The notes under the pieces: generated by a model | Seen by the model: the letters and a program-made list of their open reading frames with translations, nothing else | Told to the model about the DNA's origin: nothing | Databases searched by the model: none | Part shown: one piece after another, positions 1-64,000 of the stretch | Numbering within the stretch: position 1 is the first letter of the stretch | How the letters are laid out: the number at the start of each line of letters is the position of its first letter | DNA from: Lutibacter citreus | GTDB lineage: Bacteria; Bacteroidota; Bacteroidia; Flavobacteriales; Flavobacteriaceae | Length of the DNA stretch: 64,000 nt | Assembly (NCBI RefSeq): GCF_003260195.1 | Contig: NZ_QEIH01000005.1 | Coordinates: forward strand, 124,001 to 188,000 | Direction: 5' to 3' | Made by a program: the position numbers and the translations under genes

Positions 1-779
1 TTGGAAGTTATAAATGCTCCTATTGGCATTCCTCCTCCAAGTCCTTTTCCTGTAACAATTATGTCTGGAATAGCATTGTAATTTTCAAAACCAAAGAATT
101 TTCCTGTTCTACCAATTCCAGATTGTATTTCATCTAAGATTAAAAGAGCTCCAACTTTATTACATTTTTCTTGAACCTTTTTTAAATATTCATTTTTTGG
201 TTCAATAAATCCAGCACCTCCTTGTATTGTTTCTAATATTACACCTGCTGTATTGGTTGTAATTTTATCAATATCTACAACATTATTAAATTCAATAAAT
301 CTAATTCCTGGTATTAAAGGTCTAAAAGCACTATTTTGTTCTTCAGCACCACAAACACTCATTGATCCTTGTGTATTACCGTGATACCCATTTTTAGCAG
401 CTATAATTTCAGTTCTTCCTGTAAATCTTTTGGCTAGTTTTAAAGCACCTTCTGTTGCTTCTGTTCCTGAATTTGTTAAGTAAACAGATTCAAAATTATC
501 AGGTGTGTTTTCAATAAGAATTTTACAAAGATCTACTTGTGGTTTTTGAATAAATTCGCCATAAACCATTACATGGGTATATTGATCTACTTGATCTTTT
601 ATCGCTTTAGATATAATAGGATTACTATGACCTAGAGTATTAGCCGAAACTCCAGCAATAAAATCTAAATATTCTTTATTATTTGAATCGTAAACATAAG
701 ATCCTTTAGCACTAGAAACCTCAATAGCTAATGGGTGAGGACTAGTTTGTGCTAGGTATTTTAAAAAGTCGTTTTTCAC
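1..779 (-). CDS. class III (PLP-dependent) aminotransferase, partial
   Basis: A pyridoxal-phosphate enzyme of the acetylornithine/ornithine aminotransferase fold, cut by the left edge, so the C-terminal part is missing. The reading frame gives a typical N-terminus, a Gly-rich PLP phosphate region (LTNSGTEATEGALK), the LDEIQSGIGRTG motif with the PLP-ring Asp, and the catalytic Lys in VTGKGLGGGMPIGAF close to the edge. Translation appears to start at a GTG (779-777), since no upstream ATG in this frame precedes the ostA-like stop 13 bp away. It is probably co-transcribed with the ostA-like gene. Class III members share these motifs, so the substrate (ornithine, acetylornithine, aminobutyrate or other) cannot be told from this part. 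Confidence 0.85.
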   Translation of the reverse strand, partial: MKNDFLKYLAQTSPHPLAIEVSSAKGSYVYDSNNKEYLDFIAGVSANTLGHSNPIISKAIKDQVDQYTHVMVYGEFIQKPQVDLCKILIENTPDNFESVYLTNSGTEATEGALKLAKRFTGRTEIIAAKNGYHGNTQGSMSVCGAEEQNSAFRPLIPGIRFIEFNNVVDIDKITTNTAGVILETIQGGAGFIEPKNEYLKKVQEKCNKVGALLILDEIQSGIGRTGKFFGFENYNAIPDIIVTGKGLGGGMPIGAFITS

Positions 780-792
780 TTTAATTACTGTA

Positions 793-2418
793 TTACTTTT
801 TTAATGGAGGTTTTTTAGTAGGTCTTGAAGGTTTCTGCTTAGGTTTTGGATTACCTGTTTTTTTAACTTCTTTTTCCTTATTTTTAGGAGATTTCTCTTT
901 GGTGTCTTCCAAAGGTTTGTCCTTAATAAAAATATCATCTTTAGTAAGTGGTCTTTCATTTTCTCTCCAAACAAAACCATTTAGGAGTTTTTGATCTTCA
1001 CTTAATTTTTCAAATTCTGAAGGAGGGTAAGTAGTCCCAGAAATCATTTGAAAATAATCTATACTTTTTAAATCGTTGTTTTCTAAAAGTATTAAAATAT
1101 TTTTACTGCACTGCTTTTTATCAATTCCAAATAACTCATCATCTTCACTTCTTAAAAAGAATAAAGTTTCACTATTTCCAACTGCATCAAGAGAAATTAG
1201 GCTGTTGTCTTTAAACTTTCCAAACATATTTTTCCCTTTAAGTTGGCTATAGCCAGCAGAATCTTTTTTTACCATAAATCCATTATTTCTAACATATAAT
1301 GAATCTAATTGCTCAGTTAATTTATTTGAAACAAATTGTATAGTATCTCCTGTAATTTGACTGCCTTCTGCCCATAATACTGGATTAATAAATAGTTTGG
1401 TGATTCCCGTTTTTTCTTCCGTAATTAATGAATCACATTTAGCCTGAATATTAGATTTAAATATTTTTACTCTTTTAAAAGCTTTAATTAATCTATCTTC
1501 AACTTTACCAGTAACCATTAGTTTGTCTCCATGAATGTAAATTGAATCATTTTCTAAAGCAGATATGGCAACAGCTCGGTCAGTTACATAAACAGAGTCT
1601 TTGTTTTTAAAATATTCAGCATATCCACCTCTAATAACAGAGTCATTAACGGTGTCTAATACTATAATGTTTCCAGTAGCTGAAGCATATTCAGTATTTC
1701 TATTGTAATATAAACTGTCTCCCGCTATGGTTCTATCACCATAAAATATTTTAGAATTATCTAAAAAATGAGAGATATTTGTTTTAGAATTATGATGCCC
1801 TTTTTCTGTATAAATAGAATTTTCAGCACTTGTAATAGTTGTAGGACCATAAACATCTGCAACACCAGTTTTAGTGAAATAATCTAGTCTTTCAGAAACT
1901 AATTTACTATCTCTGTTTGTTACATCAACATGATTAAAAGCTTGAAATTTATTGGTTCTTAAATAATAATTACCCAATTTACTTTTAAGAAGGTTTGTAG
2001 TATCTTTTATAGTTCCTCCGCAATTATAATATAAATGTTGATTTTCTCTATCAAAAAAAAGTGTGTCGGTTTTAAGAATCATTAATTCATCTTTCAAAAC
2101 AACATCGCCCCAAGAGGTAGCTAATTTTTTTTCACCATCATAATCTACATATTTACTATATTGAGTTATTGTATCACCTTGATTGATAATAACATTACCC
2201 ATAGCTTTTATTAACTTTTGGTCTTGATATATGTAGGCTTTATCACAACGCAGAGTAGCTCCTTCGTGCTCAATAAAAACATTTCCTAAAGATACAATTG
2301 CACCAGGATATCTAGGGTCAACCATAGTATTATCGGCTTTTAAGATTTTAATTTTTTTGGATTGAGTAAATCCTTTAAAACTAAATAACACCAATAATAT
2401 TAAAAAAATATTTTTCAA
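793..2418 (-). CDS. OstA-like protein (LptA/LptD N-domain type)
   Basis: A 541-residue secreted protein with an N-terminal signal peptide (hydrophobic residues 4-18). It is built of repeated short beta-strand units typical of the OstA/LptA jellyroll that carries lipopolysaccharide across the periplasm, for example around residues 35-75 (GNVFIEHEGATLRCDKAYIY) and 190-290. The last 45 residues are a Lys/Pro-rich low-complexity tail. In Bacteroidota, proteins like this are much longer than proteobacterial LptA and are usually named 'OstA-like'. A CAAAACTA (minus-strand TAGTTTTG) -7-like box lies at 2437-2444, just upstream. The fold assignment is firm, while the exact transport role is inferred from the family. 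Confidence 0.8.
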   Translation of the reverse strand: MKNIFLILLVLFSFKGFTQSKKIKILKADNTMVDPRYPGAIVSLGNVFIEHEGATLRCDKAYIYQDQKLIKAMGNVIINQGDTITQYSKYVDYDGEKKLATSWGDVVLKDELMILKTDTLFFDRENQHLYYNCGGTIKDTTNLLKSKLGNYYLRTNKFQAFNHVDVTNRDSKLVSERLDYFTKTGVADVYGPTTITSAENSIYTEKGHHNSKTNISHFLDNSKIFYGDRTIAGDSLYYNRNTEYASATGNIIVLDTVNDSVIRGGYAEYFKNKDSVYVTDRAVAISALENDSIYIHGDKLMVTGKVEDRLIKAFKRVKIFKSNIQAKCDSLITEEKTGITKLFINPVLWAEGSQITGDTIQFVSNKLTEQLDSLYVRNNGFMVKKDSAGYSQLKGKNMFGKFKDNSLISLDAVGNSETLFFLRSEDDELFGIDKKQCSKNILILLENNDLKSIDYFQMISGTTYPPSEFEKLSEDQKLLNGFVWRENERPLTKDDIFIKDKPLEDTKEKSPKNKEKEVKKTGNPKPKQKPSRPTKKPPLKK

Positions 2419-2487
2419 GATTTAGAAATTTAAACACAAAACTAACGAAAAAGTAGTTTGTAAATTATAATACTGTGTTAAAAAAAA

Positions 2488-2608
2488 CTGTCTAAAAAGT
2501 ATAATCTTCGTCAACCTAATTTTTTTAGGTTTTCATAGTGATTGATAATCAATATGAAAATATTCTGAAACAAGTTCAGAATGACGATTTGTATTACTTT
2601 TTAGACAG
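2488..2608. repeat. palindromic intergenic element, copy 1 (MITE-like)
   Basis: A 121-bp element bounded by perfect 14-bp inverted repeats, CTGTCTAAAAAGTA at 2488-2501 and TACTTTTTAGACAG at 2595-2608. Its core is a second, imperfect palindrome around TCATAGTGATT...AATCAATATGA (about 2532-2556). The right arm holds CTGAAACAAGTTCAGAATGACG, listed here only as a position (about 2565-2586). The core is shared with the elements at 17634-17758 and 49642-49723. No coding capacity. Confidence 0.75.
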
Positions 2609-2619
2609 CCTTGTTATTG

Positions 2620-3891
2620 TTATCTCATTATTGTTTGTTTTCTATCAGGTCCCACTGAAACTATTTTAACTGGAACGCCAACAAAATCTTCAATAAATGC
2701 AATATATTCTATTAATTCTTTTGGTAATGTATCTGCAGAAGTCATAGAAGTTAAATCTTCAGACCAACCTTTAAACTCTGTATAATTAGGTGATACGTTG
2801 TGAGCTTCAATGTTGTATGGTAAATGATCTACTTCTTGTCCTTTATAATTGTATGAAGTACAAACTTTTAATGTATCAAATCCTGATAAAACATCACCTT
2901 TCATCATCATTAGTTGTGTAACACCATTAATATCAACTGCATATTTTAATGCAATTAAATCTAACCATCCACATCTTCTAGGACGGCCTGTCGTTGCACC
3001 AAATTCATGACCAACTCTAGACATTGTTTCTCCATCTTCATCAAATAATTCAGTAGGAAAAGGTCCAGAACCTACACGTGTAGTATAAGCTTTAAAAATC
3101 CCGAATACTTCACCAATTTTGTTTGGAGCAACACCTAAACCTGTACAAGCTCCTGCTGCTGTTGTTGTAGAAGAAGTAACAAAAGGATAGGTACCAAAAT
3201 CAACATCAAGTAAAGATCCTTGAGCACCTTCTGCTAAAACAGTTTTACCATTTTTAATAGCGTTATTCATATACTCCTCACTATCAATAAATGTAAGATT
3301 TTTTAATTCAGATACTGCTTGAAAAAATTCAGCTTCAAGTTCTTCTAAATTATATTCAAGTTTCACATCAAAGAAATCAATCATTTTAATGTGTTTTTTA
3401 GCAAGTGCTTCGTAACGTTCTTTCCAATCAGTTAATTCTAAATCTCCAATACGCATACCATTTCTACCAGTTTTATCCATATAAGTTGGACCAATACCTT
3501 TTAATGTAGAACCAATTTTAGCTTTTCCTTTTGAAGCTTCACTAGCAGCATCCAATAACCTATGGGTAGGTAATATTAAATGAGCTTTTCTTGAAATTAA
3601 TAATTTAGTTTTAAAATCTAGATTAAATTTTGCTAAATTATCTAATTCTTTTTTAAATATTACAGGGTCAATTACAACGCCATTTCCAACAACGTTTACT
3701 GCATTTTCGTGAAATATTCCTGAAGGAATAGTATGTAGAACGTGTTTATGTCCATCAAAAATTAAAGTATGCCCAGCGTTAGGTCCGCCTTGAAAACGAG
3801 CAATAATATCATAATTTGAGGTAAGGACATCCACAATTTTTCCTTTTCCCTCATCTCCCCATTGTAATCCTAATAATAAATTTACAGCCAT
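2620..3891 (-). CDS. purA: adenylosuccinate synthetase
   Basis: Catalyses GTP-dependent joining of IMP and aspartate, the first committed step from IMP to AMP, in the cytosol. The 423-residue length is standard. The N-terminal GTP-binding loop GLQWGDEGKGK is at residues 8-18, GPNAGHT follows at 36-42, and the GPTYMDKTGRNGMR IMP-site region and the TTGRPRRCGWLDL segment are present. It lies 16 bp downstream of the Fur-family gene on the same strand and is probably co-transcribed with it. The end is followed within 12 bp by a palindromic repeat element. Confidence 0.97.
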   Translation of the reverse strand: MAVNLLLGLQWGDEGKGKIVDVLTSNYDIIARFQGGPNAGHTLIFDGHKHVLHTIPSGIFHENAVNVVGNGVVIDPVIFKKELDNLAKFNLDFKTKLLISRKAHLILPTHRLLDAASEASKGKAKIGSTLKGIGPTYMDKTGRNGMRIGDLELTDWKERYEALAKKHIKMIDFFDVKLEYNLEELEAEFFQAVSELKNLTFIDSEEYMNNAIKNGKTVLAEGAQGSLLDVDFGTYPFVTSSTTTAAGACTGLGVAPNKIGEVFGIFKAYTTRVGSGPFPTELFDEDGETMSRVGHEFGATTGRPRRCGWLDLIALKYAVDINGVTQLMMMKGDVLSGFDTLKVCTSYNYKGQEVDHLPYNIEAHNVSPNYTEFKGWSEDLTSMTSADTLPKELIEYIAFIEDFVGVPVKIVSVGPDRKQTIMR

Positions 3892-3907
3892 GTTGCTTTT
3901 TAATATG

Positions 3908-4351
3908 TTAATTGTTGTTTTGTTTTTTAGTTCCGTAGAAATATAGTGAGTGATTGTGAATCTCTATATTAAAAGTTTCTTCAATCGTTTTTTTTATAGT
4001 TTGAACTCGCGGATCACAAAATTCAATAACTTCACCAGTATCAGTTAATATAACGTGATCATGTTGTTTATCGAAGTATGATTTTTCGTAGTGTGCTTGG
4101 TTTTTTCCAAATTGGTGTTTTCTAACCAAGCCAGACTCTAAAAGTAATTCTATAGTATTGTACAAAGTTGCTCTACTAACTCTATAATTTTTATTTTTCA
4201 TTTGAATATAAAGGGATTCAATATCAAAATGATCATTTAAATCATAGATTTCTTGAAGAATTGCAAAACGTTCAGGTGTTTTTCTGTGATTATTGGTTTC
4301 CAGAAATTTAACAAAAACAGTTTTTACAATTTTCTGATTTTCACTACTCAT
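3908..4351 (-). CDS. Fur-family transcriptional regulator
   Basis: A 147-residue metal- or peroxide-sensing repressor. It has an N-terminal winged helix (residues 15-85, with [25 protein letters not shown] and the recognition helix [18 protein letters not shown]) and a C-terminal dimerisation/metal domain containing [15 protein letters not shown]. The two CxxC structural-zinc motifs of classical Fur/PerR are absent, with only one Cys (in EFCDP) in the C-domain, which is common in Bacteroidota. A CAAAGTTA box (4384-4391, minus-strand TAACTTTG) resembles a -7 element about 33 bp upstream. Whether it senses iron, zinc or peroxide is not decided by the sequence. Confidence 0.88.
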
Positions 4352-4453
4352 AAAATTGCTTTTTATAATTGAAAACTAAACAACAAAGTTAGCTTTATTT
4401 TTTTTATAATGTACTTGAAAATGTTATAATTATTAACTTTAATTGTGAATAAA

Positions 4454-6670
4454 TTAGTATTTGTAAATTCTATCAACCTTATCAACACCTTCAATTTTTT
4501 TAATACTATCACTAATTTTTTGAAGTTGTGTTTTGTTTTTCACACTTACTGTAACTTTACCTTCAAATATTCCATTATCACTGGAGATATTAATATTATG
4601 AATATTAACACTCATATTTGTTGAAATAATACGAGTTATTTCATTTACCATCCCAACATTATCCACACCATGAATTTTAATAATAGCTCTAAATTCTTGT
4701 TTTGTAGAATCTATCCATTTAGCCTCAATTATTCTATAAGCATAATTAGCTTGTAGGCTAATTGCATTTGGGCAATCTTTTTTATGAATTTTAATTCCGT
4801 CGTTAATAGTAATAAAACCAAATACTTTATCTCCAGGAATGGGATTACAACATTGCGACATTTTATAATCCAATTGTTCTTCTTCTTTTCCAAAAACCAA
4901 AGAATCAAAATTATCTATAACTTCATCTTTGTCTAATAATTCTGCATTTGGTTTACGTTTTATCCTATTTTTAAAGAAATTAACAAAAGCATTATTTCTT
5001 TGAGTTATAAATTCTTTTAATTGCGTATTGTCAATAGATCCATTACCCATTCGGTAAAATAAATCTAAACTTGTTTTAAGTTTAAAAAATACAACTAGCT
5101 CATTTACAACTTTTTCAGTTAAAGTTATTTTTAGATGACGCAGTTTTCTGGTAAGAATTTCTTTCCCCTCTTCAGCAATGTTTTTCTGATCTTCGTTAAG
5201 CGCATTTTTAATTTTAGTACGTGCTCTTGCTGTTTTTACAAAATCTAACCAGCCAACGTTTGGTTTTTGATTTTTAGCAGTAATTATTTGAACTTGATCA
5301 CCACTCTTTAAAATATGACTTATAGGTTTTAATTTTCCATTAATTTTTGCTCCTCTACAATTCATACCTACTTGAGTATGAATGGAAAAAGCAAAATCTA
5401 AAGCAGTTGCATGTCTTGGTAATGCTTTTAATTCTCCTTGCGGAGTAAAAACATAAATTTCTTTTGAATATAGATTTAGTTTAAAATTCTCAACAAAATC
5501 TACGGCATTACTATTTGGGTTTTCTAAAGAATCTTTAATTTTATTTAACCAATCATCTAATCCGTTTTCACGTTCATTACTATTTTTATATTTATAATGT
5601 GCCGCATAACCTTTTTCAGCAATTTCATCCATTCTTTCCGAACGAATTTGAACTTCAACCCATCTACCCATTGGTCCCATTACAGTAATATGTAAAGATT
5701 CATAACCAGTAGATTTTGGTTGACTAATCCAGTCTCTTAACCTGCTGGGGTTTGGTCTAAAATGATCAGTTACAATTGAATAAATTTTCCAAGCATCAAA
5801 CTTTTCCTTTTTAATGGTTGATTTATAAATTATTCTAATAGCAAATTTGTCATAAATTTCATCGTAAGCAACACCTTGAGAAAGCATTTTTTTACGAATA
5901 GAATAAATAGATTTCCTTCTACCTTTAATAGTGTATTTAAAATTTTCTTCATCTAAAGAAGATTTTATGGTATTGGTGAAAGTATCTATATAATTAAGAT
6001 GCTCTTCTTTACTTTGGGTTATTTGATTTGAAATATCTTTATAAACTTCTGGCTCTGTGTATTTTAACCCTAAATTTTCAAGTTCAGTTTTAATATTGTA
6101 CAATCCTAAACGATGCGCTAATGGAGCGTATATGTATAATGTTTCAGAAGATATTTTAAGTTGTTTATGATATGGCATTGCATCCATAGTTTGCATATTG
6201 TGCAATCTATCGGCAATTTTTATTAATATTACTCTAACATCATCATTTAAAGTAAGAAGCATTTTTCTGAAATTCTCAGCTTGTACAGAGTCGTCTTGAT
6301 CCTTTTTTAAATGAGAAATTTTGGTTAATCCATTTACAATTCGAGCTACATTTTCGCCAAATAATCGTTCAATATCTTCTAAAGTATATTCAGTATCTTC
6401 TACAACATCATGTAAAAGTGCAGCAACAATTGAAGTTGTATCTAGGCCAATTTCATAAGCTACAATTTTTGCAACAGCAATTGGGTGAAAAATATATGGT
6501 TCACCTGTTTTTCTCCTCTGTTTTTTATGAGCTTCAAGGGCAATATCAAAAGCTTTTCTAATTTCTTTTTTATCTGCATCTGTAAATGTTTGGTACGCGC
6601 CTTTAAGCAAATCTTTATATCGTTTTGCTATTTCTTTATTCTCTTCTTCTGGGCTTAAGTTGTAACTCAT
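4454..6670 (-). CDS. spoT: bifunctional (p)ppGpp synthetase/hydrolase (RelA/SpoT family)
   Basis: Makes and degrades the stringent-response alarmone. The 738 residues hold all standard domains in order. These are an HD hydrolase domain (H87-D88 in LLHDVVED, with IKIADRLHNM further on), a synthetase domain (about 235-350, with RISQPKSTGYESLH-like core WISQPKSTGYESLH), a TGS domain (about 405-465, starting YVFTPQGELKALP), a conserved-cysteine domain (CCNPIPGD near residue 605) and a C-terminal ACT domain (about 660-738). The intact HD motif shows that the hydrolase side should work, which distinguishes it from RelA-type monofunctional enzymes. It is a single-gene unit between fur and an M48 protease gene. 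Confidence 0.96.
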   Translation of the reverse strand: MSYNLSPEEENKEIAKRYKDLLKGAYQTFTDADKKEIRKAFDIALEAHKKQRRKTGEPYIFHPIAVAKIVAYEIGLDTTSIVAALLHDVVEDTEYTLEDIERLFGENVARIVNGLTKISHLKKDQDDSVQAENFRKMLLTLNDDVRVILIKIADRLHNMQTMDAMPYHKQLKISSETLYIYAPLAHRLGLYNIKTELENLGLKYTEPEVYKDISNQITQSKEEHLNYIDTFTNTIKSSLDEENFKYTIKGRRKSIYSIRKKMLSQGVAYDEIYDKFAIRIIYKSTIKKEKFDAWKIYSIVTDHFRPNPSRLRDWISQPKSTGYESLHITVMGPMGRWVEVQIRSERMDEIAEKGYAAHYKYKNSNERENGLDDWLNKIKDSLENPNSNAVDFVENFKLNLYSKEIYVFTPQGELKALPRHATALDFAFSIHTQVGMNCRGAKINGKLKPISHILKSGDQVQIITAKNQKPNVGWLDFVKTARARTKIKNALNEDQKNIAEEGKEILTRKLRHLKITLTEKVVNELVVFFKLKTSLDLFYRMGNGSIDNTQLKEFITQRNNAFVNFFKNRIKRKPNAELLDKDEVIDNFDSLVFGKEEEQLDYKMSQCCNPIPGDKVFGFITINDGIKIHKKDCPNAISLQANYAYRIIEAKWIDSTKQEFRAIIKIHGVDNVGMVNEITRIISTNMSVNIHNINISSDNGIFEGKVTVSVKNKTQLQKISDSIKKIEGVDKVDRIYKY

Positions 6671-6715
6671 CGTTTAAAAGTAGAATTTTTTTATTCAGAA
6701 AACAATGCTAAAAGT

Positions 6716-7951
6716 TTATTTTTTTAAGTTTAGAATTCTAGCCAATAATGTTGGATGTGAATAATTAATTTTAACATACAGATTACTAGGCGTTAAATTA
6801 CTTAAGCTGTTTTTTGATAATTTTTTTAAAGCTGAAATTAATGCATCAGAATTGTAATGAAATTTGGCGTAATCATCTGCCTGATACTCAAATTTTCGAG
6901 ACAAGATATTCATTAATAAACTAGTAATTTCTGAAATTGGACTGTACAATATACCAAAAGCTATTAAGCCAATATGAAAACTTGTGGTTTCAACACCCAA
7001 TGCTTGAGAAAGCATTTCATTACCTATTAATAAGGATAAAATATAAAATGTAAAACCGGTTAAAATTAAAGATAATGTTAAGTTATAAATGATATGATTT
7101 TTTTTATAATGTCCAATTTCATGTGCTAATACTGCAACTATTTCTTTAATATCTAAATCGTTAATTAGAGTGTCGTAAAGAGTTACTCTTTTCTGAGCTC
7201 CGAATCCTGAAAAATAAGCATTAGCTTTAGATGATCTTTTTGAGCCATCAATAACAAATACATTGTTAAGCTTAAAACCAACTTTTTTTCCAAAATTGTC
7301 AATTTCGGTTTTTAATTCTCCATCTTCAAGAGGTGTTTGCTTATTGAAAATAGGAACAATAATTTTTGAATAGAATAAATTCATAAATATTGTGAAAAAA
7401 GCTATTAAGCCCCAAGCATATAACCAAAAATTCACTGTGGTTATTTGATAAAACCAGGTTAAAAGTGCTAAAATACCTCCACCAAGTAGTATCATCATAA
7501 ACCAACCTTTAATTTTATCAAGAATAAAAGTTTTTATGGTAGATTTATTGAAGCCGTATTTTTCTTCAATTACAAAAGTTTTATAATAGGCTAAGGGAGT
7601 GTTTAAAATGTCACTAGCAAAAAATATTATACCAAAAAATAAAAGGGTAATAAGGATAGTGTTTTCTGAAATATTTCTAGCAATTGAATCTACAAAAGCA
7701 AATCCATCAAATAAAAAGAATAAAACAGTAATTATAATTGAAAAAGAGCTAGTTAAAAGTGAAAATTTATAATTCTCTTTTTTGTAAGCTTGTGATTTTA
7801 GATATTCTTCATCATTATAAATACCTTCTAAAGCTTGTGGAATTTTATCATTAAAATGTTTCGCATTATTTGCATTTAGAATAGTGTCAAATGCAAATTT
7901 CACAATAATTAATCCAATTAATATATAAAAAATTAGTTCTGGAGTCATCAA
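6716..7951 (-). CDS. M48-family (Ste24/CAAX protease-like) membrane metallopeptidase
   Basis: A 411-residue zinc protease of the inner membrane. The HExxH motif is HEIGH at residues 277-281, and the third-ligand region EYQADDYAKFH follows near 355. Multiple hydrophobic segments surround it (about 8-26, 65-82, 98-115, 152-170, 175-195, 290-312 and 325-345), matching the Ste24/CAAX prenyl protease 1 architecture. Bacteria generally lack prenylated CAAX proteins, so a role in membrane-protein quality control is the likelier function. The gene ends 45 bp before the spoT start and begins 14 bp after the TrmH-family gene, suggesting one operon. Confidence 0.9.
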   Translation of the reverse strand: MMTPELIFYILIGLIIVKFAFDTILNANNAKHFNDKIPQALEGIYNDEEYLKSQAYKKENYKFSLLTSSFSIIITVLFFLFDGFAFVDSIARNISENTILITLLFFGIIFFASDILNTPLAYYKTFVIEEKYGFNKSTIKTFILDKIKGWFMMILLGGGILALLTWFYQITTVNFWLYAWGLIAFFTIFMNLFYSKIIVPIFNKQTPLEDGELKTEIDNFGKKVGFKLNNVFVIDGSKRSSKANAYFSGFGAQKRVTLYDTLINDLDIKEIVAVLAHEIGHYKKNHIIYNLTLSLILTGFTFYILSLLIGNEMLSQALGVETTSFHIGLIAFGILYSPISEITSLLMNILSRKFEYQADDYAKFHYNSDALISALKKLSKNSLSNLTPSNLYVKINYSHPTLLARILNLKK

Positions 7952-7965
7952 TATTTAAGTTTAAA

Positions 7966-8769
7966 TTATGTTAAGCGCTGTCTTACAGCTTCAAATAAAA
8001 TTACTGCTGCGCTTACTGAAACATTCATAGAGTCAATAGCTCCACGCATAGGAATAATAATATTTTTTGTGGTGTTTTTTAGCCAGTCATCAGTTAATCC
8101 AGTAGCTTCTGTACCAACAATTATTGCTGAAGGTTCTTTAAAATTAATTGTTTCATATGCAACGGAAGCGGTTAATGCGGCTCCATACATATTAATATTA
8201 TTTTCTTTTAAAAAATCTATTATTTCTAAAGAAGTTCCTGTAGCAATTTTAGTTGTAAATAAACATCCAACGCTAGATCGGATAATATTTGGATTGTACA
8301 TATCTGTTTTTGGGTTTGCAATAAAAACAGCATCAATTCCTGCAGCATCGGCAGTTCTTAATAAAGCACCTATATTTCCTGGTTTTTCTGGAGCTTCAGC
8401 AACAAGTATAAGTGGGTTTTCATTTTTAAATTTAATATTTAAAAGCGATAAATCTTTAAAATTAGCAATAGCTATAATTCCTTCAGTTGAGGCTCTTGTC
8501 GCTAATTTTTGATATACTTCACTAGAAATTTCAATAACTTCAATATCATATGTAATTGTTTCCAATAACGTGTTGAATAAGCTTTTTTCAACAACAGAGA
8601 AATCAACTAAAATGGTGTTAATTTTATAATCTCCTTTAACTGCTAAAGAAATTTCACGCAAACCTTCAATTAAAAAAGTTTTTGTTTTTTTTCTTAATCT
8701 AGACTTCTCCTTTAATTGAGCAAGTTCTTTTATAAGTGGATTATTTGTACTTGAAATAAGTTTGTGCAT
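7966..8769 (-). CDS. TrmH/SpoU-family RNA 2'-O-methyltransferase
   Basis: A 267-residue SPOUT-class methyltransferase. It has an N-terminal substrate-binding domain (residues 1-100) and a C-terminal knotted SAM-binding domain with the three SpoU motifs: EAPEKPGNIGALLRTADAAGID (motif 1, about 125-146), IIVGTEATGL (motif 2) and IPMRGAIDSMNVSVSAAVILFEA (motif 3, near the C-terminus). It probably methylates a ribose in rRNA or tRNA, though the exact nucleotide is not predictable. It sits between the DUF3810 gene and the M48 protease gene on the same strand, with small gaps. Confidence 0.92.
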   Translation of the reverse strand: MHKLISSTNNPLIKELAQLKEKSRLRKKTKTFLIEGLREISLAVKGDYKINTILVDFSVVEKSLFNTLLETITYDIEVIEISSEVYQKLATRASTEGIIAIANFKDLSLLNIKFKNENPLILVAEAPEKPGNIGALLRTADAAGIDAVFIANPKTDMYNPNIIRSSVGCLFTTKIATGTSLEIIDFLKENNINMYGAALTASVAYETINFKEPSAIIVGTEATGLTDDWLKNTTKNIIIPMRGAIDSMNVSVSAAVILFEAVRQRLT

Positions 8770-8793
8770 ATTGCAAAAATAATGGATAATAGT

Positions 8794-9861
8794 CTATAAT
8801 GATTCCGTTTTATAGTAATTTATTAATAAAACTACCATTTTACTATATCCTTGTATACCGTCCTTTTGTTTATTTGCCTTTAGGAAATTATCATAAAACG
8901 ATTTAAAATATTTTTCAGTCCAATTATTGTAGTTTAACCAGAATTGTTGGTTTTGCTTAAAGTCTTTTAAAATTCCCTTATTCATTAAAGATTTCATTTC
9001 CTCAAAACTATTAGGGTCTTTTCTATAAACTTCAGAAATACAATATCTAAGTGCCATTAAATAACCCGAATAATTAAAGTAAATGTCTTTTGAATGTGTA
9101 GAAGCTAAAAAACCAATAAAATTAGCTTCACTTTCAGACGCATATCCTACTTGGTGGGCAATTTCATGGCAAACAGTAGCTGGATAGTTGTTTTTTAAAA
9201 TTAAAGAATTTACTTGAGCTTCATTTGTTAATGGATTTATATATCCTGCAAATCCCATATAGGTAAGCGGAATACTAAAAATAGAATGTTTTATAGATGG
9301 GTTTTTATAAGAAAATTGATTGTATTTTTTTGCCAATTCATCATATGCTAAAGGTGCATTTGCTTTAATTTCTTTCTTAGATAAATTATTTTCAAAAAGT
9401 ATAGAATCATTTTTAACTAGTGATTTATGAACATCATTTGTTTTTTTAATTAATTTTTTTGTAAAATGTATTAGTTCTTCATTTGAATAATCAATTGTTG
9501 AAATATTTAAAGTTTGATTAACAGGCTGTCTAAAATAATTTAATGCCCAATTAAAATGGAAAAAGAAAAATAAAATTGAGATTGTTGCTCCTAAATTAAA
9601 AAAAGTCTGTTTTAATTCCTTATATTTAAATAGATTAACTACTATTTTTAATAGAATAAAAAATATAATAACATAAAGAATATCTCCAATTGAAAAAGGT
9701 AGCCAACCAACTAAGATTCTATAAAATCTTGAAATATAAATGTAAAATCCGTTAGAATAATACCTTTCAATAAAACTAGGATATTGAGCTACAAGTTGAA
9801 TGAAAGCCCATTGCATTACTAATAAGAAAGTTAATATTTTTGGGGTCTTATTTGAATTCAT
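8794..9861 (-). CDS. DUF3810 family membrane protein with zincin-like motif
   Basis: A 355-residue protein of the DUF3810 family, which is widespread in Bacteroidota and Firmicutes and has no established function. Three hydrophobic segments occupy residues about 8-25, 50-72 and 85-105, followed by a large extracytoplasmic domain. That domain carries CHEIAHQVGYASESEANF (HExxH plus a downstream Glu), the arrangement of zinc metallopeptidases, so a membrane-anchored protease activity is plausible but unproven. It is the first gene of the minus-strand run DUF3810, trmH-like, M48 protease, and its start faces dnaB across 235 bp of AT-rich DNA. Confidence 0.85.
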   Translation of the reverse strand: MNSNKTPKILTFLLVMQWAFIQLVAQYPSFIERYYSNGFYIYISRFYRILVGWLPFSIGDILYVIIFFILLKIVVNLFKYKELKQTFFNLGATISILFFFFHFNWALNYFRQPVNQTLNISTIDYSNEELIHFTKKLIKKTNDVHKSLVKNDSILFENNLSKKEIKANAPLAYDELAKKYNQFSYKNPSIKHSIFSIPLTYMGFAGYINPLTNEAQVNSLILKNNYPATVCHEIAHQVGYASESEANFIGFLASTHSKDIYFNYSGYLMALRYCISEVYRKDPNSFEEMKSLMNKGILKDFKQNQQFWLNYNNWTEKYFKSFYDNFLKANKQKDGIQGYSKMVVLLINYYKTESL

Positions 9862-10096
9862 TTGTCAAAAATAAGAAATTATTTTCCACTAAATTCAATA
9901 ACAATAGTTATTAACAAAAAAGGTACTTGTTAACAAATAATGTGTAAATAAAGTTAAAATATTGATGCAGTTTTGAGTATTAAAAATTTACATTTGCCAT
10001 ATCAAAAAATAATACGATTATATTGTTTATATTAAAAAGAGAAGACAATTTTTTTATATAAATCATAGTTTAATAAATAAAGGATTAATAAATAAA

Positions 10097-11614
10097 GTGA
10101 AAAACGCGCAACCTATACCAGCCAAGAAATTTAAAAAAAGTTCTGTAATTAATTTAGAGAAGGGTAAATTACCTCCTCAAGCAGTTGATTTAGAGGAAGC
10201 TGTATTGGGCGCAATGATGATTGATAAAAAAGGGGTGGATGATGTAATTGATATTTTACATCCAGAAGCTTTTTATAAAGAAACACATCAACATATTTAT
10301 GAAGCTATTTATACGTTGTTTCAAAATTCTGAACCAACTGATTTACTTACGGTTGCAAATCAATTAAGAAAAAGCGGGAAACTTGAATTAGTTGGGGGAG
10401 ATTTTTATTTAATTGGTTTAACACAAAAAGTTGCTTCATCTGCACATATAGAATTTCACGCAAGGATTATTCTTCAAAAATATATTCAACGAAAATTAAT
10501 TTCAATTTCGGCTGAAATTATTGAAGAAGCGTATGATGAAACCGTAGATGTTTTTGATTTATTAGATGATGCAGAAACTAAATTATTTGAAGTAACTCAA
10601 GGAAACTTAAAGAAGGGGTCTGAAGACGCTCAAGGTCTTGTAAATCAAGCGATAAAGAAGATTCAGGAAATTTCTAATCAAAGTGGAATGAGTGGTGTAG
10701 CTACTGGTTTTACACGTTTAGATGAATTAACATCTGGTTGGCAACCATCTGATTTAGTGATTTTAGCTGCACGTCCTGGTATGGGGAAAACAGCCTTTGT
10801 AATGTCTATGGCAAAAAATATGGCTATAGAGTTTGGAACTCCTGCAGCAATATTTTCGTTAGAGATGTCTTCTGTACAGCTTATTACTCGTATGATTTCA
10901 AGTGAAACTGGAATTTCATCGGGTAAATTAAGAAAAGGAAACTTGGAGCCACATGAATGGGAGCAGTTAAATGTTAAAGTTAAAAACTTATCAAACGCAC
11001 CTATTTTTATTGATGATACACCTTCCTTATCAATTTTTGATTTACGTGCAAAAGCCCGTCGTTTGGCATCACAACATGGAATTAAGATAATTATTATTGA
11101 TTATTTACAATTAATGACAGCGGGTAGTGCTGCAAACGGAAACAGAGAACAAGAAATCTCTATGATTTCTCGAAATTTAAAAGCATTAGCAAAAGAATTA
11201 AACATACCGGTAATTGCACTTTCTCAGTTATCACGTGCTGTTGAAACTCGAGGAGGAAGTAAAAGACCTTTATTATCAGATTTACGTGAATCTGGAGCAA
11301 TTGAGCAAGATGCAGATATTGTATCATTTATTTTTAGACCTGAGTATTATGGTATTACAGAGTGGGATGATGAAGAAAGAACGCCTTGTGAAGGTCAGGC
11401 AGAATTTATTGTAGCAAAACACCGTAACGGTGGTTTAGAAAATATTAGATTAAAATTTATTGGGCATTTAGCATTATTTGCAGATTTAGATGATGGTTTT
11501 GGAAATGAGTTTCATTCAAAAATGAATAGTGAAATTTCTGAAAGTAATTTTGCCAATCCTGAAGACGCATTTGGTGCAGCTGATAATTTAGACGATGGCG
11601 GTGTACCATTTTAA
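10097..11614 (+). CDS. dnaB: replicative DNA helicase DnaB
   Basis: The hexameric helicase that unwinds DNA at the replication fork. The 505 residues contain an N-terminal primase-interaction domain (about 25-130), a linker, and a RecA-like C-terminal domain with Walker A ARPGMGKTAF (GMGKT at 228-232), Walker B IIIIDYLQLM and the DLRESGAIEQDAD region. No intein is present. Translation starts at GTG. A TACATTTG box (9989-9996) could be the -7 element about 100 bp upstream. Downstream, 3 bp separate it from a secreted-protein gene, a gene order I recognise from other Flavobacteriaceae. Confidence 0.97.
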   Translation: MKNAQPIPAKKFKKSSVINLEKGKLPPQAVDLEEAVLGAMMIDKKGVDDVIDILHPEAFYKETHQHIYEAIYTLFQNSEPTDLLTVANQLRKSGKLELVGGDFYLIGLTQKVASSAHIEFHARIILQKYIQRKLISISAEIIEEAYDETVDVFDLLDDAETKLFEVTQGNLKKGSEDAQGLVNQAIKKIQEISNQSGMSGVATGFTRLDELTSGWQPSDLVILAARPGMGKTAFVMSMAKNMAIEFGTPAAIFSLEMSSVQLITRMISSETGISSGKLRKGNLEPHEWEQLNVKVKNLSNAPIFIDDTPSLSIFDLRAKARRLASQHGIKIIIIDYLQLMTAGSAANGNREQEISMISRNLKALAKELNIPVIALSQLSRAVETRGGSKRPLLSDLRESGAIEQDADIVSFIFRPEYYGITEWDDEERTPCEGQAEFIVAKHRNGGLENIRLKFIGHLALFADLDDGFGNEFHSKMNSEISESNFANPEDAFGAADNLDDGGVPF

Positions 11615-11617
11615 TAT

Positions 11618-12904
11618 ATGAATATAAAAAAGACATTATTATTTATTAAAAAAGCGTTACTTATTTTTGTAGTGCTTTTTTCGCATTCAACATATGCTTC
11701 GTTTATTTTAATACCAATGGACGATGTTACTCAAACAAATCATTTAAAAGCCTATGGAATCACTTATTGGTCTCTTAATGAAGGGTATAAAGCTCAGTGG
11801 TTGTTAAATTATGAAGGAGGCTCTTTTTTATTAGAGGATACTGAAAAAACGAGAAATGAATGTAAAATTAGAGGGGTGTTTTTTGAAATTATTTCAGATA
11901 CAGAAGCAGCTAATATATTACAAGAAATTAGTAGCCCTTCCAAAAATATGGAAGCTGTTCTATTGGAAAAAGCACCAAAAATTGCAGTTTACTCTCCAAA
12001 AGGAAAAATGCCTTGGGATGATGCCGTAACTATGGTTTTAACTTACGCTGAAATTCCATTTGATGTTGTTTATGATGAAGAAGTTTTAGAAGATAAGTTA
12101 TTGTTATATGAATGGTTGCATTTACACCACGAAGATTTTACGGGTCAATATGGAAAATTCTATGGAGCCTATAAAACTGCTCCTTGGTATATAGAACAAA
12201 AAACATCGTCAGAAGAATTAGCAACAAAATTGGGCTATTCAAAAGTATCACAAGAAAAATTAGCAGTTTCATTAAAAATTAGAGATTTTGTTGTGGGCGG
12301 TGGTTTTATGTTTGCAATGTGCTCAGCAACAGATAGTTTTGATATAGCATTATCAGCTGAAGGAGTGGATATTTGTGAAGCAATGTTTGATGGTGATCCT
12401 TCAGAAAAAGATTATGAGGATAAAATAGATTATAATAAAACATTTGCATTTAAAGATTTTTCTTTAGTTAGAAACCCTAGTGAATATGAGTTTTCTTCAA
12501 TTGATATGACAAGTAAAAGACGGGAAATTAAACGAACTGCAGATTATTTTGAATTGAAAGAATTTTCAGCCAAATGGGATCCTGTGCCTACAATGTTATG
12601 TCAAAATCATACTTCATTGGTAAAAGGGTTTATGGGACAAACAACTTCTTTTGAACGTAGCTCAATTAAATCAAATGTATTGGTTTTGGGAGAAATTAAA
12701 TTGAATCAAGAAGCTCGTTATATACATGGAGTAAAAGGGAAAGGGATGTTTACATTTTATGGAGGTCACGATCCAGAAGATTATCAACATAGAGTTGGAG
12801 ACCCTAAAACAGAATTAGATTTGCACCCAAACTCTCCTGGTTATAGGCTTATTTTAAATAATGTTTTATTTCCTGCTGCAAAAAAGAAAAAGCAAAAAAC
12901 ATAA
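11618..12904 (+). CDS. conserved secreted protein of unknown function (dnaB neighbour)
   Basis: A 428-residue protein with a clear signal peptide (hydrophobic residues 13-27, cleavage probably after TYA). The mature part begins SFILIPMDDVTQTNHLKAYG. Relatives next to dnaB in other flavobacteria are often named 'asparagine synthetase B', but I see neither the N-terminal Cys nucleophile of a glutamine amidotransferase nor an ATP-pyrophosphatase SGGxDS loop, and a secreted location does not fit that function. GGGFMFAMCSATDSFD (about residues 226-241) has the look of a nucleophile-elbow or glutamine-amidotransferase-like core, and an overall class I GATase-like fold is possible. The gene is 3 bp downstream of dnaB and probably translationally linked. 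Confidence 0.7.
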   Translation: MNIKKTLLFIKKALLIFVVLFSHSTYASFILIPMDDVTQTNHLKAYGITYWSLNEGYKAQWLLNYEGGSFLLEDTEKTRNECKIRGVFFEIISDTEAANILQEISSPSKNMEAVLLEKAPKIAVYSPKGKMPWDDAVTMVLTYAEIPFDVVYDEEVLEDKLLLYEWLHLHHEDFTGQYGKFYGAYKTAPWYIEQKTSSEELATKLGYSKVSQEKLAVSLKIRDFVVGGGFMFAMCSATDSFDIALSAEGVDICEAMFDGDPSEKDYEDKIDYNKTFAFKDFSLVRNPSEYEFSSIDMTSKRREIKRTADYFELKEFSAKWDPVPTMLCQNHTSLVKGFMGQTTSFERSSIKSNVLVLGEIKLNQEARYIHGVKGKGMFTFYGGHDPEDYQHRVGDPKTELDLHPNSPGYRLILNNVLFPAAKKKKQKT

Positions 12905-12943
12905 TAGTTAAAGACAGGTTTAGAAGTTTAACGGCAAAAATAA

Positions 12944-12973
12944 TTGTGTCATAATACTAAAATAGTATTTTTG
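12944..12973 (+). promoter_or_regulatory. Bacteroidota-type promoter for the transketolase half-gene
   Basis: TTG at 12944-12946, a 19-bp spacer and TATTTTTG at 12966-12973 match the Bacteroidota sigma-ABfr consensus (TTG-N19-TAnnTTTG) exactly. Transcription would start near 12980, giving a leader of under 20 nt before the ATG at 12998. Confidence 0.7.
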
Positions 12974-12997
12974 TGTTAGTTAATAAAAAATAAATAA

Positions 12998-13843
12998 ATG
13001 TCAACTACAAAAGAACTGCAAGATTTTGCTCAGCAAGTGAGAAGAGATATTGTAAGAATGGTTCACGCTGTTAAATCTGGGCATCCTGGAGGATCTTTAG
13101 GGTGTAATGAGTTTTTAACTGTTTTGTATCAAGATGTAATGGTTCATTCAACTGAATTTTCTATGAACGGTGAAAATGAAGATATTTTCTTTTTATCAAA
13201 CGGACATATTTCTCCAGTATTTTATAGTGTTTTGGCAAGAAGTGGTTATTTTCCAGTTGAAGAATTAGCAACTTTTAGATTATTAAATTCTCGTTTACAA
13301 GGGCATCCAACTACTCATGAAGGATTGCCAGGAATTAGAATGGCTTCAGGATCTTTAGGACAAGGAATGAGCGTTGCTATTGGAGCAGCTCAAGCAAAAA
13401 AACTAAATGGAGACGATAAATTAATTTATTCATTGCACGGAGATGGAGAGTTGCAAGAAGGTCAAAATTGGGAAGCGATTATGTATGCAGCTGGTAAAAA
13501 TGTGGATAATTACATTGCTACGATAGATTATAATGGACAACAAATTGATGGTTCAACGGATCACGTTATGCCAATGGGAGATTTAAAAGCTAAATTTGAA
13601 GCTTTTGGTTGGATTGTTTTAGAAGTTGAAAAAGGAAATGATATTGATAGTATTAAGGCTGGTTTGGCTGAGGCAAAATCATTAACAGGGAACGGAAAAC
13701 CTATTTGTATTCTATTAAAAACAGAAATGGGTAATGGTATTGATTTTATGATGTATACTCATGCTTGGCATGGAAAAGCACCTAGTGATGCTCAATTGGA
13801 AAATGCATTAAGTCAAAACCCTGAAACTTTGGGGGATTATTAA
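12998..13843 (+). CDS. transketolase, N-terminal (TPP-binding) half
   Basis: 281 residues corresponding to the thiamine-pyrophosphate-binding half of transketolase, which transfers two-carbon units in the non-oxidative pentose phosphate pathway. KSGHPGGSLG (about 28-37), LSNGHISPVFYSVLARSGYF, GSLGQGMSVAIGAA and the TPP/Mg motif GDGELQEGQNWEA are all present. The protein ends naturally after the N-domain, as in organisms with split transketolase. In flavobacterial genomes I know, the C-terminal subunit follows directly, whereas here a terminator and then bshA come next. It has its own promoter (12944-12973) and terminator (13866-13910). It needs a partner subunit encoded elsewhere. Confidence 0.93.
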   Translation: MSTTKELQDFAQQVRRDIVRMVHAVKSGHPGGSLGCNEFLTVLYQDVMVHSTEFSMNGENEDIFFLSNGHISPVFYSVLARSGYFPVEELATFRLLNSRLQGHPTTHEGLPGIRMASGSLGQGMSVAIGAAQAKKLNGDDKLIYSLHGDGELQEGQNWEAIMYAAGKNVDNYIATIDYNGQQIDGSTDHVMPMGDLKAKFEAFGWIVLEVEKGNDIDSIKAGLAEAKSLTGNGKPICILLKTEMGNGIDFMMYTHAWHGKAPSDAQLENALSQNPETLGDY

Positions 13844-13865
13844 ATAGATACTAAAAAAGTTAACC

Positions 13866-13910
13866 AAAGTTATAATTAAAATGTACGCATTTATATTATA
13901 ACTTTTTTTT
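13866..13910 (+). terminator. rho-independent terminator after transketolase half-gene
   Basis: Inverted repeat AAAGTTATAAT / ATTATAACTTT with an inner AAATG/CATTT pairing, followed by a run of eight T. It lies 22 bp after the stop codon. Confidence 0.75.
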
Positions 13911-14014
13911 GTGATTTATTTTAATGCAAGCTGTAAGAATCCTATTATATTTACAACTAAGAATTTGATTATAGTTTTTTAATCTTTATAGTTTTTAATC
14001 ACTTAATAGTTAGT

Positions 14015-15148
14015 ATGAAAATTGGAATAGTATGTTACCCAACTTTTGGAGGTAGCGGAGTAGTAGCAACTGAATTAGGAATGGCTTTGGCTCAAAAAGG
14101 GCATCATGTTCACTTTATTACTTATAAACAACCCGTAAGACTAGATTTTATATCAAATGAAATACATTTTCATGAAGTTTTTGTGGAAGAGTACCCATTA
14201 TTTCAATTTCAACCTTATGAATTGGCACTTTCAAGTAAAATGGTTGAGGTTGTAGAAATGTATGATTTAGAAATATTACATGTTCATTATGCAATTCCAC
14301 ATGCGTATGCCGCATATATGGCAAAGCAAATGTTGAAAGAAAAGGGGATTGATATTAAGGTTGTAACTACTTTGCATGGTACAGATATCACTTTAGTTGG
14401 TAGCCATCCTAACTACAAAACTGCTGTAGAGTTTAGTATTAATAATTCTGATGCAGTTACTACGGTTTCAGAAAGTTTAAAGAAGGATACTTTACGACTT
14501 TTTAATATTACAAAAGAAATTCATGTTATTAATAACTTTATTGATTTTGAAAAATATCCTGAAATAGGAGCAGAGGAATGTCAGCGTCACACAATTGCAA
14601 ACGATAATGAACGTATTATTACTCATATTAGTAATTTACGACCTGTTAAAAGAGCTTGGGATGTTATTGATATTTTTTATAAAATACAGAAAAAAATACC
14701 TTCTAAATTATTATTGGTAGGAGAAGGGCCAGACAGAGAACGTATTGAAGGGCAGGCAAAAGAATTGGGTATTCTAGATAAAATTCTATTTTTAGGTAAT
14801 AGCAATGAAGTGAATAAGTTATTATGTTATTCAGATTTATTTTTACTACCTTCTCAAACAGAAAGTTTTGGGTTGGCTGCGCTAGAAGCTATGGCTGCTC
14901 GTACGCCTGTAATTTCAACAAATTCAGGAGGACTTCCAGAAGTTAATATTAATGGAGTAACCGGTTATTTGAGTGATGTTGGTGATACTGATGATATGGC
15001 TAAAAATGGAATTTCTATATTAGAAAATGATGCTAAACTTCAACAATTTAAAGAAAATGCATTAGAACAAGCTAAAAGATTTAGTTTGCAAAATGTACTT
15101 CCGGGTTATAAAGAAGTGTACCGAGAAGTAATTGCTAATTGTTGTTAG
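14015..15148 (+). CDS. bshA: N-acetyl-alpha-D-glucosaminyl L-malate synthase (bacillithiol synthesis)
   Basis: A 377-residue GT4 glycosyltransferase that joins GlcNAc (from UDP-GlcNAc) to L-malate, the first step of bacillithiol synthesis. Features typical of BshA are the N-terminal MKIGIVCYPTFGGSGVVATELG, the TLHGTDITLVGSHPNYK segment (about 117-133), SNLRPVKRAWD at the start of the second Rossmann domain, and the ESFGLAALEAMAA E-x7-E motif. bshB and bshC are not in the window. It is a single-gene unit, convergent with aroB. Confidence 0.94.
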   Translation: MKIGIVCYPTFGGSGVVATELGMALAQKGHHVHFITYKQPVRLDFISNEIHFHEVFVEEYPLFQFQPYELALSSKMVEVVEMYDLEILHVHYAIPHAYAAYMAKQMLKEKGIDIKVVTTLHGTDITLVGSHPNYKTAVEFSINNSDAVTTVSESLKKDTLRLFNITKEIHVINNFIDFEKYPEIGAEECQRHTIANDNERIITHISNLRPVKRAWDVIDIFYKIQKKIPSKLLLVGEGPDRERIEGQAKELGILDKILFLGNSNEVNKLLCYSDLFLLPSQTESFGLAALEAMAARTPVISTNSGGLPEVNINGVTGYLSDVGDTDDMAKNGISILENDAKLQQFKENALEQAKRFSLQNVLPGYKEVYREVIANCC

Positions 15149-15165
15149 AGTTTTAGCATGTGATA

Positions 15166-15198
15166 AAGTAATCTGATTTGTGTAAAATGAGATTACTT
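15166..15198. terminator. stem-loop between convergent bshA and aroB
   Basis: Perfect 9-bp inverted repeat AAGTAATCT / AGATTACTT with a 15-nt loop. No strong T-tract follows on either strand, so terminator function is only possible. Confidence 0.35.
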
Positions 15199-15305
15199 GA
15201 GTCTTACTTGTTTCTCCATTACATTGTGTGCTGTTTGCATTTAGCTTTTGGCAAAAGATAATAAGAAAGGACAAAAAAGTTAGAAGATTTTAATAAAATT
15301 TATAA

Positions 15306-16373
15306 TTATTCTCTGTAATAATCTAAGGCTTCAATTAGTAAGTTTTTTTCAACTTTACAATCTAATTTAAATTTTTCAAGATCGGTTAGAAGTACAAAAT
15401 TTACTTGGCCTCCTACATTCTTTTTGTCGTGAATTAAAAGTGCAATAATTGCATCGTAATCAGTAGTTTCAATTGAGATTTTACCGTATTTTTCAATAAT
15501 TGAAGTTTTTATTTCTTTAAGAGTGTTAGATGGAAAACCTAATAATTTTTCAGATAAATATGCTTCTGTAATCATCCCAACAGCTATTGCTTCTCCGTGG
15601 GTAAGTTTTTCTTTGTCTTCAGAATCTAAAAAGTAAGATTCAATTCCGTGTCCTAATGTATGTCCGTAATTTAAGATTTTACGTAACCCATTTTCTTTAG
15701 GGTCTTCGGTTACAACTTCATTTTTAATTTCAATAGAACGGTGAATTAAAGTGCTTATATTTTTAACGCTTAGTTCATTAAAATTATTTATTTTATCCCA
15801 AATTTTAACATCATATGTAAAACCGTACTTAATAATTTCAGCCAATCCAGATCTAATTTCACGCTCAATAACGGTATCTAAATAACGCGTGTCAATTAAC
15901 ACCATTTCGGGATCTGAAAATAAACCAATTTGATTTTTTAAAACTCCTAAATCAACACCTGTTTTACCTCCAACAGAAGCATCAACCATACTTAATAAAG
16001 TAGTTGGGATATTCACAAAATTTATTCCTCTTTTAAAACAAGAAGCAACAAAACCACCAAGATCTGTTACTACTCCACCACCTAAATTAATGAGTAAACT
16101 TTTTCTGTCGGCTCCTAATTCTGTAAGAGCTTGCCAAACACCGGTACATGTATCCAAGTTTTTATTTTCTTCACCAGATTCTATTTCAATAATTTCTATT
16201 TCTAAAGAAGTTTCAATTTCAGCTAATAAAATAGGTAAACAATTATCGTTGGTATTTTCATCAACAAGTATAAAAATTTTAGAAGGCGAACTTGAAATTA
16301 AAAAAGCGTTCAATTTTGTGTACGCATCGTCTTGAAAGTTTACATAGTAATTATTGGATAATATAGGTGTCAT
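15306..16373 (-). CDS. aroB: 3-dehydroquinate synthase
   Basis: NAD- and metal-dependent enzyme converting DAHP to 3-dehydroquinate, the second step of the shikimate pathway. The 355-residue length is normal. The NAD-binding GGGVVTDLGGFVASCFKRG (about 97-115), IPTTLLSMVDASVGGKTGVD and the metal-ligand region LNYGHTLGHGIE are intact, with the HGEAIAVGM segment further on. It is monocistronic, divergent from proline dehydrogenase and convergent with bshA. Confidence 0.97.
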   Translation of the reverse strand: MTPILSNNYYVNFQDDAYTKLNAFLISSSPSKIFILVDENTNDNCLPILLAEIETSLEIEIIEIESGEENKNLDTCTGVWQALTELGADRKSLLINLGGGVVTDLGGFVASCFKRGINFVNIPTTLLSMVDASVGGKTGVDLGVLKNQIGLFSDPEMVLIDTRYLDTVIEREIRSGLAEIIKYGFTYDVKIWDKINNFNELSVKNISTLIHRSIEIKNEVVTEDPKENGLRKILNYGHTLGHGIESYFLDSEDKEKLTHGEAIAVGMITEAYLSEKLLGFPSNTLKEIKTSIIEKYGKISIETTDYDAIIALLIHDKKNVGGQVNFVLLTDLEKFKLDCKVEKNLLIEALDYYRE

Positions 16374-16460
16374 TTTGGATAATATTTAAGTGCAAATTAA
16401 AGGGAAAAAAATGAGAAAATAAACTCTTTGTAATTATCTTTGATTATATACCCAATTATT

Positions 16461-17627
16461 ATGAGGAAATTATTTGACAATACGGAAGTTGCCTTTGAAA
16501 TTAAAAGTAATTCAGAGTTGGATAGAGCATTTTATTTATTTGAAATGATTAAAAGGGAACCACTAGTTAAAATAGGAACTGTCTTAACTAAATTTGCTTT
16601 AAAAACACACCTTCCTGTTGAAGGTATAATTAGGGCAACAGTATTTGATCATTTTTGTGGTGGGGTAACAGAGCAAGATTGTATGGCTATTATTGAGAAA
16701 ATGTACACGCATAAAGTACATTCGGTATTAGATTATTCTGCGGAAGGAAAAGAAGATGAAAATCAGTTTGATTTAACCATGCAAAAAACATTAAATAATA
16801 TAAAGTTTGGAAAAGAACTAGGCAGTGTTCCGTTTGCTGTTTTTAAACCTTCTGGATTTGGGAAATCAGAAATTTATAGAAAATTAACTGAAAATGAGCA
16901 ATTAAATTCATACGAAAAAGTAGAGTGGAAGCGCATTAAAGAAAGATATGATACTGTTTGTAAAGCAGCTTTTAATATGGATGTACCTTTGTTAATTGAT
17001 GCTGAAGAATCTTGGATGCAAGATGCTGTTGATGATTTAATTGAAGAAATGATGCAAAAATACAATCAAGAAAAGGTTGTTATTTTTGGAACATTACAAT
17101 TGTATAGATGGGATAGATTGGATTATTTGAAGGGACTTCATAAAAGATCAAAAGAGAAAGGTTATAAAATTGGAATGAAATTAGTGCGAGGTGCGTATAT
17201 GGAAAAAGAACGCGAACGTGCCAAAGATAAAGGATACACCAACCCAATATGCAAAGATAAAGAGGCAACGGATAAAATGTTTAATGACGTTTTATCTTAT
17301 ATGATTGAAAACATTGATGAAATGGCTGTTTTTGCAGGAACTCATAATGAAGAGAGTTCTTATTTATTAATGGATTTACTGGAAAATTCTAAAGTTAATA
17401 AAAATGATATAAGAGTATGGTTTGGGCAACTATATGGAATGAGCGATCACATAAGTTATAATTTAGCTAAAAGTGGTTATAACGTAGCTAAATATTTACC
17501 ATATGGTCCTGTAAGAGATGTAATGCCTTATTTAATTAGAAGAGCAGAAGAAAATACTTCAGTTGCTGGCCAAACTAGTAGAGAACTTAGACTTTTAAAG
17601 GAAGAAAGAGAGCGTAGAAAAGTATAA
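16461..17627 (+). CDS. proline dehydrogenase
   Basis: An FAD enzyme that oxidises L-proline to pyrroline-5-carboxylate, 388 residues in the monofunctional bacterial form. KLVRGAYMEKERERA (about 242-256), FAGTHNEES and the C-terminal YLIRRAEENTSVAGQTSREL motif, with the two Arg that bind the substrate carboxylate, are clear. I chose the ATG at 16461. An in-frame TTG at 16440 would add seven residues, but it overlaps TATCTTTG (16435-16442), which looks like the -7 promoter element. No P5C dehydrogenase gene lies nearby. Confidence 0.93.
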   Translation: MRKLFDNTEVAFEIKSNSELDRAFYLFEMIKREPLVKIGTVLTKFALKTHLPVEGIIRATVFDHFCGGVTEQDCMAIIEKMYTHKVHSVLDYSAEGKEDENQFDLTMQKTLNNIKFGKELGSVPFAVFKPSGFGKSEIYRKLTENEQLNSYEKVEWKRIKERYDTVCKAAFNMDVPLLIDAEESWMQDAVDDLIEEMMQKYNQEKVVIFGTLQLYRWDRLDYLKGLHKRSKEKGYKIGMKLVRGAYMEKERERAKDKGYTNPICKDKEATDKMFNDVLSYMIENIDEMAVFAGTHNEESSYLLMDLLENSKVNKNDIRVWFGQLYGMSDHISYNLAKSGYNVAKYLPYGPVRDVMPYLIRRAEENTSVAGQTSRELRLLKEERERRKV

Positions 17628-17633
17628 AAACTG

Positions 17634-17758
17634 GCTGTTTAAAAAGTAATACAACTCGTTATTCTAAATTTATTTCGGAATCTTATAGTGTTGATAATTA
17701 ATCACTATGTAAACCTAGATAAAAAGGAGGTTGGGTGAATTTTACTTTTTAAATGGCT
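17634..17758. repeat. palindromic intergenic element, copy 2
   Basis: Terminal inverted repeats TTTAAAAAGTAA (17638-17649) and TTACTTTTTAAA (17742-17753) enclose an inner palindrome ATAGTG...CACTAT (about 17685-17708) flanked by a degenerate CGTTATTCTAAATTTATTTC segment. It shares its ends and core with copy 1 at 2488-2608 but has diverged more. It occupies the space between the convergent proline dehydrogenase and HTH genes. Confidence 0.65.
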
Positions 17759-17767
17759 TTTTTTGTT

Positions 17768-17974
17768 TTAATCTTCTTTAAATTCAAGGATATCTGCAGG
17801 TTGACAATCTAATGCTTTGCAAATTGCTTCTAATGTTGAAAACCGAATTGCTTTTGCTTTTCCAGATTTTAAAATAGATAAGTTGGTAGTTGTAATATTA
17901 ATGATTTCTGCCAGTTCTTTACTTCTCATTTTACGCTTGGAAAGCATTACGTCTAAATTTATAATTATAGACAT
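17768..17974 (-). CDS. small HTH (Cro/CI, YozG-like) regulator
   Basis: A 68-residue protein that is essentially one helix-turn-helix domain: LDVMLSKRKMRSKELAEIIN, then ITTTNLSILKSGKAKAIRFS containing the recognition helix, and LEAICKALDCQPADILEF. It starts 4 bp after the DUF2975 gene and is surely co-transcribed. This gene pair is common in Firmicutes and Bacteroidota, where the small regulator is presumed to control its own operon. Confidence 0.88.
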   Translation of the reverse strand: MSIIINLDVMLSKRKMRSKELAEIINITTTNLSILKSGKAKAIRFSTLEAICKALDCQPADILEFKED

Positions 17975-17978
17975 ATGG

Positions 17979-18599
17979 TTAAATGGTTAAGTTGTTTTCC
18001 TCTTTTAATATATTTCCTTCTTTAAATATTTCAGCCATAATAAATGCTATAAGGGCTAAAAATAATTGGTTAAATGAAATTGAAAATCCACTATAACCTC
18101 CTTGTTCAAAATTAACAGAAGTGTACATTGTAAATAAAACGGAAACTACAATATAAGTACCTATTTTTCTGAAGGAATTAACGTTTTGAATGCCAAAAGT
18201 TTTATGACTTTTTACGGATTCAATTATTTTTTGAAATTCAGAAACAGCTAAAAAGAACATTAATAAAACGAAAGAAAGTTTAAAATATTGAAGGTATAAG
18301 GATGTTTTTGTGAGTTTATTCAATTTAAATAGTTCTTTATAAATAGTGGTTTTATCTTTGTTTTTTAACTCTTCGCTTAAATTTGTAACATGCCAAGTAC
18401 TAGTAATATTCAAATCTGTATTAGAAAGGTTTAAATTTGAATTCTCTTTACTAAGTCCAAATTCTACTTTAGAATAAAAATCTTTATCAATTTGTACATG
18501 AATAAAAACAAAAGTAATTCCAATAGCAATAATGATAAATAAAATTTTAGCAAGTTGGCAAATACCTAATGAGATATTTAAAAGGGTGTTTTTATTCAT
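17979..18599 (-). CDS. DUF2975 family membrane protein
   Basis: A 206-residue protein with four predicted membrane segments (about 13-32, 103-121, 148-163 and 172-192) and an extracytoplasmic loop between the first two. The pattern matches DUF2975, whose members are usually followed by a small HTH protein as here. The function is unknown. Its promoter region carries a perfect 12-bp inverted repeat (18658-18690). Confidence 0.8.
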   Translation of the reverse strand: MNKNTLLNISLGICQLAKILFIIIAIGITFVFIHVQIDKDFYSKVEFGLSKENSNLNLSNTDLNITSTWHVTNLSEELKNKDKTTIYKELFKLNKLTKTSLYLQYFKLSFVLLMFFLAVSEFQKIIESVKSHKTFGIQNVNSFRKIGTYIVVSVLFTMYTSVNFEQGGYSGFSISFNQLFLALIAFIMAEIFKEGNILKEENNLTI

Positions 18600-18657
18600 A
18601 ATACTTAATTTTAGAAATGTTAAAGCAGGTTATAGTGTTAACATTTGGTTTTTATAG

Positions 18658-18690
18658 TAATTTTATTACAAAGTAAATGTAATAAAATTA
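18658..18690. promoter_or_regulatory. candidate operator upstream of DUF2975/HTH operon
   Basis: Perfect 12-bp inverted repeat TAATTTTATTAC (18658-18669) and GTAATAAAATTA (18679-18690) separated by 9 bp. The spacer contains, on the minus strand, TACTTTG, close to a -7 promoter box. It lies about 60-90 bp upstream of the DUF2975 start. Control by the HTH protein of the same operon is an inference. Confidence 0.5.
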
Positions 18691-18748
18691 TTGATAAACA
18701 ACAATAAAATATTGTTAATTAATAATAAAAGTAAAATAAAGGCAATAA

Positions 18749-18786
18749 AAAACTCATAGATTTTAATGATTCAATCTATGAGTTTT
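18749..18786 (-). terminator. rho-independent terminator after the DEAD-box helicase gene
   Basis: Perfect 14-bp stem AAAACTCATAGATT / AATCTATGAGTTTT with a 10-nt loop. On the minus strand it is followed by a T-rich tract. It lies 22 bp past the helicase stop. Confidence 0.8.
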
Positions 18787-18807
18787 AATATATTTTAAAA
18801 GGTTTTT

Positions 18808-20622
18808 TTAACCTTTTCTTCTTGTTGAGCTTTTCTTTGCGCTAAAATCTCCTGAATTAGATCGCTTTCTTCCAAATCCACCAGTGTTTCCACCACCTTC
18901 TTTTCTGTCTTTGCTTCTTCTTCTTCCGCCGCCGCTTCTTCCGCCACCATCATCATTACGACGTCTTCCTCCGCCGCCGCCGCCTCTTCCAGAGCGTTTC
19001 TTTTCGGTAATTTCAACATTAACACTTCTTCCTTCAAAACTTACATCCTTTTGTTGAAAGCTAGAAATAGTGTCTTCTGTATAATTTTTATCTAATTCAA
19101 AGAATGAAAAAGTATCTAAAATTTCAATCTGTCCTATTTCAATATTTTTTGCTATTTGTTGGTCGTTAATTAAACCAATTAATCTAGCAGGATTTAATTT
19201 GTCTTTTCTACCAATATTAATAAAGAAACGAGACATATTTTCATCATCTCTACTTTTTCCTCTATTATCTCTATCGCGTCCACTTCTCATTTGATCACTA
19301 TCGTTCAAATCAGGAGCATTTTCATAATAAGTAAGGAATGTGTTAAACTCCATAGAAACAAATCTTTTAATCAATTCCTCTCTATCTAATCCTTCTAATT
19401 TTTCATAAATAGAAGGTAAAAATTCATTCATTTCAGTTTCATTAACTTTAATGTCGTGAACTTTATCAATAAGTTTTAATAATTGGTTTTGGCAAATTTC
19501 TTTACCCGTTGGTACAGGTGTGCTAACAAACTTTTTACCAATAATACGTTCAATAGGTCTAAGTTTACCTTTTTCTCTTCCTGTTACAATTGCAATAGAA
19601 ATACCTTCTTTACCAGCACGTCCAGTTCTACCACTTCTATGAGTATAAGATTCTATTTGGTCTGGTAATTTATGATTTATTACGTGTGTTAAGTCATTTA
19701 CATCTAATCCACGCGCTGCAACATCAGTAGCAATTAATAATTGTAAATGTTTTTTATGGAATTTTTGCATAACACTATCACGTTGAGCTTGAGATAAATC
19801 TCCGTGTAATGCATCAGCACTATATCCATCTTTTATTAATTTATCAGCAACTTCTTGTGTTTCTCTTCGAGTTCTACAAAAAACAATACTATAAATATCT
19901 GGATTTACATCCGCAATTCTTTTTAAGGCTGCGTATCTATTTCTTTCTGAAACCACATAATATTGGTGTGATACTTGATCAGAACCTTTATTTTTTTCAC
20001 CAGAAGTTATTTCAACTGGTTTAGACATGTAATTTTTAGCTATAGATTCAACTTCTTTCGGGAAGGTTGCAGAAAATAATAACGTTTGTTTGTCGTCTGG
20101 AGTAACAGCAAGAATTTTATCTAATTCATCTTTGAAACCCATGTTTAACATTTCATCAGCTTCATCAAGAACTAACCATTGAACGTTAGAAAGTTTTAAT
20201 TGTCTTCTGTTAATAAGGTCAACAGTTCTTCCTGGAGTACCAACAACAATGTGAGCTCCTTTTCTTAGTTTTCTAATTTGCTCATCAATATTAGCACCAC
20301 CGTAAACTACGGCAACTCTAAAACCTTTAATGTATTTAGCAAATTCTTCAATATTTTTTCCAATTTGAAGTGCTAATTCTCTTGTAGGAGATAAAATTAT
20401 AGCTTGCGTATCGCTGCTATCAACATCAATTTGTTCTAAAATTGGTAAACTAAAAGCAGCAGTTTTACCTGTTCCTGTTTGTGCAAAAGCTTTTAAATCA
20501 TCTTTTGATGCAATAACTTGAGGAATTGCTTTTTCTTGAATTTGTGTAGGATTTTCGTACCCTAAATCGGTTAAGGCTTTAATGATGTTATCATTAAGCC
20601 CTAGATCTTTAAATGTAGTCAT
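18808..20622 (-). CDS. deaD: DEAD-box ATP-dependent RNA helicase (DeaD/CsdA type)
   Basis: A 604-residue RNA helicase, probably acting in ribosome assembly, RNA decay or cold adaptation. The motif order is complete: Q motif (FKDLGLNDNIIKALTDLGYENPTQIQ, given by position 4-29), AQTGTGKT, PTRELALQ, TPGRT, DEAD, SAT, and HRSGRTGRAG in domain 2. A DbpA-like RNA-binding domain follows (about 460-545, INIGRKDKLNPARLIGLIND). The last 50 residues are a Gly/Arg-rich tail, a common RNA-binding extension. It has its own promoter (20677-20705) and terminator. Confidence 0.95.
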   Translation of the reverse strand: MTTFKDLGLNDNIIKALTDLGYENPTQIQEKAIPQVIASKDDLKAFAQTGTGKTAAFSLPILEQIDVDSSDTQAIILSPTRELALQIGKNIEEFAKYIKGFRVAVVYGGANIDEQIRKLRKGAHIVVGTPGRTVDLINRRQLKLSNVQWLVLDEADEMLNMGFKDELDKILAVTPDDKQTLLFSATFPKEVESIAKNYMSKPVEITSGEKNKGSDQVSHQYYVVSERNRYAALKRIADVNPDIYSIVFCRTRRETQEVADKLIKDGYSADALHGDLSQAQRDSVMQKFHKKHLQLLIATDVAARGLDVNDLTHVINHKLPDQIESYTHRSGRTGRAGKEGISIAIVTGREKGKLRPIERIIGKKFVSTPVPTGKEICQNQLLKLIDKVHDIKVNETEMNEFLPSIYEKLEGLDREELIKRFVSMEFNTFLTYYENAPDLNDSDQMRSGRDRDNRGKSRDDENMSRFFINIGRKDKLNPARLIGLINDQQIAKNIEIGQIEILDTFSFFELDKNYTEDTISSFQQKDVSFEGRSVNVEITEKKRSGRGGGGGGRRRNDDGGGRSGGGRRRSKDRKEGGGNTGGFGRKRSNSGDFSAKKSSTRRKG

Positions 20623-20676
20623 TCTGTATAAATTGTTGATTTACAGATGCCCATCTATAAACCGGTTAAAAACGTG

Positions 20677-20705
20677 CAAAGGTACACTTTAATTTTGTTT
20701 TACAA
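20677..20705 (-). promoter_or_regulatory. promoter of deaD
   Basis: Read on the minus strand: TTG, 18 bp, TACCTTTG, close to the Bacteroidota consensus. The leader of roughly 45-50 nt contains AGATGGGCATCT, a small hairpin. Confidence 0.6.
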
Positions 20706-20714
20706 TGGTAAAAA

Positions 20715-22103
20715 TTATTTTCTTTCTAATTTAATTAATTCTGAATTGAATTTTTTAGAATCTAAATGAGTAAAACCATTGGTAACAATTCCTTTTTCAT
20801 CCACCATTATAGTACGTGGATAATTACTTGTTAAATACTTTCTAGCGTAACTATTTTCAGGTAGTTTGAACTGTTTTTGATAATCAATTAAACCTATATT
20901 GGTTGAGTTAGAAAGATTATACAAATCAGATTGCATATTAACTCCAATAAATAAAATATTGGGATATCTTTTTTCAAAATATCTAATTTCTTTAAGTAAA
21001 TATTCGGCATCCATATAATTTGAAGACCAGAAATAAATAACACTTTTATGATTTTCAATAATATTTTTCACACTTAACTCTCTGTCATCATATGATTTAA
21101 TTGTAAAATCTTTTATTGGTTTGTTATTTAAAACATACTTGCTATCATTCACTAAATTTTGAACTTCATTTTTGTATTCTTCGTTTGAGCAATTTTTTAA
21201 AAATACATTTAAAGTTTCTTTATTAATAGAACAAGTGGATTGTCGTTTTAAAAATTCATCAACAACAATATTTTTAAGTAATGAGTTTCTAAACTCTTCA
21301 ATATTTACATTTTGAACAATTAAATTTAACATATTAACCGTTAAATTATCTCTTAAACTATCTTCTTCTTTTATTTTATAACTAATATGGTATAAATAAT
21401 TAGTTACATAATTTCTATAGGGGTAGAAAGACAATAAATTTTCTTCATTTAAATTTATGTGTTTTCTGAACTCATAAAATGAATCTGAAATTTTAGAAAT
21501 TTTAGAAAGTTGATTTAATTTTTTATGATAAAACGGGTAAATTTCTTTCCATCTATACAGAGGGTAATTTATAGCCGCATTGGTTAATTTTGTAAATCCT
21601 TCAGAAACATTTTCATTATTATTTTTAAAATCTAAAAAAAGAGCTTCTTTTTGTTTAGTAAGAGTTTCAATTTTTTGAGAAAATTCAGTTTCATTTAAGC
21701 TGAAAAATTGACGCATTAATTTATCTTCATGTTCATTTCTTAAAAATAAATTTAATAAAAATTCATTTTTACTGCTTCCTCTTCCGCTAAAAACCATGGA
21801 TTCGTCAAAATCCCAAGAGTTTAATCTAACTAAAATACTATCAGATGGTTCAAAATATATATATTGGAATTCTATACCATGCTTAAAAGTATAGAGTCCT
21901 TCCTTTAAAGATTTATATTCAGTAAGAAAATGATTGTTTTTATCAAGAGTTATGGTGTCTATAACCTTATTGTCTTTTAAAAATAGTACAAAATTTGATT
22001 TAGGATTAACTATCTGGCCACCAAAATAAGTGACAGACTCTTTATTACTAGTTCTTTCGCAACCAGTAATAAGTAAAAGTGATATGATTCCTAATAAATA
22101 TTT
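20715..22103 (-). CDS. thioredoxin-fold (TlpA/DUF4369-like) lipoprotein lacking CxxC
   Basis: A 462-residue periplasm-facing lipoprotein. The start is taken at the ATG at 22103 because it is followed directly by a lipoprotein signal (LLGIISLLLITGC, Cys at residue 16) and because a -7-like box (CAAAAATA, 22122-22129) lies just upstream; an in-frame upstream start would overlap that box. The N-terminal region resembles the DUF4369-type domain (beta-rich, residues 25-110), the middle is helical, and the C-terminal 140 residues form a TlpA-like thioredoxin fold. That fold keeps the cis-Pro segment SNYPRTIMVDEKG, but the WCxxC active site is replaced by WSSNYMDA, so redox activity is unlikely. Confidence 0.8.
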   Translation of the reverse strand, partial: KYLLGIISLLLITGCERTSNKESVTYFGGQIVNPKSNFVLFLKDNKVIDTITLDKNNHFLTEYKSLKEGLYTFKHGIEFQYIYFEPSDSILVRLNSWDFDESMVFSGRGSSKNEFLLNLFLRNEHEDKLMRQFFSLNETEFSQKIETLTKQKEALFLDFKNNNENVSEGFTKLTNAAINYPLYRWKEIYPFYHKKLNQLSKISKISDSFYEFRKHINLNEENLLSFYPYRNYVTNYLYHISYKIKEEDSLRDNLTVNMLNLIVQNVNIEEFRNSLLKNIVVDEFLKRQSTCSINKETLNVFLKNCSNEEYKNEVQNLVNDSKYVLNNKPIKDFTIKSYDDRELSVKNIIENHKSVIYFWSSNYMDAEYLLKEIRYFEKRYPNILFIGVNMQSDLYNLSNSTNIGLIDYQKQFKLPENSYARKYLTSNYPRTIMVDEKGIVTNGFTHLDSKKFNSELIKLERK

Positions 22104-22244
22104 CATTAAAATAGTATTAATCAAAAATACATACAACTTTAGGTTTTGCTTGTTAATGAGATGTTAAATGTAGAATTGTGACTCTTAATTATTTATTAAA
22201 TTTATTTTGGTTGGCTTAAATATTTTTTAATAAATCCTTTTTAT

Positions 22245-22252
22245 TACTTTTG
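22245..22252 (+). promoter_or_regulatory. -7-like promoter box for the ABC-F gene
   Basis: TACTTTTG matches TAnnTTTG and lies 28 bp before the ATG. No TTG sits at the expected spacing upstream. Confidence 0.4.
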
Positions 22253-22264
22253 CACGGAATTTAA

Positions 22265-23905
<1,641 letters not shown>

Positions 23906-23923
23906 TTTCTTTAATGTTAATTC

Positions 23924-23962
23924 AAAAAAAAATCCAGAGTTAATTAACTCTGGATTTTTTTT
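23924..23962. terminator. bidirectional terminator between convergent genes
   Basis: Perfect palindrome ATCCAGAGTTAA / TTAACTCTGGAT (23932-23955) flanked by an A-run on the left and a T-run on the right, so it can serve the ABC-F gene and the opposing Spy-like gene. Confidence 0.85.
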
Positions 23963-23970
23963 ATAAATAG

Positions 23971-24435
23971 TTATTGTTTTTCTTGCATTCTTTTTCTCTT
24001 ACCATATTCTTGCAACATCCTTTTATTAAAATCTTTTTCAGCTTTTTCAAGTAAGATTAATTTTTTAGCACTAATAATTTTGTTGAGTTCGTTTAAACGT
24101 TTAATTCTAGTTTGGGAAATGCTTTTTTCAACATTTAGATATTCAGTAATAATAGCTTGAGCTTGTTCTTCGGTTAAAGTATCTATACCACCATTTTTGT
24201 TTATTTCCTGAATTATACCATTATCAAGTTTAAATTTTAGAATTCTTAATTTATTAGAGAATTTATTATAAATAGGCCAAAACATTTCAGCTTCAGAAGG
24301 TGTTAAGCTAATTGCATTAGCGATATAAGTAGTTTTTAACATTCTAATATTTTGTTTATGCACTCTTTGTGCAGCTATATTAGTTGCTAAAAAAATAATA
24401 GATAAAAATAGTATTGTGTGTATTAATTTTTTCAT
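23971..24435 (-). CDS. Spy/CpxP-like periplasmic protein
   Basis: A 154-residue secreted, almost wholly helical protein with a signal peptide (residues 1-22, ending NIAAQ). The mature part has LTPSEAEMFWPIYNKFSNKLRILK followed by charged helices, the layout of Spy/CpxP-like chaperone or heavy-metal-resistance proteins common in Bacteroidota. It is the last gene of a sigma factor/anti-sigma/effector trio (25643 down to 23971), 11 bp after the anti-sigma gene. It is therefore a probable envelope-stress target or modulator. Confidence 0.72.
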   Translation of the reverse strand: MKKLIHTILFLSIIFLATNIAAQRVHKQNIRMLKTTYIANAISLTPSEAEMFWPIYNKFSNKLRILKFKLDNGIIQEINKNGGIDTLTEEQAQAIITEYLNVEKSISQTRIKRLNELNKIISAKKLILLEKAEKDFNKRMLQEYGKRKRMQEKQ

Positions 24436-24446
24436 GTTTTCACATT

Positions 24447-25058
24447 TTAATTTTCATAAATAAACTCTTCTAAATCACTTTCATTTAAATACTCAAACAC
24501 ATCAGAGTCTGATAGTGAATTTATAGAATTAACATTATTAATTTCAACATCTGGAAAAACTACAGATAATGTCTCAAGATCATAATCAACTTCGCCATTA
24601 TTTATAAACTCTTCAATTTCAGCAGCAGCTAAAGTGTCAAAAGTTATTTTACTGTTGTTGTTATTTATTAAAAATAAGATTAAGAATGAAGCCGCAATTG
24701 CAATTGGAGCTAAATATCTAGAAATTCTATTTATTGATATTACCTTAGGTTTAGAATTTAGTTTTTTAAATACTTTATCTTCAATTGTGTTAAAATATTC
24801 ATCCGGAACCGAATTTGTTGTGTTTTCAGTTAAAGATTCAGCTTTAAGCTTTGTAAGAACAATATCTTCAATTTCATTAAAATAATTTACTGGAGTTTTA
24901 TAAGCATTGTTTTTTACACCAATATTTTCTGATCGAATTTGGGCAATAACACTATCTTCAACAGAATTAAAATATCCATTAGGAATTTTAAAACCAATCT
25001 TTTTAGGTGAAATTTCACTTAACGTAGGCGCTATTATATGTAATTCTTCTTTCTTCAT
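24447..25058 (-). CDS. putative membrane anti-sigma factor with triplicated motif
   Basis: A 203-residue protein downstream of an ECF sigma gene. The cytoplasmic part (1-112) contains three spaced copies of P-x-x-YFN-x-[IV]-ED-x(5)-[IL] (starting at residues 26, 56 and 85). One membrane segment spans about 116-131, and the outside portion is acidic (about 135-203). No zinc-binding anti-sigma HxxxCxxC motif is present. Its position and topology argue for an anti-sigma function, while the repeat is not a domain I can name. Confidence 0.65.
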   Translation of the reverse strand: MKKEELHIIAPTLSEISPKKIGFKIPNGYFNSVEDSVIAQIRSENIGVKNNAYKTPVNYFNEIEDIVLTKLKAESLTENTTNSVPDEYFNTIEDKVFKKLNSKPKVISINRISRYLAPIAIAASFLILFLINNNNSKITFDTLAAAEIEEFINNGEVDYDLETLSVVFPDVEINNVNSINSLSDSDVFEYLNESDLEEFIYEN

Positions 25059-25091
25059 ATTATCTTTTAGACTTCAGCTATTCACTAAGGT

Positions 25092-25643
25092 TTAATGTGT
25101 TTTTAAAAATTCTTCAATTTTTTTAACTGCGTGAAAGTAAGATGCTTTAAGAGCTCCTACTGAGGTTCCTAATATTTCAGACATGTCAGAATATTTCATT
25201 TCATCAAAATATTTCATATTAAAAACAAGCTGTTGTTTGTGAGGTAATGTAATGATAGCTTTTTGTAATAAAAGTTGAATTTCATCACCTGAATAATCTA
25301 AGTCAGTATTTAAGCTGTTTACGGTATTTAGTTGTAGCTCAGTTAAATCTACATGGTGTTTTGCTGCTTTTTTATTTATAAATGTAATAGATTCATTGGT
25401 TGCAATTCTATACATCCAAGAATACAATTTACTATCCTCTTTAAATGAGTGAATATTTTTAAAAACTTTAATAAAAGTATTCTGAAGAACATCATCAGCA
25501 TCTGCATGTACATATACAATTTTACGAATATGCCAATACAAACGTTCTTTGTATAAAGACATTAATTTACGAAATGCTAATTCCTGCGTTCTTTTATTTT
25601 TTAGTTGAGCAACTAATAATTTTTCACTATCCACACTTGACAT
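25092..25643 (-). CDS. ECF-subfamily RNA polymerase sigma factor
   Basis: A 183-residue extracytoplasmic-function sigma factor. Region 2 spans about 28-95 (HADADDVLQNTFIKVFKNIHSF, then LYSWMYRIATNESITF) and region 4 about 125-180 (LPHKQQLVFNMKYFDEMKYSDMSEILGTSVGALKASYFHAVKKIEE, described by position). It is the first gene of a three-gene unit with a membrane anti-sigma candidate and a Spy-like periplasmic protein, which points to envelope-stress control. Confidence 0.92.
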   Translation of the reverse strand: MSSVDSEKLLVAQLKNKRTQELAFRKLMSLYKERLYWHIRKIVYVHADADDVLQNTFIKVFKNIHSFKEDSKLYSWMYRIATNESITFINKKAAKHHVDLTELQLNTVNSLNTDLDYSGDEIQLLLQKAIITLPHKQQLVFNMKYFDEMKYSDMSEILGTSVGALKASYFHAVKKIEEFLKTH

Positions 25644-25689
25644 TTGTAATTAGACGTTTAAAAGTAAGAAAGGTTTAACTTAAGTTAAA

Positions 25690-27141
25690 TTATTTTTTAA
25701 TAAAACGTCTTTTTGAATACCCGAACAAGCGTTCATTTTTAATTGTTTCAGCAATTCCTGTAGGAAGCATTTCTTCCCAGCCAGGTTCTCCGTTTTCAAT
25801 CATTTTTAGAACTTCTCTAGAGAATACTTCCAGTATTTTAGGGTCATAGTCTTTAATATCTACTACTTTACCATTATACTTAAAGAATTTGTAAAGTTCT
25901 TTCATTCTAGGATGTACTCGAAGGTTTTCACTAGTAACAATTTCCCCTGTTTTTTGATTTTTAAATGGATATAAATAAACTTTTAAATCTTTAAAAAATA
26001 ATTTTCCGAAGGCTTCTAAAATTCCACCACTTAAATTTCTGTAATATTTTTCATCAAAAATTTGTATAAAACTAGCAACTCCCATTGCTAAACCAATACG
26101 GGCTTTTGTAAATTCAGAGAAATATTCAACCAATTTATAATATTCCTGATAATTAGAAATCATTACATTTTGACCTAAAGAACATAGTAATTCAGCTCTG
26201 TCTAAGAAATCACGTTCATCAATTTCACCTTCAGCACTTAAGTTTGTTAATGTAATTTCAAATATAAATTTTGTATTTTCTTCTTTTACTTTGTTTTCTT
26301 TTAAAAATAATTGGTGTGCAAGATTATACATATTCATATTAACTTTTGTAACAGGTCTAAAACTACCTCTTAAAGCTAAAATATTGGCTTTGTATAATTG
26401 TTGGGCTGGTAATAAGTTTTTTCCGTCTGGACCGAACATAACTGCATTTGTCATACCATTTCTAACCAAAAGCAAACTCATTAATCTATTATCTACATAT
26501 GAAAATCTTGGTCCTTCAAAATTAATCATATCAATTTCAAGTTGAACTTCATGTAAATTGTCATAAAGAGATTTTAGAAGCTCTTTTGGTTTGTCGTTTA
26601 AATAAAATGCACCATAAATTAAATTTACACCAAGAATACCGAGTGTTTCTTGTTGTAATTTAGCATCTGTTTCTTTAAAACGAATGTGCAAAATAATTTC
26701 ACTATAATCTTCTAAAGGATCTAATTGAAATTTTATTCCAACCCATCCATGACCTTTAAATTTTTTAGCAAAGTCAATTGTGGTAACAGTATTTGCGTAT
26801 GAGAAGAAAATTTTATTTGGATGTTTTTTACGGCTTAAACGCTCTTCTATAACTTCCATTTCATAGGTTAACATTTTTTTTAACCTATCTTCAGTTACAT
26901 ACCTATTATCAGTTTCAGTACCATAAATAGCATCTGAAAAATCTTTATCATAGGCGCTCATTGTTTTTGCAATTGTACCAGAAGCTCCTCCTGCTCTAAA
27001 AAAATGACGAACCGTTTCTTGTCCAGCTCCAATTTCAGCAAAAGTTCCATAAGTATGGTTGTTAAGATTTACTTTTAGTGCTTTTTCTTTGCTAGATTTT
27101 GCTACATTAATATCTTTATCACCTTTCAATTTTAGAGCCAT
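25690..27141 (-). CDS. conserved cytosolic protein of unknown function
   Basis: A 483-residue protein without signal peptide or membrane segment. I recognise it as a family highly conserved in flavobacteria, starting MALKLKGDKDINVAKSSK and containing YGTFAEIGAGQETVRHFFRA (about 31-50), SGTIAKTMSAYDKDFSDAIYG and KVHPRMKELYKFF-like segments. Names such as nicotinate-nucleotide adenylyltransferase or TonB-dependent receptor appear on relatives, but I see neither the HxGH nucleotidyltransferase motif nor any barrel or plug. The biochemical role is open. Its start is separated from pntB by a terminator (27206-27241). Confidence 0.75.
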   Translation of the reverse strand: MALKLKGDKDINVAKSSKEKALKVNLNNHTYGTFAEIGAGQETVRHFFRAGGASGTIAKTMSAYDKDFSDAIYGTETDNRYVTEDRLKKMLTYEMEVIEERLSRKKHPNKIFFSYANTVTTIDFAKKFKGHGWVGIKFQLDPLEDYSEIILHIRFKETDAKLQQETLGILGVNLIYGAFYLNDKPKELLKSLYDNLHEVQLEIDMINFEGPRFSYVDNRLMSLLLVRNGMTNAVMFGPDGKNLLPAQQLYKANILALRGSFRPVTKVNMNMYNLAHQLFLKENKVKEENTKFIFEITLTNLSAEGEIDERDFLDRAELLCSLGQNVMISNYQEYYKLVEYFSEFTKARIGLAMGVASFIQIFDEKYYRNLSGGILEAFGKLFFKDLKVYLYPFKNQKTGEIVTSENLRVHPRMKELYKFFKYNGKVVDIKDYDPKILEVFSREVLKMIENGEPGWEEMLPTGIAETIKNERLFGYSKRRFIKK

Positions 27142-27205
27142 AATATGATTTAATTTTATGTAAAAATACTAAAATTTGCTTATTTTAAAGGTGAATTATT
27201 CACAT

Positions 27206-27241
27206 AAAAAAAGGGTGAATATTTAATATCACCCTTTTTTT
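27206..27241. terminator. terminator after the pnt operon
   Basis: Stem AAAAAAGGGTGA / TCACCCTTTTTT with a short AT loop. On the minus strand it follows the pntB stop by 19 bp and ends in a T-run. The A/T flanks make it symmetrical. Confidence 0.8.
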
Positions 27242-27259
27242 ATTCTATGTTTTTTAGAA

Positions 27260-28663
27260 TTACATATTTTTAAGTTCAGCAACCAAATCTGTAAGAGCTT
27301 GTTTTGCATCACCAAAAAGCATATTTGTTTTTTGATTGTAGAATAATTCGTTCTCAATACCTGCATAACCAGGCTTCATACTTCGTTTATTTACAATTAT
27401 GTGTTTAGCGTTTTCAACATCTAAAATTGGCATTCCATAAATTGGACTAGAAGGGTCATTATGTGCAGCTGGGTTTACAACATCATTTGCACCAACAACA
27501 AGAACAACATCAGTATTTGGAAATTGAGGATTAATATCATCCATTTCAATTAATTTTCCATAATCTACATTACTTTCTGCCAATAATACGTTCATATGTC
27601 CTGGCATACGACCAGCAACCGGGTGGATAGCATATTTTACATCAACACCTCTGCTAGTTAACAATTCCTCTAATTCATGAATTACATGTTGTGCTTGCGC
27701 TACAGCTAATCCATATCCAGGAACAATAACAACTTTAGAAGAATAGTTTAATAATACAGCAGAATCACTTGCAGTTGTTTTTTTAACGGTTCCTCCAATA
27801 GTTCCTCCCGATCCTTCTGCAGCATTAGATCCCGCTCCAAAGGCTCCAAAAATAACACTTGCAAGGGATCTATTCATTGCTTTACACATTGCAAAAGTTA
27901 AAATTAACCCGGCAGACCCTACTAATATACCACCAACAAGCATTACCATATTATCATATAAAATACCTGTAATTGCAGCAGCTATACCTGTTAAGGAATT
28001 CAATAAAGAAATTACAACTGGCATATCTGCACCTCCAATTGGAACAACAAATAAGAAACCATATACTAATGAAGCTGCTAATAAACTATACATTAAAATT
28101 GCGCTATCTGTATTCATTAAAACAATATAAGTTCCAAACGCTACAAGGCCAATAAATAATATGTTATTAATAAGATTGTACTTTGGAAATCGTATATCTT
28201 TTAAACTACCATTTAATTTGGCCCAAGCAACTAAACTACCTGTAAAAGTGATACTTCCTATTATTATTGCAGCAATTATAGTGGTTATTATTGAAGCTGA
28301 AGCTTTATCGGCTATTGGAACTCCAATATTTTTGTTAAACTCTACTAAACCAATTAATAATGCACTTGCTCCACCAAAACCATTAAATAGAGATACAAGT
28401 TCTGGCATTTTAGTCATTTCAACTTTTATGGCAATAATCCATCCAATAATTCCACCAACGGCTAAAGCTAAACCTATTAAAATATATATTATTAGCGGGA
28501 CTTCTTTTTCAGCAAGAAAAATTGTTCCAACAATTGCTAATCCCATACCTAAGGCTGAGATTAAATTTCCTTTTTTAGCAGTCTCTGGGTGACCTAACAT
28601 TTTTAATCCAACTACAAAAGTAACGGTTGCGATTAAATAGATAATACTTAAAGTAATGCTCAT
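27260..28663 (-). CDS. pntB: NAD(P) transhydrogenase subunit beta
   Basis: A 467-residue integral membrane subunit of the proton-translocating transhydrogenase, which makes NADPH from NADH using the proton gradient. Residues 1-270 contain about nine hydrophobic segments. The C-terminal NADP-binding domain III (about 290-467) carries VIVPGYGLAVAQAQHV, HPVAGRMPGHMNVLLAE and VLVVGANDVVNPAA, and ends with the KRSMKPGYAGIENELF loop. It overlaps pntA2 by one base (TAATG), indicating coupled translation. Confidence 0.96.
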   Translation of the reverse strand: MSITLSIIYLIATVTFVVGLKMLGHPETAKKGNLISALGMGLAIVGTIFLAEKEVPLIIYILIGLALAVGGIIGWIIAIKVEMTKMPELVSLFNGFGGASALLIGLVEFNKNIGVPIADKASASIITTIIAAIIIGSITFTGSLVAWAKLNGSLKDIRFPKYNLINNILFIGLVAFGTYIVLMNTDSAILMYSLLAASLVYGFLFVVPIGGADMPVVISLLNSLTGIAAAITGILYDNMVMLVGGILVGSAGLILTFAMCKAMNRSLASVIFGAFGAGSNAAEGSGGTIGGTVKKTTASDSAVLLNYSSKVVIVPGYGLAVAQAQHVIHELEELLTSRGVDVKYAIHPVAGRMPGHMNVLLAESNVDYGKLIEMDDINPQFPNTDVVLVVGANDVVNPAAHNDPSSPIYGMPILDVENAKHIIVNKRSMKPGYAGIENELFYNQKTNMLFGDAKQALTDLVAELKNM

Positions 28664-28971
28664 TATTTTTTCTTTTTAAACATTTGTAACATTCTGTCGG
28701 TAACTGCAAAACCACCAACAACATTAATAATTCCTAATACAACAGCTATAAAACCAAGTGATAAGGCTAAGTAATCATTGGGGTTGGATTGTAGCATTAC
28801 TAATATTGCGCCAACAATAACAACTCCACTAAGTGCGTTTGCACCAGACATTAAAGGTGTGTGTAATACGGTAGGTACGTTTTTTATCAATTCAAAACCA
28901 ATAAATATCGCTAATATTAGGATATATAGAAGTTGAAGATTTTCATTTATAAATTCTAAAAAAGTATTCAT
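28663..28971 (-). CDS. pntA2: NAD(P) transhydrogenase subunit alpha, part 2 (membrane)
   Basis: A 102-residue protein with three to four hydrophobic segments (about 10-28, 40-60 and 65-88). It corresponds to the membrane segment that is fused to PntA in E. coli but separate in many bacteria. TVLHTPLMSGANALSGVVIVGA is the family signature region. It lies 11 bp after the soluble alpha part and overlaps pntB. Confidence 0.93.
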   Translation of the reverse strand: MNTFLEFINENLQLLYILILAIFIGFELIKNVPTVLHTPLMSGANALSGVVIVGAILVMLQSNPNDYLALSLGFIAVVLGIINVVGGFAVTDRMLQMFKKKK

Positions 28972-28982
28972 TTTATATGTTT

Positions 28983-30089
28983 TTAGTTTTTTCTTATTTT
29001 TCCTTCTTGAACAATTAAAGTACCATCTGTAATTTCATCTTCAAGATCCCAATTAAATTCATTGGTATCATTTACAAGATGAACTAAAAAGTTATACATG
29101 TTTTTAGCATATAAATCACTGGCATTTGTTGCAACACTTTCAGGAGCAATAGTAGTTCCAATAATTTTTACACCATTTTTTATAATAGTTTCGTTTAATT
29201 TGCTTAGTTCACAATTTCCACCTTGAGCAGCTGCTAAATCTATTATAACAGCTCCATTTTTCATTTGTTCAACTTGGTCTTTAGTAATAAGAACTGGTGA
29301 TTTTCTACCAGGAACCATTGCAGTTGTAATTACTAAATCGGCTTTAAAAAGTGATTCATTAACAGCTTCTTTTTGTCTTTTAACATAATCTTCGGAAGCT
29401 TCTTTAGCATAGCCACCTTCAGCTTTTTGTTCACCAGTATTATCAACACTAATAAATTTAGCTCCTAATGATTCGGCTTGCTCTTTAGTTTCCATTCTTA
29501 TATCTGTAGCTTCTACTATAGCTCCTAAACGTTTGGCAGTAGCAATAGCTTGTAAACCGGCAACACCAATTCCGTAAATTAAAACTCTTGAAGGAGTAAT
29601 AGTTCCTGCAGCAGTCATCATTAATGGAAAAATTTTGGTCATTTCATAAGCTCCCTTAATTACAGCTTTATAACCAGCTAAGTTATTCTGAGAACTTAAA
29701 ACATCCATATCCTGAGCTCTAGTAATTCTTGGCATTGCATCCATTGAAAATGCTGTTGCTCCTTTAGCAGCTATAGCTTCAATTAAATCTTTATTTGAGA
29801 TATGGTATAATTGACTCATTAAAATATGCCTCTTATCAATCAATTTTAAATCCTCTTCATCAAAAGGGTTTATTTTAACGAGAATTGTGGCCTCTTTAAA
29901 TACTACGCCTCTGGTTTCAATAGAAGCTCCAATAGCTTTATAATCTGAATTTTTGTTAGCCGAAGATTCTCCAGCTCCTTCTTCAACAATTATTTCAAAT
30001 CCTTTTTCAATGAGCTGTTTGGCTATTTTGGGTGTTAAGGCTACTCTTTTTTCGCCTATTTTTTGTTCTTTTAATACGCCTATTTTCAT
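28983..30089 (-). CDS. pntA1: NAD(P) transhydrogenase subunit alpha, part 1 (NAD-binding)
   Basis: A 368-residue soluble domain I of transhydrogenase, related to alanine dehydrogenase. It binds NAD(H) and exchanges hydride with domain III of PntB. The N-terminal MKIGVLKEQKIGEKRVALTP, the nucleotide fold VLIYGIGVAGLQAIATAKRLGA (about 171-192, GxGxxG-like) and ITTAMVPGRKSPVLIT with the PGRxxP motif are present. It is the first gene of the three-gene pnt operon, with a strong promoter match at 30161-30190. Confidence 0.95.
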   Translation of the reverse strand: MKIGVLKEQKIGEKRVALTPKIAKQLIEKGFEIIVEEGAGESSANKNSDYKAIGASIETRGVVFKEATILVKINPFDEEDLKLIDKRHILMSQLYHISNKDLIEAIAAKGATAFSMDAMPRITRAQDMDVLSSQNNLAGYKAVIKGAYEMTKIFPLMMTAAGTITPSRVLIYGIGVAGLQAIATAKRLGAIVEATDIRMETKEQAESLGAKFISVDNTGEQKAEGGYAKEASEDYVKRQKEAVNESLFKADLVITTAMVPGRKSPVLITKDQVEQMKNGAVIIDLAAAQGGNCELSKLNETIIKNGVKIIGTTIAPESVATNASDLYAKNMYNFLVHLVNDTNEFNWDLEDEITDGTLIVQEGKIRKN

Positions 30090-30160
30090 TTTGATTGATT
30101 GTTTTAACGATTCAATAATTTATATTTGAAATCAACATTTACTAGTAAAATAATATTAAA

Positions 30161-30190
30161 CAAAATTAGCCCCAATAGTTGAGATTTCAA
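30161..30190 (-). promoter_or_regulatory. promoter of the pnt operon
   Basis: On the minus strand TTG (30190-30188), a 19-bp spacer and TAATTTTG (30168-30161) match the Bacteroidota promoter exactly. The leader would be about 65 nt. Confidence 0.7.
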
Positions 30191-30420
30191 TTTAGATTTT
30201 CCTTTTTTTGATTAAAAAATCACTAAAAGGAAATAGTACTATATCTTCAGCTTTTTTTTATGGGTAATTTTGATATAAAAATACAAGTTTTAAAAGTTAT
30301 AATGATAAATAATATAAAATTTTAAGCAAATAAATGCATTATCATTTTTTTTGAAGAATAATTATACTTAATTAACAAATTTAGGTTTATAGTTTAATAT
30401 TTAAAAATTTCAATTTCTAT

Positions 30421-30450
30421 TTGTTAAATTCATTTATACCCGTAATTTTA
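30421..30450 (+). promoter_or_regulatory. promoter of the MBL-fold hydrolase gene
   Basis: TTG (30421-30423), a 19-bp spacer and TAATTTTA (30443-30450) give one mismatch to TAnnTTTG. The GTG start is 14 bp downstream. Confidence 0.55.
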
Positions 30451-30464
30451 TAAAAAATATAAAA

Positions 30465-31229
30465 GTGAAAATTACTTTTTTAGGAACAGGAACTTCTCAA
30501 GGTATTCCTGTTATTAATTGTGACCATCCGGTATGTTTATCAAAAGATAAAAAAGATAAGCGGTTAAGAGTATCAATTTTAGTTGAATGGGATAATTATG
30601 CATATGTTGTAGATTGTGGTCCAGATTTTAGATATCAAATGTTAAGAGCTGATGTTCGGAAAATTAATGGGATATTTATTACCCATGAACATGCTGATCA
30701 TATTGCTGGTTTGGATGATATAAGACCGTTTTGTTTTCAAATGGGGGCAGTACCAATTTACGCTCAACAAGAGGTGTTAGAAAACCTAGCTTATAGGTTT
30801 GAATATATTTTTAACGATAAAAACAAATATCCTGGAGCCCCTAGGGTTATTAGTAAATATCTTAAAAATGAGCCGTTTACATTAAGTAATATACGGATAT
30901 CTCCAGTTGAAGTTATGCACGGAAACCTAAAAATTTATGGTTATAGATTTAAAAATGTAGCTTATTTAACAGATGTAAAAACAATAGAGGCAGACGAAAA
31001 GCTTAAATTACAAAACTTAGATGTATTAATTATTAATGCTATTCGCTATGAACCACATCATTCTCATTTAAATATTGAAGAAGCCTTAGAATTAGTTGAA
31101 GAATTAAAACCAAAAAAAACCTATTTTACACATATTAGTCATCAATTAGGTTTTCATGCTGAAGTTGAAAAAAAATTACCTAAAAATGTACATTTAGCTT
31201 ATGATGAATTGGTTTTGGAGATTGATTGA
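30465..31229 (+). CDS. MBL-fold metallo-hydrolase (PhnP/lipoate-biosynthesis-neighbour type)
   Basis: A 254-residue metallo-beta-lactamase-fold phosphodiesterase-like enzyme. It begins MKITFLGTGTSQGIPVINCDHPVC, and the metal motif HEHADH lies in ITHEHADHIAGLDDIRPF (about 72-90). Further ligands are in VMHGN, LTDVKTIEAD and YFTHISHQLG. The GTSQGIP start and the two Cys are typical of the PhnP-like group, which hydrolyses cyclic phosphodiesters in known members. The in vivo substrate here is unknown, since there are no phosphonate genes nearby. Translation starts at GTG. Confidence 0.88.
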   Translation: MKITFLGTGTSQGIPVINCDHPVCLSKDKKDKRLRVSILVEWDNYAYVVDCGPDFRYQMLRADVRKINGIFITHEHADHIAGLDDIRPFCFQMGAVPIYAQQEVLENLAYRFEYIFNDKNKYPGAPRVISKYLKNEPFTLSNIRISPVEVMHGNLKIYGYRFKNVAYLTDVKTIEADEKLKLQNLDVLIINAIRYEPHHSHLNIEEALELVEELKPKKTYFTHISHQLGFHAEVEKKLPKNVHLAYDELVLEID

Positions 31230-31233
31230 TAAG

Positions 31234-31806
31234 TTATTCAATAATTAGTTTATATTTTTCTAACAATCCTGCAATTTCAGTTAAAGAAAATTTCGCATTT
31301 TTAATTGTATTTTTCTCAGGGTCTATAGTGTAATTTTTTGAAGTTCTAAAATCTGTTTTTTCTAAATTAGAAGCATCAAAAATAGCCTTTTTAAAATCGC
31401 ATAACGTAAATATTGAGTTTGCTAAATTGGTTTCTGTAAAATCTACTTCATGTAAATCACAATTTGAAAAATTGGTATTATTAATTCTGAATTTATAAAA
31501 AGAAGATAAATTTAAATTGCAATCTTTAAAATTAGCGTCAAATAGAAAAGGATTACATTCAAAAAAAAGAACCCCAACTATTTTACATTTTTTAAAACTA
31601 ACATCTTGTAAGGAGGTATTTTTAAGTTTTACGAGGCTTAAATTACAATCGTTAAAATTACATTCAATAAATTCGTTATTTGATAAATCTTGTTTTGAAA
31701 AATCACAGTTTATAAATGAACAATTATCATATTCGGCCCTTTTAAATTTTTCAGTAGTAAAGTCAATTCCTTCAAATGTTTTATTATCTATATATAAATC
31801 GGTCAT
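31234..31806 (-). CDS. pentapeptide-repeat protein
   Basis: A 190-residue protein made largely of A(D/N)LxF-like five-residue repeats, such as NCDFSKQDLSNNEFIECNF and NCDLHEVDFTETNLANSIF, which fold as a right-handed quadrilateral beta-helix. There is no signal peptide. The C-terminal 45 residues break the pattern and end in a helix. Some family members mimic DNA and protect gyrase from inhibitors, but most have no known role and nothing here decides it. The gene is 18 bp downstream of the AlkD-like gene, so the two are probably co-transcribed. Confidence 0.88.
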   Translation of the reverse strand: MTDLYIDNKTFEGIDFTTEKFKRAEYDNCSFINCDFSKQDLSNNEFIECNFNDCNLSLVKLKNTSLQDVSFKKCKIVGVLFFECNPFLFDANFKDCNLNLSSFYKFRINNTNFSNCDLHEVDFTETNLANSIFTLCDFKKAIFDASNLEKTDFRTSKNYTIDPEKNTIKNAKFSLTEIAGLLEKYKLIIE

Positions 31807-31824
31807 TATTTTAGTTTTTTAGAG

Positions 31825-32532
31825 CTATTTTTTCATAGCTTCTTGTTTTAATTCTGTTGGCATTTTTTCAATGGCATATCTTAAAGCTGTTCTAGGCATT
31901 TTACTTTTGTTAGCCATTATATAATCAAAAATTAACTGTTCGTTTACTTGGCTAGTAACCTTTAATACCCATCCATATCCTTTTTGCACTAAATCCTCTT
32001 CATCTAATAATAAGAAATCAGAAATTTGAATAATATCATTATGAAACAATCCTTTTTTAGCAGGAACAATAAGAGAAACAGCTGCGGCTCTTCTTTTCCA
32101 TAGGTTTTTTGAAGCAGTCCATTTTTTTAGATTGTCCAAAAAATCAGGGTACATCATAATAAATGAACCTATTGTATGATTGCAAAAAGTATCGCAAGTA
32201 GCCCAATTGGTAATGTAAGTTTCAATCCAGTTTTCAAAACGTATAAAATCAGTAGGTTTATATTGTTTTTTTAAAGCAAAAACCCAGTCACAAGCAACTA
32301 ATGATTCTTCAATATAATTTGATTTAAATAACAATTCACAGCCTTCAAAAATAGTTTCTTTTGGTTCATTTTTAATTAATTTAAAATTGTCCTTTGCAAT
32401 TTTATGCACACTAGCGGCTTTAACACCATGTGTTTTAATATTCTCCTTAAAAAAACGCTTACTGGCTAGTTTAACTTTTGGGTCTCCTATTTTTAAAAGT
32501 TCTTCTTTAATTTTTTCAATTAATCCATTCAT
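31825..32532 (-). CDS. AlkD-like DNA alkylation repair protein
   Basis: A 235-residue all-helical HEAT-like repeat protein of the AlkD family, whose characterised members are DNA glycosylases excising bulky or cationic alkylpurines. The WATCDTFCNHTIG motif (about 109-121) and the KWTASKNLWKRRAAAVSLIVPAKKG segment (about 137-161) are family hallmarks. A -7-like CAAAAGTA box lies at 32601-32608, about 70 bp upstream. It is divergent from the LexA-like repressor gene, a suggestive DNA-damage context. Confidence 0.9.
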   Translation of the reverse strand: MNGLIEKIKEELLKIGDPKVKLASKRFFKENIKTHGVKAASVHKIAKDNFKLIKNEPKETIFEGCELLFKSNYIEESLVACDWVFALKKQYKPTDFIRFENWIETYITNWATCDTFCNHTIGSFIMMYPDFLDNLKKWTASKNLWKRRAAAVSLIVPAKKGLFHNDIIQISDFLLLDEEDLVQKGYGWVLKVTSQVNEQLIFDYIMANKSKMPRTALRYAIEKMPTELKQEAMKK

Positions 32533-32698
32533 TATTCTATCGCTATTTTTATGCTTTAAGGTATTGTTTTGGAAGTTTTATATTGTAAAAATAGGAGTTC
32601 CAAAAGTACAGAAATACAAGTTATAAAATTAAAGTGAAAGTAGTATAATTGAATTATTTTTTTGAAAAATTAGGACATTTTCATTTTTTTGTTAACTT

Positions 32699-32742
32699 AG
32701 CTTATATATTTAGCATACGAAGCTTACAAATTTAGCATTATG
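32699..32742. promoter_or_regulatory. tandem operator-like repeat at the LexA-like gene start
   Basis: Two adjacent 22-bp units (32699-32720 and 32721-32742) agree at 16 of their first 18 bases, each with the form AGCTTAnAnATTTAGCAT. GCT...AGC within each makes a weak palindrome. The second unit overlaps the ATG at 32740, so bound repressor would block its own gene. Confidence 0.5.
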
Positions 32743-33513
32743 AATTTTTTATCAAAAAACATTAAACATTTAAGAACATTAAAAGGTCTAACTCAAGAAC
32801 AATTTGCACAAGAATTAAGTGTTTCTCGTTCACGTATAAGCTCTTATGAAGAAAATAGGGCAGTACCTCCAATAGATTTTTTACTATTATTATCAGACTT
32901 TTTTGAAGTTTCAATAGATATTTTAGTTAAAAATGATCTCTCTAGTGCTACAGACATAAATTTTTTAAAAATAGGAGATAAGCGGTTATTGTTTCCAATA
33001 ACGGTAGATAGTGAAAATGAAGATTTAATTGAAGTTATTCCGGTGGAGGCTTCTGCAGGATATTTAAGAGGTTATTCAGACCCTGAATATATTGAACATT
33101 TAAATAAAATAAAACTTCCGTTTTTACCCACAGGAACGCACAGAGCTTTTCCTATTAAAGGAGATTCAATGTTACCAGTAAAAAGTGGTTCTTATATTGT
33201 TGCTAGATTTATTGATGATATTAGAAATTTAAAAAGTGGAAGAACCTATATAGTGCTTACTTTAAATGATGGTATAGTTTATAAACGAGTGTTTGATAAA
33301 TTGGAAGAACATAATATGTTATTGTTAGTTTCGGATAATAAAAAGTATGATCCTTATTATGTTCCTTCAGAGGAAGTTTTAGAATTATGGGAATTTACGT
33401 GCAGTATTAATACTCAAGAATATGATGAGCATGAATTAAAAATAAGCAGTATTGCATCAATGCTTACACAGTTGGGTGTTGAATTAAAAGAACTTGAAAA
33501 ATCAGTAAATTAA
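32740..33513 (+). CDS. LexA-like repressor: HTH (XRE) plus S24 peptidase domain
   Basis: A 257-residue protein. Residues 6-62 form a Cro/CI helix-turn-helix (LTQEQFAQELSVSRSRISSYE). The C-terminal half is an S24 peptidase: candidate autocleavage bond Ala106-Gly107 in VEASAGYLRGY, nucleophile Ser143 in KGDSMLPV and general base Lys182 in GIVYKRV. All the parts for RecA-stimulated self-cleavage are therefore present, as in LexA or phage CI-type repressors. The stop codon overlaps the next start (TAATG at 33511-33515), tying it to the nuclease gene. The role as a damage-responsive switch is inferred. Confidence 0.88.
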   Translation: MNFLSKNIKHLRTLKGLTQEQFAQELSVSRSRISSYEENRAVPPIDFLLLLSDFFEVSIDILVKNDLSSATDINFLKIGDKRLLFPITVDSENEDLIEVIPVEASAGYLRGYSDPEYIEHLNKIKLPFLPTGTHRAFPIKGDSMLPVKSGSYIVARFIDDIRNLKSGRTYIVLTLNDGIVYKRVFDKLEEHNMLLLVSDNKKYDPYYVPSEEVLELWEFTCSINTQEYDEHELKISSIASMLTQLGVELKELEKSVN

Positions 33514-34913
33514 TGTACGCAATAGTAGATATTGAAACCACAGGACATAGTTCAAAAATTACTGAAATTTCCATTTTTATTTTTGACGGAGAAAAAGTTA
33601 TTGACGAATACACAACGCTTGTAAATCCAGAATGTAGTATTCCTCCATTTATAACCAATTTAACGGGTATTACAAATGCAATGGTTGGAAATGCTCCAAG
33701 GTTTTATGAAATTGCGAAAAAAGTACAGAAAATAACGGAAAATTGCATATTTGTAGCTCATAATGTAAATTTTGATTATAATATTATTCATAAAGAATTT
33801 AAAGATTTAGGCTTTGAGTTTAAAAGGAAAAAATTGTGTACAGTCCGGTTGTCAAGAAAATTAATTCCCGGTTTAAAATCATATAGTTTAGGAGCGCTTT
33901 GTAGTTCTCAGAATATTGAAATTCAGGATAGGCATAGAGCAAAAGGAGATGCTGAAGCAACTACAATTTTATTTGAGCAATTATTAAATTTAGATGAACA
34001 TCAAATTTTAATAAATTCTTTTTTAAATCCAAAATCAAGACAAGCTTCTTTGCCACCGCTATTACCAAAAAAAATAGTAGATGAACTATCCAATAAAACG
34101 GGAGTTTATTATTTTAAAAACGATAAGGATGAAATTATTTATGTTGGAAAAGCTAACAATATAAAACAACGAGTAATAAGTCATTTTTATGATAAAGCAC
34201 GGAAAGAAGTTTCAATGTGTATGGAGACGGCAGATGTAACTTATGTTGAAACAGGAAGTGAATTAATAGCGTTGTTGTTAGAATCTTCTGAAATAAAGAA
34301 AATATATCCAAAATTTAATAGAGCGCAAAGAAGATCACCCGAAAGTATAGGGTTGTTTAGTTATGAGGATAGAGAAGGAGTTGTGCATTTGGCTTATAAC
34401 CGTTTAAAGTTAATTTCTAATCCGTTAATGAAGTTTTATAATGTTTCAGAATGTAGAAGTTTTTTGGAGAAATTATGCGAAGAATTTAAACTTTGTCCAA
34501 AATATTGTAGCCTACAATCTAACGTTAGTACTTGTTTTCATTACCAATTAAAACAATGCAAAGGAATTTGTAAAGGGGACGAAAAGGTTGGTTCTTATAA
34601 TAAACGGGTTGCTAAAGCAATTAAATCTATTAAATTTAAAACAGAAAATTTTGTTATAAAAGAAAACGGAAGAGAGAAAAATGAAAATGCTTATGTGTTG
34701 GTTTTAAATGGTATTTATAAAGGTTTTGGATTTTCTAAAGACTCTAAAGAATTAATATCTGCAAATGATTATAATGAAATTATTACTGGTAGAAAAGATA
34801 ATCATGATGTGAATAGAATATTAAGATCTTATTTAAAAAATAATTCTCAAAACATAAGAAATTTAAGTCAAGCAACTATTGAAATTGAAACATTAGATTT
34901 GTTTTCTTTTTAG
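33513..34913 (+). CDS. DnaQ-like 3'-5' exonuclease fused to GIY-YIG (UvrC/Cho-like) nuclease
   Basis: A 466-residue two-nuclease protein. The N-terminal DEDDh exonuclease (1-165) has DIETTG (D6, E8), HNVNFDYNII and HRAKGDAEAT. The GIY-YIG domain (about 190-275) has TGVYYFKNDKDEIIYVGKA and NIKQRVISHF. A Cys-containing region resembling Cho/UvrC follows (KLCPKYCSLQ...CFHYQLKQCKGICKG). Such fusions occur in Bacteroidota and Actinobacteria and are thought to act in DNA repair. Coupling by a one-base overlap to a LexA-like repressor supports damage-inducible expression. Confidence 0.9.
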   Translation: MYAIVDIETTGHSSKITEISIFIFDGEKVIDEYTTLVNPECSIPPFITNLTGITNAMVGNAPRFYEIAKKVQKITENCIFVAHNVNFDYNIIHKEFKDLGFEFKRKKLCTVRLSRKLIPGLKSYSLGALCSSQNIEIQDRHRAKGDAEATTILFEQLLNLDEHQILINSFLNPKSRQASLPPLLPKKIVDELSNKTGVYYFKNDKDEIIYVGKANNIKQRVISHFYDKARKEVSMCMETADVTYVETGSELIALLLESSEIKKIYPKFNRAQRRSPESIGLFSYEDREGVVHLAYNRLKLISNPLMKFYNVSECRSFLEKLCEEFKLCPKYCSLQSNVSTCFHYQLKQCKGICKGDEKVGSYNKRVAKAIKSIKFKTENFVIKENGREKNENAYVLVLNGIYKGFGFSKDSKELISANDYNEIITGRKDNHDVNRILRSYLKNNSQNIRNLSQATIEIETLDLFSF

Positions 34914-35263
34914 ACTTCTACTCTTATTTAAATATGTTTACTTCTACATTTTGTAATTAAAAATATAAAGCGATTAAATAGAGGTAATAGTTCATAAAAT
35001 AACTTAATACAGTTTTCAATATTATTTGTAGAATTCACGAAATAATAACTTGTGTTTTTTATAAATTAATGAAGTATTTTCTTGAAAAGTATTTATATTT
35101 CACTATATTACAATAAGTTATGTGTAATTTTAGCGTAATAACCCCCTATTTTTTTAGTTGAAAGTAATAATATTTTCTTAAATAAACTCCTTTATTTCAA
35201 CTTCAAAAGTTAATTTGATATCATTAAATACTGATATATAATTACTAACTAAAACTTTTTATT
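34914..35263. other. 350-bp intergenic region, nothing recognised
   Basis: AT-rich DNA between the nuclease gene and the secreted protein at 35264. I see no open reading frame, RNA gene, clear terminator or consensus promoter. Confidence 0.5.
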
Positions 35264-36004
35264 ATGAGAACAAGAAAAATTGTATTATCAATGTTCATAA
35301 TTGTTGGGTTGCTCTTCAATTTAAACACAATTGCACAAGAAAAAGAAAAGAAAACTTACAAAATGGCAGAAATTACTTATATGCTGCCTAAAATTGGAAT
35401 GGAGAAAGCATTTGAGGATGCGGTAAAAGGTCACAATGAAAAATATCATAAAACAGGACCTTACAAAGCCGGATTAGACCAAATATTAACTGGTGAAGAA
35501 ACAGGTTGGTATGTTTGGGCAATGGGACCTTGTATGTTTTCAGATTTGGATAATAGACCAAAAGATGATGCTCATAGCAGTCATTGGGATAAAAATGTTT
35601 CACCTACAATTGAAAAATATGGTAGAAGTGAATATTGGAAATTTTTACCAGAAGTATCTGTTTATTCTGGAGAATCTAAACCTAAACTTATAGAGATTTG
35701 GATTATGGAAATTGAAAAAGAAAATGAACATTTCTTTTCAAGGTTATTGGATATGGTTAAAAAAGTTCATATAAAAAACGGTAATGAATATAGAGTTTAC
35801 AATAACTTATTAAAAGAAAATAATGGAAGAGATAAAGCCATTATTTTTGAACAGAATAATTGGGCAGAGTTGGATGAAGATAGTGAATTTATGAAAACAT
35901 TTAAAGAAATGTATAAAGAACCAAATTCTTGGGAGGATTTTTTAAAGGATTGGAGAGAAATGGTTAAATCAAACAAATCTCAGATTTGGAGAGTAGGAAT
36001 TTAA
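35264..36004 (+). CDS. secreted protein of unknown function
   Basis: A 246-residue protein with a signal peptide (residues 1-25, ending TIAQ). I do not recognise the family. The mature part looks like two alpha-beta units: first about 33-115 (MAEITYMLPKIGMEKAFEDAVKGHN ... WYVWAMGPCMF), then about 140-246 (PKLIEIWIMEIEKENEHFFSRLLDMVKKVH ... AIIFEQNNWAELDE). Each starts with a strand, then a helix, and later has an aromatic strand, which would fit a duplicated dimeric ferredoxin-like (ABM-type) fold. It is Trp-rich. It is monocistronic, with a terminator 25 bp downstream. Confidence 0.6.
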   Translation: MRTRKIVLSMFIIVGLLFNLNTIAQEKEKKTYKMAEITYMLPKIGMEKAFEDAVKGHNEKYHKTGPYKAGLDQILTGEETGWYVWAMGPCMFSDLDNRPKDDAHSSHWDKNVSPTIEKYGRSEYWKFLPEVSVYSGESKPKLIEIWIMEIEKENEHFFSRLLDMVKKVHIKNGNEYRVYNNLLKENNGRDKAIIFEQNNWAELDEDSEFMKTFKEMYKEPNSWEDFLKDWREMVKSNKSQIWRVGI

Positions 36005-36028
36005 TTACTACTTATAAAGTATAAATCT

Positions 36029-36068
36029 AAAACACGGGAGGTAATTTTTATTTCTCGTGTTTTTTTTA
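36029..36068 (+). terminator. rho-independent terminator
   Basis: Stem AAACACGGGA / TTCTCGTGTTT with a T-run of seven, 25 bp after the stop of the secreted protein gene. Confidence 0.75.
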
Positions 36069-36186
36069 TTAAATTGTTATAGTTTCTTAAGTTAATAATA
36101 CAATATTTGAAAGGTTTTTATAGATGATTTTTAAAAGCTAAATTCATTTTAAATAAAATAGTATATTAGCCCAATGACTATTATTT

Positions 36187-36798
36187 ATGAACGATAAAAA
36201 ACCATTTATTAAATTAGATTTAACGATGTTTGAAAACAACGGAAAGGTTGAGTTTGTTCATGTTGTTAAAAGAAATAGGTATAAAGCAGCGAAGGCTCTT
36301 ACTGGTTTTTTAGTTGGATTAAAAAATGAGGCAACTGATTCTAAAGAAACATCTCGAATTATAGTTAAATTTATCTCAAATCAAAAAATAACTAAAGATG
36401 AAGAGAAGCATTTAAAAACTCAAGTTTATGATGTTTTTAAAATTCTAGGAATTGGAGTGCCTTTTATTTTAATACCAGGAGCCACACTATTAATACCTTT
36501 TTTATTAAAAGCAGCAGAAAAAAAAGGAATAGATTTAATTCCTTCAAATTTTAGAGGGAATAATGAAATAATTAATCAAAAAATTATGAGTTTAGTAACA
36601 ATTAAAAGATCGCATATAGAAACTGAATTATTGGTTTTAAAAAGTAAGCTAGAGTCTGAAGGAATAAAATGCTATTTGAAAAATGAATTTACTACTCAAA
36701 TAATGACCCATATGGCAACATTCGATGTTGAATTACAAGTGTCACAAGAAGATCTTACAAGAGTTAATCAAATTTTAGATGAAATAAAGAATAATTAA
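36187..36798 (+). CDS. LETM1-like / DUF2007 domain protein
   Basis: A 203-residue protein. Residues about 75-125 contain GIGVPFILIPGATLLIPFLL and DLIPSNF, matching the LETM1-like motif (hydrophobic stretch with spaced Pro, ending LPSxF). The C-terminal 60 residues (RSHIETELLVLKSKLESEGIKCYL ... FDVELQVSQEDLTRVNQILDEI) fit DUF2007, the so-called putative prokaryotic signal-transducing domain. No signal peptide is present, and one hydrophobic segment may be membrane-associated. The domain names rest on motif recognition and the function is unknown. Confidence 0.6.
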   Translation: MNDKKPFIKLDLTMFENNGKVEFVHVVKRNRYKAAKALTGFLVGLKNEATDSKETSRIIVKFISNQKITKDEEKHLKTQVYDVFKILGIGVPFILIPGATLLIPFLLKAAEKKGIDLIPSNFRGNNEIINQKIMSLVTIKRSHIETELLVLKSKLESEGIKCYLKNEFTTQIMTHMATFDVELQVSQEDLTRVNQILDEIKNN

Positions 36799-36858
36799 AT
36801 AATAACATAAATTTGGTGTGATTTTTGATTTTCCTTTCCAAATTTTAAAAACTATTAA

Positions 36859-37422
36859 ATGAACAAGATTTTAGTTACACTTACAATATGCCTATTTACT
36901 TTAATTGTTAAATCTCAAAATACAAGTGTAGAAAAGTCAATTTTTGGAGTTCAAACTGGTTTTTTAGGAATTTGGGTTCATAATGAATCTAAATTATCAA
37001 ATCAATTTGCATTAAGAAGTGAAGTTGGGTTTGATACAGGTGTTTTTGAAAATAATATTTATGATAAAGCTGGTTTTATTTTAGTGCCAACTATTACTTT
37101 AGAACCTCGTTGGTATTACAATTTAAAAAAACGAGAAAATAAATCTAAACGTATAGACGGAAATAGTGGAAATTTTATAGCACTAAAAACAACCTATCAT
37201 CCAGATTGGTTTATAATTTCAAATGAAGATAATATAAATTTCATCAGTGATATTTCCATAATTCCTACATGGGGTATTAGAAGAAATATTGGAAATCATT
37301 TAAATTTTGAAACTGGTTTCGGAATTGGTTATGTTCACTATTTTGAAGAACACAATTTTATTTTAATTGATGATAGTGATGTTACTATAAACTTACATTT
37401 AAGAATTGGTTATAGGTTTTAA
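36859..37422 (+). CDS. small outer-membrane beta-barrel-like protein
   Basis: A 187-residue protein with a signal peptide (1-19, ending VKSQ). It has alternating strands typical of an eight-stranded barrel: GVQTGFLGIWVHNES, FALRSEVGFDTGVF, LVPTITLEPRWYYNL, IIPTWGIRRNIG, HLNFETGFGIGYVHYF and a last strand INLHLRIGYRF ending in Phe, the usual outer-membrane insertion signal. The TAAATTTG box at 36818-36825 could be its -7 element. No function can be assigned beyond location. Confidence 0.6.
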   Translation: MNKILVTLTICLFTLIVKSQNTSVEKSIFGVQTGFLGIWVHNESKLSNQFALRSEVGFDTGVFENNIYDKAGFILVPTITLEPRWYYNLKKRENKSKRIDGNSGNFIALKTTYHPDWFIISNEDNINFISDISIIPTWGIRRNIGNHLNFETGFGIGYVHYFEEHNFILIDDSDVTINLHLRIGYRF

Positions 37423-37473
37423 TATTAAATAATTCAATATTTCATATTGGATAATTGCTGAAAATGTAAACTA

Positions 37474-38646
37474 TTATTCTATAATTTCTAATTCAATTAA
37501 TTCACAATCCATAACATTTCGTTTTAAGCCATTTACTTCAAATAAGGCATTAAATTCTGAATCTGGTTTGGGTATTTTTTTATAAAATTCTTTCAATTTT
37601 TCTTTTGAAGTAAACATTTTTAAAGTTGCAATAACACCAATATCGTGATTTGAAGCAAAAAATAGAGAATAGTTACCATTGTCTAATTTTTGGTAAGAAA
37701 CCATAGTGTATTCTTTATAATCTACCTTGCCAATATTTGGTACATAGTGTTTTGTTTTATTATCTTTTTTATAAGTATAACCATCAATTTCAGCCTTAAA
37801 AACTTTACTGTTTTTTAAAAAGATAGATTTACTTGTGGTCATATATTTTGATTGACCAATATAAATTATATTTTTATCTGCGTAATCAGAATATTGAATT
37901 TGGCTCTCTAATTCAAGATCAAAATTACTATCAAATTTTTGAAACCATTGGTCTAAATAATGAATGCCAAATGGTGCCATTTTAGTCATTATTGTAAAAC
38001 TAGTCTCTTTAATAGATAAATTGGGATATTTTTTTTCATACTTTTCAAAAGTACTAGTACTAATAATATCGGGGTACATTGCAAAATGAGAATTTATTTT
38101 AGATGTTCTATCAGAAACAATAAATTTATCAGCAATTATACACAGCGAATTATTTTTTGTTAAATAAGGTTTCCATAAATAAGTTTCTTCGTTGTTTTTA
38201 ATGCCGAAAAAAGTGACTAAAGCGATAGCAATAATTCCTAGAGCAATTAAAACTGGTTTAATCGGAACCCGAAAATTTATATGTGTTTTTAAAGTAGTCT
38301 CTTTTTTTTCTTCAATTCTATTATCTTGAAAAGCTAAATTGTATTGTCCTTTTTCAATATGAAATTTAAGAGGGTCATTTGCCCCTGGTCCTTTATAATA
38401 TTCTGCTAATTTTTTTCTAAGATTATAAACGTAAACACGAACCTTACTACTGTTTTTTTCTACATCATAATTTTTGCCCCAAAGCTTTATAGCAATAGTT
38501 TGTTCTTTTACATCTTTGCCTTCAACTGCTTGATCAATTAGATATTTTAAAACACGTTCTAATATAGAGGATCGTTTAAAAATACGGTCAGATTTTATCT
38601 TTTTAAATGCTTTTTCTATTTCTTGAAAATCGAAATTACCTTTCAT
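37474..38646 (-). CDS. membrane-anchored winged-helix transcriptional regulator
   Basis: A 390-residue protein. The cytoplasmic N-terminus (about 20-106) is a winged helix of the kind found fused to TPR or TolB domains: FKRSSILERVLKYLIDQAVEGK, then KEQTIAIKLWGKN, SKVRVYVYNLRKKLAEYY and the wing FHIEKGQYNLAF. One membrane helix spans 131-149, followed by a 240-residue extracytoplasmic domain I do not recognise. I chose the ATG at 38646; a longer frame upstream lacks family similarity and overlaps a CAAATATA -7-like box (38725-38732). It is divergent from the polysaccharide locus and is its best candidate regulator in the window. Confidence 0.7.
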   Translation of the reverse strand: MKGNFDFQEIEKAFKKIKSDRIFKRSSILERVLKYLIDQAVEGKDVKEQTIAIKLWGKNYDVEKNSSKVRVYVYNLRKKLAEYYKGPGANDPLKFHIEKGQYNLAFQDNRIEEKKETTLKTHINFRVPIKPVLIALGIIAIALVTFFGIKNNEETYLWKPYLTKNNSLCIIADKFIVSDRTSKINSHFAMYPDIISTSTFEKYEKKYPNLSIKETSFTIMTKMAPFGIHYLDQWFQKFDSNFDLELESQIQYSDYADKNIIYIGQSKYMTTSKSIFLKNSKVFKAEIDGYTYKKDNKTKHYVPNIGKVDYKEYTMVSYQKLDNGNYSLFFASNHDIGVIATLKMFTSKEKLKEFYKKIPKPDSEFNALFEVNGLKRNVMDCELIELEIIE

Positions 38647-38815
38647 TATTTTTATTGATATTCTACTGATAATAAGATTATTAACTATGTTTAAATAACG
38701 GTTTTTAAACTGTTTAATTAACCTCAAATATAGTGATTTGTTATAGTATAATAAACATTAAGCACCTATTTGTTTAATAAATCAAGTTAAATTGTGTCAT
38801 CAAATATATTTAAAA

Positions 38816-41395
38816 ATGAGAAAACTTTATTATTTAATTCTTTTAATTCCCTTTTTAGCTACATCTCAAATTGATAAAGCTTTTTTTAAAAAAATAAAAA
38901 AAGAAAAAATCACGTCAAATTCATCTATTGAATGGAAAAATTTTGGACCTGGGATGTCTGGTTATAATGAAGAATTTTGGTGTCATCCAACAGATAAAAA
39001 CGTCATGTTTATGGGCCCAGATATGCATGTTGCATATGGAAGTTGGGATAACGGAAAATCTTGGCAAACAATAAAAGATAGTGATGGTTTTGGAAAAGGT
39101 TTAGAACGTGTACTCGATATTGAATTTTCAACTAAAAATCCTGATTTTGGACTTGCTTTAGAACGAAAAGGAAAAATATTTGAAACAACCAATAGAGGAG
39201 GATCTTGGAGTTTAATTTATACAATTCCAGGTGCTACTAAATACGGAACAAATGTACATACTCAAATAGCAATACATCCAACAAACGATGATATTTGGTT
39301 TGTAGGAGCTGGAGATTTTTGGAATGTGAAAGAAAACCATAGATCTATAAAAAATATACATGGAAAGATACACCCAAGAGCAAAATACGGATATGTTTTA
39401 AAAACTACCAACCACGGAAAATCTTGGAAAAAAGTAGCAACTAATATTTCAAAAGATTTAGATGTTGCTCGTGTTATTTTCAATCCAAAAAATCCTAAAC
39501 AACTTTTTATTGCAACTAATTATGGAGTTTTTGTAAGCAATAATGAAGGTGAAGACTGGAAACCAAGTGGTAAAGGATTACCAAATAATTTACCTCGAGA
39601 TTTTACTTCTTATTACAATACAAAAACTAAAGAGTTTGTTTTGTATTTAGTAGAACAAACTATTTACGAGCCAAAAGGTAAAACTATTTCAACAAAAGGA
39701 GGTGTTTATAAAAGCACAAACAATGGCGAAAGTTGGGAAAACATTACGGGTAATTTAGGTGTGAATTTTAATGAAATTAAAGATGGTTCACATAGAAATA
39801 ATTATCATAAAGTATTAAGTTATTTTTTAGGTGAAAATTCAAAAAAACTATATCCTCAATTTCCTGAGAATACATATTCAGAATTTAATAGAATAGTAGT
39901 TAATCCTATAAACAAAAATGAAATTTACTTAGTAGCTAACCAACGCCACGATAAAAGTTTTGGACCTGGAGATGCTTGGAAAACTGAAGATGGAGGGAAA
40001 ACGTGGGTAATTACTGCACGTTCTGGTGAATACTGGTTAAATAAAAAAGATAAAGCATATTGGGAAAGTAAAGGTAATCCAACAGGAGCTAATGTTGAAT
40101 TTTCTCACGTTGGTCGTTCTTATGAAGAACAAAGTGAAACTAGATTTGGAAACAGAATGTTAGCCATTAATTCAATAGGAGAAGTATTTATTGGAGTTGG
40201 GCAACAAACTCAGCGTTCTAATGATAAAGGAAACTCTTGGCAACAAATTGATGATTATGAAACAAAACCTGGCAGTAATGCTTGGGTTGGTCGTGGTGAT
40301 AGTAATTTACCAGGAAGGTTTATGTTGTTGGAGACAGGAATTAAAGACCGATACTTATTATGTTCTGGAGAGCACGGTTTATGGCAAACAGCCGATTTAG
40401 GTGATTATCCAGATAAAGATGCAGTTGCAGTTACGCAAATTGAAGGGCAGGTGCACGATCATAGTGGGAATCACGGAGCACACTCAATATCTACAGTAGC
40501 TGTTCATCCAAATGATCCAAATACAATTTATATTTTATCTTGGAGACAAGAGCATAGAGGGAAACTTCGAAGAACTACGGATGGAGGAAAAACGTGGAAG
40601 AATATTTCAACAATTTTTGAAGGAAAAAATAGTCCACATCAAGGATTAGCAATGACTTACAATTTAACAATAGATCCTAAAGATCCAAATAATATGTATT
40701 TCACTTCAATTAGAAAACCAATTTCTGAAGTTGGTAGTTCTGTAAATGAAAATGTGCTAACAAAAGGAGGTTATGGCGTATATAAATCTACGGATGCTGG
40801 AATTACTTGGAGTCTTCATAACAATGGTTTACCAGAAAAAGCAAGTGTAAGAAGAATAAAAATGCACCCAGACAATTCAGAAATATTGTATGCTTGTTTA
40901 AACAAGAAAGGAGCTAAAGAACCTTCTGGTTTATATATTTCAACTAATAAAGCTAAATCTTGGAAGAAGATGAATATTCCTTCGGAAATAGAAGGTGTAA
41001 ACAACATTTTTATTGATAGAAATACAAAAGATATGTATTTGTCTGCGGGATATAGAGTTGGTTCTATTGAAACTGGAGGTGTTTGGAAAAGTACAAACAA
41101 CGGTAAAACTTGGACAAAGTTCTTTAAAGCTCCTTATGTATGGCAAACAGAAGTTTCTCCAATAAATTCAAAATTTATTATGGTAAATGTACCTGCTCAA
41201 GTTGAAACAAAATTTGATCAATTTAAAAATCCAGGAATTTATTTAACAAAGGATGGTGGAAAAAGTTGGGCTAAAATTAATAAAGGTATTGGTCAGCCAG
41301 ATAAAATGGTAGATTTAAAATTTGATCCATATAACGAAAATATTATTTGGAGTGCTGCTTGGGGAAGTGGTTGGTTTAAAGCAATTATTAAATAA
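38816..41395 (+). CDS. secreted Asp-box (BNR/VPS10-like) beta-propeller protein A
   Basis: An 859-residue exported protein (signal peptide 1-18, LIPFLATSQ) starting at the ATG at 38816; an in-frame upstream TTG would place non-signal residues first. About twelve Asp-box motifs (S/T-x-D/N-x-G-x-S/T-W) are spread through it, e.g. WDNGKSW, TNHGKSW, TNNGESW, EDGGKTW, TDGGKTW, TDAGITW and KDGGKSW. This count suggests two consecutive propellers, as in GH74 enzymes and sortilin-like proteins. Conserved stretches such as FGPGMSGYNEEFWCHPTD and HDHSGNHGAHSISTVAVHP-like segments are shared with the next gene. It is the first gene of the polysaccharide locus and a probable glycoside hydrolase or binding protein. 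No catalytic pair could be identified. Confidence 0.8.
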   Translation: MRKLYYLILLIPFLATSQIDKAFFKKIKKEKITSNSSIEWKNFGPGMSGYNEEFWCHPTDKNVMFMGPDMHVAYGSWDNGKSWQTIKDSDGFGKGLERVLDIEFSTKNPDFGLALERKGKIFETTNRGGSWSLIYTIPGATKYGTNVHTQIAIHPTNDDIWFVGAGDFWNVKENHRSIKNIHGKIHPRAKYGYVLKTTNHGKSWKKVATNISKDLDVARVIFNPKNPKQLFIATNYGVFVSNNEGEDWKPSGKGLPNNLPRDFTSYYNTKTKEFVLYLVEQTIYEPKGKTISTKGGVYKSTNNGESWENITGNLGVNFNEIKDGSHRNNYHKVLSYFLGENSKKLYPQFPENTYSEFNRIVVNPINKNEIYLVANQRHDKSFGPGDAWKTEDGGKTWVITARSGEYWLNKKDKAYWESKGNPTGANVEFSHVGRSYEEQSETRFGNRMLAINSIGEVFIGVGQQTQRSNDKGNSWQQIDDYETKPGSNAWVGRGDSNLPGRFMLLETGIKDRYLLCSGEHGLWQTADLGDYPDKDAVAVTQIEGQVHDHSGNHGAHSISTVAVHPNDPNTIYILSWRQEHRGKLRRTTDGGKTWKNISTIFEGKNSPHQGLAMTYNLTIDPKDPNNMYFTSIRKPISEVGSSVNENVLTKGGYGVYKSTDAGITWSLHNNGLPEKASVRRIKMHPDNSEILYACLNKKGAKEPSGLYISTNKAKSWKKMNIPSEIEGVNNIFIDRNTKDMYLSAGYRVGSIETGGVWKSTNNGKTWTKFFKAPYVWQTEVSPINSKFIMVNVPAQVETKFDQFKNPGIYLTKDGGKSWAKINKGIGQPDKMVDLKFDPYNENIIWSAAWGSGWFKAIIK

Positions 41396-41401
41396 TTCAA
41401 T

Positions 41402-44080
41402 ATGAAAAAAATCAACATTCTTTTCAGTTTAGTTCTTACAGCTTCATTTATTGTTAGTTGTAATCAAGATACAATTAAAGCTAAAGAAACCTTTTTTAGT
41501 AAGTTAAGAACTGAGAAGTTACAATCTGATCAAAGTATTGAATGGAAGAACTTTGGACCAGGAATGTCTGGTTATAACGAAGAGTTTTGGTGTCACCCAA
41601 CAGATTCAAATGTGATGTTTATGGGGCCAGATATGCATGTTGCATACGGAACTTGGGACAATGGAAAAACTTGGCAAACAATTAAGGACTCTGATGGTTT
41701 AGGGCTTGAAATGAAACGAGTTTTAGACATAGAGTTTTCAATGCAAAATGCTGATTTTGGAATGGCTTTAGATTGGAATGGTTGGGTTTATGAAACTACA
41801 GATAGAGGTCATTCTTGGACTAAAACAGAAGAATTGGGTAAAAGCTATAAGGAAGTAGGTATAGATCCTAATGATTTAAATTCTTTTGAAAAAGGTTGGT
41901 ATTACGAACAAGAAGGAACTCGCCATAGTGAATTAGCTGTTGATCCTACAAATGAAAATATTTGGTATGTGGGTGCAGGTGATTTCTGGAATGTAAAAAA
42001 TAATAAAAGAACAAAAGCAAATCCATATGGTACTGTTTTAAAATATGCATCTTACGGATATATTTATAAATCTATAGATAAAGGAAAATCTTGGAAAAAG
42101 ATTACAAATGGTTTACCAAAAAATACTGATGTAGGAAAAATTATAATAGATCCAAATAACAATAATAATGTTATTATGGCAGCTAATATTGGTTTACTGC
42201 ATAGTTTTGACGGTGGTTTGTCTTGGGAAAGTATAGTAAAAGGTTTACCAAATAATATACCTAGAGATTTAACTTCTTATTACAATAAAAAAACTAAAGA
42301 GTTTGTGCTATATTTAGTGGAACAAACAATTTACGAGCCAAAAGAAAAAAGTATTTCAACTAAAGGCGGAATTTATAAAAGTGTTGATGGTGGTAAAAAT
42401 TGGGTAAGCATTACTGGAGATTTAGGTGTGAATTTCAACAAAATAAATTACGGAGCACATAAAAATAATTATCACAAAGCATTGAGCTTCTTTTTAGGAG
42501 AGGATTCAAAAAAACTATACCCAATATTCCCTAAGAATACCTATTCAGCTTTTAATAAAATAGTTGTAAACCCTATTAATAAAAATGAAATTTATATAGT
42601 TGCAAATCAACGTCACGATAGAAGTTTTGGACCTGGAGAAGCTTGGAAAACTGAAAATGGTGGAAAAAATTGGGTAATTTGCGCACGTGCAGGTGAATAT
42701 TGGTTAAATAAAATAGATAAAGCTTATTGGGAAAATAAAGGAAATCCTATAGGAGCAAATGTTGAGTTTTCTCACGTTGCTCGTGCTTATGAAGAACAAA
42801 GTGAAACACAATTTGGAAATAGAGTATTAGCAATAAATTCAAAAGGAGATGTTATTATAGGTGTTGGTCAACAAACACAAAGATCTACAGATGGAGGAGT
42901 AACTTGGCCTCAGATAGACGATTATGAAACTTCAAAAGGAAGTGGAAAATGGATAGGTTGCGGAGATAGTAATTTACCAGGAAGATTTATGTTGCTTGAA
43001 ACAGGAATTCCAGAAAGAAGATTATTGTGCAGTGGAGAACACGGTTTATGGCAAACTACCGATTTGGATGGTTGGCCAGATAAACAAGCAGTTGCTGTTG
43101 AACAAATAGAAGGGCAAGTAAATGATCATAGTGGAAATCACGGAGCTCATTCAATATCTACGGTTGCTGTGCATCCAAATGATTCAAATACTATTTATTT
43201 TTTAGCTTGGCGTCAGGAACATAGAGGTAAATTGCGTAAAACTACTGATGGTGGGAAAACATGGAGCACTATTGCTACAATTTTTGAAGGAGCTAACGGT
43301 TCTTGGCAAAATTTAGCTCCGCAAAACTCATTAATTATAGATCCAGTGAATCCAAATAATATGTATTTCTGTGCTACTTCGGTAAAAATTTCAGAAATAA
43401 GTGGTTCACCAGCAGAACCATTAACAAAAGGAGGTTATGGTTTTTACAGATCTTTTGATGGAGGCTATACATGGGAATTGAGTAATAATGGTTTTCATAA
43501 AAATATGAGCGTTAGAAGAATTGCTATGGACCCAAGCAATCCAGAAACTTTGTATGCTGCTTTAAATGATGATAATGGAGGACTGTACAAATCAACAAAT
43601 AAAGGTAGTAATTGGGAAAGAGTATTAATTCCTTCTGTAATAAAATCGGTGAACAATGTTTTTATAGACAGAAATACAAAAGACATTTTAATTAGTACAG
43701 GTAGAAGAACAGGTACTTATGAAGAAGGAGGTGTTTGGAGAAGTAAAAATGGAGGAGAATCTTGGGAGCAAATTTTTAAAGCGCCTTATGTTTGGCAGGC
43801 TGAAACTTCACCTGTAAATTCAAAATTAATAGTAGTTAATGTTCCTGGGCAAATAGTAAGTATGGCTCATAATTTTATGAATCCGGGTATTTACCTTTCA
43901 AAAGATGATGGTGAAAATTGGACTAAAATAAATAAAGGTTTAGGTCAACAAGATAAAATGGTTGATGTAAAACCAGATCCTTATAATGAAAATGTTATTT
44001 GGAGTGCAGCTTGGGGCTGTGGTTGGTATGTAGCTTATTTAAATGGAACAAAAGAAGGTTATTTAATTACAGAAAAATAA
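41402..44080 (+). CDS. lipoprotein Asp-box beta-propeller protein B
   Basis: An 892-residue paralogue of the preceding gene, 6 bp downstream. It differs at the N-terminus in having a lipoprotein signal (TASFIVSC, Cys20), so it should be membrane-anchored while its partner is free. It also has about twelve Asp-boxes (WDNGKTW, TDRGHSW, FDGGLSW, VDGGKNW, TDGGVTW, TDGGKTW, FDGGYTW, KDDGENW and others). Long blocks are nearly identical between the two, for example NFGPGMSGYNEEFWCHPTD and SNLPGRFMLLETGI. It has an extra insertion around residues 145-165 and a C-terminal extension (GTKEGYLITEK). The gene arose by tandem duplication. Enzymatic function is likely but unassigned. Confidence 0.8.
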   Translation: MKKINILFSLVLTASFIVSCNQDTIKAKETFFSKLRTEKLQSDQSIEWKNFGPGMSGYNEEFWCHPTDSNVMFMGPDMHVAYGTWDNGKTWQTIKDSDGLGLEMKRVLDIEFSMQNADFGMALDWNGWVYETTDRGHSWTKTEELGKSYKEVGIDPNDLNSFEKGWYYEQEGTRHSELAVDPTNENIWYVGAGDFWNVKNNKRTKANPYGTVLKYASYGYIYKSIDKGKSWKKITNGLPKNTDVGKIIIDPNNNNNVIMAANIGLLHSFDGGLSWESIVKGLPNNIPRDLTSYYNKKTKEFVLYLVEQTIYEPKEKSISTKGGIYKSVDGGKNWVSITGDLGVNFNKINYGAHKNNYHKALSFFLGEDSKKLYPIFPKNTYSAFNKIVVNPINKNEIYIVANQRHDRSFGPGEAWKTENGGKNWVICARAGEYWLNKIDKAYWENKGNPIGANVEFSHVARAYEEQSETQFGNRVLAINSKGDVIIGVGQQTQRSTDGGVTWPQIDDYETSKGSGKWIGCGDSNLPGRFMLLETGIPERRLLCSGEHGLWQTTDLDGWPDKQAVAVEQIEGQVNDHSGNHGAHSISTVAVHPNDSNTIYFLAWRQEHRGKLRKTTDGGKTWSTIATIFEGANGSWQNLAPQNSLIIDPVNPNNMYFCATSVKISEISGSPAEPLTKGGYGFYRSFDGGYTWELSNNGFHKNMSVRRIAMDPSNPETLYAALNDDNGGLYKSTNKGSNWERVLIPSVIKSVNNVFIDRNTKDILISTGRRTGTYEEGGVWRSKNGGESWEQIFKAPYVWQAETSPVNSKLIVVNVPGQIVSMAHNFMNPGIYLSKDDGENWTKINKGLGQQDKMVDVKPDPYNENVIWSAAWGCGWYVAYLNGTKEGYLITEK

Positions 44081-44109
44081 AATACTAATTGATTGCAAAT
44101 ATTTAAAAA

Positions 44110-46314
44110 ATGAAAAACAGAATTTACACTAGAAATTTAGTTTTATTACTTCTAATTTTAGGTCCTTTATTAGTAAAAGCACAAGAAGTAGACTTTTCTT
44201 ATCTAAAAAAGGATTTACCGGTTGAAGTTAGAGCTGAATTATTAGTTTCTCAAATGACTTTGGATGAAAAGATAGGACAAATGACGCATTATGCAAATGA
44301 AATTTCAAGGCTAAAAGTACCAGATTATAATTGGTGGAGTGAAGCTTTGCATGGGGTTGCACGTAATGGAGAGGCTACAATTTTCCCACAGGCTATAGGA
44401 TTTGGAGCTACTTTTGATCCTGAGTTAATCGAAAAAGTGGCAGATGCAATTTCAACAGAAGCAAGAGCTAAATTCACTATTGCTCAAAGTATGGGAAACC
44501 ATAGTAAATATGCAGGATTAACCTTTTGGTCACCAACAGTAAATTTGTTCCGTGATCCAAGATATGGTCGTGGTCAGGAATGTTATGGAGAAGATCCATT
44601 CTTAATGTCTAAAATTGGGGTTGCATATGTAAACGGTTTACAAGGAAATGACCCTAATATGTTAAAAGCTGCAGCCTGTGCTAAGCATTTTGTAATGCAT
44701 TCTGGCCCGGAACATAATAAGCTTAAATTTAATGTTGAAGTTTCTAAGCAAGATCTTTATGAAACGTATTTCCCTCCATTTAAAGCATTAGTTACTGAAG
44801 CTAAAGTTGAAGGAGTTATGACTGCTTATAATATGGTATTTGGAAAACCTTCTTGTACTAGTGAGTTTTTGATAAAAGAAACATTAAGAGATAACTGGAA
44901 ATTTGATGGGTATGTAACTTCAGATTGTGGAGCCATAAGCGGTGCTGCAGGAAACCAAGGTTATGTGAAATCAAGTCTTGAGGCTGCTGAGTTAGCTTTA
45001 AAAGCGGGAGTGAATTTAAATTGTGGTGGAACTTATAAGCAATTAAAAACGGCAGTTGAAAAAGGAATGATTACCGAAGAATTGATTCATAAAAGAGTGG
45101 TTCAGTTATTTAAAACCCGTTTTCGTTTAGGTTTATTTGATGAAGATAATAATCATAAATACACTAAAATTGGTCCTGATCAAATTCACAGTGCAGAGCA
45201 CGTTGCTTTGGCAAGAGAAGTTGCTCAGAAATCAATAGTATTATTAAAAAATAAAAACAATGTATTACCATTATCACCAAAAATAAAAATTCCTTATATA
45301 ACAGGTCCTTTTGCAAATTCAAATGATGTTTTAATGGGAAGTTATTATGGAGTTAGCACAGGGTTAGTTTCAATAATGGAAGGAGTTACAGGAGCTGTTT
45401 CTAAAGGTAGTTCACTAAATTATAGAACAGGAGCTTTACCTTTTCAAATTAATCCAAACCCTAAAAATTGGGCGCCAAATGTAGCAGCTGAAGCAGATGT
45501 TACAATATGTGTTGTTGGGACAACAAGGTATTTAGAAGGGGAGTCGGTAGATGCAATAGCTTCAACTCATAGTGGCGATAAAGTAGATTTAAAATTGCCT
45601 GAAAATCAAATAAGATATATTCATCAATTAATTGAAAAGAAAGGTGATAGTCCTTTAATATTGGTAATAGCAAGTGGAGGGCCGGTTTCTTTGGAAGGAA
45701 TTGAGGAACACTGTGATGCTATTCTTCAAATGTGGTATCCAGGGGAACAAGGTGGTAATGCTGTTGCAGATATATTATTTGGAAAAATTTCACCTTCTGC
45801 ACGTTTGCCTATAACGTTTCCTAAAAATGTAGCTCAATTGCCGTCTTATGATGCATACTCTATGAAAGGGCGTACCTATAAGTATATGACAAAAGAACCT
45901 ATGTTTCCATTTGGATTTGGGTTAACATATTCTAAAACTGAATTTAAAAACATGACTTTAAACGCTGAAAAGTTGAAAGTAAAAGATGCTCTTGAAGTTA
46001 ATGTAGAAGTTGCCAATACTGGTGATTTTAATATTGATGAAGTTGTTCAACTATATATTTGTCCAGAAGATATTTCAGGTGGAATTCCAATGAAAAGTTT
46101 AAAAGCATTTAAACGAATTTCTTTGGCTAAAGGAACGGCTAAAATGATTTCTTTTTCTATTAAACCAGAAGATTTAAAAGTGTATAATGAAGAAGGTGAA
46201 AAAGTATGGAGAAAAGGAAAATATAATGTTGTAGTAGGGAATTCTTCTCCAGGAGAATTAAGCATAAAACTTGGTGCAGCTGTGCCTCAGGAAATGATTA
46301 TTCAACTGAAATAA
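44110..46314 (+). CDS. GH3 family glycoside hydrolase (beta-xylosidase-type)
   Basis: A 734-residue secreted GH3 enzyme (signal peptide 1-24, ending VKAQ). YNWWSEALHGVARNGEATIFPQAIGFGATFD (described by position, 73-103) is typical of the beta-xylosidase/arabinosidase branch. KHF (192-194) and the nucleophile Asp272 in VTSDCGAISG are intact, followed by the alpha/beta sandwich domain and a fibronectin type III-like C-terminal domain (about 630-720). It would release single non-reducing-end sugars in the periplasm. The exact sugar (xylose, glucose, galactose) is not settled. Confidence 0.92.
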   Translation: MKNRIYTRNLVLLLLILGPLLVKAQEVDFSYLKKDLPVEVRAELLVSQMTLDEKIGQMTHYANEISRLKVPDYNWWSEALHGVARNGEATIFPQAIGFGATFDPELIEKVADAISTEARAKFTIAQSMGNHSKYAGLTFWSPTVNLFRDPRYGRGQECYGEDPFLMSKIGVAYVNGLQGNDPNMLKAAACAKHFVMHSGPEHNKLKFNVEVSKQDLYETYFPPFKALVTEAKVEGVMTAYNMVFGKPSCTSEFLIKETLRDNWKFDGYVTSDCGAISGAAGNQGYVKSSLEAAELALKAGVNLNCGGTYKQLKTAVEKGMITEELIHKRVVQLFKTRFRLGLFDEDNNHKYTKIGPDQIHSAEHVALAREVAQKSIVLLKNKNNVLPLSPKIKIPYITGPFANSNDVLMGSYYGVSTGLVSIMEGVTGAVSKGSSLNYRTGALPFQINPNPKNWAPNVAAEADVTICVVGTTRYLEGESVDAIASTHSGDKVDLKLPENQIRYIHQLIEKKGDSPLILVIASGGPVSLEGIEEHCDAILQMWYPGEQGGNAVADILFGKISPSARLPITFPKNVAQLPSYDAYSMKGRTYKYMTKEPMFPFGFGLTYSKTEFKNMTLNAEKLKVKDALEVNVEVANTGDFNIDEVVQLYICPEDISGGIPMKSLKAFKRISLAKGTAKMISFSIKPEDLKVYNEEGEKVWRKGKYNVVVGNSSPGELSIKLGAAVPQEMIIQLK

Positions 46315-46326
46315 AAAACAGATCTA

Positions 46327-48003
46327 ATGAAAAAAATATTTTTCATCTTATTATTCGCTTTGGTTTTTGTGCAAACAAGTTTTGCACAAATTAAAGTTTA
46401 TGAAAACACAAAAGCAAATAAAGCTATTAAAACTGTTCAATGGGAAGTAAATGATTTGGTATTTAAAACGAGGAAGGAAATTAAATCTCCACATCTTGAA
46501 AATGTTTTTGCTGTTGTAAAAGGATCTGATGGTATACAAAAAATACCATTGTTTTATAATGGAAATAAGGAATGGGTATTTCGTTTTTCAAGTTCAGTAA
46601 TTGGCACAAAAACATTTGTTTTAAAGTCTAAGATTAGAGACCTAAACGGGAAAAAAGGGAAATTCACTATTTCAGAAAATAAGAAAAAAGAACGACACGG
46701 TGGAATTGTAAAAAACGATGATGATAAAAGACATTTTTATTATGAAGATGGTTCGCACTATTTTAATCTAGCATTTGAATGCGATTGGTTGTTTGCGTTG
46801 GATTATGGTCAAAAAGAGATTGCTAAAACAAAGCACCTTTTAAATTTAATAAACCAAAATGGATTCAATCAAATAGTTATGAATGTGTATGCTTATGATC
46901 CAGATGTAGATTGGGTGAAGGATGAACAATTAAAAGAGAATCCGCAACATGATTACGGTGCAAGAGAAGATATTTTTCCTTTTTTAGGATCTAACTCTAA
47001 TCCTGATTATTCAGATTTAAATTACGATTTTTTCAAGCATTTTGATAAGGTAATTGCCGGAATGCACGATAAAGAAATTGTAAGTCATTTAATGATTTAT
47101 GTTTGGAACAAGCGTGTTGTTTGGCCAAAAGCAGGTTCAGATGCAGATAATATGTATTATGATCACATTATTAAGAGATACCAAGCTTTTCCAAATATGA
47201 TTTGGGATGTTTCTAAAGAAGCAGCTAGTAAAATTGCTGTTGCACAAAATAAAAATATTGTGCAGCATCTTGAAGAACGTATAGATAGAACCAGAAAGTT
47301 AGATGCCTTCAATCGATTAGTATCAATACATGATTTTGGTTTTTGTAAAAATCATAAAGACCAAGTTGATTTTATTTCTACACAAGATTGGAAATTATCA
47401 CTTCACGAAAGCATGTTAAAAGTTTATAACCTTTTTCCAGATAAACCAGTATTCAATATTGAACATGGAGGGTATGAAGAATCTCCTTACAATGTTTTTC
47501 CTGGAGGGTTCTCTAATGCAGAAGAATGTTTAAGAAGAAATTATGAATGTTTATTTGCAGGAGTTTACACAACCTATTATTGGCAGGCGGCATCTTGGAA
47601 TGCCATAATTCATAATCCGTTTGAACAACCTGAAGGAGTTATAAAACCTCGATTTGACTATTTCAAAAATATGAGAAAACTGTTTGATACAGTGAATTTC
47701 GAAAACTTTGAACCAGTAACCAAGTACAATCCGAGATCGTATACATTATCCAATTCTAAAGACGGTGTTGTATTGCAGTATTTCCCAAAGGAAGTGCATT
47801 CAGATGATATAAAACGAATGCTTAATACTGAGTTTAATTATGAAAACGCTACGTGGCAATGGTTTAATACATTAACAGGAGAATTTACAAAAGAAGAAAA
47901 GCTAGTATTTAAACATAAATATGGCTTTTGGGATTGGCGTCCTTGGAGAAATGAAGCCGATGCAATATTAATTATTAGAAATTTAGAATCAAAAAAGAAT
48001 TAA
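46327..48003 (+). CDS. DUF5060/DUF4038-type glycoside hydrolase
   Basis: A 558-residue secreted protein (signal peptide 1-20, ending SFAQ). Residues about 25-118 resemble the beta-sandwich DUF5060 domain (VQWEVNDLVFKTRKEI ... FYNGNKEWVFRFSSS). A TIM barrel of the apiosidase-like DUF4038 class follows (130-460), with candidate catalytic Glu298 in IWDVSKEA and Glu379 in VFNIEHGG. A short C-terminal beta domain completes it. Related enzymes occur in GH140-like families acting on plant and algal polysaccharides. The activity here is unassigned, and it sits in the middle of the operon. Confidence 0.75.
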   Translation: MKKIFFILLFALVFVQTSFAQIKVYENTKANKAIKTVQWEVNDLVFKTRKEIKSPHLENVFAVVKGSDGIQKIPLFYNGNKEWVFRFSSSVIGTKTFVLKSKIRDLNGKKGKFTISENKKKERHGGIVKNDDDKRHFYYEDGSHYFNLAFECDWLFALDYGQKEIAKTKHLLNLINQNGFNQIVMNVYAYDPDVDWVKDEQLKENPQHDYGAREDIFPFLGSNSNPDYSDLNYDFFKHFDKVIAGMHDKEIVSHLMIYVWNKRVVWPKAGSDADNMYYDHIIKRYQAFPNMIWDVSKEAASKIAVAQNKNIVQHLEERIDRTRKLDAFNRLVSIHDFGFCKNHKDQVDFISTQDWKLSLHESMLKVYNLFPDKPVFNIEHGGYEESPYNVFPGGFSNAEECLRRNYECLFAGVYTTYYWQAASWNAIIHNPFEQPEGVIKPRFDYFKNMRKLFDTVNFENFEPVTKYNPRSYTLSNSKDGVVLQYFPKEVHSDDIKRMLNTEFNYENATWQWFNTLTGEFTKEEKLVFKHKYGFWDWRPWRNEADAILIIRNLESKKN

Positions 48004-48100
48004 AATTTATAAGATGAAACGAGCTTGCTTAAATTTAATAACTAAAGAAAAGACTAATAGCGAACGCGAGATCTACCCTATTAAAAATAAAAAAAGACAC

Positions 48101-49636
48101 ATGAAATTAAAAAATATTTTCACATTCCTATTATTTTTAGGATTGTTATCAGTACAAGCACAAAATAAGAAAGCTCTAAGCGGAGTTGAAGCTAAACCAA
48201 ATATTGTTGTAATTTATTTAGATGATTTAGGATACGGAGATATAAGTTCTTATGGGGCAACAGAATTACAAACTCCAAATATTGATGTTTTTGCAAATGA
48301 AGGTGTGAAATTCACTAATGGTTATGCAACTTCAGCAACTTGTACTCCAAGTCGTTATGGTTTATTAACAGGAGTATATCCTTGGAGAAACGCAAAAGCA
48401 AGAATTCTTCCGGGTTCTGCACCATTAATTATTTCAACAAAACAGGAAACATTACCAAAAATGCTTAAAAGAGCAGGGTATCAAACTGCTATTGTTGGTA
48501 AATGGCATTTAGGTTTGGGTTCTGGAAATGTAAATTGGAATGAACATATTACTCCTGGTCCAAATGAAGTTGGTTTTGATGATGCGTATATTTTAGCAGC
48601 AACTCAAGATCGTACGCCTACGGTTTATATAAAAGATGGATTTATTGATGGACTTGACCCAAAAGATCCTGTTTTTGTTAGCTATAAAAAGAATTTTGAT
48701 GGTGAACCAACGGGATTAGACAATCCAGAATTAACTACAATGAAATGGCATCACGGTCACAATAACAGTATTGTAAACGGAATTCCAAGAATTGGCTATA
48801 TGAAAGGTGGAGAAGCTGCAAAATGGAGTGATGTAGACATGGCTGATCATTTTTTAGAAAAAGCTCAAGCGTATGTTCGTACTCATAAAAGCAAACCATT
48901 CTTTTTATACTATGCATTGCAACAACCACACGTACCGCGTACTCCAAACCCACGTTTTGTAGGTAAATCTAAATTAGGACCTCGTGGTGATGTAATTTTG
49001 GAAGCAGATTGGTGTATTGGAGAGTTTATGAAAACTTTAAAAGAAGAAGGTGTTTTAGAAAATACATTAATTGTTTTTTCAAGCGATAATGGACCAGTTT
49101 TGCAAGATGGTTATTTTGATGATGCTATTGAAAAATTAGGAAAACATGCACCTGCAGGAAAATTACGTGGAGGTAAATACAGTTTGTTTGATGCTGGTAC
49201 TCGTGTACCTTTTATGGTATATTGGAAAGGGACTATTAAACCAAAAGAATCAAAAGCTTTAGTTTGTCAGGTTGATTTATTGGCTTCTTTTGCAAAATTG
49301 GTTAATGAGAAAGCAGATATGAGTGATAGCGAAAATATGCTACCAGCTTTATTAGGGAAAAGTAAAAAAGGGCGTGAGAATATTGTACTTGAAGCAGGAG
49401 GTAAAACTTCTTACAGAAAAGGAGATTGGGTATTAATTCCTCCTTATAAAGGGGAGAAATTGAGCTGGCATTCTTTAGTGGAAACAGGAGTTGACAGAGA
49501 ATTTCAATTGTATAATTTAAAGAAAGATGTTGGTCAAACTAACAATTTAGCACCATCTAATCCTAAAATGGTGAAAAAATTATTGGCTGAATTTGAAGCA
49601 ATTAGAGGAAAAGACTATTCAAATATTAAAAAATAA
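48101..49636 (+). CDS. sulfatase (S1 family, Cys-type), first in the locus
   Basis: A 511-residue secreted arylsulfatase-fold enzyme. The start at 48101 is chosen because it is followed at once by a signal peptide (LKNIFTFLLFLGLLSVQAQ). An in-frame ATG at 48014 would place 29 charged residues before it. The formylglycine motif CTPSR begins at Cys81, and metal-binding Asp occur in IYLDDLGYGD. GKWHLGLG and SSDNGPVLQDG supply further active-site residues. It desulfates a sugar in the periplasm after conversion of Cys81 to formylglycine by a maturase not encoded here. It is distinct in sequence from the other sulfatases. Confidence 0.92.
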   Translation: MKLKNIFTFLLFLGLLSVQAQNKKALSGVEAKPNIVVIYLDDLGYGDISSYGATELQTPNIDVFANEGVKFTNGYATSATCTPSRYGLLTGVYPWRNAKARILPGSAPLIISTKQETLPKMLKRAGYQTAIVGKWHLGLGSGNVNWNEHITPGPNEVGFDDAYILAATQDRTPTVYIKDGFIDGLDPKDPVFVSYKKNFDGEPTGLDNPELTTMKWHHGHNNSIVNGIPRIGYMKGGEAAKWSDVDMADHFLEKAQAYVRTHKSKPFFLYYALQQPHVPRTPNPRFVGKSKLGPRGDVILEADWCIGEFMKTLKEEGVLENTLIVFSSDNGPVLQDGYFDDAIEKLGKHAPAGKLRGGKYSLFDAGTRVPFMVYWKGTIKPKESKALVCQVDLLASFAKLVNEKADMSDSENMLPALLGKSKKGRENIVLEAGGKTSYRKGDWVLIPPYKGEKLSWHSLVETGVDREFQLYNLKKDVGQTNNLAPSNPKMVKKLLAEFEAIRGKDYSNIKK

Positions 49637-49641
49637 AATTT

Positions 49642-49723
49642 TCTTCAACCTAAACTTGTTTCAGGTTCTCATAGTGATTAGTAACCAGTATGATGAAATT
49701 CTGAAACAAGTTCAGAAAGACGC
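49642..49723. repeat. palindromic intergenic element, copy 3, inside the polysaccharide locus
   Basis: Two arms share AACTTGTTTCAG and its complement CTGAAACAAGTT, around a core palindrome TCATAGTGATTA...TAACCAGTATGA. It is related to copies 1 and 2 in the core and in the right arm, but no terminal TAAAAAGTA repeats were found. It fills the gap between a sulfatase and a GH3 gene. Confidence 0.65.
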
Positions 49724-49770
49724 CTTTTACAGTGATAAGGACTCTAGATTGAATAAAAAACAAGACTTAA

Positions 49771-52152
49771 ATGAAATTTTCAAAAACAATATCATTCATA
49801 ATATTAACTTCATTTTTAGCGTGTAACACGGTTAAAAATAAAGTTACTGAAATTGCCAAACCAATACCATTTTCTACTTCAGAAATTGATTCTAAAGTAG
49901 AATCTATAATGTCTAAAATGACAATGGATGAAAAATTAGCTCAAATACAAGGAACACGTATTAGAGATATTATGGTTGATGGAAAAATTTCATTAGAAAA
50001 GTTTAAAGAACATATTCCATATGGAATTGGGCATTTTTGTCAGTTTTCTTCGGGTCAAGATCTAGAACCAAATGAATTAAGAGATTTAGTTCGTGAAATT
50101 CAACACTTATTAGTTACAGAAACAAGATTGAAAATTCCTGCAATTTTTCATGAAGAAGCAATTACAGGTTTTGCAACAAAAGGAGCTACTACGTTTCCTC
50201 AACAAATTGGTGTTGGTTGTACTTGGAATCCGGATTTGGTTAGTAAAAACACTGCTTCAACTGCTAAAAGTATGAGGGCTGCAGGAGCAACATTTGCGCT
50301 ATCACCAATGCTTGACATTAGTAGATCTGCACATTTTAATAGACATCAAGAAAGTTATGGGGAAGATGCATATTTAACTTCAATAATGGGGGTGTCTTTT
50401 GTTAAAGGATTGCAAGGGAGTGATTTAAAAACGGGTGTGGCAGCAACTGTAAAACATTTTGCAGGTTATGGAACAGCTAACAATAATTCGAAAGAATTAT
50501 ATGAAGAATATTTAATGCCTCATGAAGCTTGTATTAAAATTGGTGGAGCTAAAAGTGTAATGCCGTCTTACGGTGTTTATAAAACAATTCCGGTAGTTGC
50601 TAATCAAATTATGTTGGAGCAAATGCTTCGCAGAGAAATTGGTTTTGACGGATTAATTGTTAGTGATTATGGATCAATTAATATGCTTTATAAAAAATAT
50701 AAAGTTGCAAAAGATTCAGTTATGGCAGGAGCAATGGCTTTAAATGCTGGTGTTGATATTGAATTGTCTTCACCAACCATGTATCCAAAATTAGATATAG
50801 CATTAGAGCAAGGACACGTTACGGCAGAGCAGATTAATACAGCTGTAAAACGTTCTTTAATAATGAAAGCACGTTTAGGTTTATTAGATGAAAATCCTAT
50901 TTTCGGAAAAGATGGGGAATTAGATTTTGATGCTCCTGAGAATAGAAAATTAGCATATCAAACAGCAAGTCAGTCTATTGTTCTTCTTAAAAATAATGGA
51001 ATTCTACCATTAAAAAAAGATATAAAAAAAATAGCTTTAGTTGGTCCAAATGCTGCTTCTGTTCATGGTTTGTTAGGTGATTATACCTATCAAGGAATGC
51101 GTGCTTTTTGGAAACAATCAGAGTTTGACGTTAACAATCCAAAATTAGTTACACTTAAAGAAGGCTTAGAAAGTAAATTGGGTAAAAATGTTCAATTGTC
51201 TTATGAGCGCGGATGTGATTGGAGTGCGGAATTGGAAGCAAAAATAGATACCAAGAGTTTTGGTGATAGTAGAATTGAAAAATTAAAACTTTTAACCATT
51301 AAAGGACAGCCTCAACCAGATTTACAGAATGCATTAAAAATTACCAAAGAAAGCGATGTAATTATCGCGGCAATGGGTGAAAATTTGTATTTAAATGGAG
51401 AAGGAAGATGGAGAAAAGGTATTGCTTTACCTGGTCAACAAGAAGCTTTTGTTGAAAAACTAATTGCAACAGGAAAGCCAGTTATTTTGGTTATGTTAAG
51501 TGGAAGACAAGAAGTTATAAGTAAGTTAGAAGGAAGATGTGCAGCTATTATTCAAGCTTGGTTTCCGGGTGAAGAAGGTGGAAATGCAATTACTGATATA
51601 TTGTTAGGAAATGTAAACCCTTCAGGGAAACTATGTGTTTCTTATCCAAAAACTGAAGAAAAAGTTGAAATCAATTATAAAGATGGCTATCAAAATGAAG
51701 AATTGATTCAATATCCGTTTGGATATGGATTGTCATATTCAACTTTTGAATACTCAAATTTTAAAATGAAATCTAAAATTTCAATATTAGATAATCGTTT
51801 TTCTATTTCATTAAATGTTAAAAATACAAGTGAAATTGATGGAGATGAAATTGTACAATTGTATATGTCTCCAGTTAATTTAAATTCAGTAATGAAACCA
51901 ATTCAATTAAAAGGTTTTCAACGAATTTCATTAAAAGCAGGAGAAGTAAAAAGGTTAATCTTTAATTTTTCGCCTCAGCAATTAGCACAATACAAAAACA
52001 ATAAATGGATTGTTGAAAAGGGTAATTACGAATTTAAAATTGGTGCTTCTTGTACTGATATTAGATTAAAAGGAAACATTGAATTGAAAGGAGAGAATAT
52101 ATTTCTTGAGAATGGAAGACAAGTTTTCTTTACAAAAAATGAAATAGAATAA
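49771..52152 (+). CDS. GH3 family glycoside hydrolase, lipoprotein
   Basis: A 793-residue second GH3 enzyme, from a different branch than the one at 44110. The lipoprotein signal TSFLAC (Cys18) anchors it in a membrane. MTMDEKLAQIQG, FHEEAITGFATKGATTFPQQIG (by position 127-147), KHF (228-230) and the nucleophile Asp299 in GLIVSDYGSIN are intact. A C-terminal fibronectin-like domain follows (about 680-770). The sequence is closest in layout to BglX-type beta-glucosidases. Two GH3 enzymes in one locus suggest two different terminal linkages. Confidence 0.9.
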   Translation: MKFSKTISFIILTSFLACNTVKNKVTEIAKPIPFSTSEIDSKVESIMSKMTMDEKLAQIQGTRIRDIMVDGKISLEKFKEHIPYGIGHFCQFSSGQDLEPNELRDLVREIQHLLVTETRLKIPAIFHEEAITGFATKGATTFPQQIGVGCTWNPDLVSKNTASTAKSMRAAGATFALSPMLDISRSAHFNRHQESYGEDAYLTSIMGVSFVKGLQGSDLKTGVAATVKHFAGYGTANNNSKELYEEYLMPHEACIKIGGAKSVMPSYGVYKTIPVVANQIMLEQMLRREIGFDGLIVSDYGSINMLYKKYKVAKDSVMAGAMALNAGVDIELSSPTMYPKLDIALEQGHVTAEQINTAVKRSLIMKARLGLLDENPIFGKDGELDFDAPENRKLAYQTASQSIVLLKNNGILPLKKDIKKIALVGPNAASVHGLLGDYTYQGMRAFWKQSEFDVNNPKLVTLKEGLESKLGKNVQLSYERGCDWSAELEAKIDTKSFGDSRIEKLKLLTIKGQPQPDLQNALKITKESDVIIAAMGENLYLNGEGRWRKGIALPGQQEAFVEKLIATGKPVILVMLSGRQEVISKLEGRCAAIIQAWFPGEEGGNAITDILLGNVNPSGKLCVSYPKTEEKVEINYKDGYQNEELIQYPFGYGLSYSTFEYSNFKMKSKISILDNRFSISLNVKNTSEIDGDEIVQLYMSPVNLNSVMKPIQLKGFQRISLKAGEVKRLIFNFSPQQLAQYKNNKWIVEKGNYEFKIGASCTDIRLKGNIELKGENIFLENGRQVFFTKNEIE

Positions 52153-52171
52153 CATCAAAAATAGATTTAAA

Positions 52172-53560
52172 ATGAAACTACCAATTAAACAAATTTCAAT
52201 TCTAGCACTTATTATAATTGTACTTATAAGTTGTTCCGAAGTTCAAAAAAAGAAAGAAGTAGTTGCTTCAATAAAAAAACATGAACCAATAAAAGTTGAT
52301 GTAATTGTTCCTGAACATGGTATGGCAGATCCACATGCTTGGGTTGAAAATGATAGAGTTTATATAATATGTGGTCACGATAAATCTTGGGATGCAACCT
52401 CTTCATTTCCAATGGATAGATGGGAACTTTGGTCTACTTCAGATTTAGTTAATTGGGAATTTCATAGAAATTTATTGCCTCAAGATACTTATATAGGAGA
52501 TAAGCCAAATTGTTGGGCTGGTGATATTTGCGAAAGAGATGGGAAATATTATTGGTTCTTTTCTAACAGAAATATTGATACAGGTGTAATGGTTGCCAAT
52601 GAAATAACGGGAGAATATAAAGATTTATTAGGGAAACCTTTATTACCTAAAGGAATTGTGCCTGTTCATCCTTACGATCCTGAAATATTTATTGAAAATG
52701 ATGTGTATACTATATGTTTTGGTGTAAATACTTACTATATGGCAACGTTGGCAAAAGACATGAAGTCTTTAGATTCTGAACCAAAGGAAATTATTATAAA
52801 AGATAAAAAAGGAAATAAATTAAAAGCTGAAGACAAGCCTACATTGTTTAAGCGTAATGATTGGTATTATTTAGTTTATGGAAGTAGATATTCAATGTCT
52901 AAAAATTTATATGGTCCATATGAATTTCAAGGAGCTTTTTTAAGAGGTGGACACACCAGTTTTTTTGATTGGAAAGGACAAAAATATGTTTTACAAGAAA
53001 ATCATGATATAAGTGCTTTTTATCGTGGAGCTAGTTTAAAACCTGTTGATTTTAATGAAGATGGAACTATTATAATTCCTAATGATGATAGAATGTACCC
53101 AGAGCCAGGAAGACCATTTGAGTTTAAAAATAGTACAATGGGCTGGAAAGCTTTAAATGGAACTTCAGCTGAATTTAAAGATGGAAAATTAACAGGAACT
53201 ATTTCAGCAAAAAATGCTGTTATAAGAAGTGCTCCTTGGTTATATACAGATACTAGATTATGTTCTAAGGTTACTTTTAAAGTTAAAAATAAAAGTGCTG
53301 CCAAAGAAATGAAATTCTCAATATATACCAGAGACGAAAAAGAAGATGGTTTTTGGACTGTTGGTACAAAGCCAGTTAATTGGGCAAAACAACAATGGAT
53401 AACTACTCCTATTTCTTCAAATGATACAGAATTTAAAACATACACTATTGAATTAAATCAGTTTAAAGAAATAAATAATAGATTAATGCAAATTGCATTG
53501 GAGCCAGCTTCTGATGTTGCTTCAGGTTCTTGGGAAATAGAAGAAATTAGAGTAGAATAA
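52172..53560 (+). CDS. GH43-like five-bladed propeller lipoprotein
   Basis: A 462-residue lipoprotein (Cys21 in IIVLISC). The N-terminal propeller (about 45-320) has the clan GH-F look: GMADPHAWVENDRVYIICG with the putative base Asp, WELWSTSDLVNWEFH, and HPYDPEIFIENDVYTICFG with the second Asp. The usual general-acid Glu in the 'EGPxL' motif reads DKPTL here (AEDKPTLFKRNDWYYLVYG), so the acid may be Asp or be supplied elsewhere. Residues about 330-462 form a beta-sandwich, perhaps a carbohydrate-binding module. GH43, GH117 and related propeller families are all possible. Confidence 0.68.
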   Translation: MKLPIKQISILALIIIVLISCSEVQKKKEVVASIKKHEPIKVDVIVPEHGMADPHAWVENDRVYIICGHDKSWDATSSFPMDRWELWSTSDLVNWEFHRNLLPQDTYIGDKPNCWAGDICERDGKYYWFFSNRNIDTGVMVANEITGEYKDLLGKPLLPKGIVPVHPYDPEIFIENDVYTICFGVNTYYMATLAKDMKSLDSEPKEIIIKDKKGNKLKAEDKPTLFKRNDWYYLVYGSRYSMSKNLYGPYEFQGAFLRGGHTSFFDWKGQKYVLQENHDISAFYRGASLKPVDFNEDGTIIIPNDDRMYPEPGRPFEFKNSTMGWKALNGTSAEFKDGKLTGTISAKNAVIRSAPWLYTDTRLCSKVTFKVKNKSAAKEMKFSIYTRDEKEDGFWTVGTKPVNWAKQQWITTPISSNDTEFKTYTIELNQFKEINNRLMQIALEPASDVASGSWEIEEIRVE

Positions 53561-53571
53561 AAAACAAAGTC

Positions 53572-55368
53572 ATGTTTAGAAACATATTTTTAAGTTGTAT
53601 TATTTTAGTTCAGTTAACTGCTTGTAAAGCAAAGGAGATTGAAAAAACGGAACAAAAAGCACCCAACGTAATTTTAGTACTTACTGATGATTTAGGAATT
53701 GGTGATTTAGGTTGCCACGGAAATCCTTGGTTAAAAACACCAAATATTGATTCTTTTTATAATGAATCCGTTCGAATGACTGATTTTCATGTTAGTCCGC
53801 TTTGCACACCAACCAGAGGTGCTATTATGACGGGCAGATACCCTATTAATAATGGAGCTTGGTCAACGTTTAAAGGTAGAGATGCTTTAACTAGAAATAC
53901 ACAAACAATGGCCAATGTATTCAAAAATAATGGATACAAAACGGCTTTATTTGGTAAATGGCATTTGGGTGATAATTACCCTGTACGTCCAACGGATTGC
54001 GGTTTTGATACTGCAATTCATCATTTAGCTGGAGGTGTTGGTGAACTATCAGATTATTGGGGGAATAGTTATTTTGATGATGTATATTATGTAAATAATG
54101 TGCCACAACAATTTGAAGGTTATTGTACAGATGTATGGTTTAAGGAAACAATGAAGTATATTGATAAAAACAAAGATGCTGATCAACCATTTTTTGTTTA
54201 TTTGCCTACAAATGCACCTCACGATCCATTGATAGTTGCTGAAAAATATGCAGAACCATACAAGCAGTTTGAAGGTAAAGATATAATTAGCGCAAATCTT
54301 TATGGTATGATTGCCAATATTGATGAGAATTTCGGGAAACTGAATGCTTTTTTAGAAGAGAAAAATCTATCTAAAAATACCATTGTAATTTTTATGAGTG
54401 ATAATGGAACTCGTTATGGTTATAGTGCCGATGGAAAGTTAGGATACAATAGAGGTTACAGAGGTATTAAAGGAAGTAAGTTAGAGGGAGGTCATATTGC
54501 ACCATTTTTTATTCGCTGGCCAAATGGAGAAATTGAAGGAGGAAAAGATATAAATACGCTAGCTGCTCATGTTGATTTAGTTCCAACATTGGCAAAGTTA
54601 TGTGGACTTACAATTCCTGAACAAATGAAATTAGATGGTGTTGATTTTTCTTCATTATTAAAATCTCAAAAAGGAGGAATTGATGAGCGTACAGTTTTTG
54701 TACATAACCGTCAAGATTGGAGACCACCAATGGATGAAGATGAAACGTGTATTTTAAAAAATCAATGGCGTTTGGTTAATGGTAAACAATTGTATGATAT
54801 TATAAAAGATCCAAAACAAAAACATAATATTGCTTCTGAACATCAAGAATTAGTAAAGAAATTACTTGCTGATAATTCAGAATTTTTAAAATCAACAAAA
54901 CTAAGTCCAATTTATAAAGAATTCCCTGTTTATGTTGTTGGAAATAAGGCTCAAGAAGAAATTAAATTAACTATTCAACATGCAATTGGAGAAGGTGGAG
55001 GAATTTGGAAACCAGAGCAAGTTTCCGAAGGGATGAAAAATATAAATAATATGCACTCTTTGGAAATTGAAAAAGCAGGTATTTATGAAATTTCTTGTAG
55101 AAGATGGCCAAAAGAATGTCCAGGTCCAATTTGGGGAATTCCTCAAAAAAATCCTAAAAATTTATATAATTACAAATCCATCCATCCAACAAAAGCAAAA
55201 ATTAAAATTGCAAATCAGATTCTTGAAAAAGAAATAAATGAGAATGATGAAGAAGTTCTTTTTAAAGTAAAATTAGAAAAAGGAAAAACCTTATTGGTAA
55301 ACGATTTTATAGAAGGTAATGAAACGTATGGAGTTTACTATTCATATATAAAACCAATAAAAAATTAG
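53572..55368 (+). CDS. sulfatase lipoprotein (S1 family) with C-terminal extension
   Basis: A 598-residue Cys-type sulfatase anchored as a lipoprotein (VQLTAC, Cys18). The formylglycine motif CTPTR starts at Cys78, the metal site is VLTDDLGIGD, and GKWHLGDN and SDNGTRYGYSADG are further active-site segments. About 150 residues after the sulfatase fold (450-598, KLTIQHAIGEGGGIWKP onwards) form an extra beta-rich domain not seen in the other sulfatases here. The stop lies 4 bp before the next sulfatase start, indicating coupled expression. Confidence 0.92.
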   Translation: MFRNIFLSCIILVQLTACKAKEIEKTEQKAPNVILVLTDDLGIGDLGCHGNPWLKTPNIDSFYNESVRMTDFHVSPLCTPTRGAIMTGRYPINNGAWSTFKGRDALTRNTQTMANVFKNNGYKTALFGKWHLGDNYPVRPTDCGFDTAIHHLAGGVGELSDYWGNSYFDDVYYVNNVPQQFEGYCTDVWFKETMKYIDKNKDADQPFFVYLPTNAPHDPLIVAEKYAEPYKQFEGKDIISANLYGMIANIDENFGKLNAFLEEKNLSKNTIVIFMSDNGTRYGYSADGKLGYNRGYRGIKGSKLEGGHIAPFFIRWPNGEIEGGKDINTLAAHVDLVPTLAKLCGLTIPEQMKLDGVDFSSLLKSQKGGIDERTVFVHNRQDWRPPMDEDETCILKNQWRLVNGKQLYDIIKDPKQKHNIASEHQELVKKLLADNSEFLKSTKLSPIYKEFPVYVVGNKAQEEIKLTIQHAIGEGGGIWKPEQVSEGMKNINNMHSLEIEKAGIYEISCRRWPKECPGPIWGIPQKNPKNLYNYKSIHPTKAKIKIANQILEKEINENDEEVLFKVKLEKGKTLLVNDFIEGNETYGVYYSYIKPIKN

Positions 55369-55372
55369 AGAA

Positions 55373-57202
55373 ATGAAAAAAAGACTAGAACTACTATTGT
55401 TTACATTGGTATTTACGTTTACATTTTATGCGCAAAACCAACCTAATGTATTATGGATTATTACAGATGACCATCGCCCAGATGCATTAGAGTGTTATAA
55501 CCAAGCTACATTGGGAAAGAGTGAGAGCACACTTGGTTATGTGTCTTCACCCAACATAGATAAATTGGCAAGTGAAGGAGTTATGTTTGTAAATGCATAC
55601 AATAATTCACCTGCTTGTGGACCTTCAAGAGGTTCATTAATTAGTGGTAGATATCCTTTTAGAAATGGACATTATGCTTTTGAATTAAGCCATCAAGAAC
55701 CAGATTTTGTAAAACCTTCATTTCTTCAAACACTTCAAAAAGAAGGATATGTTACAGCGTTGTTTGGAAAAGGAGATTCTTATATTTTTAAATGGGGACC
55801 TGGTCAAGGATATATTGATGCGGGACACTATAATTATAAAGTTCATTTTAAGCATGATTTACAAAAAAATGATGTTGGTGATATGTGGAAGCAACCTTTT
55901 TATGAAAAAGGAAATTGGAAAACTGCAGGTGATGAAGAAAGAGTTAGGTTACCAGATGGAACTATTGAGAAGTACATTGTAAAAAAGAAAAAAGGTGAAA
56001 TAAGCGATGCTGACATTAAGAAAAAGAAAGAAATAGAGGATAGGTTTGATATTTTAAGAGCTTATACTAGATATAATAAAACTTTAATTTTTGGAGGTGA
56101 AAACCCAATGCCTGCAGGACAAACTGTTGATGGTAAAATTGTAGAAGAGTTTAAGTTATATTTAGCGAATCAGAATGTAGATTTTAAAACAACTTGGGGC
56201 GCAAAACATAAAGGAGCAAATTCAAATAAACCTTTACTAATTAATTTAGGTTTTCATTTGCCACATACTCCGGTATTACCTCCAAAAGAATTTAGAGATA
56301 AGTTTAAAACTAAAAAATACAAAGTTCCAGAGTTTGGTAAAGAGAACTTAGATAAACTTCCTCCTCAATTGGTTAAGTTATACAATAATTTAAATATGAG
56401 TAGAATGAATGATGCTGATAAGCAACAAGCTATTCAAGATTATTATGCTTTTTGTGCTTATGGAGACTCATTAATTGGTGATGCAGTAAAGGCTTTTAAA
56501 GATTATTGTAACAAAAACAAACAAGAGTATTTAATAATTTTTGCAGTTGGAGATCACGGTTGGCATTTAGGGGAACAAGGAATTGAAGCTAAATTCGGTC
56601 CATGGCAACAATCTTTAAACAATGCTGTAATTTTAGTTTCTTCAGATAAAAATAAAGTACCTGTAAATAAAATTAAGCGTCAAATGATTGAGTATGTAGA
56701 TATTGCACCTACAATTCTTTCAGCAAGTGGTGTTGATATTAATAATGAGAAATATAACTACTTAGATGGAATGAACCTTTTTGATTTTTTGAAAAATGAT
56801 AAAGAAAAAAGAGAATATATAGTTGGTGAAATTAGTTTAGTTGCTGGTCCAAGAGCATATTTAAGATCAAAGGAATTTTCATTTTCTATGAGAACTAGAT
56901 CTATTAAAAAAGGTTTACCAAATGAAAATATTAAATGGGCATTGGAATGTCCTGTTGAGAAAGCTGAATTGGCCTTATATGATTTAAGAAATGATCCGTT
57001 TGAATTAAACAATTTGGCTAATGAAAAGCAATATAAAGATTTAGCTCAGTGGTTTAGAGAAAAACTTGGAAATATAGTTTTAGGAGATGGGCGTGTAGAA
57101 TGCGATTGGTCTAAGGCAAACACTTATAAAATTAGCAATTTTGCGAAAGGAGCGCATGATGGTAAGTTAAATATTCCATCACGGATTATTCCTAAAGTTT
57201 AA
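55373..57202 (+). CDS. sulfatase (S1 family), long form
   Basis: A 609-residue secreted sulfatase (signal peptide 1-20, FTFYAQ). The formylglycine motif is CGPSR at Cys82 and the metal site ITDDHRPDALE. A large insertion (about 170-275, Lys/Glu rich) separates the early motifs from LGFHLPHTPVLPPKEF and VGDHGWHLGEQG, a layout like iduronate-2-sulfatase-type enzymes. It would act on a uronic-acid-like or neutral sulfated sugar, but the exact target is unknown. Confidence 0.9.
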   Translation: MKKRLELLLFTLVFTFTFYAQNQPNVLWIITDDHRPDALECYNQATLGKSESTLGYVSSPNIDKLASEGVMFVNAYNNSPACGPSRGSLISGRYPFRNGHYAFELSHQEPDFVKPSFLQTLQKEGYVTALFGKGDSYIFKWGPGQGYIDAGHYNYKVHFKHDLQKNDVGDMWKQPFYEKGNWKTAGDEERVRLPDGTIEKYIVKKKKGEISDADIKKKKEIEDRFDILRAYTRYNKTLIFGGENPMPAGQTVDGKIVEEFKLYLANQNVDFKTTWGAKHKGANSNKPLLINLGFHLPHTPVLPPKEFRDKFKTKKYKVPEFGKENLDKLPPQLVKLYNNLNMSRMNDADKQQAIQDYYAFCAYGDSLIGDAVKAFKDYCNKNKQEYLIIFAVGDHGWHLGEQGIEAKFGPWQQSLNNAVILVSSDKNKVPVNKIKRQMIEYVDIAPTILSASGVDINNEKYNYLDGMNLFDFLKNDKEKREYIVGEISLVAGPRAYLRSKEFSFSMRTRSIKKGLPNENIKWALECPVEKAELALYDLRNDPFELNNLANEKQYKDLAQWFREKLGNIVLGDGRVECDWSKANTYKISNFAKGAHDGKLNIPSRIIPKV

Positions 57203-57229
57203 TAAACATTACAATTAAAAAATATATTT

Positions 57230-58051
57230 ATGAAATGTAGAAGTCAGCTATTTTACGTATTGATAATTCTAATTTGTAATACAGTTTTTGCGCAACCCAG
57301 TGCTCCAAAAGGATATAAGTGGGAAGTGGTTGAAGCATTAACAGATGAGTTTAAAGAGTTTGACACTTCAAAATGGAGTTATTCTCTTTGGAATTATCCA
57401 CCACCAAATATTATGATGAAAAGTCAGGTTTCAGTAAAAAATGGAAAACTAACTATTAAAGCTGAAAAAAATTCAGATTCGGTTAGATGGATGAGAACGG
57501 GTAGAATAATGTCTAAAGCACAAATTGGCTATCCAATGTATACTGAATGTAGCATGAAAGCATCCGATATTTCGGCATACAATACCTATTGGTTAAATAA
57601 TGGAAATTCTGAAAATAGGAATGAGATAGATATTTGTGAGAACAATGCAAACCCTACCAACCCGAAAACAAAACAAACCATTGAAGATTTTCCGTTTATA
57701 ATGCAATCTAATATTCATCATGCAGTAAATGGAAAAAACTTGCGTAGTCCTAGTTATGCTTCAACAAAATTTCTTTCAGAAAAAAATAAAAATAGAAACA
57801 AAAATTTTACAGAAACCTACCACACAATGGGATTGTATTGGGAAGATGATCGTAAATGTCATTGGTTTTTAGATGGTGAATATGTTGGGTTTTCATCAGC
57901 TCAAAGAAAATTTACGTTGGAGTTGAATCTATATTTCGGATTATGGTCAAACACTTGGGATGGATTTGCAACAAAAGAAAGTTTAAACGATGATTCTAGA
58001 AATACAATGTACGTAGATTGGATTCACACATATAAATTGGTTAAAAATTAA
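57230..58051 (+). CDS. GH16 family endo-hydrolase (agarase/porphyranase-like)
   Basis: A 273-residue secreted enzyme (signal peptide 1-21, TVFAQ). The catalytic beta-strand is NEIDICE (131-137): ExDxxE with the beta-bulge, nucleophile Glu132 and acid/base Glu137, as in GH16 enzymes cutting red-algal galactans. Supporting features are WSYSLWNYPPPN, YPMYTECSMKASD and the C-terminal GLYWEDDRKCHWFLDGEYV and MYVDWIHTYKL. This is the only obvious endo-acting enzyme in the window, so it probably makes the first cuts. Beta-agarase, porphyranase and furcellaranase-like specificities cannot be separated by eye. Confidence 0.88.
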   Translation: MKCRSQLFYVLIILICNTVFAQPSAPKGYKWEVVEALTDEFKEFDTSKWSYSLWNYPPPNIMMKSQVSVKNGKLTIKAEKNSDSVRWMRTGRIMSKAQIGYPMYTECSMKASDISAYNTYWLNNGNSENRNEIDICENNANPTNPKTKQTIEDFPFIMQSNIHHAVNGKNLRSPSYASTKFLSEKNKNRNKNFTETYHTMGLYWEDDRKCHWFLDGEYVGFSSAQRKFTLELNLYFGLWSNTWDGFATKESLNDDSRNTMYVDWIHTYKLVKN

Positions 58052-58078
58052 TAGCACATATTTCAAAATAATAAAACA

Positions 58079-59503
58079 ATGAAAAAAATAGTATTCTTTA
58101 CAGTTATAGTTGCGCTACTAAGTTGTAACGTTATTAAAGCACAGGCTATAAAAACTAAAAAACCAAATGTTCTTATCATTTTAGCAGATGATTTAGGTTG
58201 GGGAGATGTTGGTTTTAATGGTTGTACAGATATTCCAACCCCTACGTTAGACGATCTGGCAAACCAAGGAGTTGTTTTTAGCGCAGGTTACAGTTCTCAC
58301 CCATATTGTGGTCCAAGCCGTTCTGGTTTGATGGCTGGTAGATATCAACAAAGATTTGGCTGTGAGAATAATATAGGCAAAGATTTTGATGGTCCGGTAC
58401 CAGGTGTTCCTTTAGGTGAAAAAATGATTTCAGAAGTTTTAAAAGATAATGGTTATCAAACTTGTGCAATTGGGAAGTGGCATTTAGGAAATGTAGCTGA
58501 GTATTGGCCAAATAATAGAGGATTTGATGATTGGTTTGGGTTTTCTGGTGGTTCTCGTAACTATTGGGGTAAATCTTGGGAGGAAAACTTTTCAAACTGG
58601 CATAGAATTATGCGAGATGGAAAACCAGAACCTCGTGAGAATTTAAGCTACCTAACTGATGATTTTACAGATGCTGCAGTAGAATATATTAATGAATATA
58701 GCAAAAACGATAAACCATTTTTCATGTATTTGGCGTACAACGCTCCTCACGCACCTATTCAAGCTACAAGTGAATACTTGAAATTAACTGACCATATTGA
58801 GGACGGTAAAAGAGCTGCTTATGGAGCAATGGTTGCAGGAATGGATGTTGGTATTGGGAAAGTAATTGAAAAATTAAAACAAAGTGGAGAGTATGAAAAT
58901 ACGCTAATCTTTTTTTATAGCGATAATGGAGGACATGGAAATGGTACTTCGCAAGAACCTTATAGAGGACAAAAAGGAATGTTGTTTGAAGGTGGTATTC
59001 GTGTTCCTTTCTTAATGTCTTGGCCAAATAAACTTAAAAATGGTGTGCAATATGATGAGCCAGTAATTGCTTATGATATTTTTACTACCATTTTAAAAGC
59101 GGCAGATGTTAGTTGTGAAAAAGAAAATTTATTGGACGGGGTTAATTTACTTCCTTTTGTGAAAGAGGAAAAATCAAATAAAGTTCCGCATGAAAAACTT
59201 TTTTGGAGATATAGCGATGGTGAGGGTTATGCAGTGCGTAAAGGAGATTACAAATTGATAAAAGAAGTTGTTAGAGATGACCTTTTTCTATTTAATATAA
59301 AAAATGATTCATTGGAACATCATAATTTAGTTGAAGCGATGCCAGTAAAAGTAAAGGAGTTGCAAGCTGAATATGATAAATGGAATAAAGACAATGTAGA
59401 AAACCATTGGCCAGATAAGCATATTCCTAATGTTTTAAAAACTAAGAAAACACGAGAAGAAATCATTTCTAAAACAAGCGGAGGAGAAAGGAACTATAAA
59501 TAA
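58079..59503 (+). CDS. sulfatase (S1 family), 474 residues
   Basis: A secreted Cys-type sulfatase. The N-terminus (VALLSCNVIKAQA) could be processed as a lipoprotein at Cys16 or by ordinary signal peptidase after AQA. The formylglycine motif CGPSR starts at Cys77, the metal site is ILADDLGWGD, then AIGKWHLGN and YSDNGGHGNG. It resembles the sulfatase at 62194 in length and in the CGPSR...YQQRFG...GKWHLGN...RGFD order, so the two may be related duplicates. It is part of the operon, between the GH16 and GH2 genes. Confidence 0.92.
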   Translation: MKKIVFFTVIVALLSCNVIKAQAIKTKKPNVLIILADDLGWGDVGFNGCTDIPTPTLDDLANQGVVFSAGYSSHPYCGPSRSGLMAGRYQQRFGCENNIGKDFDGPVPGVPLGEKMISEVLKDNGYQTCAIGKWHLGNVAEYWPNNRGFDDWFGFSGGSRNYWGKSWEENFSNWHRIMRDGKPEPRENLSYLTDDFTDAAVEYINEYSKNDKPFFMYLAYNAPHAPIQATSEYLKLTDHIEDGKRAAYGAMVAGMDVGIGKVIEKLKQSGEYENTLIFFYSDNGGHGNGTSQEPYRGQKGMLFEGGIRVPFLMSWPNKLKNGVQYDEPVIAYDIFTTILKAADVSCEKENLLDGVNLLPFVKEEKSNKVPHEKLFWRYSDGEGYAVRKGDYKLIKEVVRDDLFLFNIKNDSLEHHNLVEAMPVKVKELQAEYDKWNKDNVENHWPDKHIPNVLKTKKTREEIISKTSGGERNYK

Positions 59504-59536
59504 ATTATTTAAAGAACAAAAATAAAAGATAAACAG

Positions 59537-62047
59537 ATGATTAAAAGACTATTAGTTATACTCGTAATAATACTGAGTTATAGCGGATACGCACAGACTG
59601 AAAGAAGCCAAGATTTTAACTTTGATTGGAAATTTACCTTAGTTGAAGAAACAGAGAAGCCAACTCAATTACCGTTAAATGATGCTGATTGGCGAGATGT
59701 TAGATTACCACATGATTGGAGTGTTGAAGCTTCTTTTGGAGAAAATTTAGAAGGTTGTACTGGTTATTTACCTGGTGGAGTTGGTGTTTACCAAAAACAC
59801 TTTAAAACACCTTCAAATACTTCAGAAAAAAACATTTTTGTGTTATTTGATGGAGTTTATAACAATGCTACTTTTTGGTTAAATGGTAAATTGTTAGGTG
59901 AAAATCCTTATGGATATTCACCAACATATTTTGAATTAACAAAATATTTAAAAACTGATGGTTCAGAAAATATTATTACAGTTCATGTAGATCATTCTCG
60001 TTATGCAGATAGCCGTTGGTATACGGGTAGTGGTATTTATAGAAATGTAAAATTAATTTCTGTAAATAAATTACACATTCCTATTTGGGGAACTTTTGTA
60101 ACTACTCCTGAAATTACAAATGAAAAAGCAGTAGTTAGTATTGAAACTAAAGTTAAAAATAGTGATAGAAAAACAAAGAAATTTGTGTTAACAAATGAAA
60201 TTTTAGACGGTAAAGGAAGTAGTGTTTCAATTCAGAAAAAAGAATTAAAAGTTTCTGCAGGTAAAAATTTGGTTAACACGCAATTATTATCTGTTTCTAA
60301 CCCTAAATTATGGAATACTGATACACCTAATATGTATACTGTAGTTTCAACAATTACTTTAAAAGGAAAGGTTGTTGATACGTATACAACTCCGTTTGGT
60401 ATTCGCAGTTTAGAAACAAATGATCAAGGGTTCTTTTTAAATGGAAAATCTACCTATGTAAAAGGTGTTTGTATTCATCATGATGGTGGTTTAGTAGGTT
60501 CAGCTGTTCCAAAAGGAGTTTGGAGACGCAGATTAGCTTCATTAAAAGAAGGTGGTTGTAATGCTATTAGAACTTCACATAATCCATTTTCTAAAGAATT
60601 TTTAGACTTATGTGATGAAATGGGATTCTTGGTTCAAAATGAAATTTTTGACGAAATGGATAACCCAAAAGACAAACAATTTAATTTAAATGAAAGAAGT
60701 GTAAAATATATAACTCGCGGTTATACGGAGCATTTTCAAAAGTGGGGAGAAAGTGATTTAACAAGAACCATTTTAAGAGATAGAAATCACCCTTCTGTAT
60801 TTCAGTGGAGTATTGGTAATGAAATTGAATGGACTTATCCAGATTATAAACATGTAAGTGGTTTATGGGATCCAGAGGTAAAAGGAGGTTATTGGAATAA
60901 GATTCCCCAATTAACAGCAGCTGAAATGCAGGCTCGTTACAAAGCATTACCAGATAGAAAATACAAACTTGCTGAAACTGCAAAAAGACTTTCCAGATGG
61001 GTGAAAAAATTAGATACAACTCGACCGGTAACTGCAAATTTAATTATTCCTGTAGCAAGTTTAGCTTCTGGTTATGCGGATGCTTTAGATGTGGTTGGGT
61101 TTAGCTACCAAACAAATCAGTACAATTGGAGCAAAAAGAATTATCCTAATAAATTATTCACAGGTTCAGAAAATTCTGGTAGTTGGCAAGATTGGAATTC
61201 AATTATAGAAAATCCAATGGTGTTTAGTATGTATATGTGGACCGGAATTGATTATTTGGGTGAAGCAAATGAGAAATGGCCACAAAAAGGTTGGGATGGA
61301 GATATGTTAGATTTTGCTGGGTTTAAAAAAACTGGGTGGAATTATTTTAAAAGTATTTGGGTGAATAAGCCTCATGTTTCTATAGCTACATTACCTATAA
61401 ATGAAACGGATTTTACAGTAGATGCATTAAGCGGAAAACCAGTTGCTAAATCTAAGAAAGCGTTAAGTTGGAACACTTTTACTTCAAAGGAACATTGGAA
61501 TTATAAAAAAGGTGATACCGTTTTAGTTGAAGTTTCTTCAAATCATCACATTGTTGAATTATTCTTAAATGGAAAATCTTTAGGAAGTAAAAGTATGAGC
61601 GAATGCCAGGATAGAGTTTTCCGTTGGGCTGTTCCTTTTGAAGTAGGAGTTTTAACTGCTAAAGCAGGTTTTGATGGTGCTGAGGTTATTTCAGAATTAA
61701 AAACAACTTCTGAGCCAGTAAGTATTAAATTAACTACAGATAAAACAACATTAACTGCAGATGGTTATGATGTTGCTCATATTATAGCACAACTAGTAGA
61801 TAAAGATGGGAATGCTGTAAAAACATCAGAAGCTAATTTAACTTTTGAAGTTGAAGGTAATGCTAAAGTTTTGGGTGTAGATAACGGCTCAAATAAGAGC
61901 ATACAAGATTTTCAATCTAATAAATTAAAAACTTCTCAAGGTAGAGGGTTACTATTAATACAATCGTTACAAAAAGGAGGGGAAGTATTGGTTAAAGCCA
62001 CTTCAGCTTCATTGTATAGTAAAAGTATACATATAAAAATTCAATAA
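59537..62047 (+). CDS. GH2 family glycoside hydrolase (beta-galactosidase-type)
   Basis: An 836-residue secreted GH2 enzyme (signal peptide 1-19, YSGYAQ). The domain order is a jellyroll sugar-binding domain (25-178), an Ig-like domain (180-290), a TIM barrel (292-600, starting FFLNGKSTYVKGVCIHHD), and C-terminal beta domains including the SIKLTTDKTTLTADGYDVAHI segment. The catalytic acid/base is Glu429 in WSIGNEIEW, and the nucleophile is probably Glu545 in FTGSENSGSW. It would remove terminal beta-linked sugars, most often galactose. It closes the operon, with a terminator right after. Confidence 0.92.
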   Translation: MIKRLLVILVIILSYSGYAQTERSQDFNFDWKFTLVEETEKPTQLPLNDADWRDVRLPHDWSVEASFGENLEGCTGYLPGGVGVYQKHFKTPSNTSEKNIFVLFDGVYNNATFWLNGKLLGENPYGYSPTYFELTKYLKTDGSENIITVHVDHSRYADSRWYTGSGIYRNVKLISVNKLHIPIWGTFVTTPEITNEKAVVSIETKVKNSDRKTKKFVLTNEILDGKGSSVSIQKKELKVSAGKNLVNTQLLSVSNPKLWNTDTPNMYTVVSTITLKGKVVDTYTTPFGIRSLETNDQGFFLNGKSTYVKGVCIHHDGGLVGSAVPKGVWRRRLASLKEGGCNAIRTSHNPFSKEFLDLCDEMGFLVQNEIFDEMDNPKDKQFNLNERSVKYITRGYTEHFQKWGESDLTRTILRDRNHPSVFQWSIGNEIEWTYPDYKHVSGLWDPEVKGGYWNKIPQLTAAEMQARYKALPDRKYKLAETAKRLSRWVKKLDTTRPVTANLIIPVASLASGYADALDVVGFSYQTNQYNWSKKNYPNKLFTGSENSGSWQDWNSIIENPMVFSMYMWTGIDYLGEANEKWPQKGWDGDMLDFAGFKKTGWNYFKSIWVNKPHVSIATLPINETDFTVDALSGKPVAKSKKALSWNTFTSKEHWNYKKGDTVLVEVSSNHHIVELFLNGKSLGSKSMSECQDRVFRWAVPFEVGVLTAKAGFDGAEVISELKTTSEPVSIKLTTDKTTLTADGYDVAHIIAQLVDKDGNAVKTSEANLTFEVEGNAKVLGVDNGSNKSIQDFQSNKLKTSQGRGLLLIQSLQKGGEVLVKATSASLYSKSIHIKIQ

Positions 62048-62060
62048 ACTGTATAGATTA

Positions 62061-62098
62061 AATATGGTAAGAATAAATATAAACTTGCCATATTTTTT
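62061..62098 (+). terminator. terminator after the GH2 gene
   Basis: Stem AATATGGTAAG / CTTGCCATATT (one G-U type pair) with a 12-nt loop and a T-run. It separates the next sulfatase from the long operon. Confidence 0.7.
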
Positions 62099-62193
62099 CA
62101 AATTTCAAACACAAATATTATAACATTAAAATAATCTAAAACAAGAAAGCAAGTTAGGAAAACATATCTTGCTTCAGTTAAAATACAGTAATT

Positions 62194-63591
62194 ATGAGAA
62201 CAAAAAGACTAATTTTATTTTTCGCATTAAGTTTCGTTTTTTCATCTGTGTTATTCGCGCAGAAGAAAACAAATATTGTATTCCTATTTGCAGATGATGC
62301 AGGTTACCACGATTTTGGTTTCCAAGGAAGTAAAACATTTAAAACACCAAATTTAGACAAGTTAGCTACTGAAGGAGTTGTAATGAAGCAAGCCTATACA
62401 ACTGCAGCTGTTTGTGGACCTTCAAGAGCAGGTTTGTTAACAGGAATGTACCAACAACGTTTTGGAATTGAAGAAAACAATGTTCCTGGTTATATGAGCC
62501 ATTCTTCAAAATTAATGGGTGATGAAATGGGGTTGCCATTACATTTAAAAACCATTGCCGATTATTTAAAACCATTAGGTTATAAGTCGCAAATATTAGG
62601 AAAATGGCATTTAGGAAACGCAGATAGATACCATCCTTTAAAAAGAGGATTTGATGAGTTTTATGGTTTTAGAGGAGGAGCAAGAAGTTTTTGGCCATTA
62701 ACACAAACAGAAGCTGCTGAAAGACCTGAAAATAGATTGGAAATTGGGTATCAAAAATATGAAGAACCATCTAAATATTTAACAGATGCTATTGCGGATG
62801 AAGCTTGTAACTTTATGGAGAGAAATAAAAAGAAACCATTTTTCATGTATGTTTCTTTTAATGCCGTTCACACCCCAATGCAAGCTACAAAAGAAGATTT
62901 GGCTAAAGTAAAGGGTTTAACAGGGAAACGTAAAACATTGGCTGCTATGACAATTGCCTTAGATAGAGCTTGTGGTCAAATATTAGAAAAATTGAAAGAA
63001 TTAGGTTTAGAAGAAAACACACTTGTAGTGTTTTCAAATGATAATGGTGGTCCTGATGGTTCTATGACTTGTAATTACCCATTAAGTGGTTGTAAATCTA
63101 ATAACCTTGAGGGTGGAATTCGTGTTCCTTGTATACTAAAATTACCAAATGTAATTAAACCTGGAACAACTTATAATAAACCTGTAAGTATGTTAGATAT
63201 GTTACCAACATTTGTAAATGCAGGTGCTGGAGATGCGTCTAAAATTAAAAATATTGATGGAGTTGATTTAATACCTTACATCACTGGTGAAAATAAAGCG
63301 GCACCTCACGAAATGTTATTTTGGAAAAAAGAAAATAGAGGTATTATTCGTATGGGAGATTGGAAAATGTTGAGGTTTCCAGATAGACCTGCTGAATTAT
63401 ACAATATAGAAAAGGACCAAGAGGAGAATAACAACTTAGCCTATAAACATCCTGAAAAAGTAAAAGAAATGTTTACTCATTTATGGAATTGGGAATGTGA
63501 ATTAGAGCGTCCACTTTGGATGTTAAAACGTGTTTATGAAGAAAACGCAATGAAGCGTATGGACGATAAAAGAACTCCAGTTTTAGATTAA
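62194..63591 (+). CDS. sulfatase (S1 family), 465 residues
   Basis: A secreted Cys-type sulfatase (signal peptide 1-23, SVLFAQ). The formylglycine motif CGPSR begins at Cys74, the metal site is LFADDAGYHD, with ILGKWHLGN and FSNDNGGPDG downstream. It lacks the C-terminal extension of the lipoprotein sulfatase. It is separated from the upstream operon by a terminator and a 146-bp gap, and has its own terminator at 63621-63673, so it is likely a separate transcription unit of the same locus. Confidence 0.92.
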   Translation: MRTKRLILFFALSFVFSSVLFAQKKTNIVFLFADDAGYHDFGFQGSKTFKTPNLDKLATEGVVMKQAYTTAAVCGPSRAGLLTGMYQQRFGIEENNVPGYMSHSSKLMGDEMGLPLHLKTIADYLKPLGYKSQILGKWHLGNADRYHPLKRGFDEFYGFRGGARSFWPLTQTEAAERPENRLEIGYQKYEEPSKYLTDAIADEACNFMERNKKKPFFMYVSFNAVHTPMQATKEDLAKVKGLTGKRKTLAAMTIALDRACGQILEKLKELGLEENTLVVFSNDNGGPDGSMTCNYPLSGCKSNNLEGGIRVPCILKLPNVIKPGTTYNKPVSMLDMLPTFVNAGAGDASKIKNIDGVDLIPYITGENKAAPHEMLFWKKENRGIIRMGDWKMLRFPDRPAELYNIEKDQEENNNLAYKHPEKVKEMFTHLWNWECELERPLWMLKRVYEENAMKRMDDKRTPVLD

Positions 63592-63620
63592 AAAATTAAG
63601 AAGAGAATACTTCTAATTAT

Positions 63621-63673
63621 AATGCATCCGGGATATTTCAATTATAAAAATTGAATATTTTGGATGCATTTTT
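63621..63673 (+). terminator. long-stem terminator after the last complete sulfatase
   Basis: Left arm AATGCATCCGGGATATTTCA... pairs with ...AATATTTTGGATGCATT (63621-63643 with 63649-63670), ending in a T-run. Confidence 0.75.
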
Positions 63674-63858
63674 ATTAGTTAATGGTTTTGAAATTGGAAG
63701 ATAAAGTAGTTTCTAACTTTTATAATACTCTCTTTTTTATTTAGAAATGATGGTGTTTAAACACTATACAAACAATATACAAATAACTGTTTTTAGAATA
63801 TATACGCATAAAAAAACATACGTTTTAGTTTTAGACACATATAGCTGTCCACTCAATT

Positions 63859-63866
63859 TAACTTTG
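63859..63866 (+). promoter_or_regulatory. -7-like promoter box before the right-edge gene
   Basis: TAACTTTG matches TAnnTTTG, 37 bp before the ATG at 63904. No TTG sits at the expected -33 spacing. Confidence 0.4.
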
Positions 63867-63903
63867 TTTTAAATTGCATAAACAAATTGAAATAGGTTTT
63901 ATT

Positions 63904-64000
63904 ATGAAAATAAAAAATATAGCTTTAATTTTTTCAAAGCTATTATTAGTGAAAATAAATATTTCTATTGCTCAACAAATACAGCAACCAAATATATTTT
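63904..64000 (+). CDS. secreted protein N-terminus, probably a sixth sulfatase (partial)
   Basis: Only 32 residues are in the window. They form a signal peptide (IKNIALIFSKLLLVKINISIAQ, by position 3-24) followed by QIQQPNIF. The 'QPNI(F/L)' right after the signal peptide is how sulfatases begin their first beta-strand, as in the AKPNIV, APNVIL and QPNVLW starts of the neighbours, so a sulfatase is the best guess. This is an inference from eight residues and position. Confidence 0.5.
   Translation, partial: MKIKNIALIFSKLLLVKINISIAQQIQQPNIF

Follow-up and report, generated by a model that had tools for sequence, protein, structure and literature searches.

A 53-kb sulfatase and glycosidase gene cluster of Lutibacter citreus without its own SusC/SusD: a possible catabolic set for a sulfated, substituted agaran

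Which polysaccharide would be dismantled by a long single-strand run of sulfatase and glycosidase genes that carries no SusC/SusD pair of its own? The question is raised by a 64,000-nt stretch of the Lutibacter citreus genome (the window), whose plus strand holds 13 complete genes from 38,792/38,816 to 63,591 with intergenic gaps of 4–146 nt; the initial annotation had counted twelve. The cluster continues on this strand beyond the window and ends at about 92,200 (window coordinates), which gives 53 kb and about 29 genes (contig position C31:162,792-216,203), among them 11 Cys-type S1 sulfatases and three Asp-box proteins. Further families beyond the window are GH35, GH116, SGNH and SASA esterase-like proteins and GH117, the last gene of the run; a GH116 fragment is also present, and paralogous pairs occur within the cluster, for example Asp-box proteins 1 and 2 or the sulfatases at 58,079 and 62,194. 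The order of the shared genes is kept in two other Lutibacter genomes (L. oricola and an uncultured Lutibacter), and chance is not a plausible explanation for 13 same-strand glycosidase, sulfatase and Asp-box genes with such conservation. The composition first read from the window, namely two Asp-box proteins, two GH3, a GH43-like protein, GH16, GH2 and five sulfatases, was recovered with Pfam, as was a PF13204 (apiosidase-like) enzyme (46,327–48,003), whose supposed DUF5060 part stayed below threshold (24.5 bits vs a cut-off of 27.2). Visual inspection of the N-termini, together with a basic search for lipoboxes, is consistent with the proposed secretion of all 13 products. The presumed partial gene at the right edge (63,904–64,000, plus strand) is not an open gene, as its frame stops after 39 codons, immediately outside the window. 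L. oricola carries, in the corresponding position ahead of GH35, an open frame of 622 codons that encodes a sulfatase domain, and the frame at 63,904 is the decayed 5′ start of a sulfatase gene.

The run opens with Asp-box protein 1 (38,816–41,395; PF15902/PF02012), a candidate hydrolase, and Asp-box protein 2 (41,402–44,080), which has a lipobox and 63.5% identity to the first. The predicted structure of protein 1 (pLDDT 90.4) shows tandem seven-bladed Asp-box propellers in a GH74-like fold, and ranks 1–25 of a Foldseek search with this model were all GH74 or xyloglucan-enzyme entries. The GH74 profile was matched with a best E of 7e-21 in hmmsearch and at 99.7% in hhalign (E 6e-27, 630 columns, 21% identity). 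On the basis of these fold and profile matches we rejected ‘sortilin-like’ as a functional name. The Asp-box proteins resemble GH74 xyloglucanases in the predicted two-propeller fold and, in a core clade, in the retained base Asp, but identity is 14–21% in structural and profile alignments and the genes sit among sulfatase and galactan-type genes.

Residues were counted in 102 sequences (6 own copies and 96 ORFs with >500 aligned residues, identical ones removed), five of which are gapped at position 69 and among which a gene truncated at the edge of a locus may be represented twice. D69, which aligns with the GH74 base Asp in hmmsearch and hhalign, is kept in 76/76 ungapped core-clade rows, and position 543 is an acid in 77/80. 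A divergent clade (22 sequences, <44% identity) has Asp69 in 3/21 ungapped rows and Asn in 18/21, and no acid at 543 in all 22 sequences, 17 of these being gaps. Together with Pfam's top name, a sortilin domain, the divergent residues would suit non-catalytic glycan-binding propellers instead of hydrolases; against the residues of the core clade and GH74 enzymes as the closest fold we consider this rather unlikely, if a serious alternative. The counterpart of the GH74 catalytic acid is only a candidate: E543 lies near it in whole-length hhalign, in a region that is not significant when realigned alone. E519, invariant in 102/102 sequences, was expected from its motif to take this role and was discarded, being left unpaired by hhalign on whole and cut alignments. 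Alignment A2 comprised three own copies and 42 of 73 retrieved loci (L054 and L073 were excluded for in-frame stops, others mostly for size), and in one search the best 80 of 173 matches were kept. The family occurs in marine Bacteroidota, with a few representatives in Gammaproteobacteria, Kiritimatiellales, Verrucomicrobiota and Planctomycetota. L. citreus itself has six Asp-box genes, one of them in a porphyranase-type cluster on contig C30 with SusD, GH29, GH2 and GH86.

The nature of the backbone is suggested by the GH16 enzyme (57,230–58,051), in which the ExDxxE site noted at the outset reads EIDICE. Its closest solved relative is Zobellia beta-agarase C (ZgAgaC, 6hy3; 45.7% identity, E 1e-64), followed by a porphyranase at E 2e-18, with kappa-carrageenase only at E 8e-4. 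AgaC as closest solved structure and the E-x-D-x-x-E site would both place it in GH16_15, but in a tree of 23 sequences it pairs with one other sequence (support 0.999) and is set apart from the AgaC group (split 0.98), as a sister clade and not a branch inside it. A second GH16 of this genome, on contig C33, is of the AgaC type with 74% identity to 6HY3. The GH117 sequence matches 4u6d, which we take to be a GH117 enzyme, at E 3e-190 (4u6d and 4u6b, 636 and 522 bits) and anhydro-L-galactosidase entries at about 200 bits (about E 1e-58); because it is far closer to the former pair, cleavage of 3,6-anhydro-L-galactose may not occur. The GH2 protein (59,537–62,047) is beta-galactosidase-like, with GalA/GalB as top NCBIfam models, below cut-off. 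A sulfated galactan backbone had been proposed initially; this is supported and narrowed to the agar type by the GH16 nearest ZgAgaC and the GH117 in the same run.

For the same reason the earlier view that no known-substrate signature is present proved too strong for this genome, though the corresponding clusters of L. oricola and the uncultured Lutibacter contain neither enzyme. The 11 GH16 and 18 GH117 matches of these two genomes all lie on other contigs, and the two families were ruled out as part of the conserved cluster core. In the stretch examined, the L. oricola cluster is also without both GH3s and PF13204. Since they are missing from the cluster of one or both relatives, GH16, GH117, the GH3s and the PF13204 enzyme may be local additions.

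Across the bacterial family, Asp-box proteins are associated with both GH16 and GH117. Among 249 sampled genomes, our own included, we found Asp-box proteins in 11, agarase/porphyranase-type GH16 in 22 and GH117 in 26; the best three Asp-box candidates per genome were scored, copies per genome thus being lower bounds. Both GH16 and GH117 are present in 10/11 Asp-box genomes (Fisher p 3e-11 and 3e-10). Within 25 kb, GH117 accompanies 12/24 Asp-box genes vs 1.4 expected, and GH16 8/24 vs 1.3 expected, two of these eight being the window's own (the linkage lists do not include every GH117 or GH16 entry where a genome has no Asp-box match, which leaves the counts unaffected). Seven of the 24 are of the divergent type, including the one adjoining both GH117 and GH16. 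A shared seaweed lifestyle could underlie this co-occurrence. Of 61 public Asp-box loci of at least 15 kb, 24 share at least three other cluster genes at ≥50% identity (25 had at least three query genes; L056 matches only the C30 cluster and was excluded). The cluster genes are present there in varying subsets, with a GH16 match in only 3/61 and a GH117 match in 13/61 loci in the stretch examined.

Which side groups would be removed is suggested by the GH3 and GH43 enzymes, whose best models or solved relatives are of the xylosidase/arabinosidase type. The top NCBIfam models, both below cut-off, are xylan 1,4-beta-xylosidase for the first GH3 (44,110–46,314) and beta-xylosidase/alpha-L-arabinosidase for the second (49,771–52,152); the closest solved structures of the GH43 lipoprotein (52,172–53,560) are beta-xylosidase/arabinofuranosidase enzymes. 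The L. oricola version of the cluster ends with a GH43 carrying PF17851, the beta-xylosidase C-terminal domain. In the portions consulted of PMC7511586 and PMC9504466, corallinans are described with beta-D-xylose at O-6 of Gal and several Rhodomelaceae agarans with xylose and 2-sulfate. The GH3 and GH43 enzymes and the L. oricola GH43 would suit beta-xylose stubs such as those on corallinans or some Ceramiales agarans, and the ‘other terminal sugars’ guessed initially would, more concretely, be xylose.

All 11 intact sulfatases of the cluster combine PF00884 with the C-x-P-[ST]-R signature, including the five Cys-type enzymes that had been noted in the window (5/5). The first (48,014–49,636) is assigned to S1 by Pfam and the signature motif. 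The second (53,572–55,368) has a lipobox, and its closest solved relatives, at E 2e-52 to 2e-47, are 6bia, named ‘Sulfatase’, and carrageenan sulfatases, whereas the third (55,373–57,202) has distant solved relatives only (best E 2e-25). The fourth (58,079–59,503) is nearest to S1_19 (E 5e-97) and carrageenan sulfatases (to E 1e-86), and the fifth (62,194–63,591) is 38% identical to it.

With a confidence just short of even, we read the cluster as a roughly 53-kb one-strand catabolic set for a sulfated substituted agaran, probably bearing beta-D-xylose (corallinan or Ceramiales type). The polymer would be cut at the surface, or fragments would be imported via a SusC/SusD pair encoded elsewhere. 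The AgaC-related GH16 would cleave the agaran backbone at substituted sites, the eleven S1 sulfatases and the SGNH/SASA esterase-like proteins would remove sulfate and acyl groups, and the GH3, GH43 and possibly GH116 and PF13204 enzymes would take off xylose or other stubs. GH117, GH2 and GH35 would then dismantle the chain from its end, and the three Asp-box proteins may be GH74-fold hydrolases of the same polymer. The sequence analysis itself covers which genes are present and in what order, their partial conservation and family relationships, the predicted GH74-like fold with its base Asp retained in the core clade, and the link of the Asp-box family to GH16/GH117 within one bacterial family; substrate, activities, localisation and regulation are inferred from it. 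The absence of GH16 and GH117 from both Lutibacter relatives' clusters weakens this agaran reading and slightly raises two of its rivals, a composite island and a carrageenan locus.

A composite island, in which adjoining genes serve several sulfated glycans and not a single pathway, would agree with the paralogous pairs, the decayed sulfatase, the GH116 fragment and the varying subsets in relatives. The genome also has 136 sulfatase-domain matches, some genes giving two. Given the single strand, the short gaps and the shared gene order in two Lutibacter genomes we regard such an island as quite unlikely. A locus of known type for ordinary agarose or porphyran, with the extra enzymes as accessories, seems a little less probable still: it would account for the AgaC-related GH16, the GH117 and the Asp-box copy in the C30 cluster, but an AgaC-type GH16 (C33) and that GH86 cluster are already encoded in the genome, Pfam gave no GH86-type match for any protein of the cluster, and 11 sulfatases with GH3, GH43 and GH116 would presumably be superfluous for plain agarose. 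A carrageenan or furcellaran-type galactan locus, as hinted at by the relatives of the sulfatases at 58,079 and 53,572 and by the Lutibacter clusters without agar-type GH16 and GH117, is improbable, as the closest GH16 is an agarase, GH82, GH127 and GH129 were not recognised in general Pfam scans of the cluster, and some agarans, too, contain 4-sulfated Gal (excerpts of PMC7511586).

The sulfated-agaran reading leaves uptake to a transporter encoded elsewhere. That no SusC/SusD is in view holds also after the contig is extended rightward to the cluster end: none of the genome's 20 SusD (PF14322) matches lies inside C31:162,792-216,203, the sole one on this contig lies another 46 kb or so to the right, and the cluster genes, each scanned at least in part, gave no Pfam match to SusC/SusD. 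The cluster thus departs from the canonical Bacteroidota PUL, which has a SusC/SusD pair within it. By analogy, the absence has a precedent in the Zobellia carrageenan cluster PUL51 (ZGAL_3145-3159), described in the consulted parts of PMC5698469 and PMC9296495 as a large sulfatase/GH cluster without SusC/SusD whose distant pair is induced; unlike our cluster, PUL51 has GH127, GH129-like, S1_7, S1_19 and an AraC-family regulator.

Other known systems are similar in part. The agar system of Zobellia galactanivorans (AgaC GH16_15, GH117, GH2) parallels the AgaC-related GH16, GH117 and GH2, whereas here the GH16 forms a sister clade and stands in one run with 11 sulfatases, GH3s and GH116. ZGAL_3628-3640 shares GH16 (PorD/PorE), GH2 and sulfatases but has a SusC/SusD pair, GH28 and GH29; its authors, in the text available to us, propose another sulfated galactan, e.g. 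sulfated agars, as target. The red-algal PUL of Paraglaciecola hydrolytica S66 likewise brings the agar enzymes GH16, GH117 and GH2 together at a single large locus (PMC5943477, in part) but uses GH50, and the terms ‘BNR’, ‘propeller’ and ‘GH74’ are absent from the PMC5943477 text (0 occurrences each). In other Zobellia species (L029-L031), a single stretch carries varying subsets of Asp-box, PhoD-like (73%), GH43-like (70%), PF13204 (62%) and GH117 (76%) genes; the parts of the Zobellia literature examined contain no description of such an Asp-box locus. We found no characterised locus with the gene set of our cluster in the literature searched, in line with the initial annotation.

Upstream of the cluster and on the opposite strand lies a regulator gene (37,474–38,727, minus strand), whose product has a winged-HTH-like N-terminus (PF00486, Trans_reg_C, 25.2 bits vs a cut-off of 26.2), a predicted TM helix and a C-terminal part of about 235 residues. 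A modest model (pLDDT 77) places the predicted TM segment in helix 156-180 and gave no significant fold match. ToxR/CadC-like regulators are built from an N-terminal Trans_reg_C winged HTH and one TM helix, a layout to which this product may correspond. Six copies occur in this genome, the type was found in 8/296 sampled genomes of the phylum, and the uncultured Lutibacter has a 68% identical copy beside its cluster. It is, as modelled, a rare, predicted membrane-anchored winged-helix type that would sense a breakdown product.

The most far-reaching interpretation is that the Asp-box proteins form an undescribed GH74-fold glycoside hydrolase family acting on a sulfated red-algal galactan and not on xyloglucan, that the cluster is the first gene set for a xylosylated sulfated agaran (corallinan type), and that the regulator represents a new membrane winged-helix family; taken together we consider this unlikely. 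For coralline and Ceramiales red algae, the structures of the substituted agarans have been described (PMC7511586 and PMC9504466, in the parts consulted), and the literature searched yielded no gene set designated for degrading them. The cluster offers a testable enzyme list that includes a candidate new hydrolase family as well as sulfatases whose solved relatives are only distant. It adds a case of sulfated-galactan enzymes encoded apart from their transporter, and PUL predictors that are seeded on SusC/SusD would overlook such clusters.

The locus of Lutibacter citreus that begins at window position 38,816 is a real, partly conserved, SusCD-free cluster for a sulfated galactan. The genome comprises 5.1 Mb in 35 contigs, and the cluster lies on the 514-kb contig C31, of which the window covers bases 124,001–188,000. 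Within the window 13 complete plus-strand genes with gaps of 4–146 nt extend from 38,816 to 63,591 in the order Asp-box protein (38816..41395), Asp-box protein (41402..44080), GH3, PF13204, sulfatase, GH3, GH43, sulfatase, sulfatase, GH16, sulfatase, GH2 and sulfatase. The initial annotation had recognized these families but had counted 12 genes; its ‘partial’ gene at the right edge turned out to be the decayed 5′ start of a sulfatase gene (63904–64000, plus strand, on to L008:223 beyond the window) with a stop after 39 codons. At this site L. oricola has an open frame of 622 codons that encodes a sulfatase domain (L050:261-2126). Right of the window the same-strand run extends to C31:216,203 (window position ∼92,203) with GH35, three sulfatases, SGNH, a sulfatase, the third Asp-box protein, SGNH, SASA, two sulfatases, a second SASA, PhoD-like, a GH116 fragment, GH116, a GH43-type protein and GH117; a PAS histidine kinase gene on the opposite strand comes next. 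The SGNH proteins score under the Pfam cut-off. The GH116 fragment, a 205-aa open frame (L009:2677-3294) with 37% identity over 176 residues to part of the following GH116 gene, is probably the remnant of a second such gene. Excluding fragments the whole cluster has 29 genes, including 11 intact sulfatases that all bear the Cys signature; sulfatase-domain matches number 136 genome-wide, some genes being counted twice.

The extension to the right had been proposed as a search for SusC/SusD, the transporter pair usual in such loci: none of the 20 SusD hits of the genome falls in the stretch to C31:216,203, and the sole hit on this contig lies at C31:262,410. A precedent is the carrageenan cluster of Zobellia, which is likewise described as being without SusC/SusD. 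Pfam scans of the cluster proteins found the type IX secretion tail PF18962 in none of them, whereas in a cluster on contig C30 a GH86 protein, its beta-helix neighbor and an Asp-box protein carry this tail, which suggests that the products of the C31 cluster remain periplasmic or membrane-associated. The C30 Asp-box protein is encoded amid a SusD, GH29, GH2 and GH86 porphyranase-type cluster (L011, C30:258000-277900) and has a stretch of ∼230 residues, probably the C-terminal tail, in common with the GH86 protein (43% identity).

The nearest named relatives found by Asp-box search are L. oricola and an uncultured Lutibacter, with 86% for the first Asp-box protein among the best 80 of 173 matches. 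We compared the clusters at C16:304,832-333,130 and C5:303,919-341,042 of these genomes, respectively. The order of the common genes is kept in both L. oricola (L014, L050) and the uncultured Lutibacter (L015, L045) at 65–90% identity, and the common core consists of Asp-box proteins, sulfatases, GH35, SGNH, SASA and PhoD-like; GH43 and GH2 were seen in L. oricola. Both clusters are without GH16 and GH117, as all 11 GH16 hits (E 1e-10) and all 18 GH117 hits (E 1e-40) in the two genomes lie on other contigs. GH16 and GH117 therefore do not belong to the conserved core and may have been added locally; enzymes of such type are encoded elsewhere in both genomes. The uncultured Lutibacter keeps both GH3s and PF13204, but the stretch examined in L. 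oricola is without them, and its second Asp-box gene is directly followed by sulfatase and GH43. No SusC/SusD-like ORF, judged by size and start, was found in the Lutibacter stretches. After SASA, where L. citreus has other genes, the Lutibacter clusters contain an open frame of 955–965 codons, which in the uncultured Lutibacter (L045:15405-18269) encodes a beta-helix with a type IX secretion tail. Partial gene sets occur in Wenyingzhuangia, Flavicella, Tamlana, Algibacter, Zobellia, Seonamhaeicola, Labilibaculum, Saccharicrinis, Reichenbachiella and others.

In a family sample of 249 genomes including L. citreus, 11 encode an Asp-box protein (E 1e-100), 22 an agarase/porphyranase-type GH16 (E 1e-10) and 26 a GH117 (E 1e-40). 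Ten of the 11 Asp-box genomes contain both GH16 and GH117 and the remaining one (G072) neither (Fisher p = 3e-11 and 3e-10, respectively). GH117 lies within 25 kb of 12 of 24 Asp-box genes (1.4 expected) and GH16 within 25 kb of 8 (1.3 expected), two of these being from L. citreus; tandem copies were counted apart, three of the 24 genes are from L. citreus and seven are of the divergent type (33–36%). One divergent-type gene, in genome G236, is directly flanked by GH117 and GH16. Among 61 public Asp-box loci of at least 15 kb, our queries recognized a sulfatase in 45, GH117 in 13 and GH16 in 3; the commonest partner was the sulfatase of L008:9389 (17/61). At least three other cluster genes at ≥50% identity were present in 24; in some cases two loci are parts of the same genome. 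These lower GH16 and GH117 rates, together with the Lutibacter result, weaken the association.

The best solved match of the window GH16 is the Zobellia beta-agarase C (AgaC; 6hy3, E 1e-64), followed by porphyranases from E 2e-18. In a 23-sequence tree it pairs with a GH16 of another family genome (69.6%) outside the AgaC group, which marks it, on sequence grounds, as agar-type yet no plain AgaC; an AgaC relative with 74% to 6HY3 is encoded on contig C33. The cluster GH117 is nearest to 4u6d (E 3e-190) and 4u6b (E 1e-155), two Zobellia paralogues not known to show the usual activity on neoagarobiose; anhydro-L-galactosidase entries match far more weakly (E ∼1e-58). Top NCBIfam models for both GH3s are xylosidase-type, with scores under cut-off, the GH43 matches best to beta-xylosidase/arabinofuranosidase structures, and the L. 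oricola cluster ends in a GH43 that carries PF17851 (‘Beta xylosidase C-terminal’). Corallinans are agarans in which O-6 of Gal bears a single beta-D-xylose or a methyl group and the other unit is sulfated, and several Rhodomelaceae agarans contain xylose and 2-sulfated Gal (PMC7511586, PMC9504466). We judge that the gene list would fit xylosylated, sulfated agarans of this kind better than agarose, porphyran or carrageenan. Two points count against a substituted agaran: the nearest solved relatives of one sulfatase (58079..59503, plus strand) are S1_19 and carrageenan enzymes (E 5e-97), and most enzyme families in the cluster are polyspecific. A substituted, probably xylosylated, agaran appears the most likely target, although the two most agar-like genes lie outside the conserved core.

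Left of the cluster a divergent gene (37474-38727, minus strand) encodes a putative 417-residue regulator. Its N-terminus resembles a winged helix (PF00486 at 25.2 bits against a cut-off of 26.2), and a helix is predicted at residues 156–180; a fold search with its C-terminal part gave no significant match. This putative membrane winged-helix family is rare, with members in 8 of the 296 genomes sampled from the phylum, L. citreus included. L. citreus has six copies (other copies' loci: L117, L118, L120, L121), and BLAST with our query set placed GH or sulfatase genes within ∼8 kb of five: besides the window copy, the C30 copy adjoins two GH16-like genes, GH2 and GH29, C22:584 lies near four sulfatases and a GH43/PF13204 pair, C22:314 near GH2, and C22:331 adjoins GH2 and GH3; the C12 copy has no obvious GH or sulfatase neighbor. 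The uncultured Lutibacter has a 68% copy in the same place, and none was seen at the corresponding place in L. oricola. Further left, window 32740-34913 encodes an HTH/S24-peptidase regulator, then an exonuclease and GIY-YIG fusion protein.

The Asp-box proteins bear the Pfam name sortilin/BNR. A structure model from 45 sequences (pLDDT 90.4) gave GH74 or xyloglucan-enzyme entries in Foldseek rows 1–25 (E 5e-29 to 2e-22), with PorZ at rank 26 (2e-14). Chains of the same kind lead a profile search of PDB sequences (E 7e-21), and when the Asp-box family was compared by profile with three plasmid-encoded proteins of GH74-like type, the result was 99.7% across 630 columns, with 21% identity. In the profile alignments Asp69 pairs with the Asp of the GH74 motif RTDIGGAYRW (residue 35 of chain 2ebs by count), the catalytic base of GH74. 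We surveyed 102 sequences, 80 in a core clade (≥44% identity) and 22 in a divergent clade. Glu519 is invariant (102/102). In the core clade all 76 sequences without a gap at position 69 have Asp there, and 77 of 80 carry Asp or Glu at 543. In the divergent clade 18 of the 21 sequences ungapped at position 69 have Asn instead, and none of the 22 has an acid at 543, where 17 show a gap. This joint loss would fit a catalytic pair with a putative acid partner at 543, but it may be a single evolutionary event. A member in the gammaproteobacterium Gayadomonas joobiniege (L073) is on plasmid pG7, which hints at mobility; its matched range is not single-frame, and one open frame spans most of it. GH74 tandem propellers were already classed with the Asp-box proteins in a 2009 review, which anticipated further families (PMC2716378); a 2016 table attributes two GH74 to Z. 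galactanivorans (PMC4807772), which may be loosely counted members of the Asp-box family. This family, with its predicted GH74 fold, is the part of the cluster most worth assaying.
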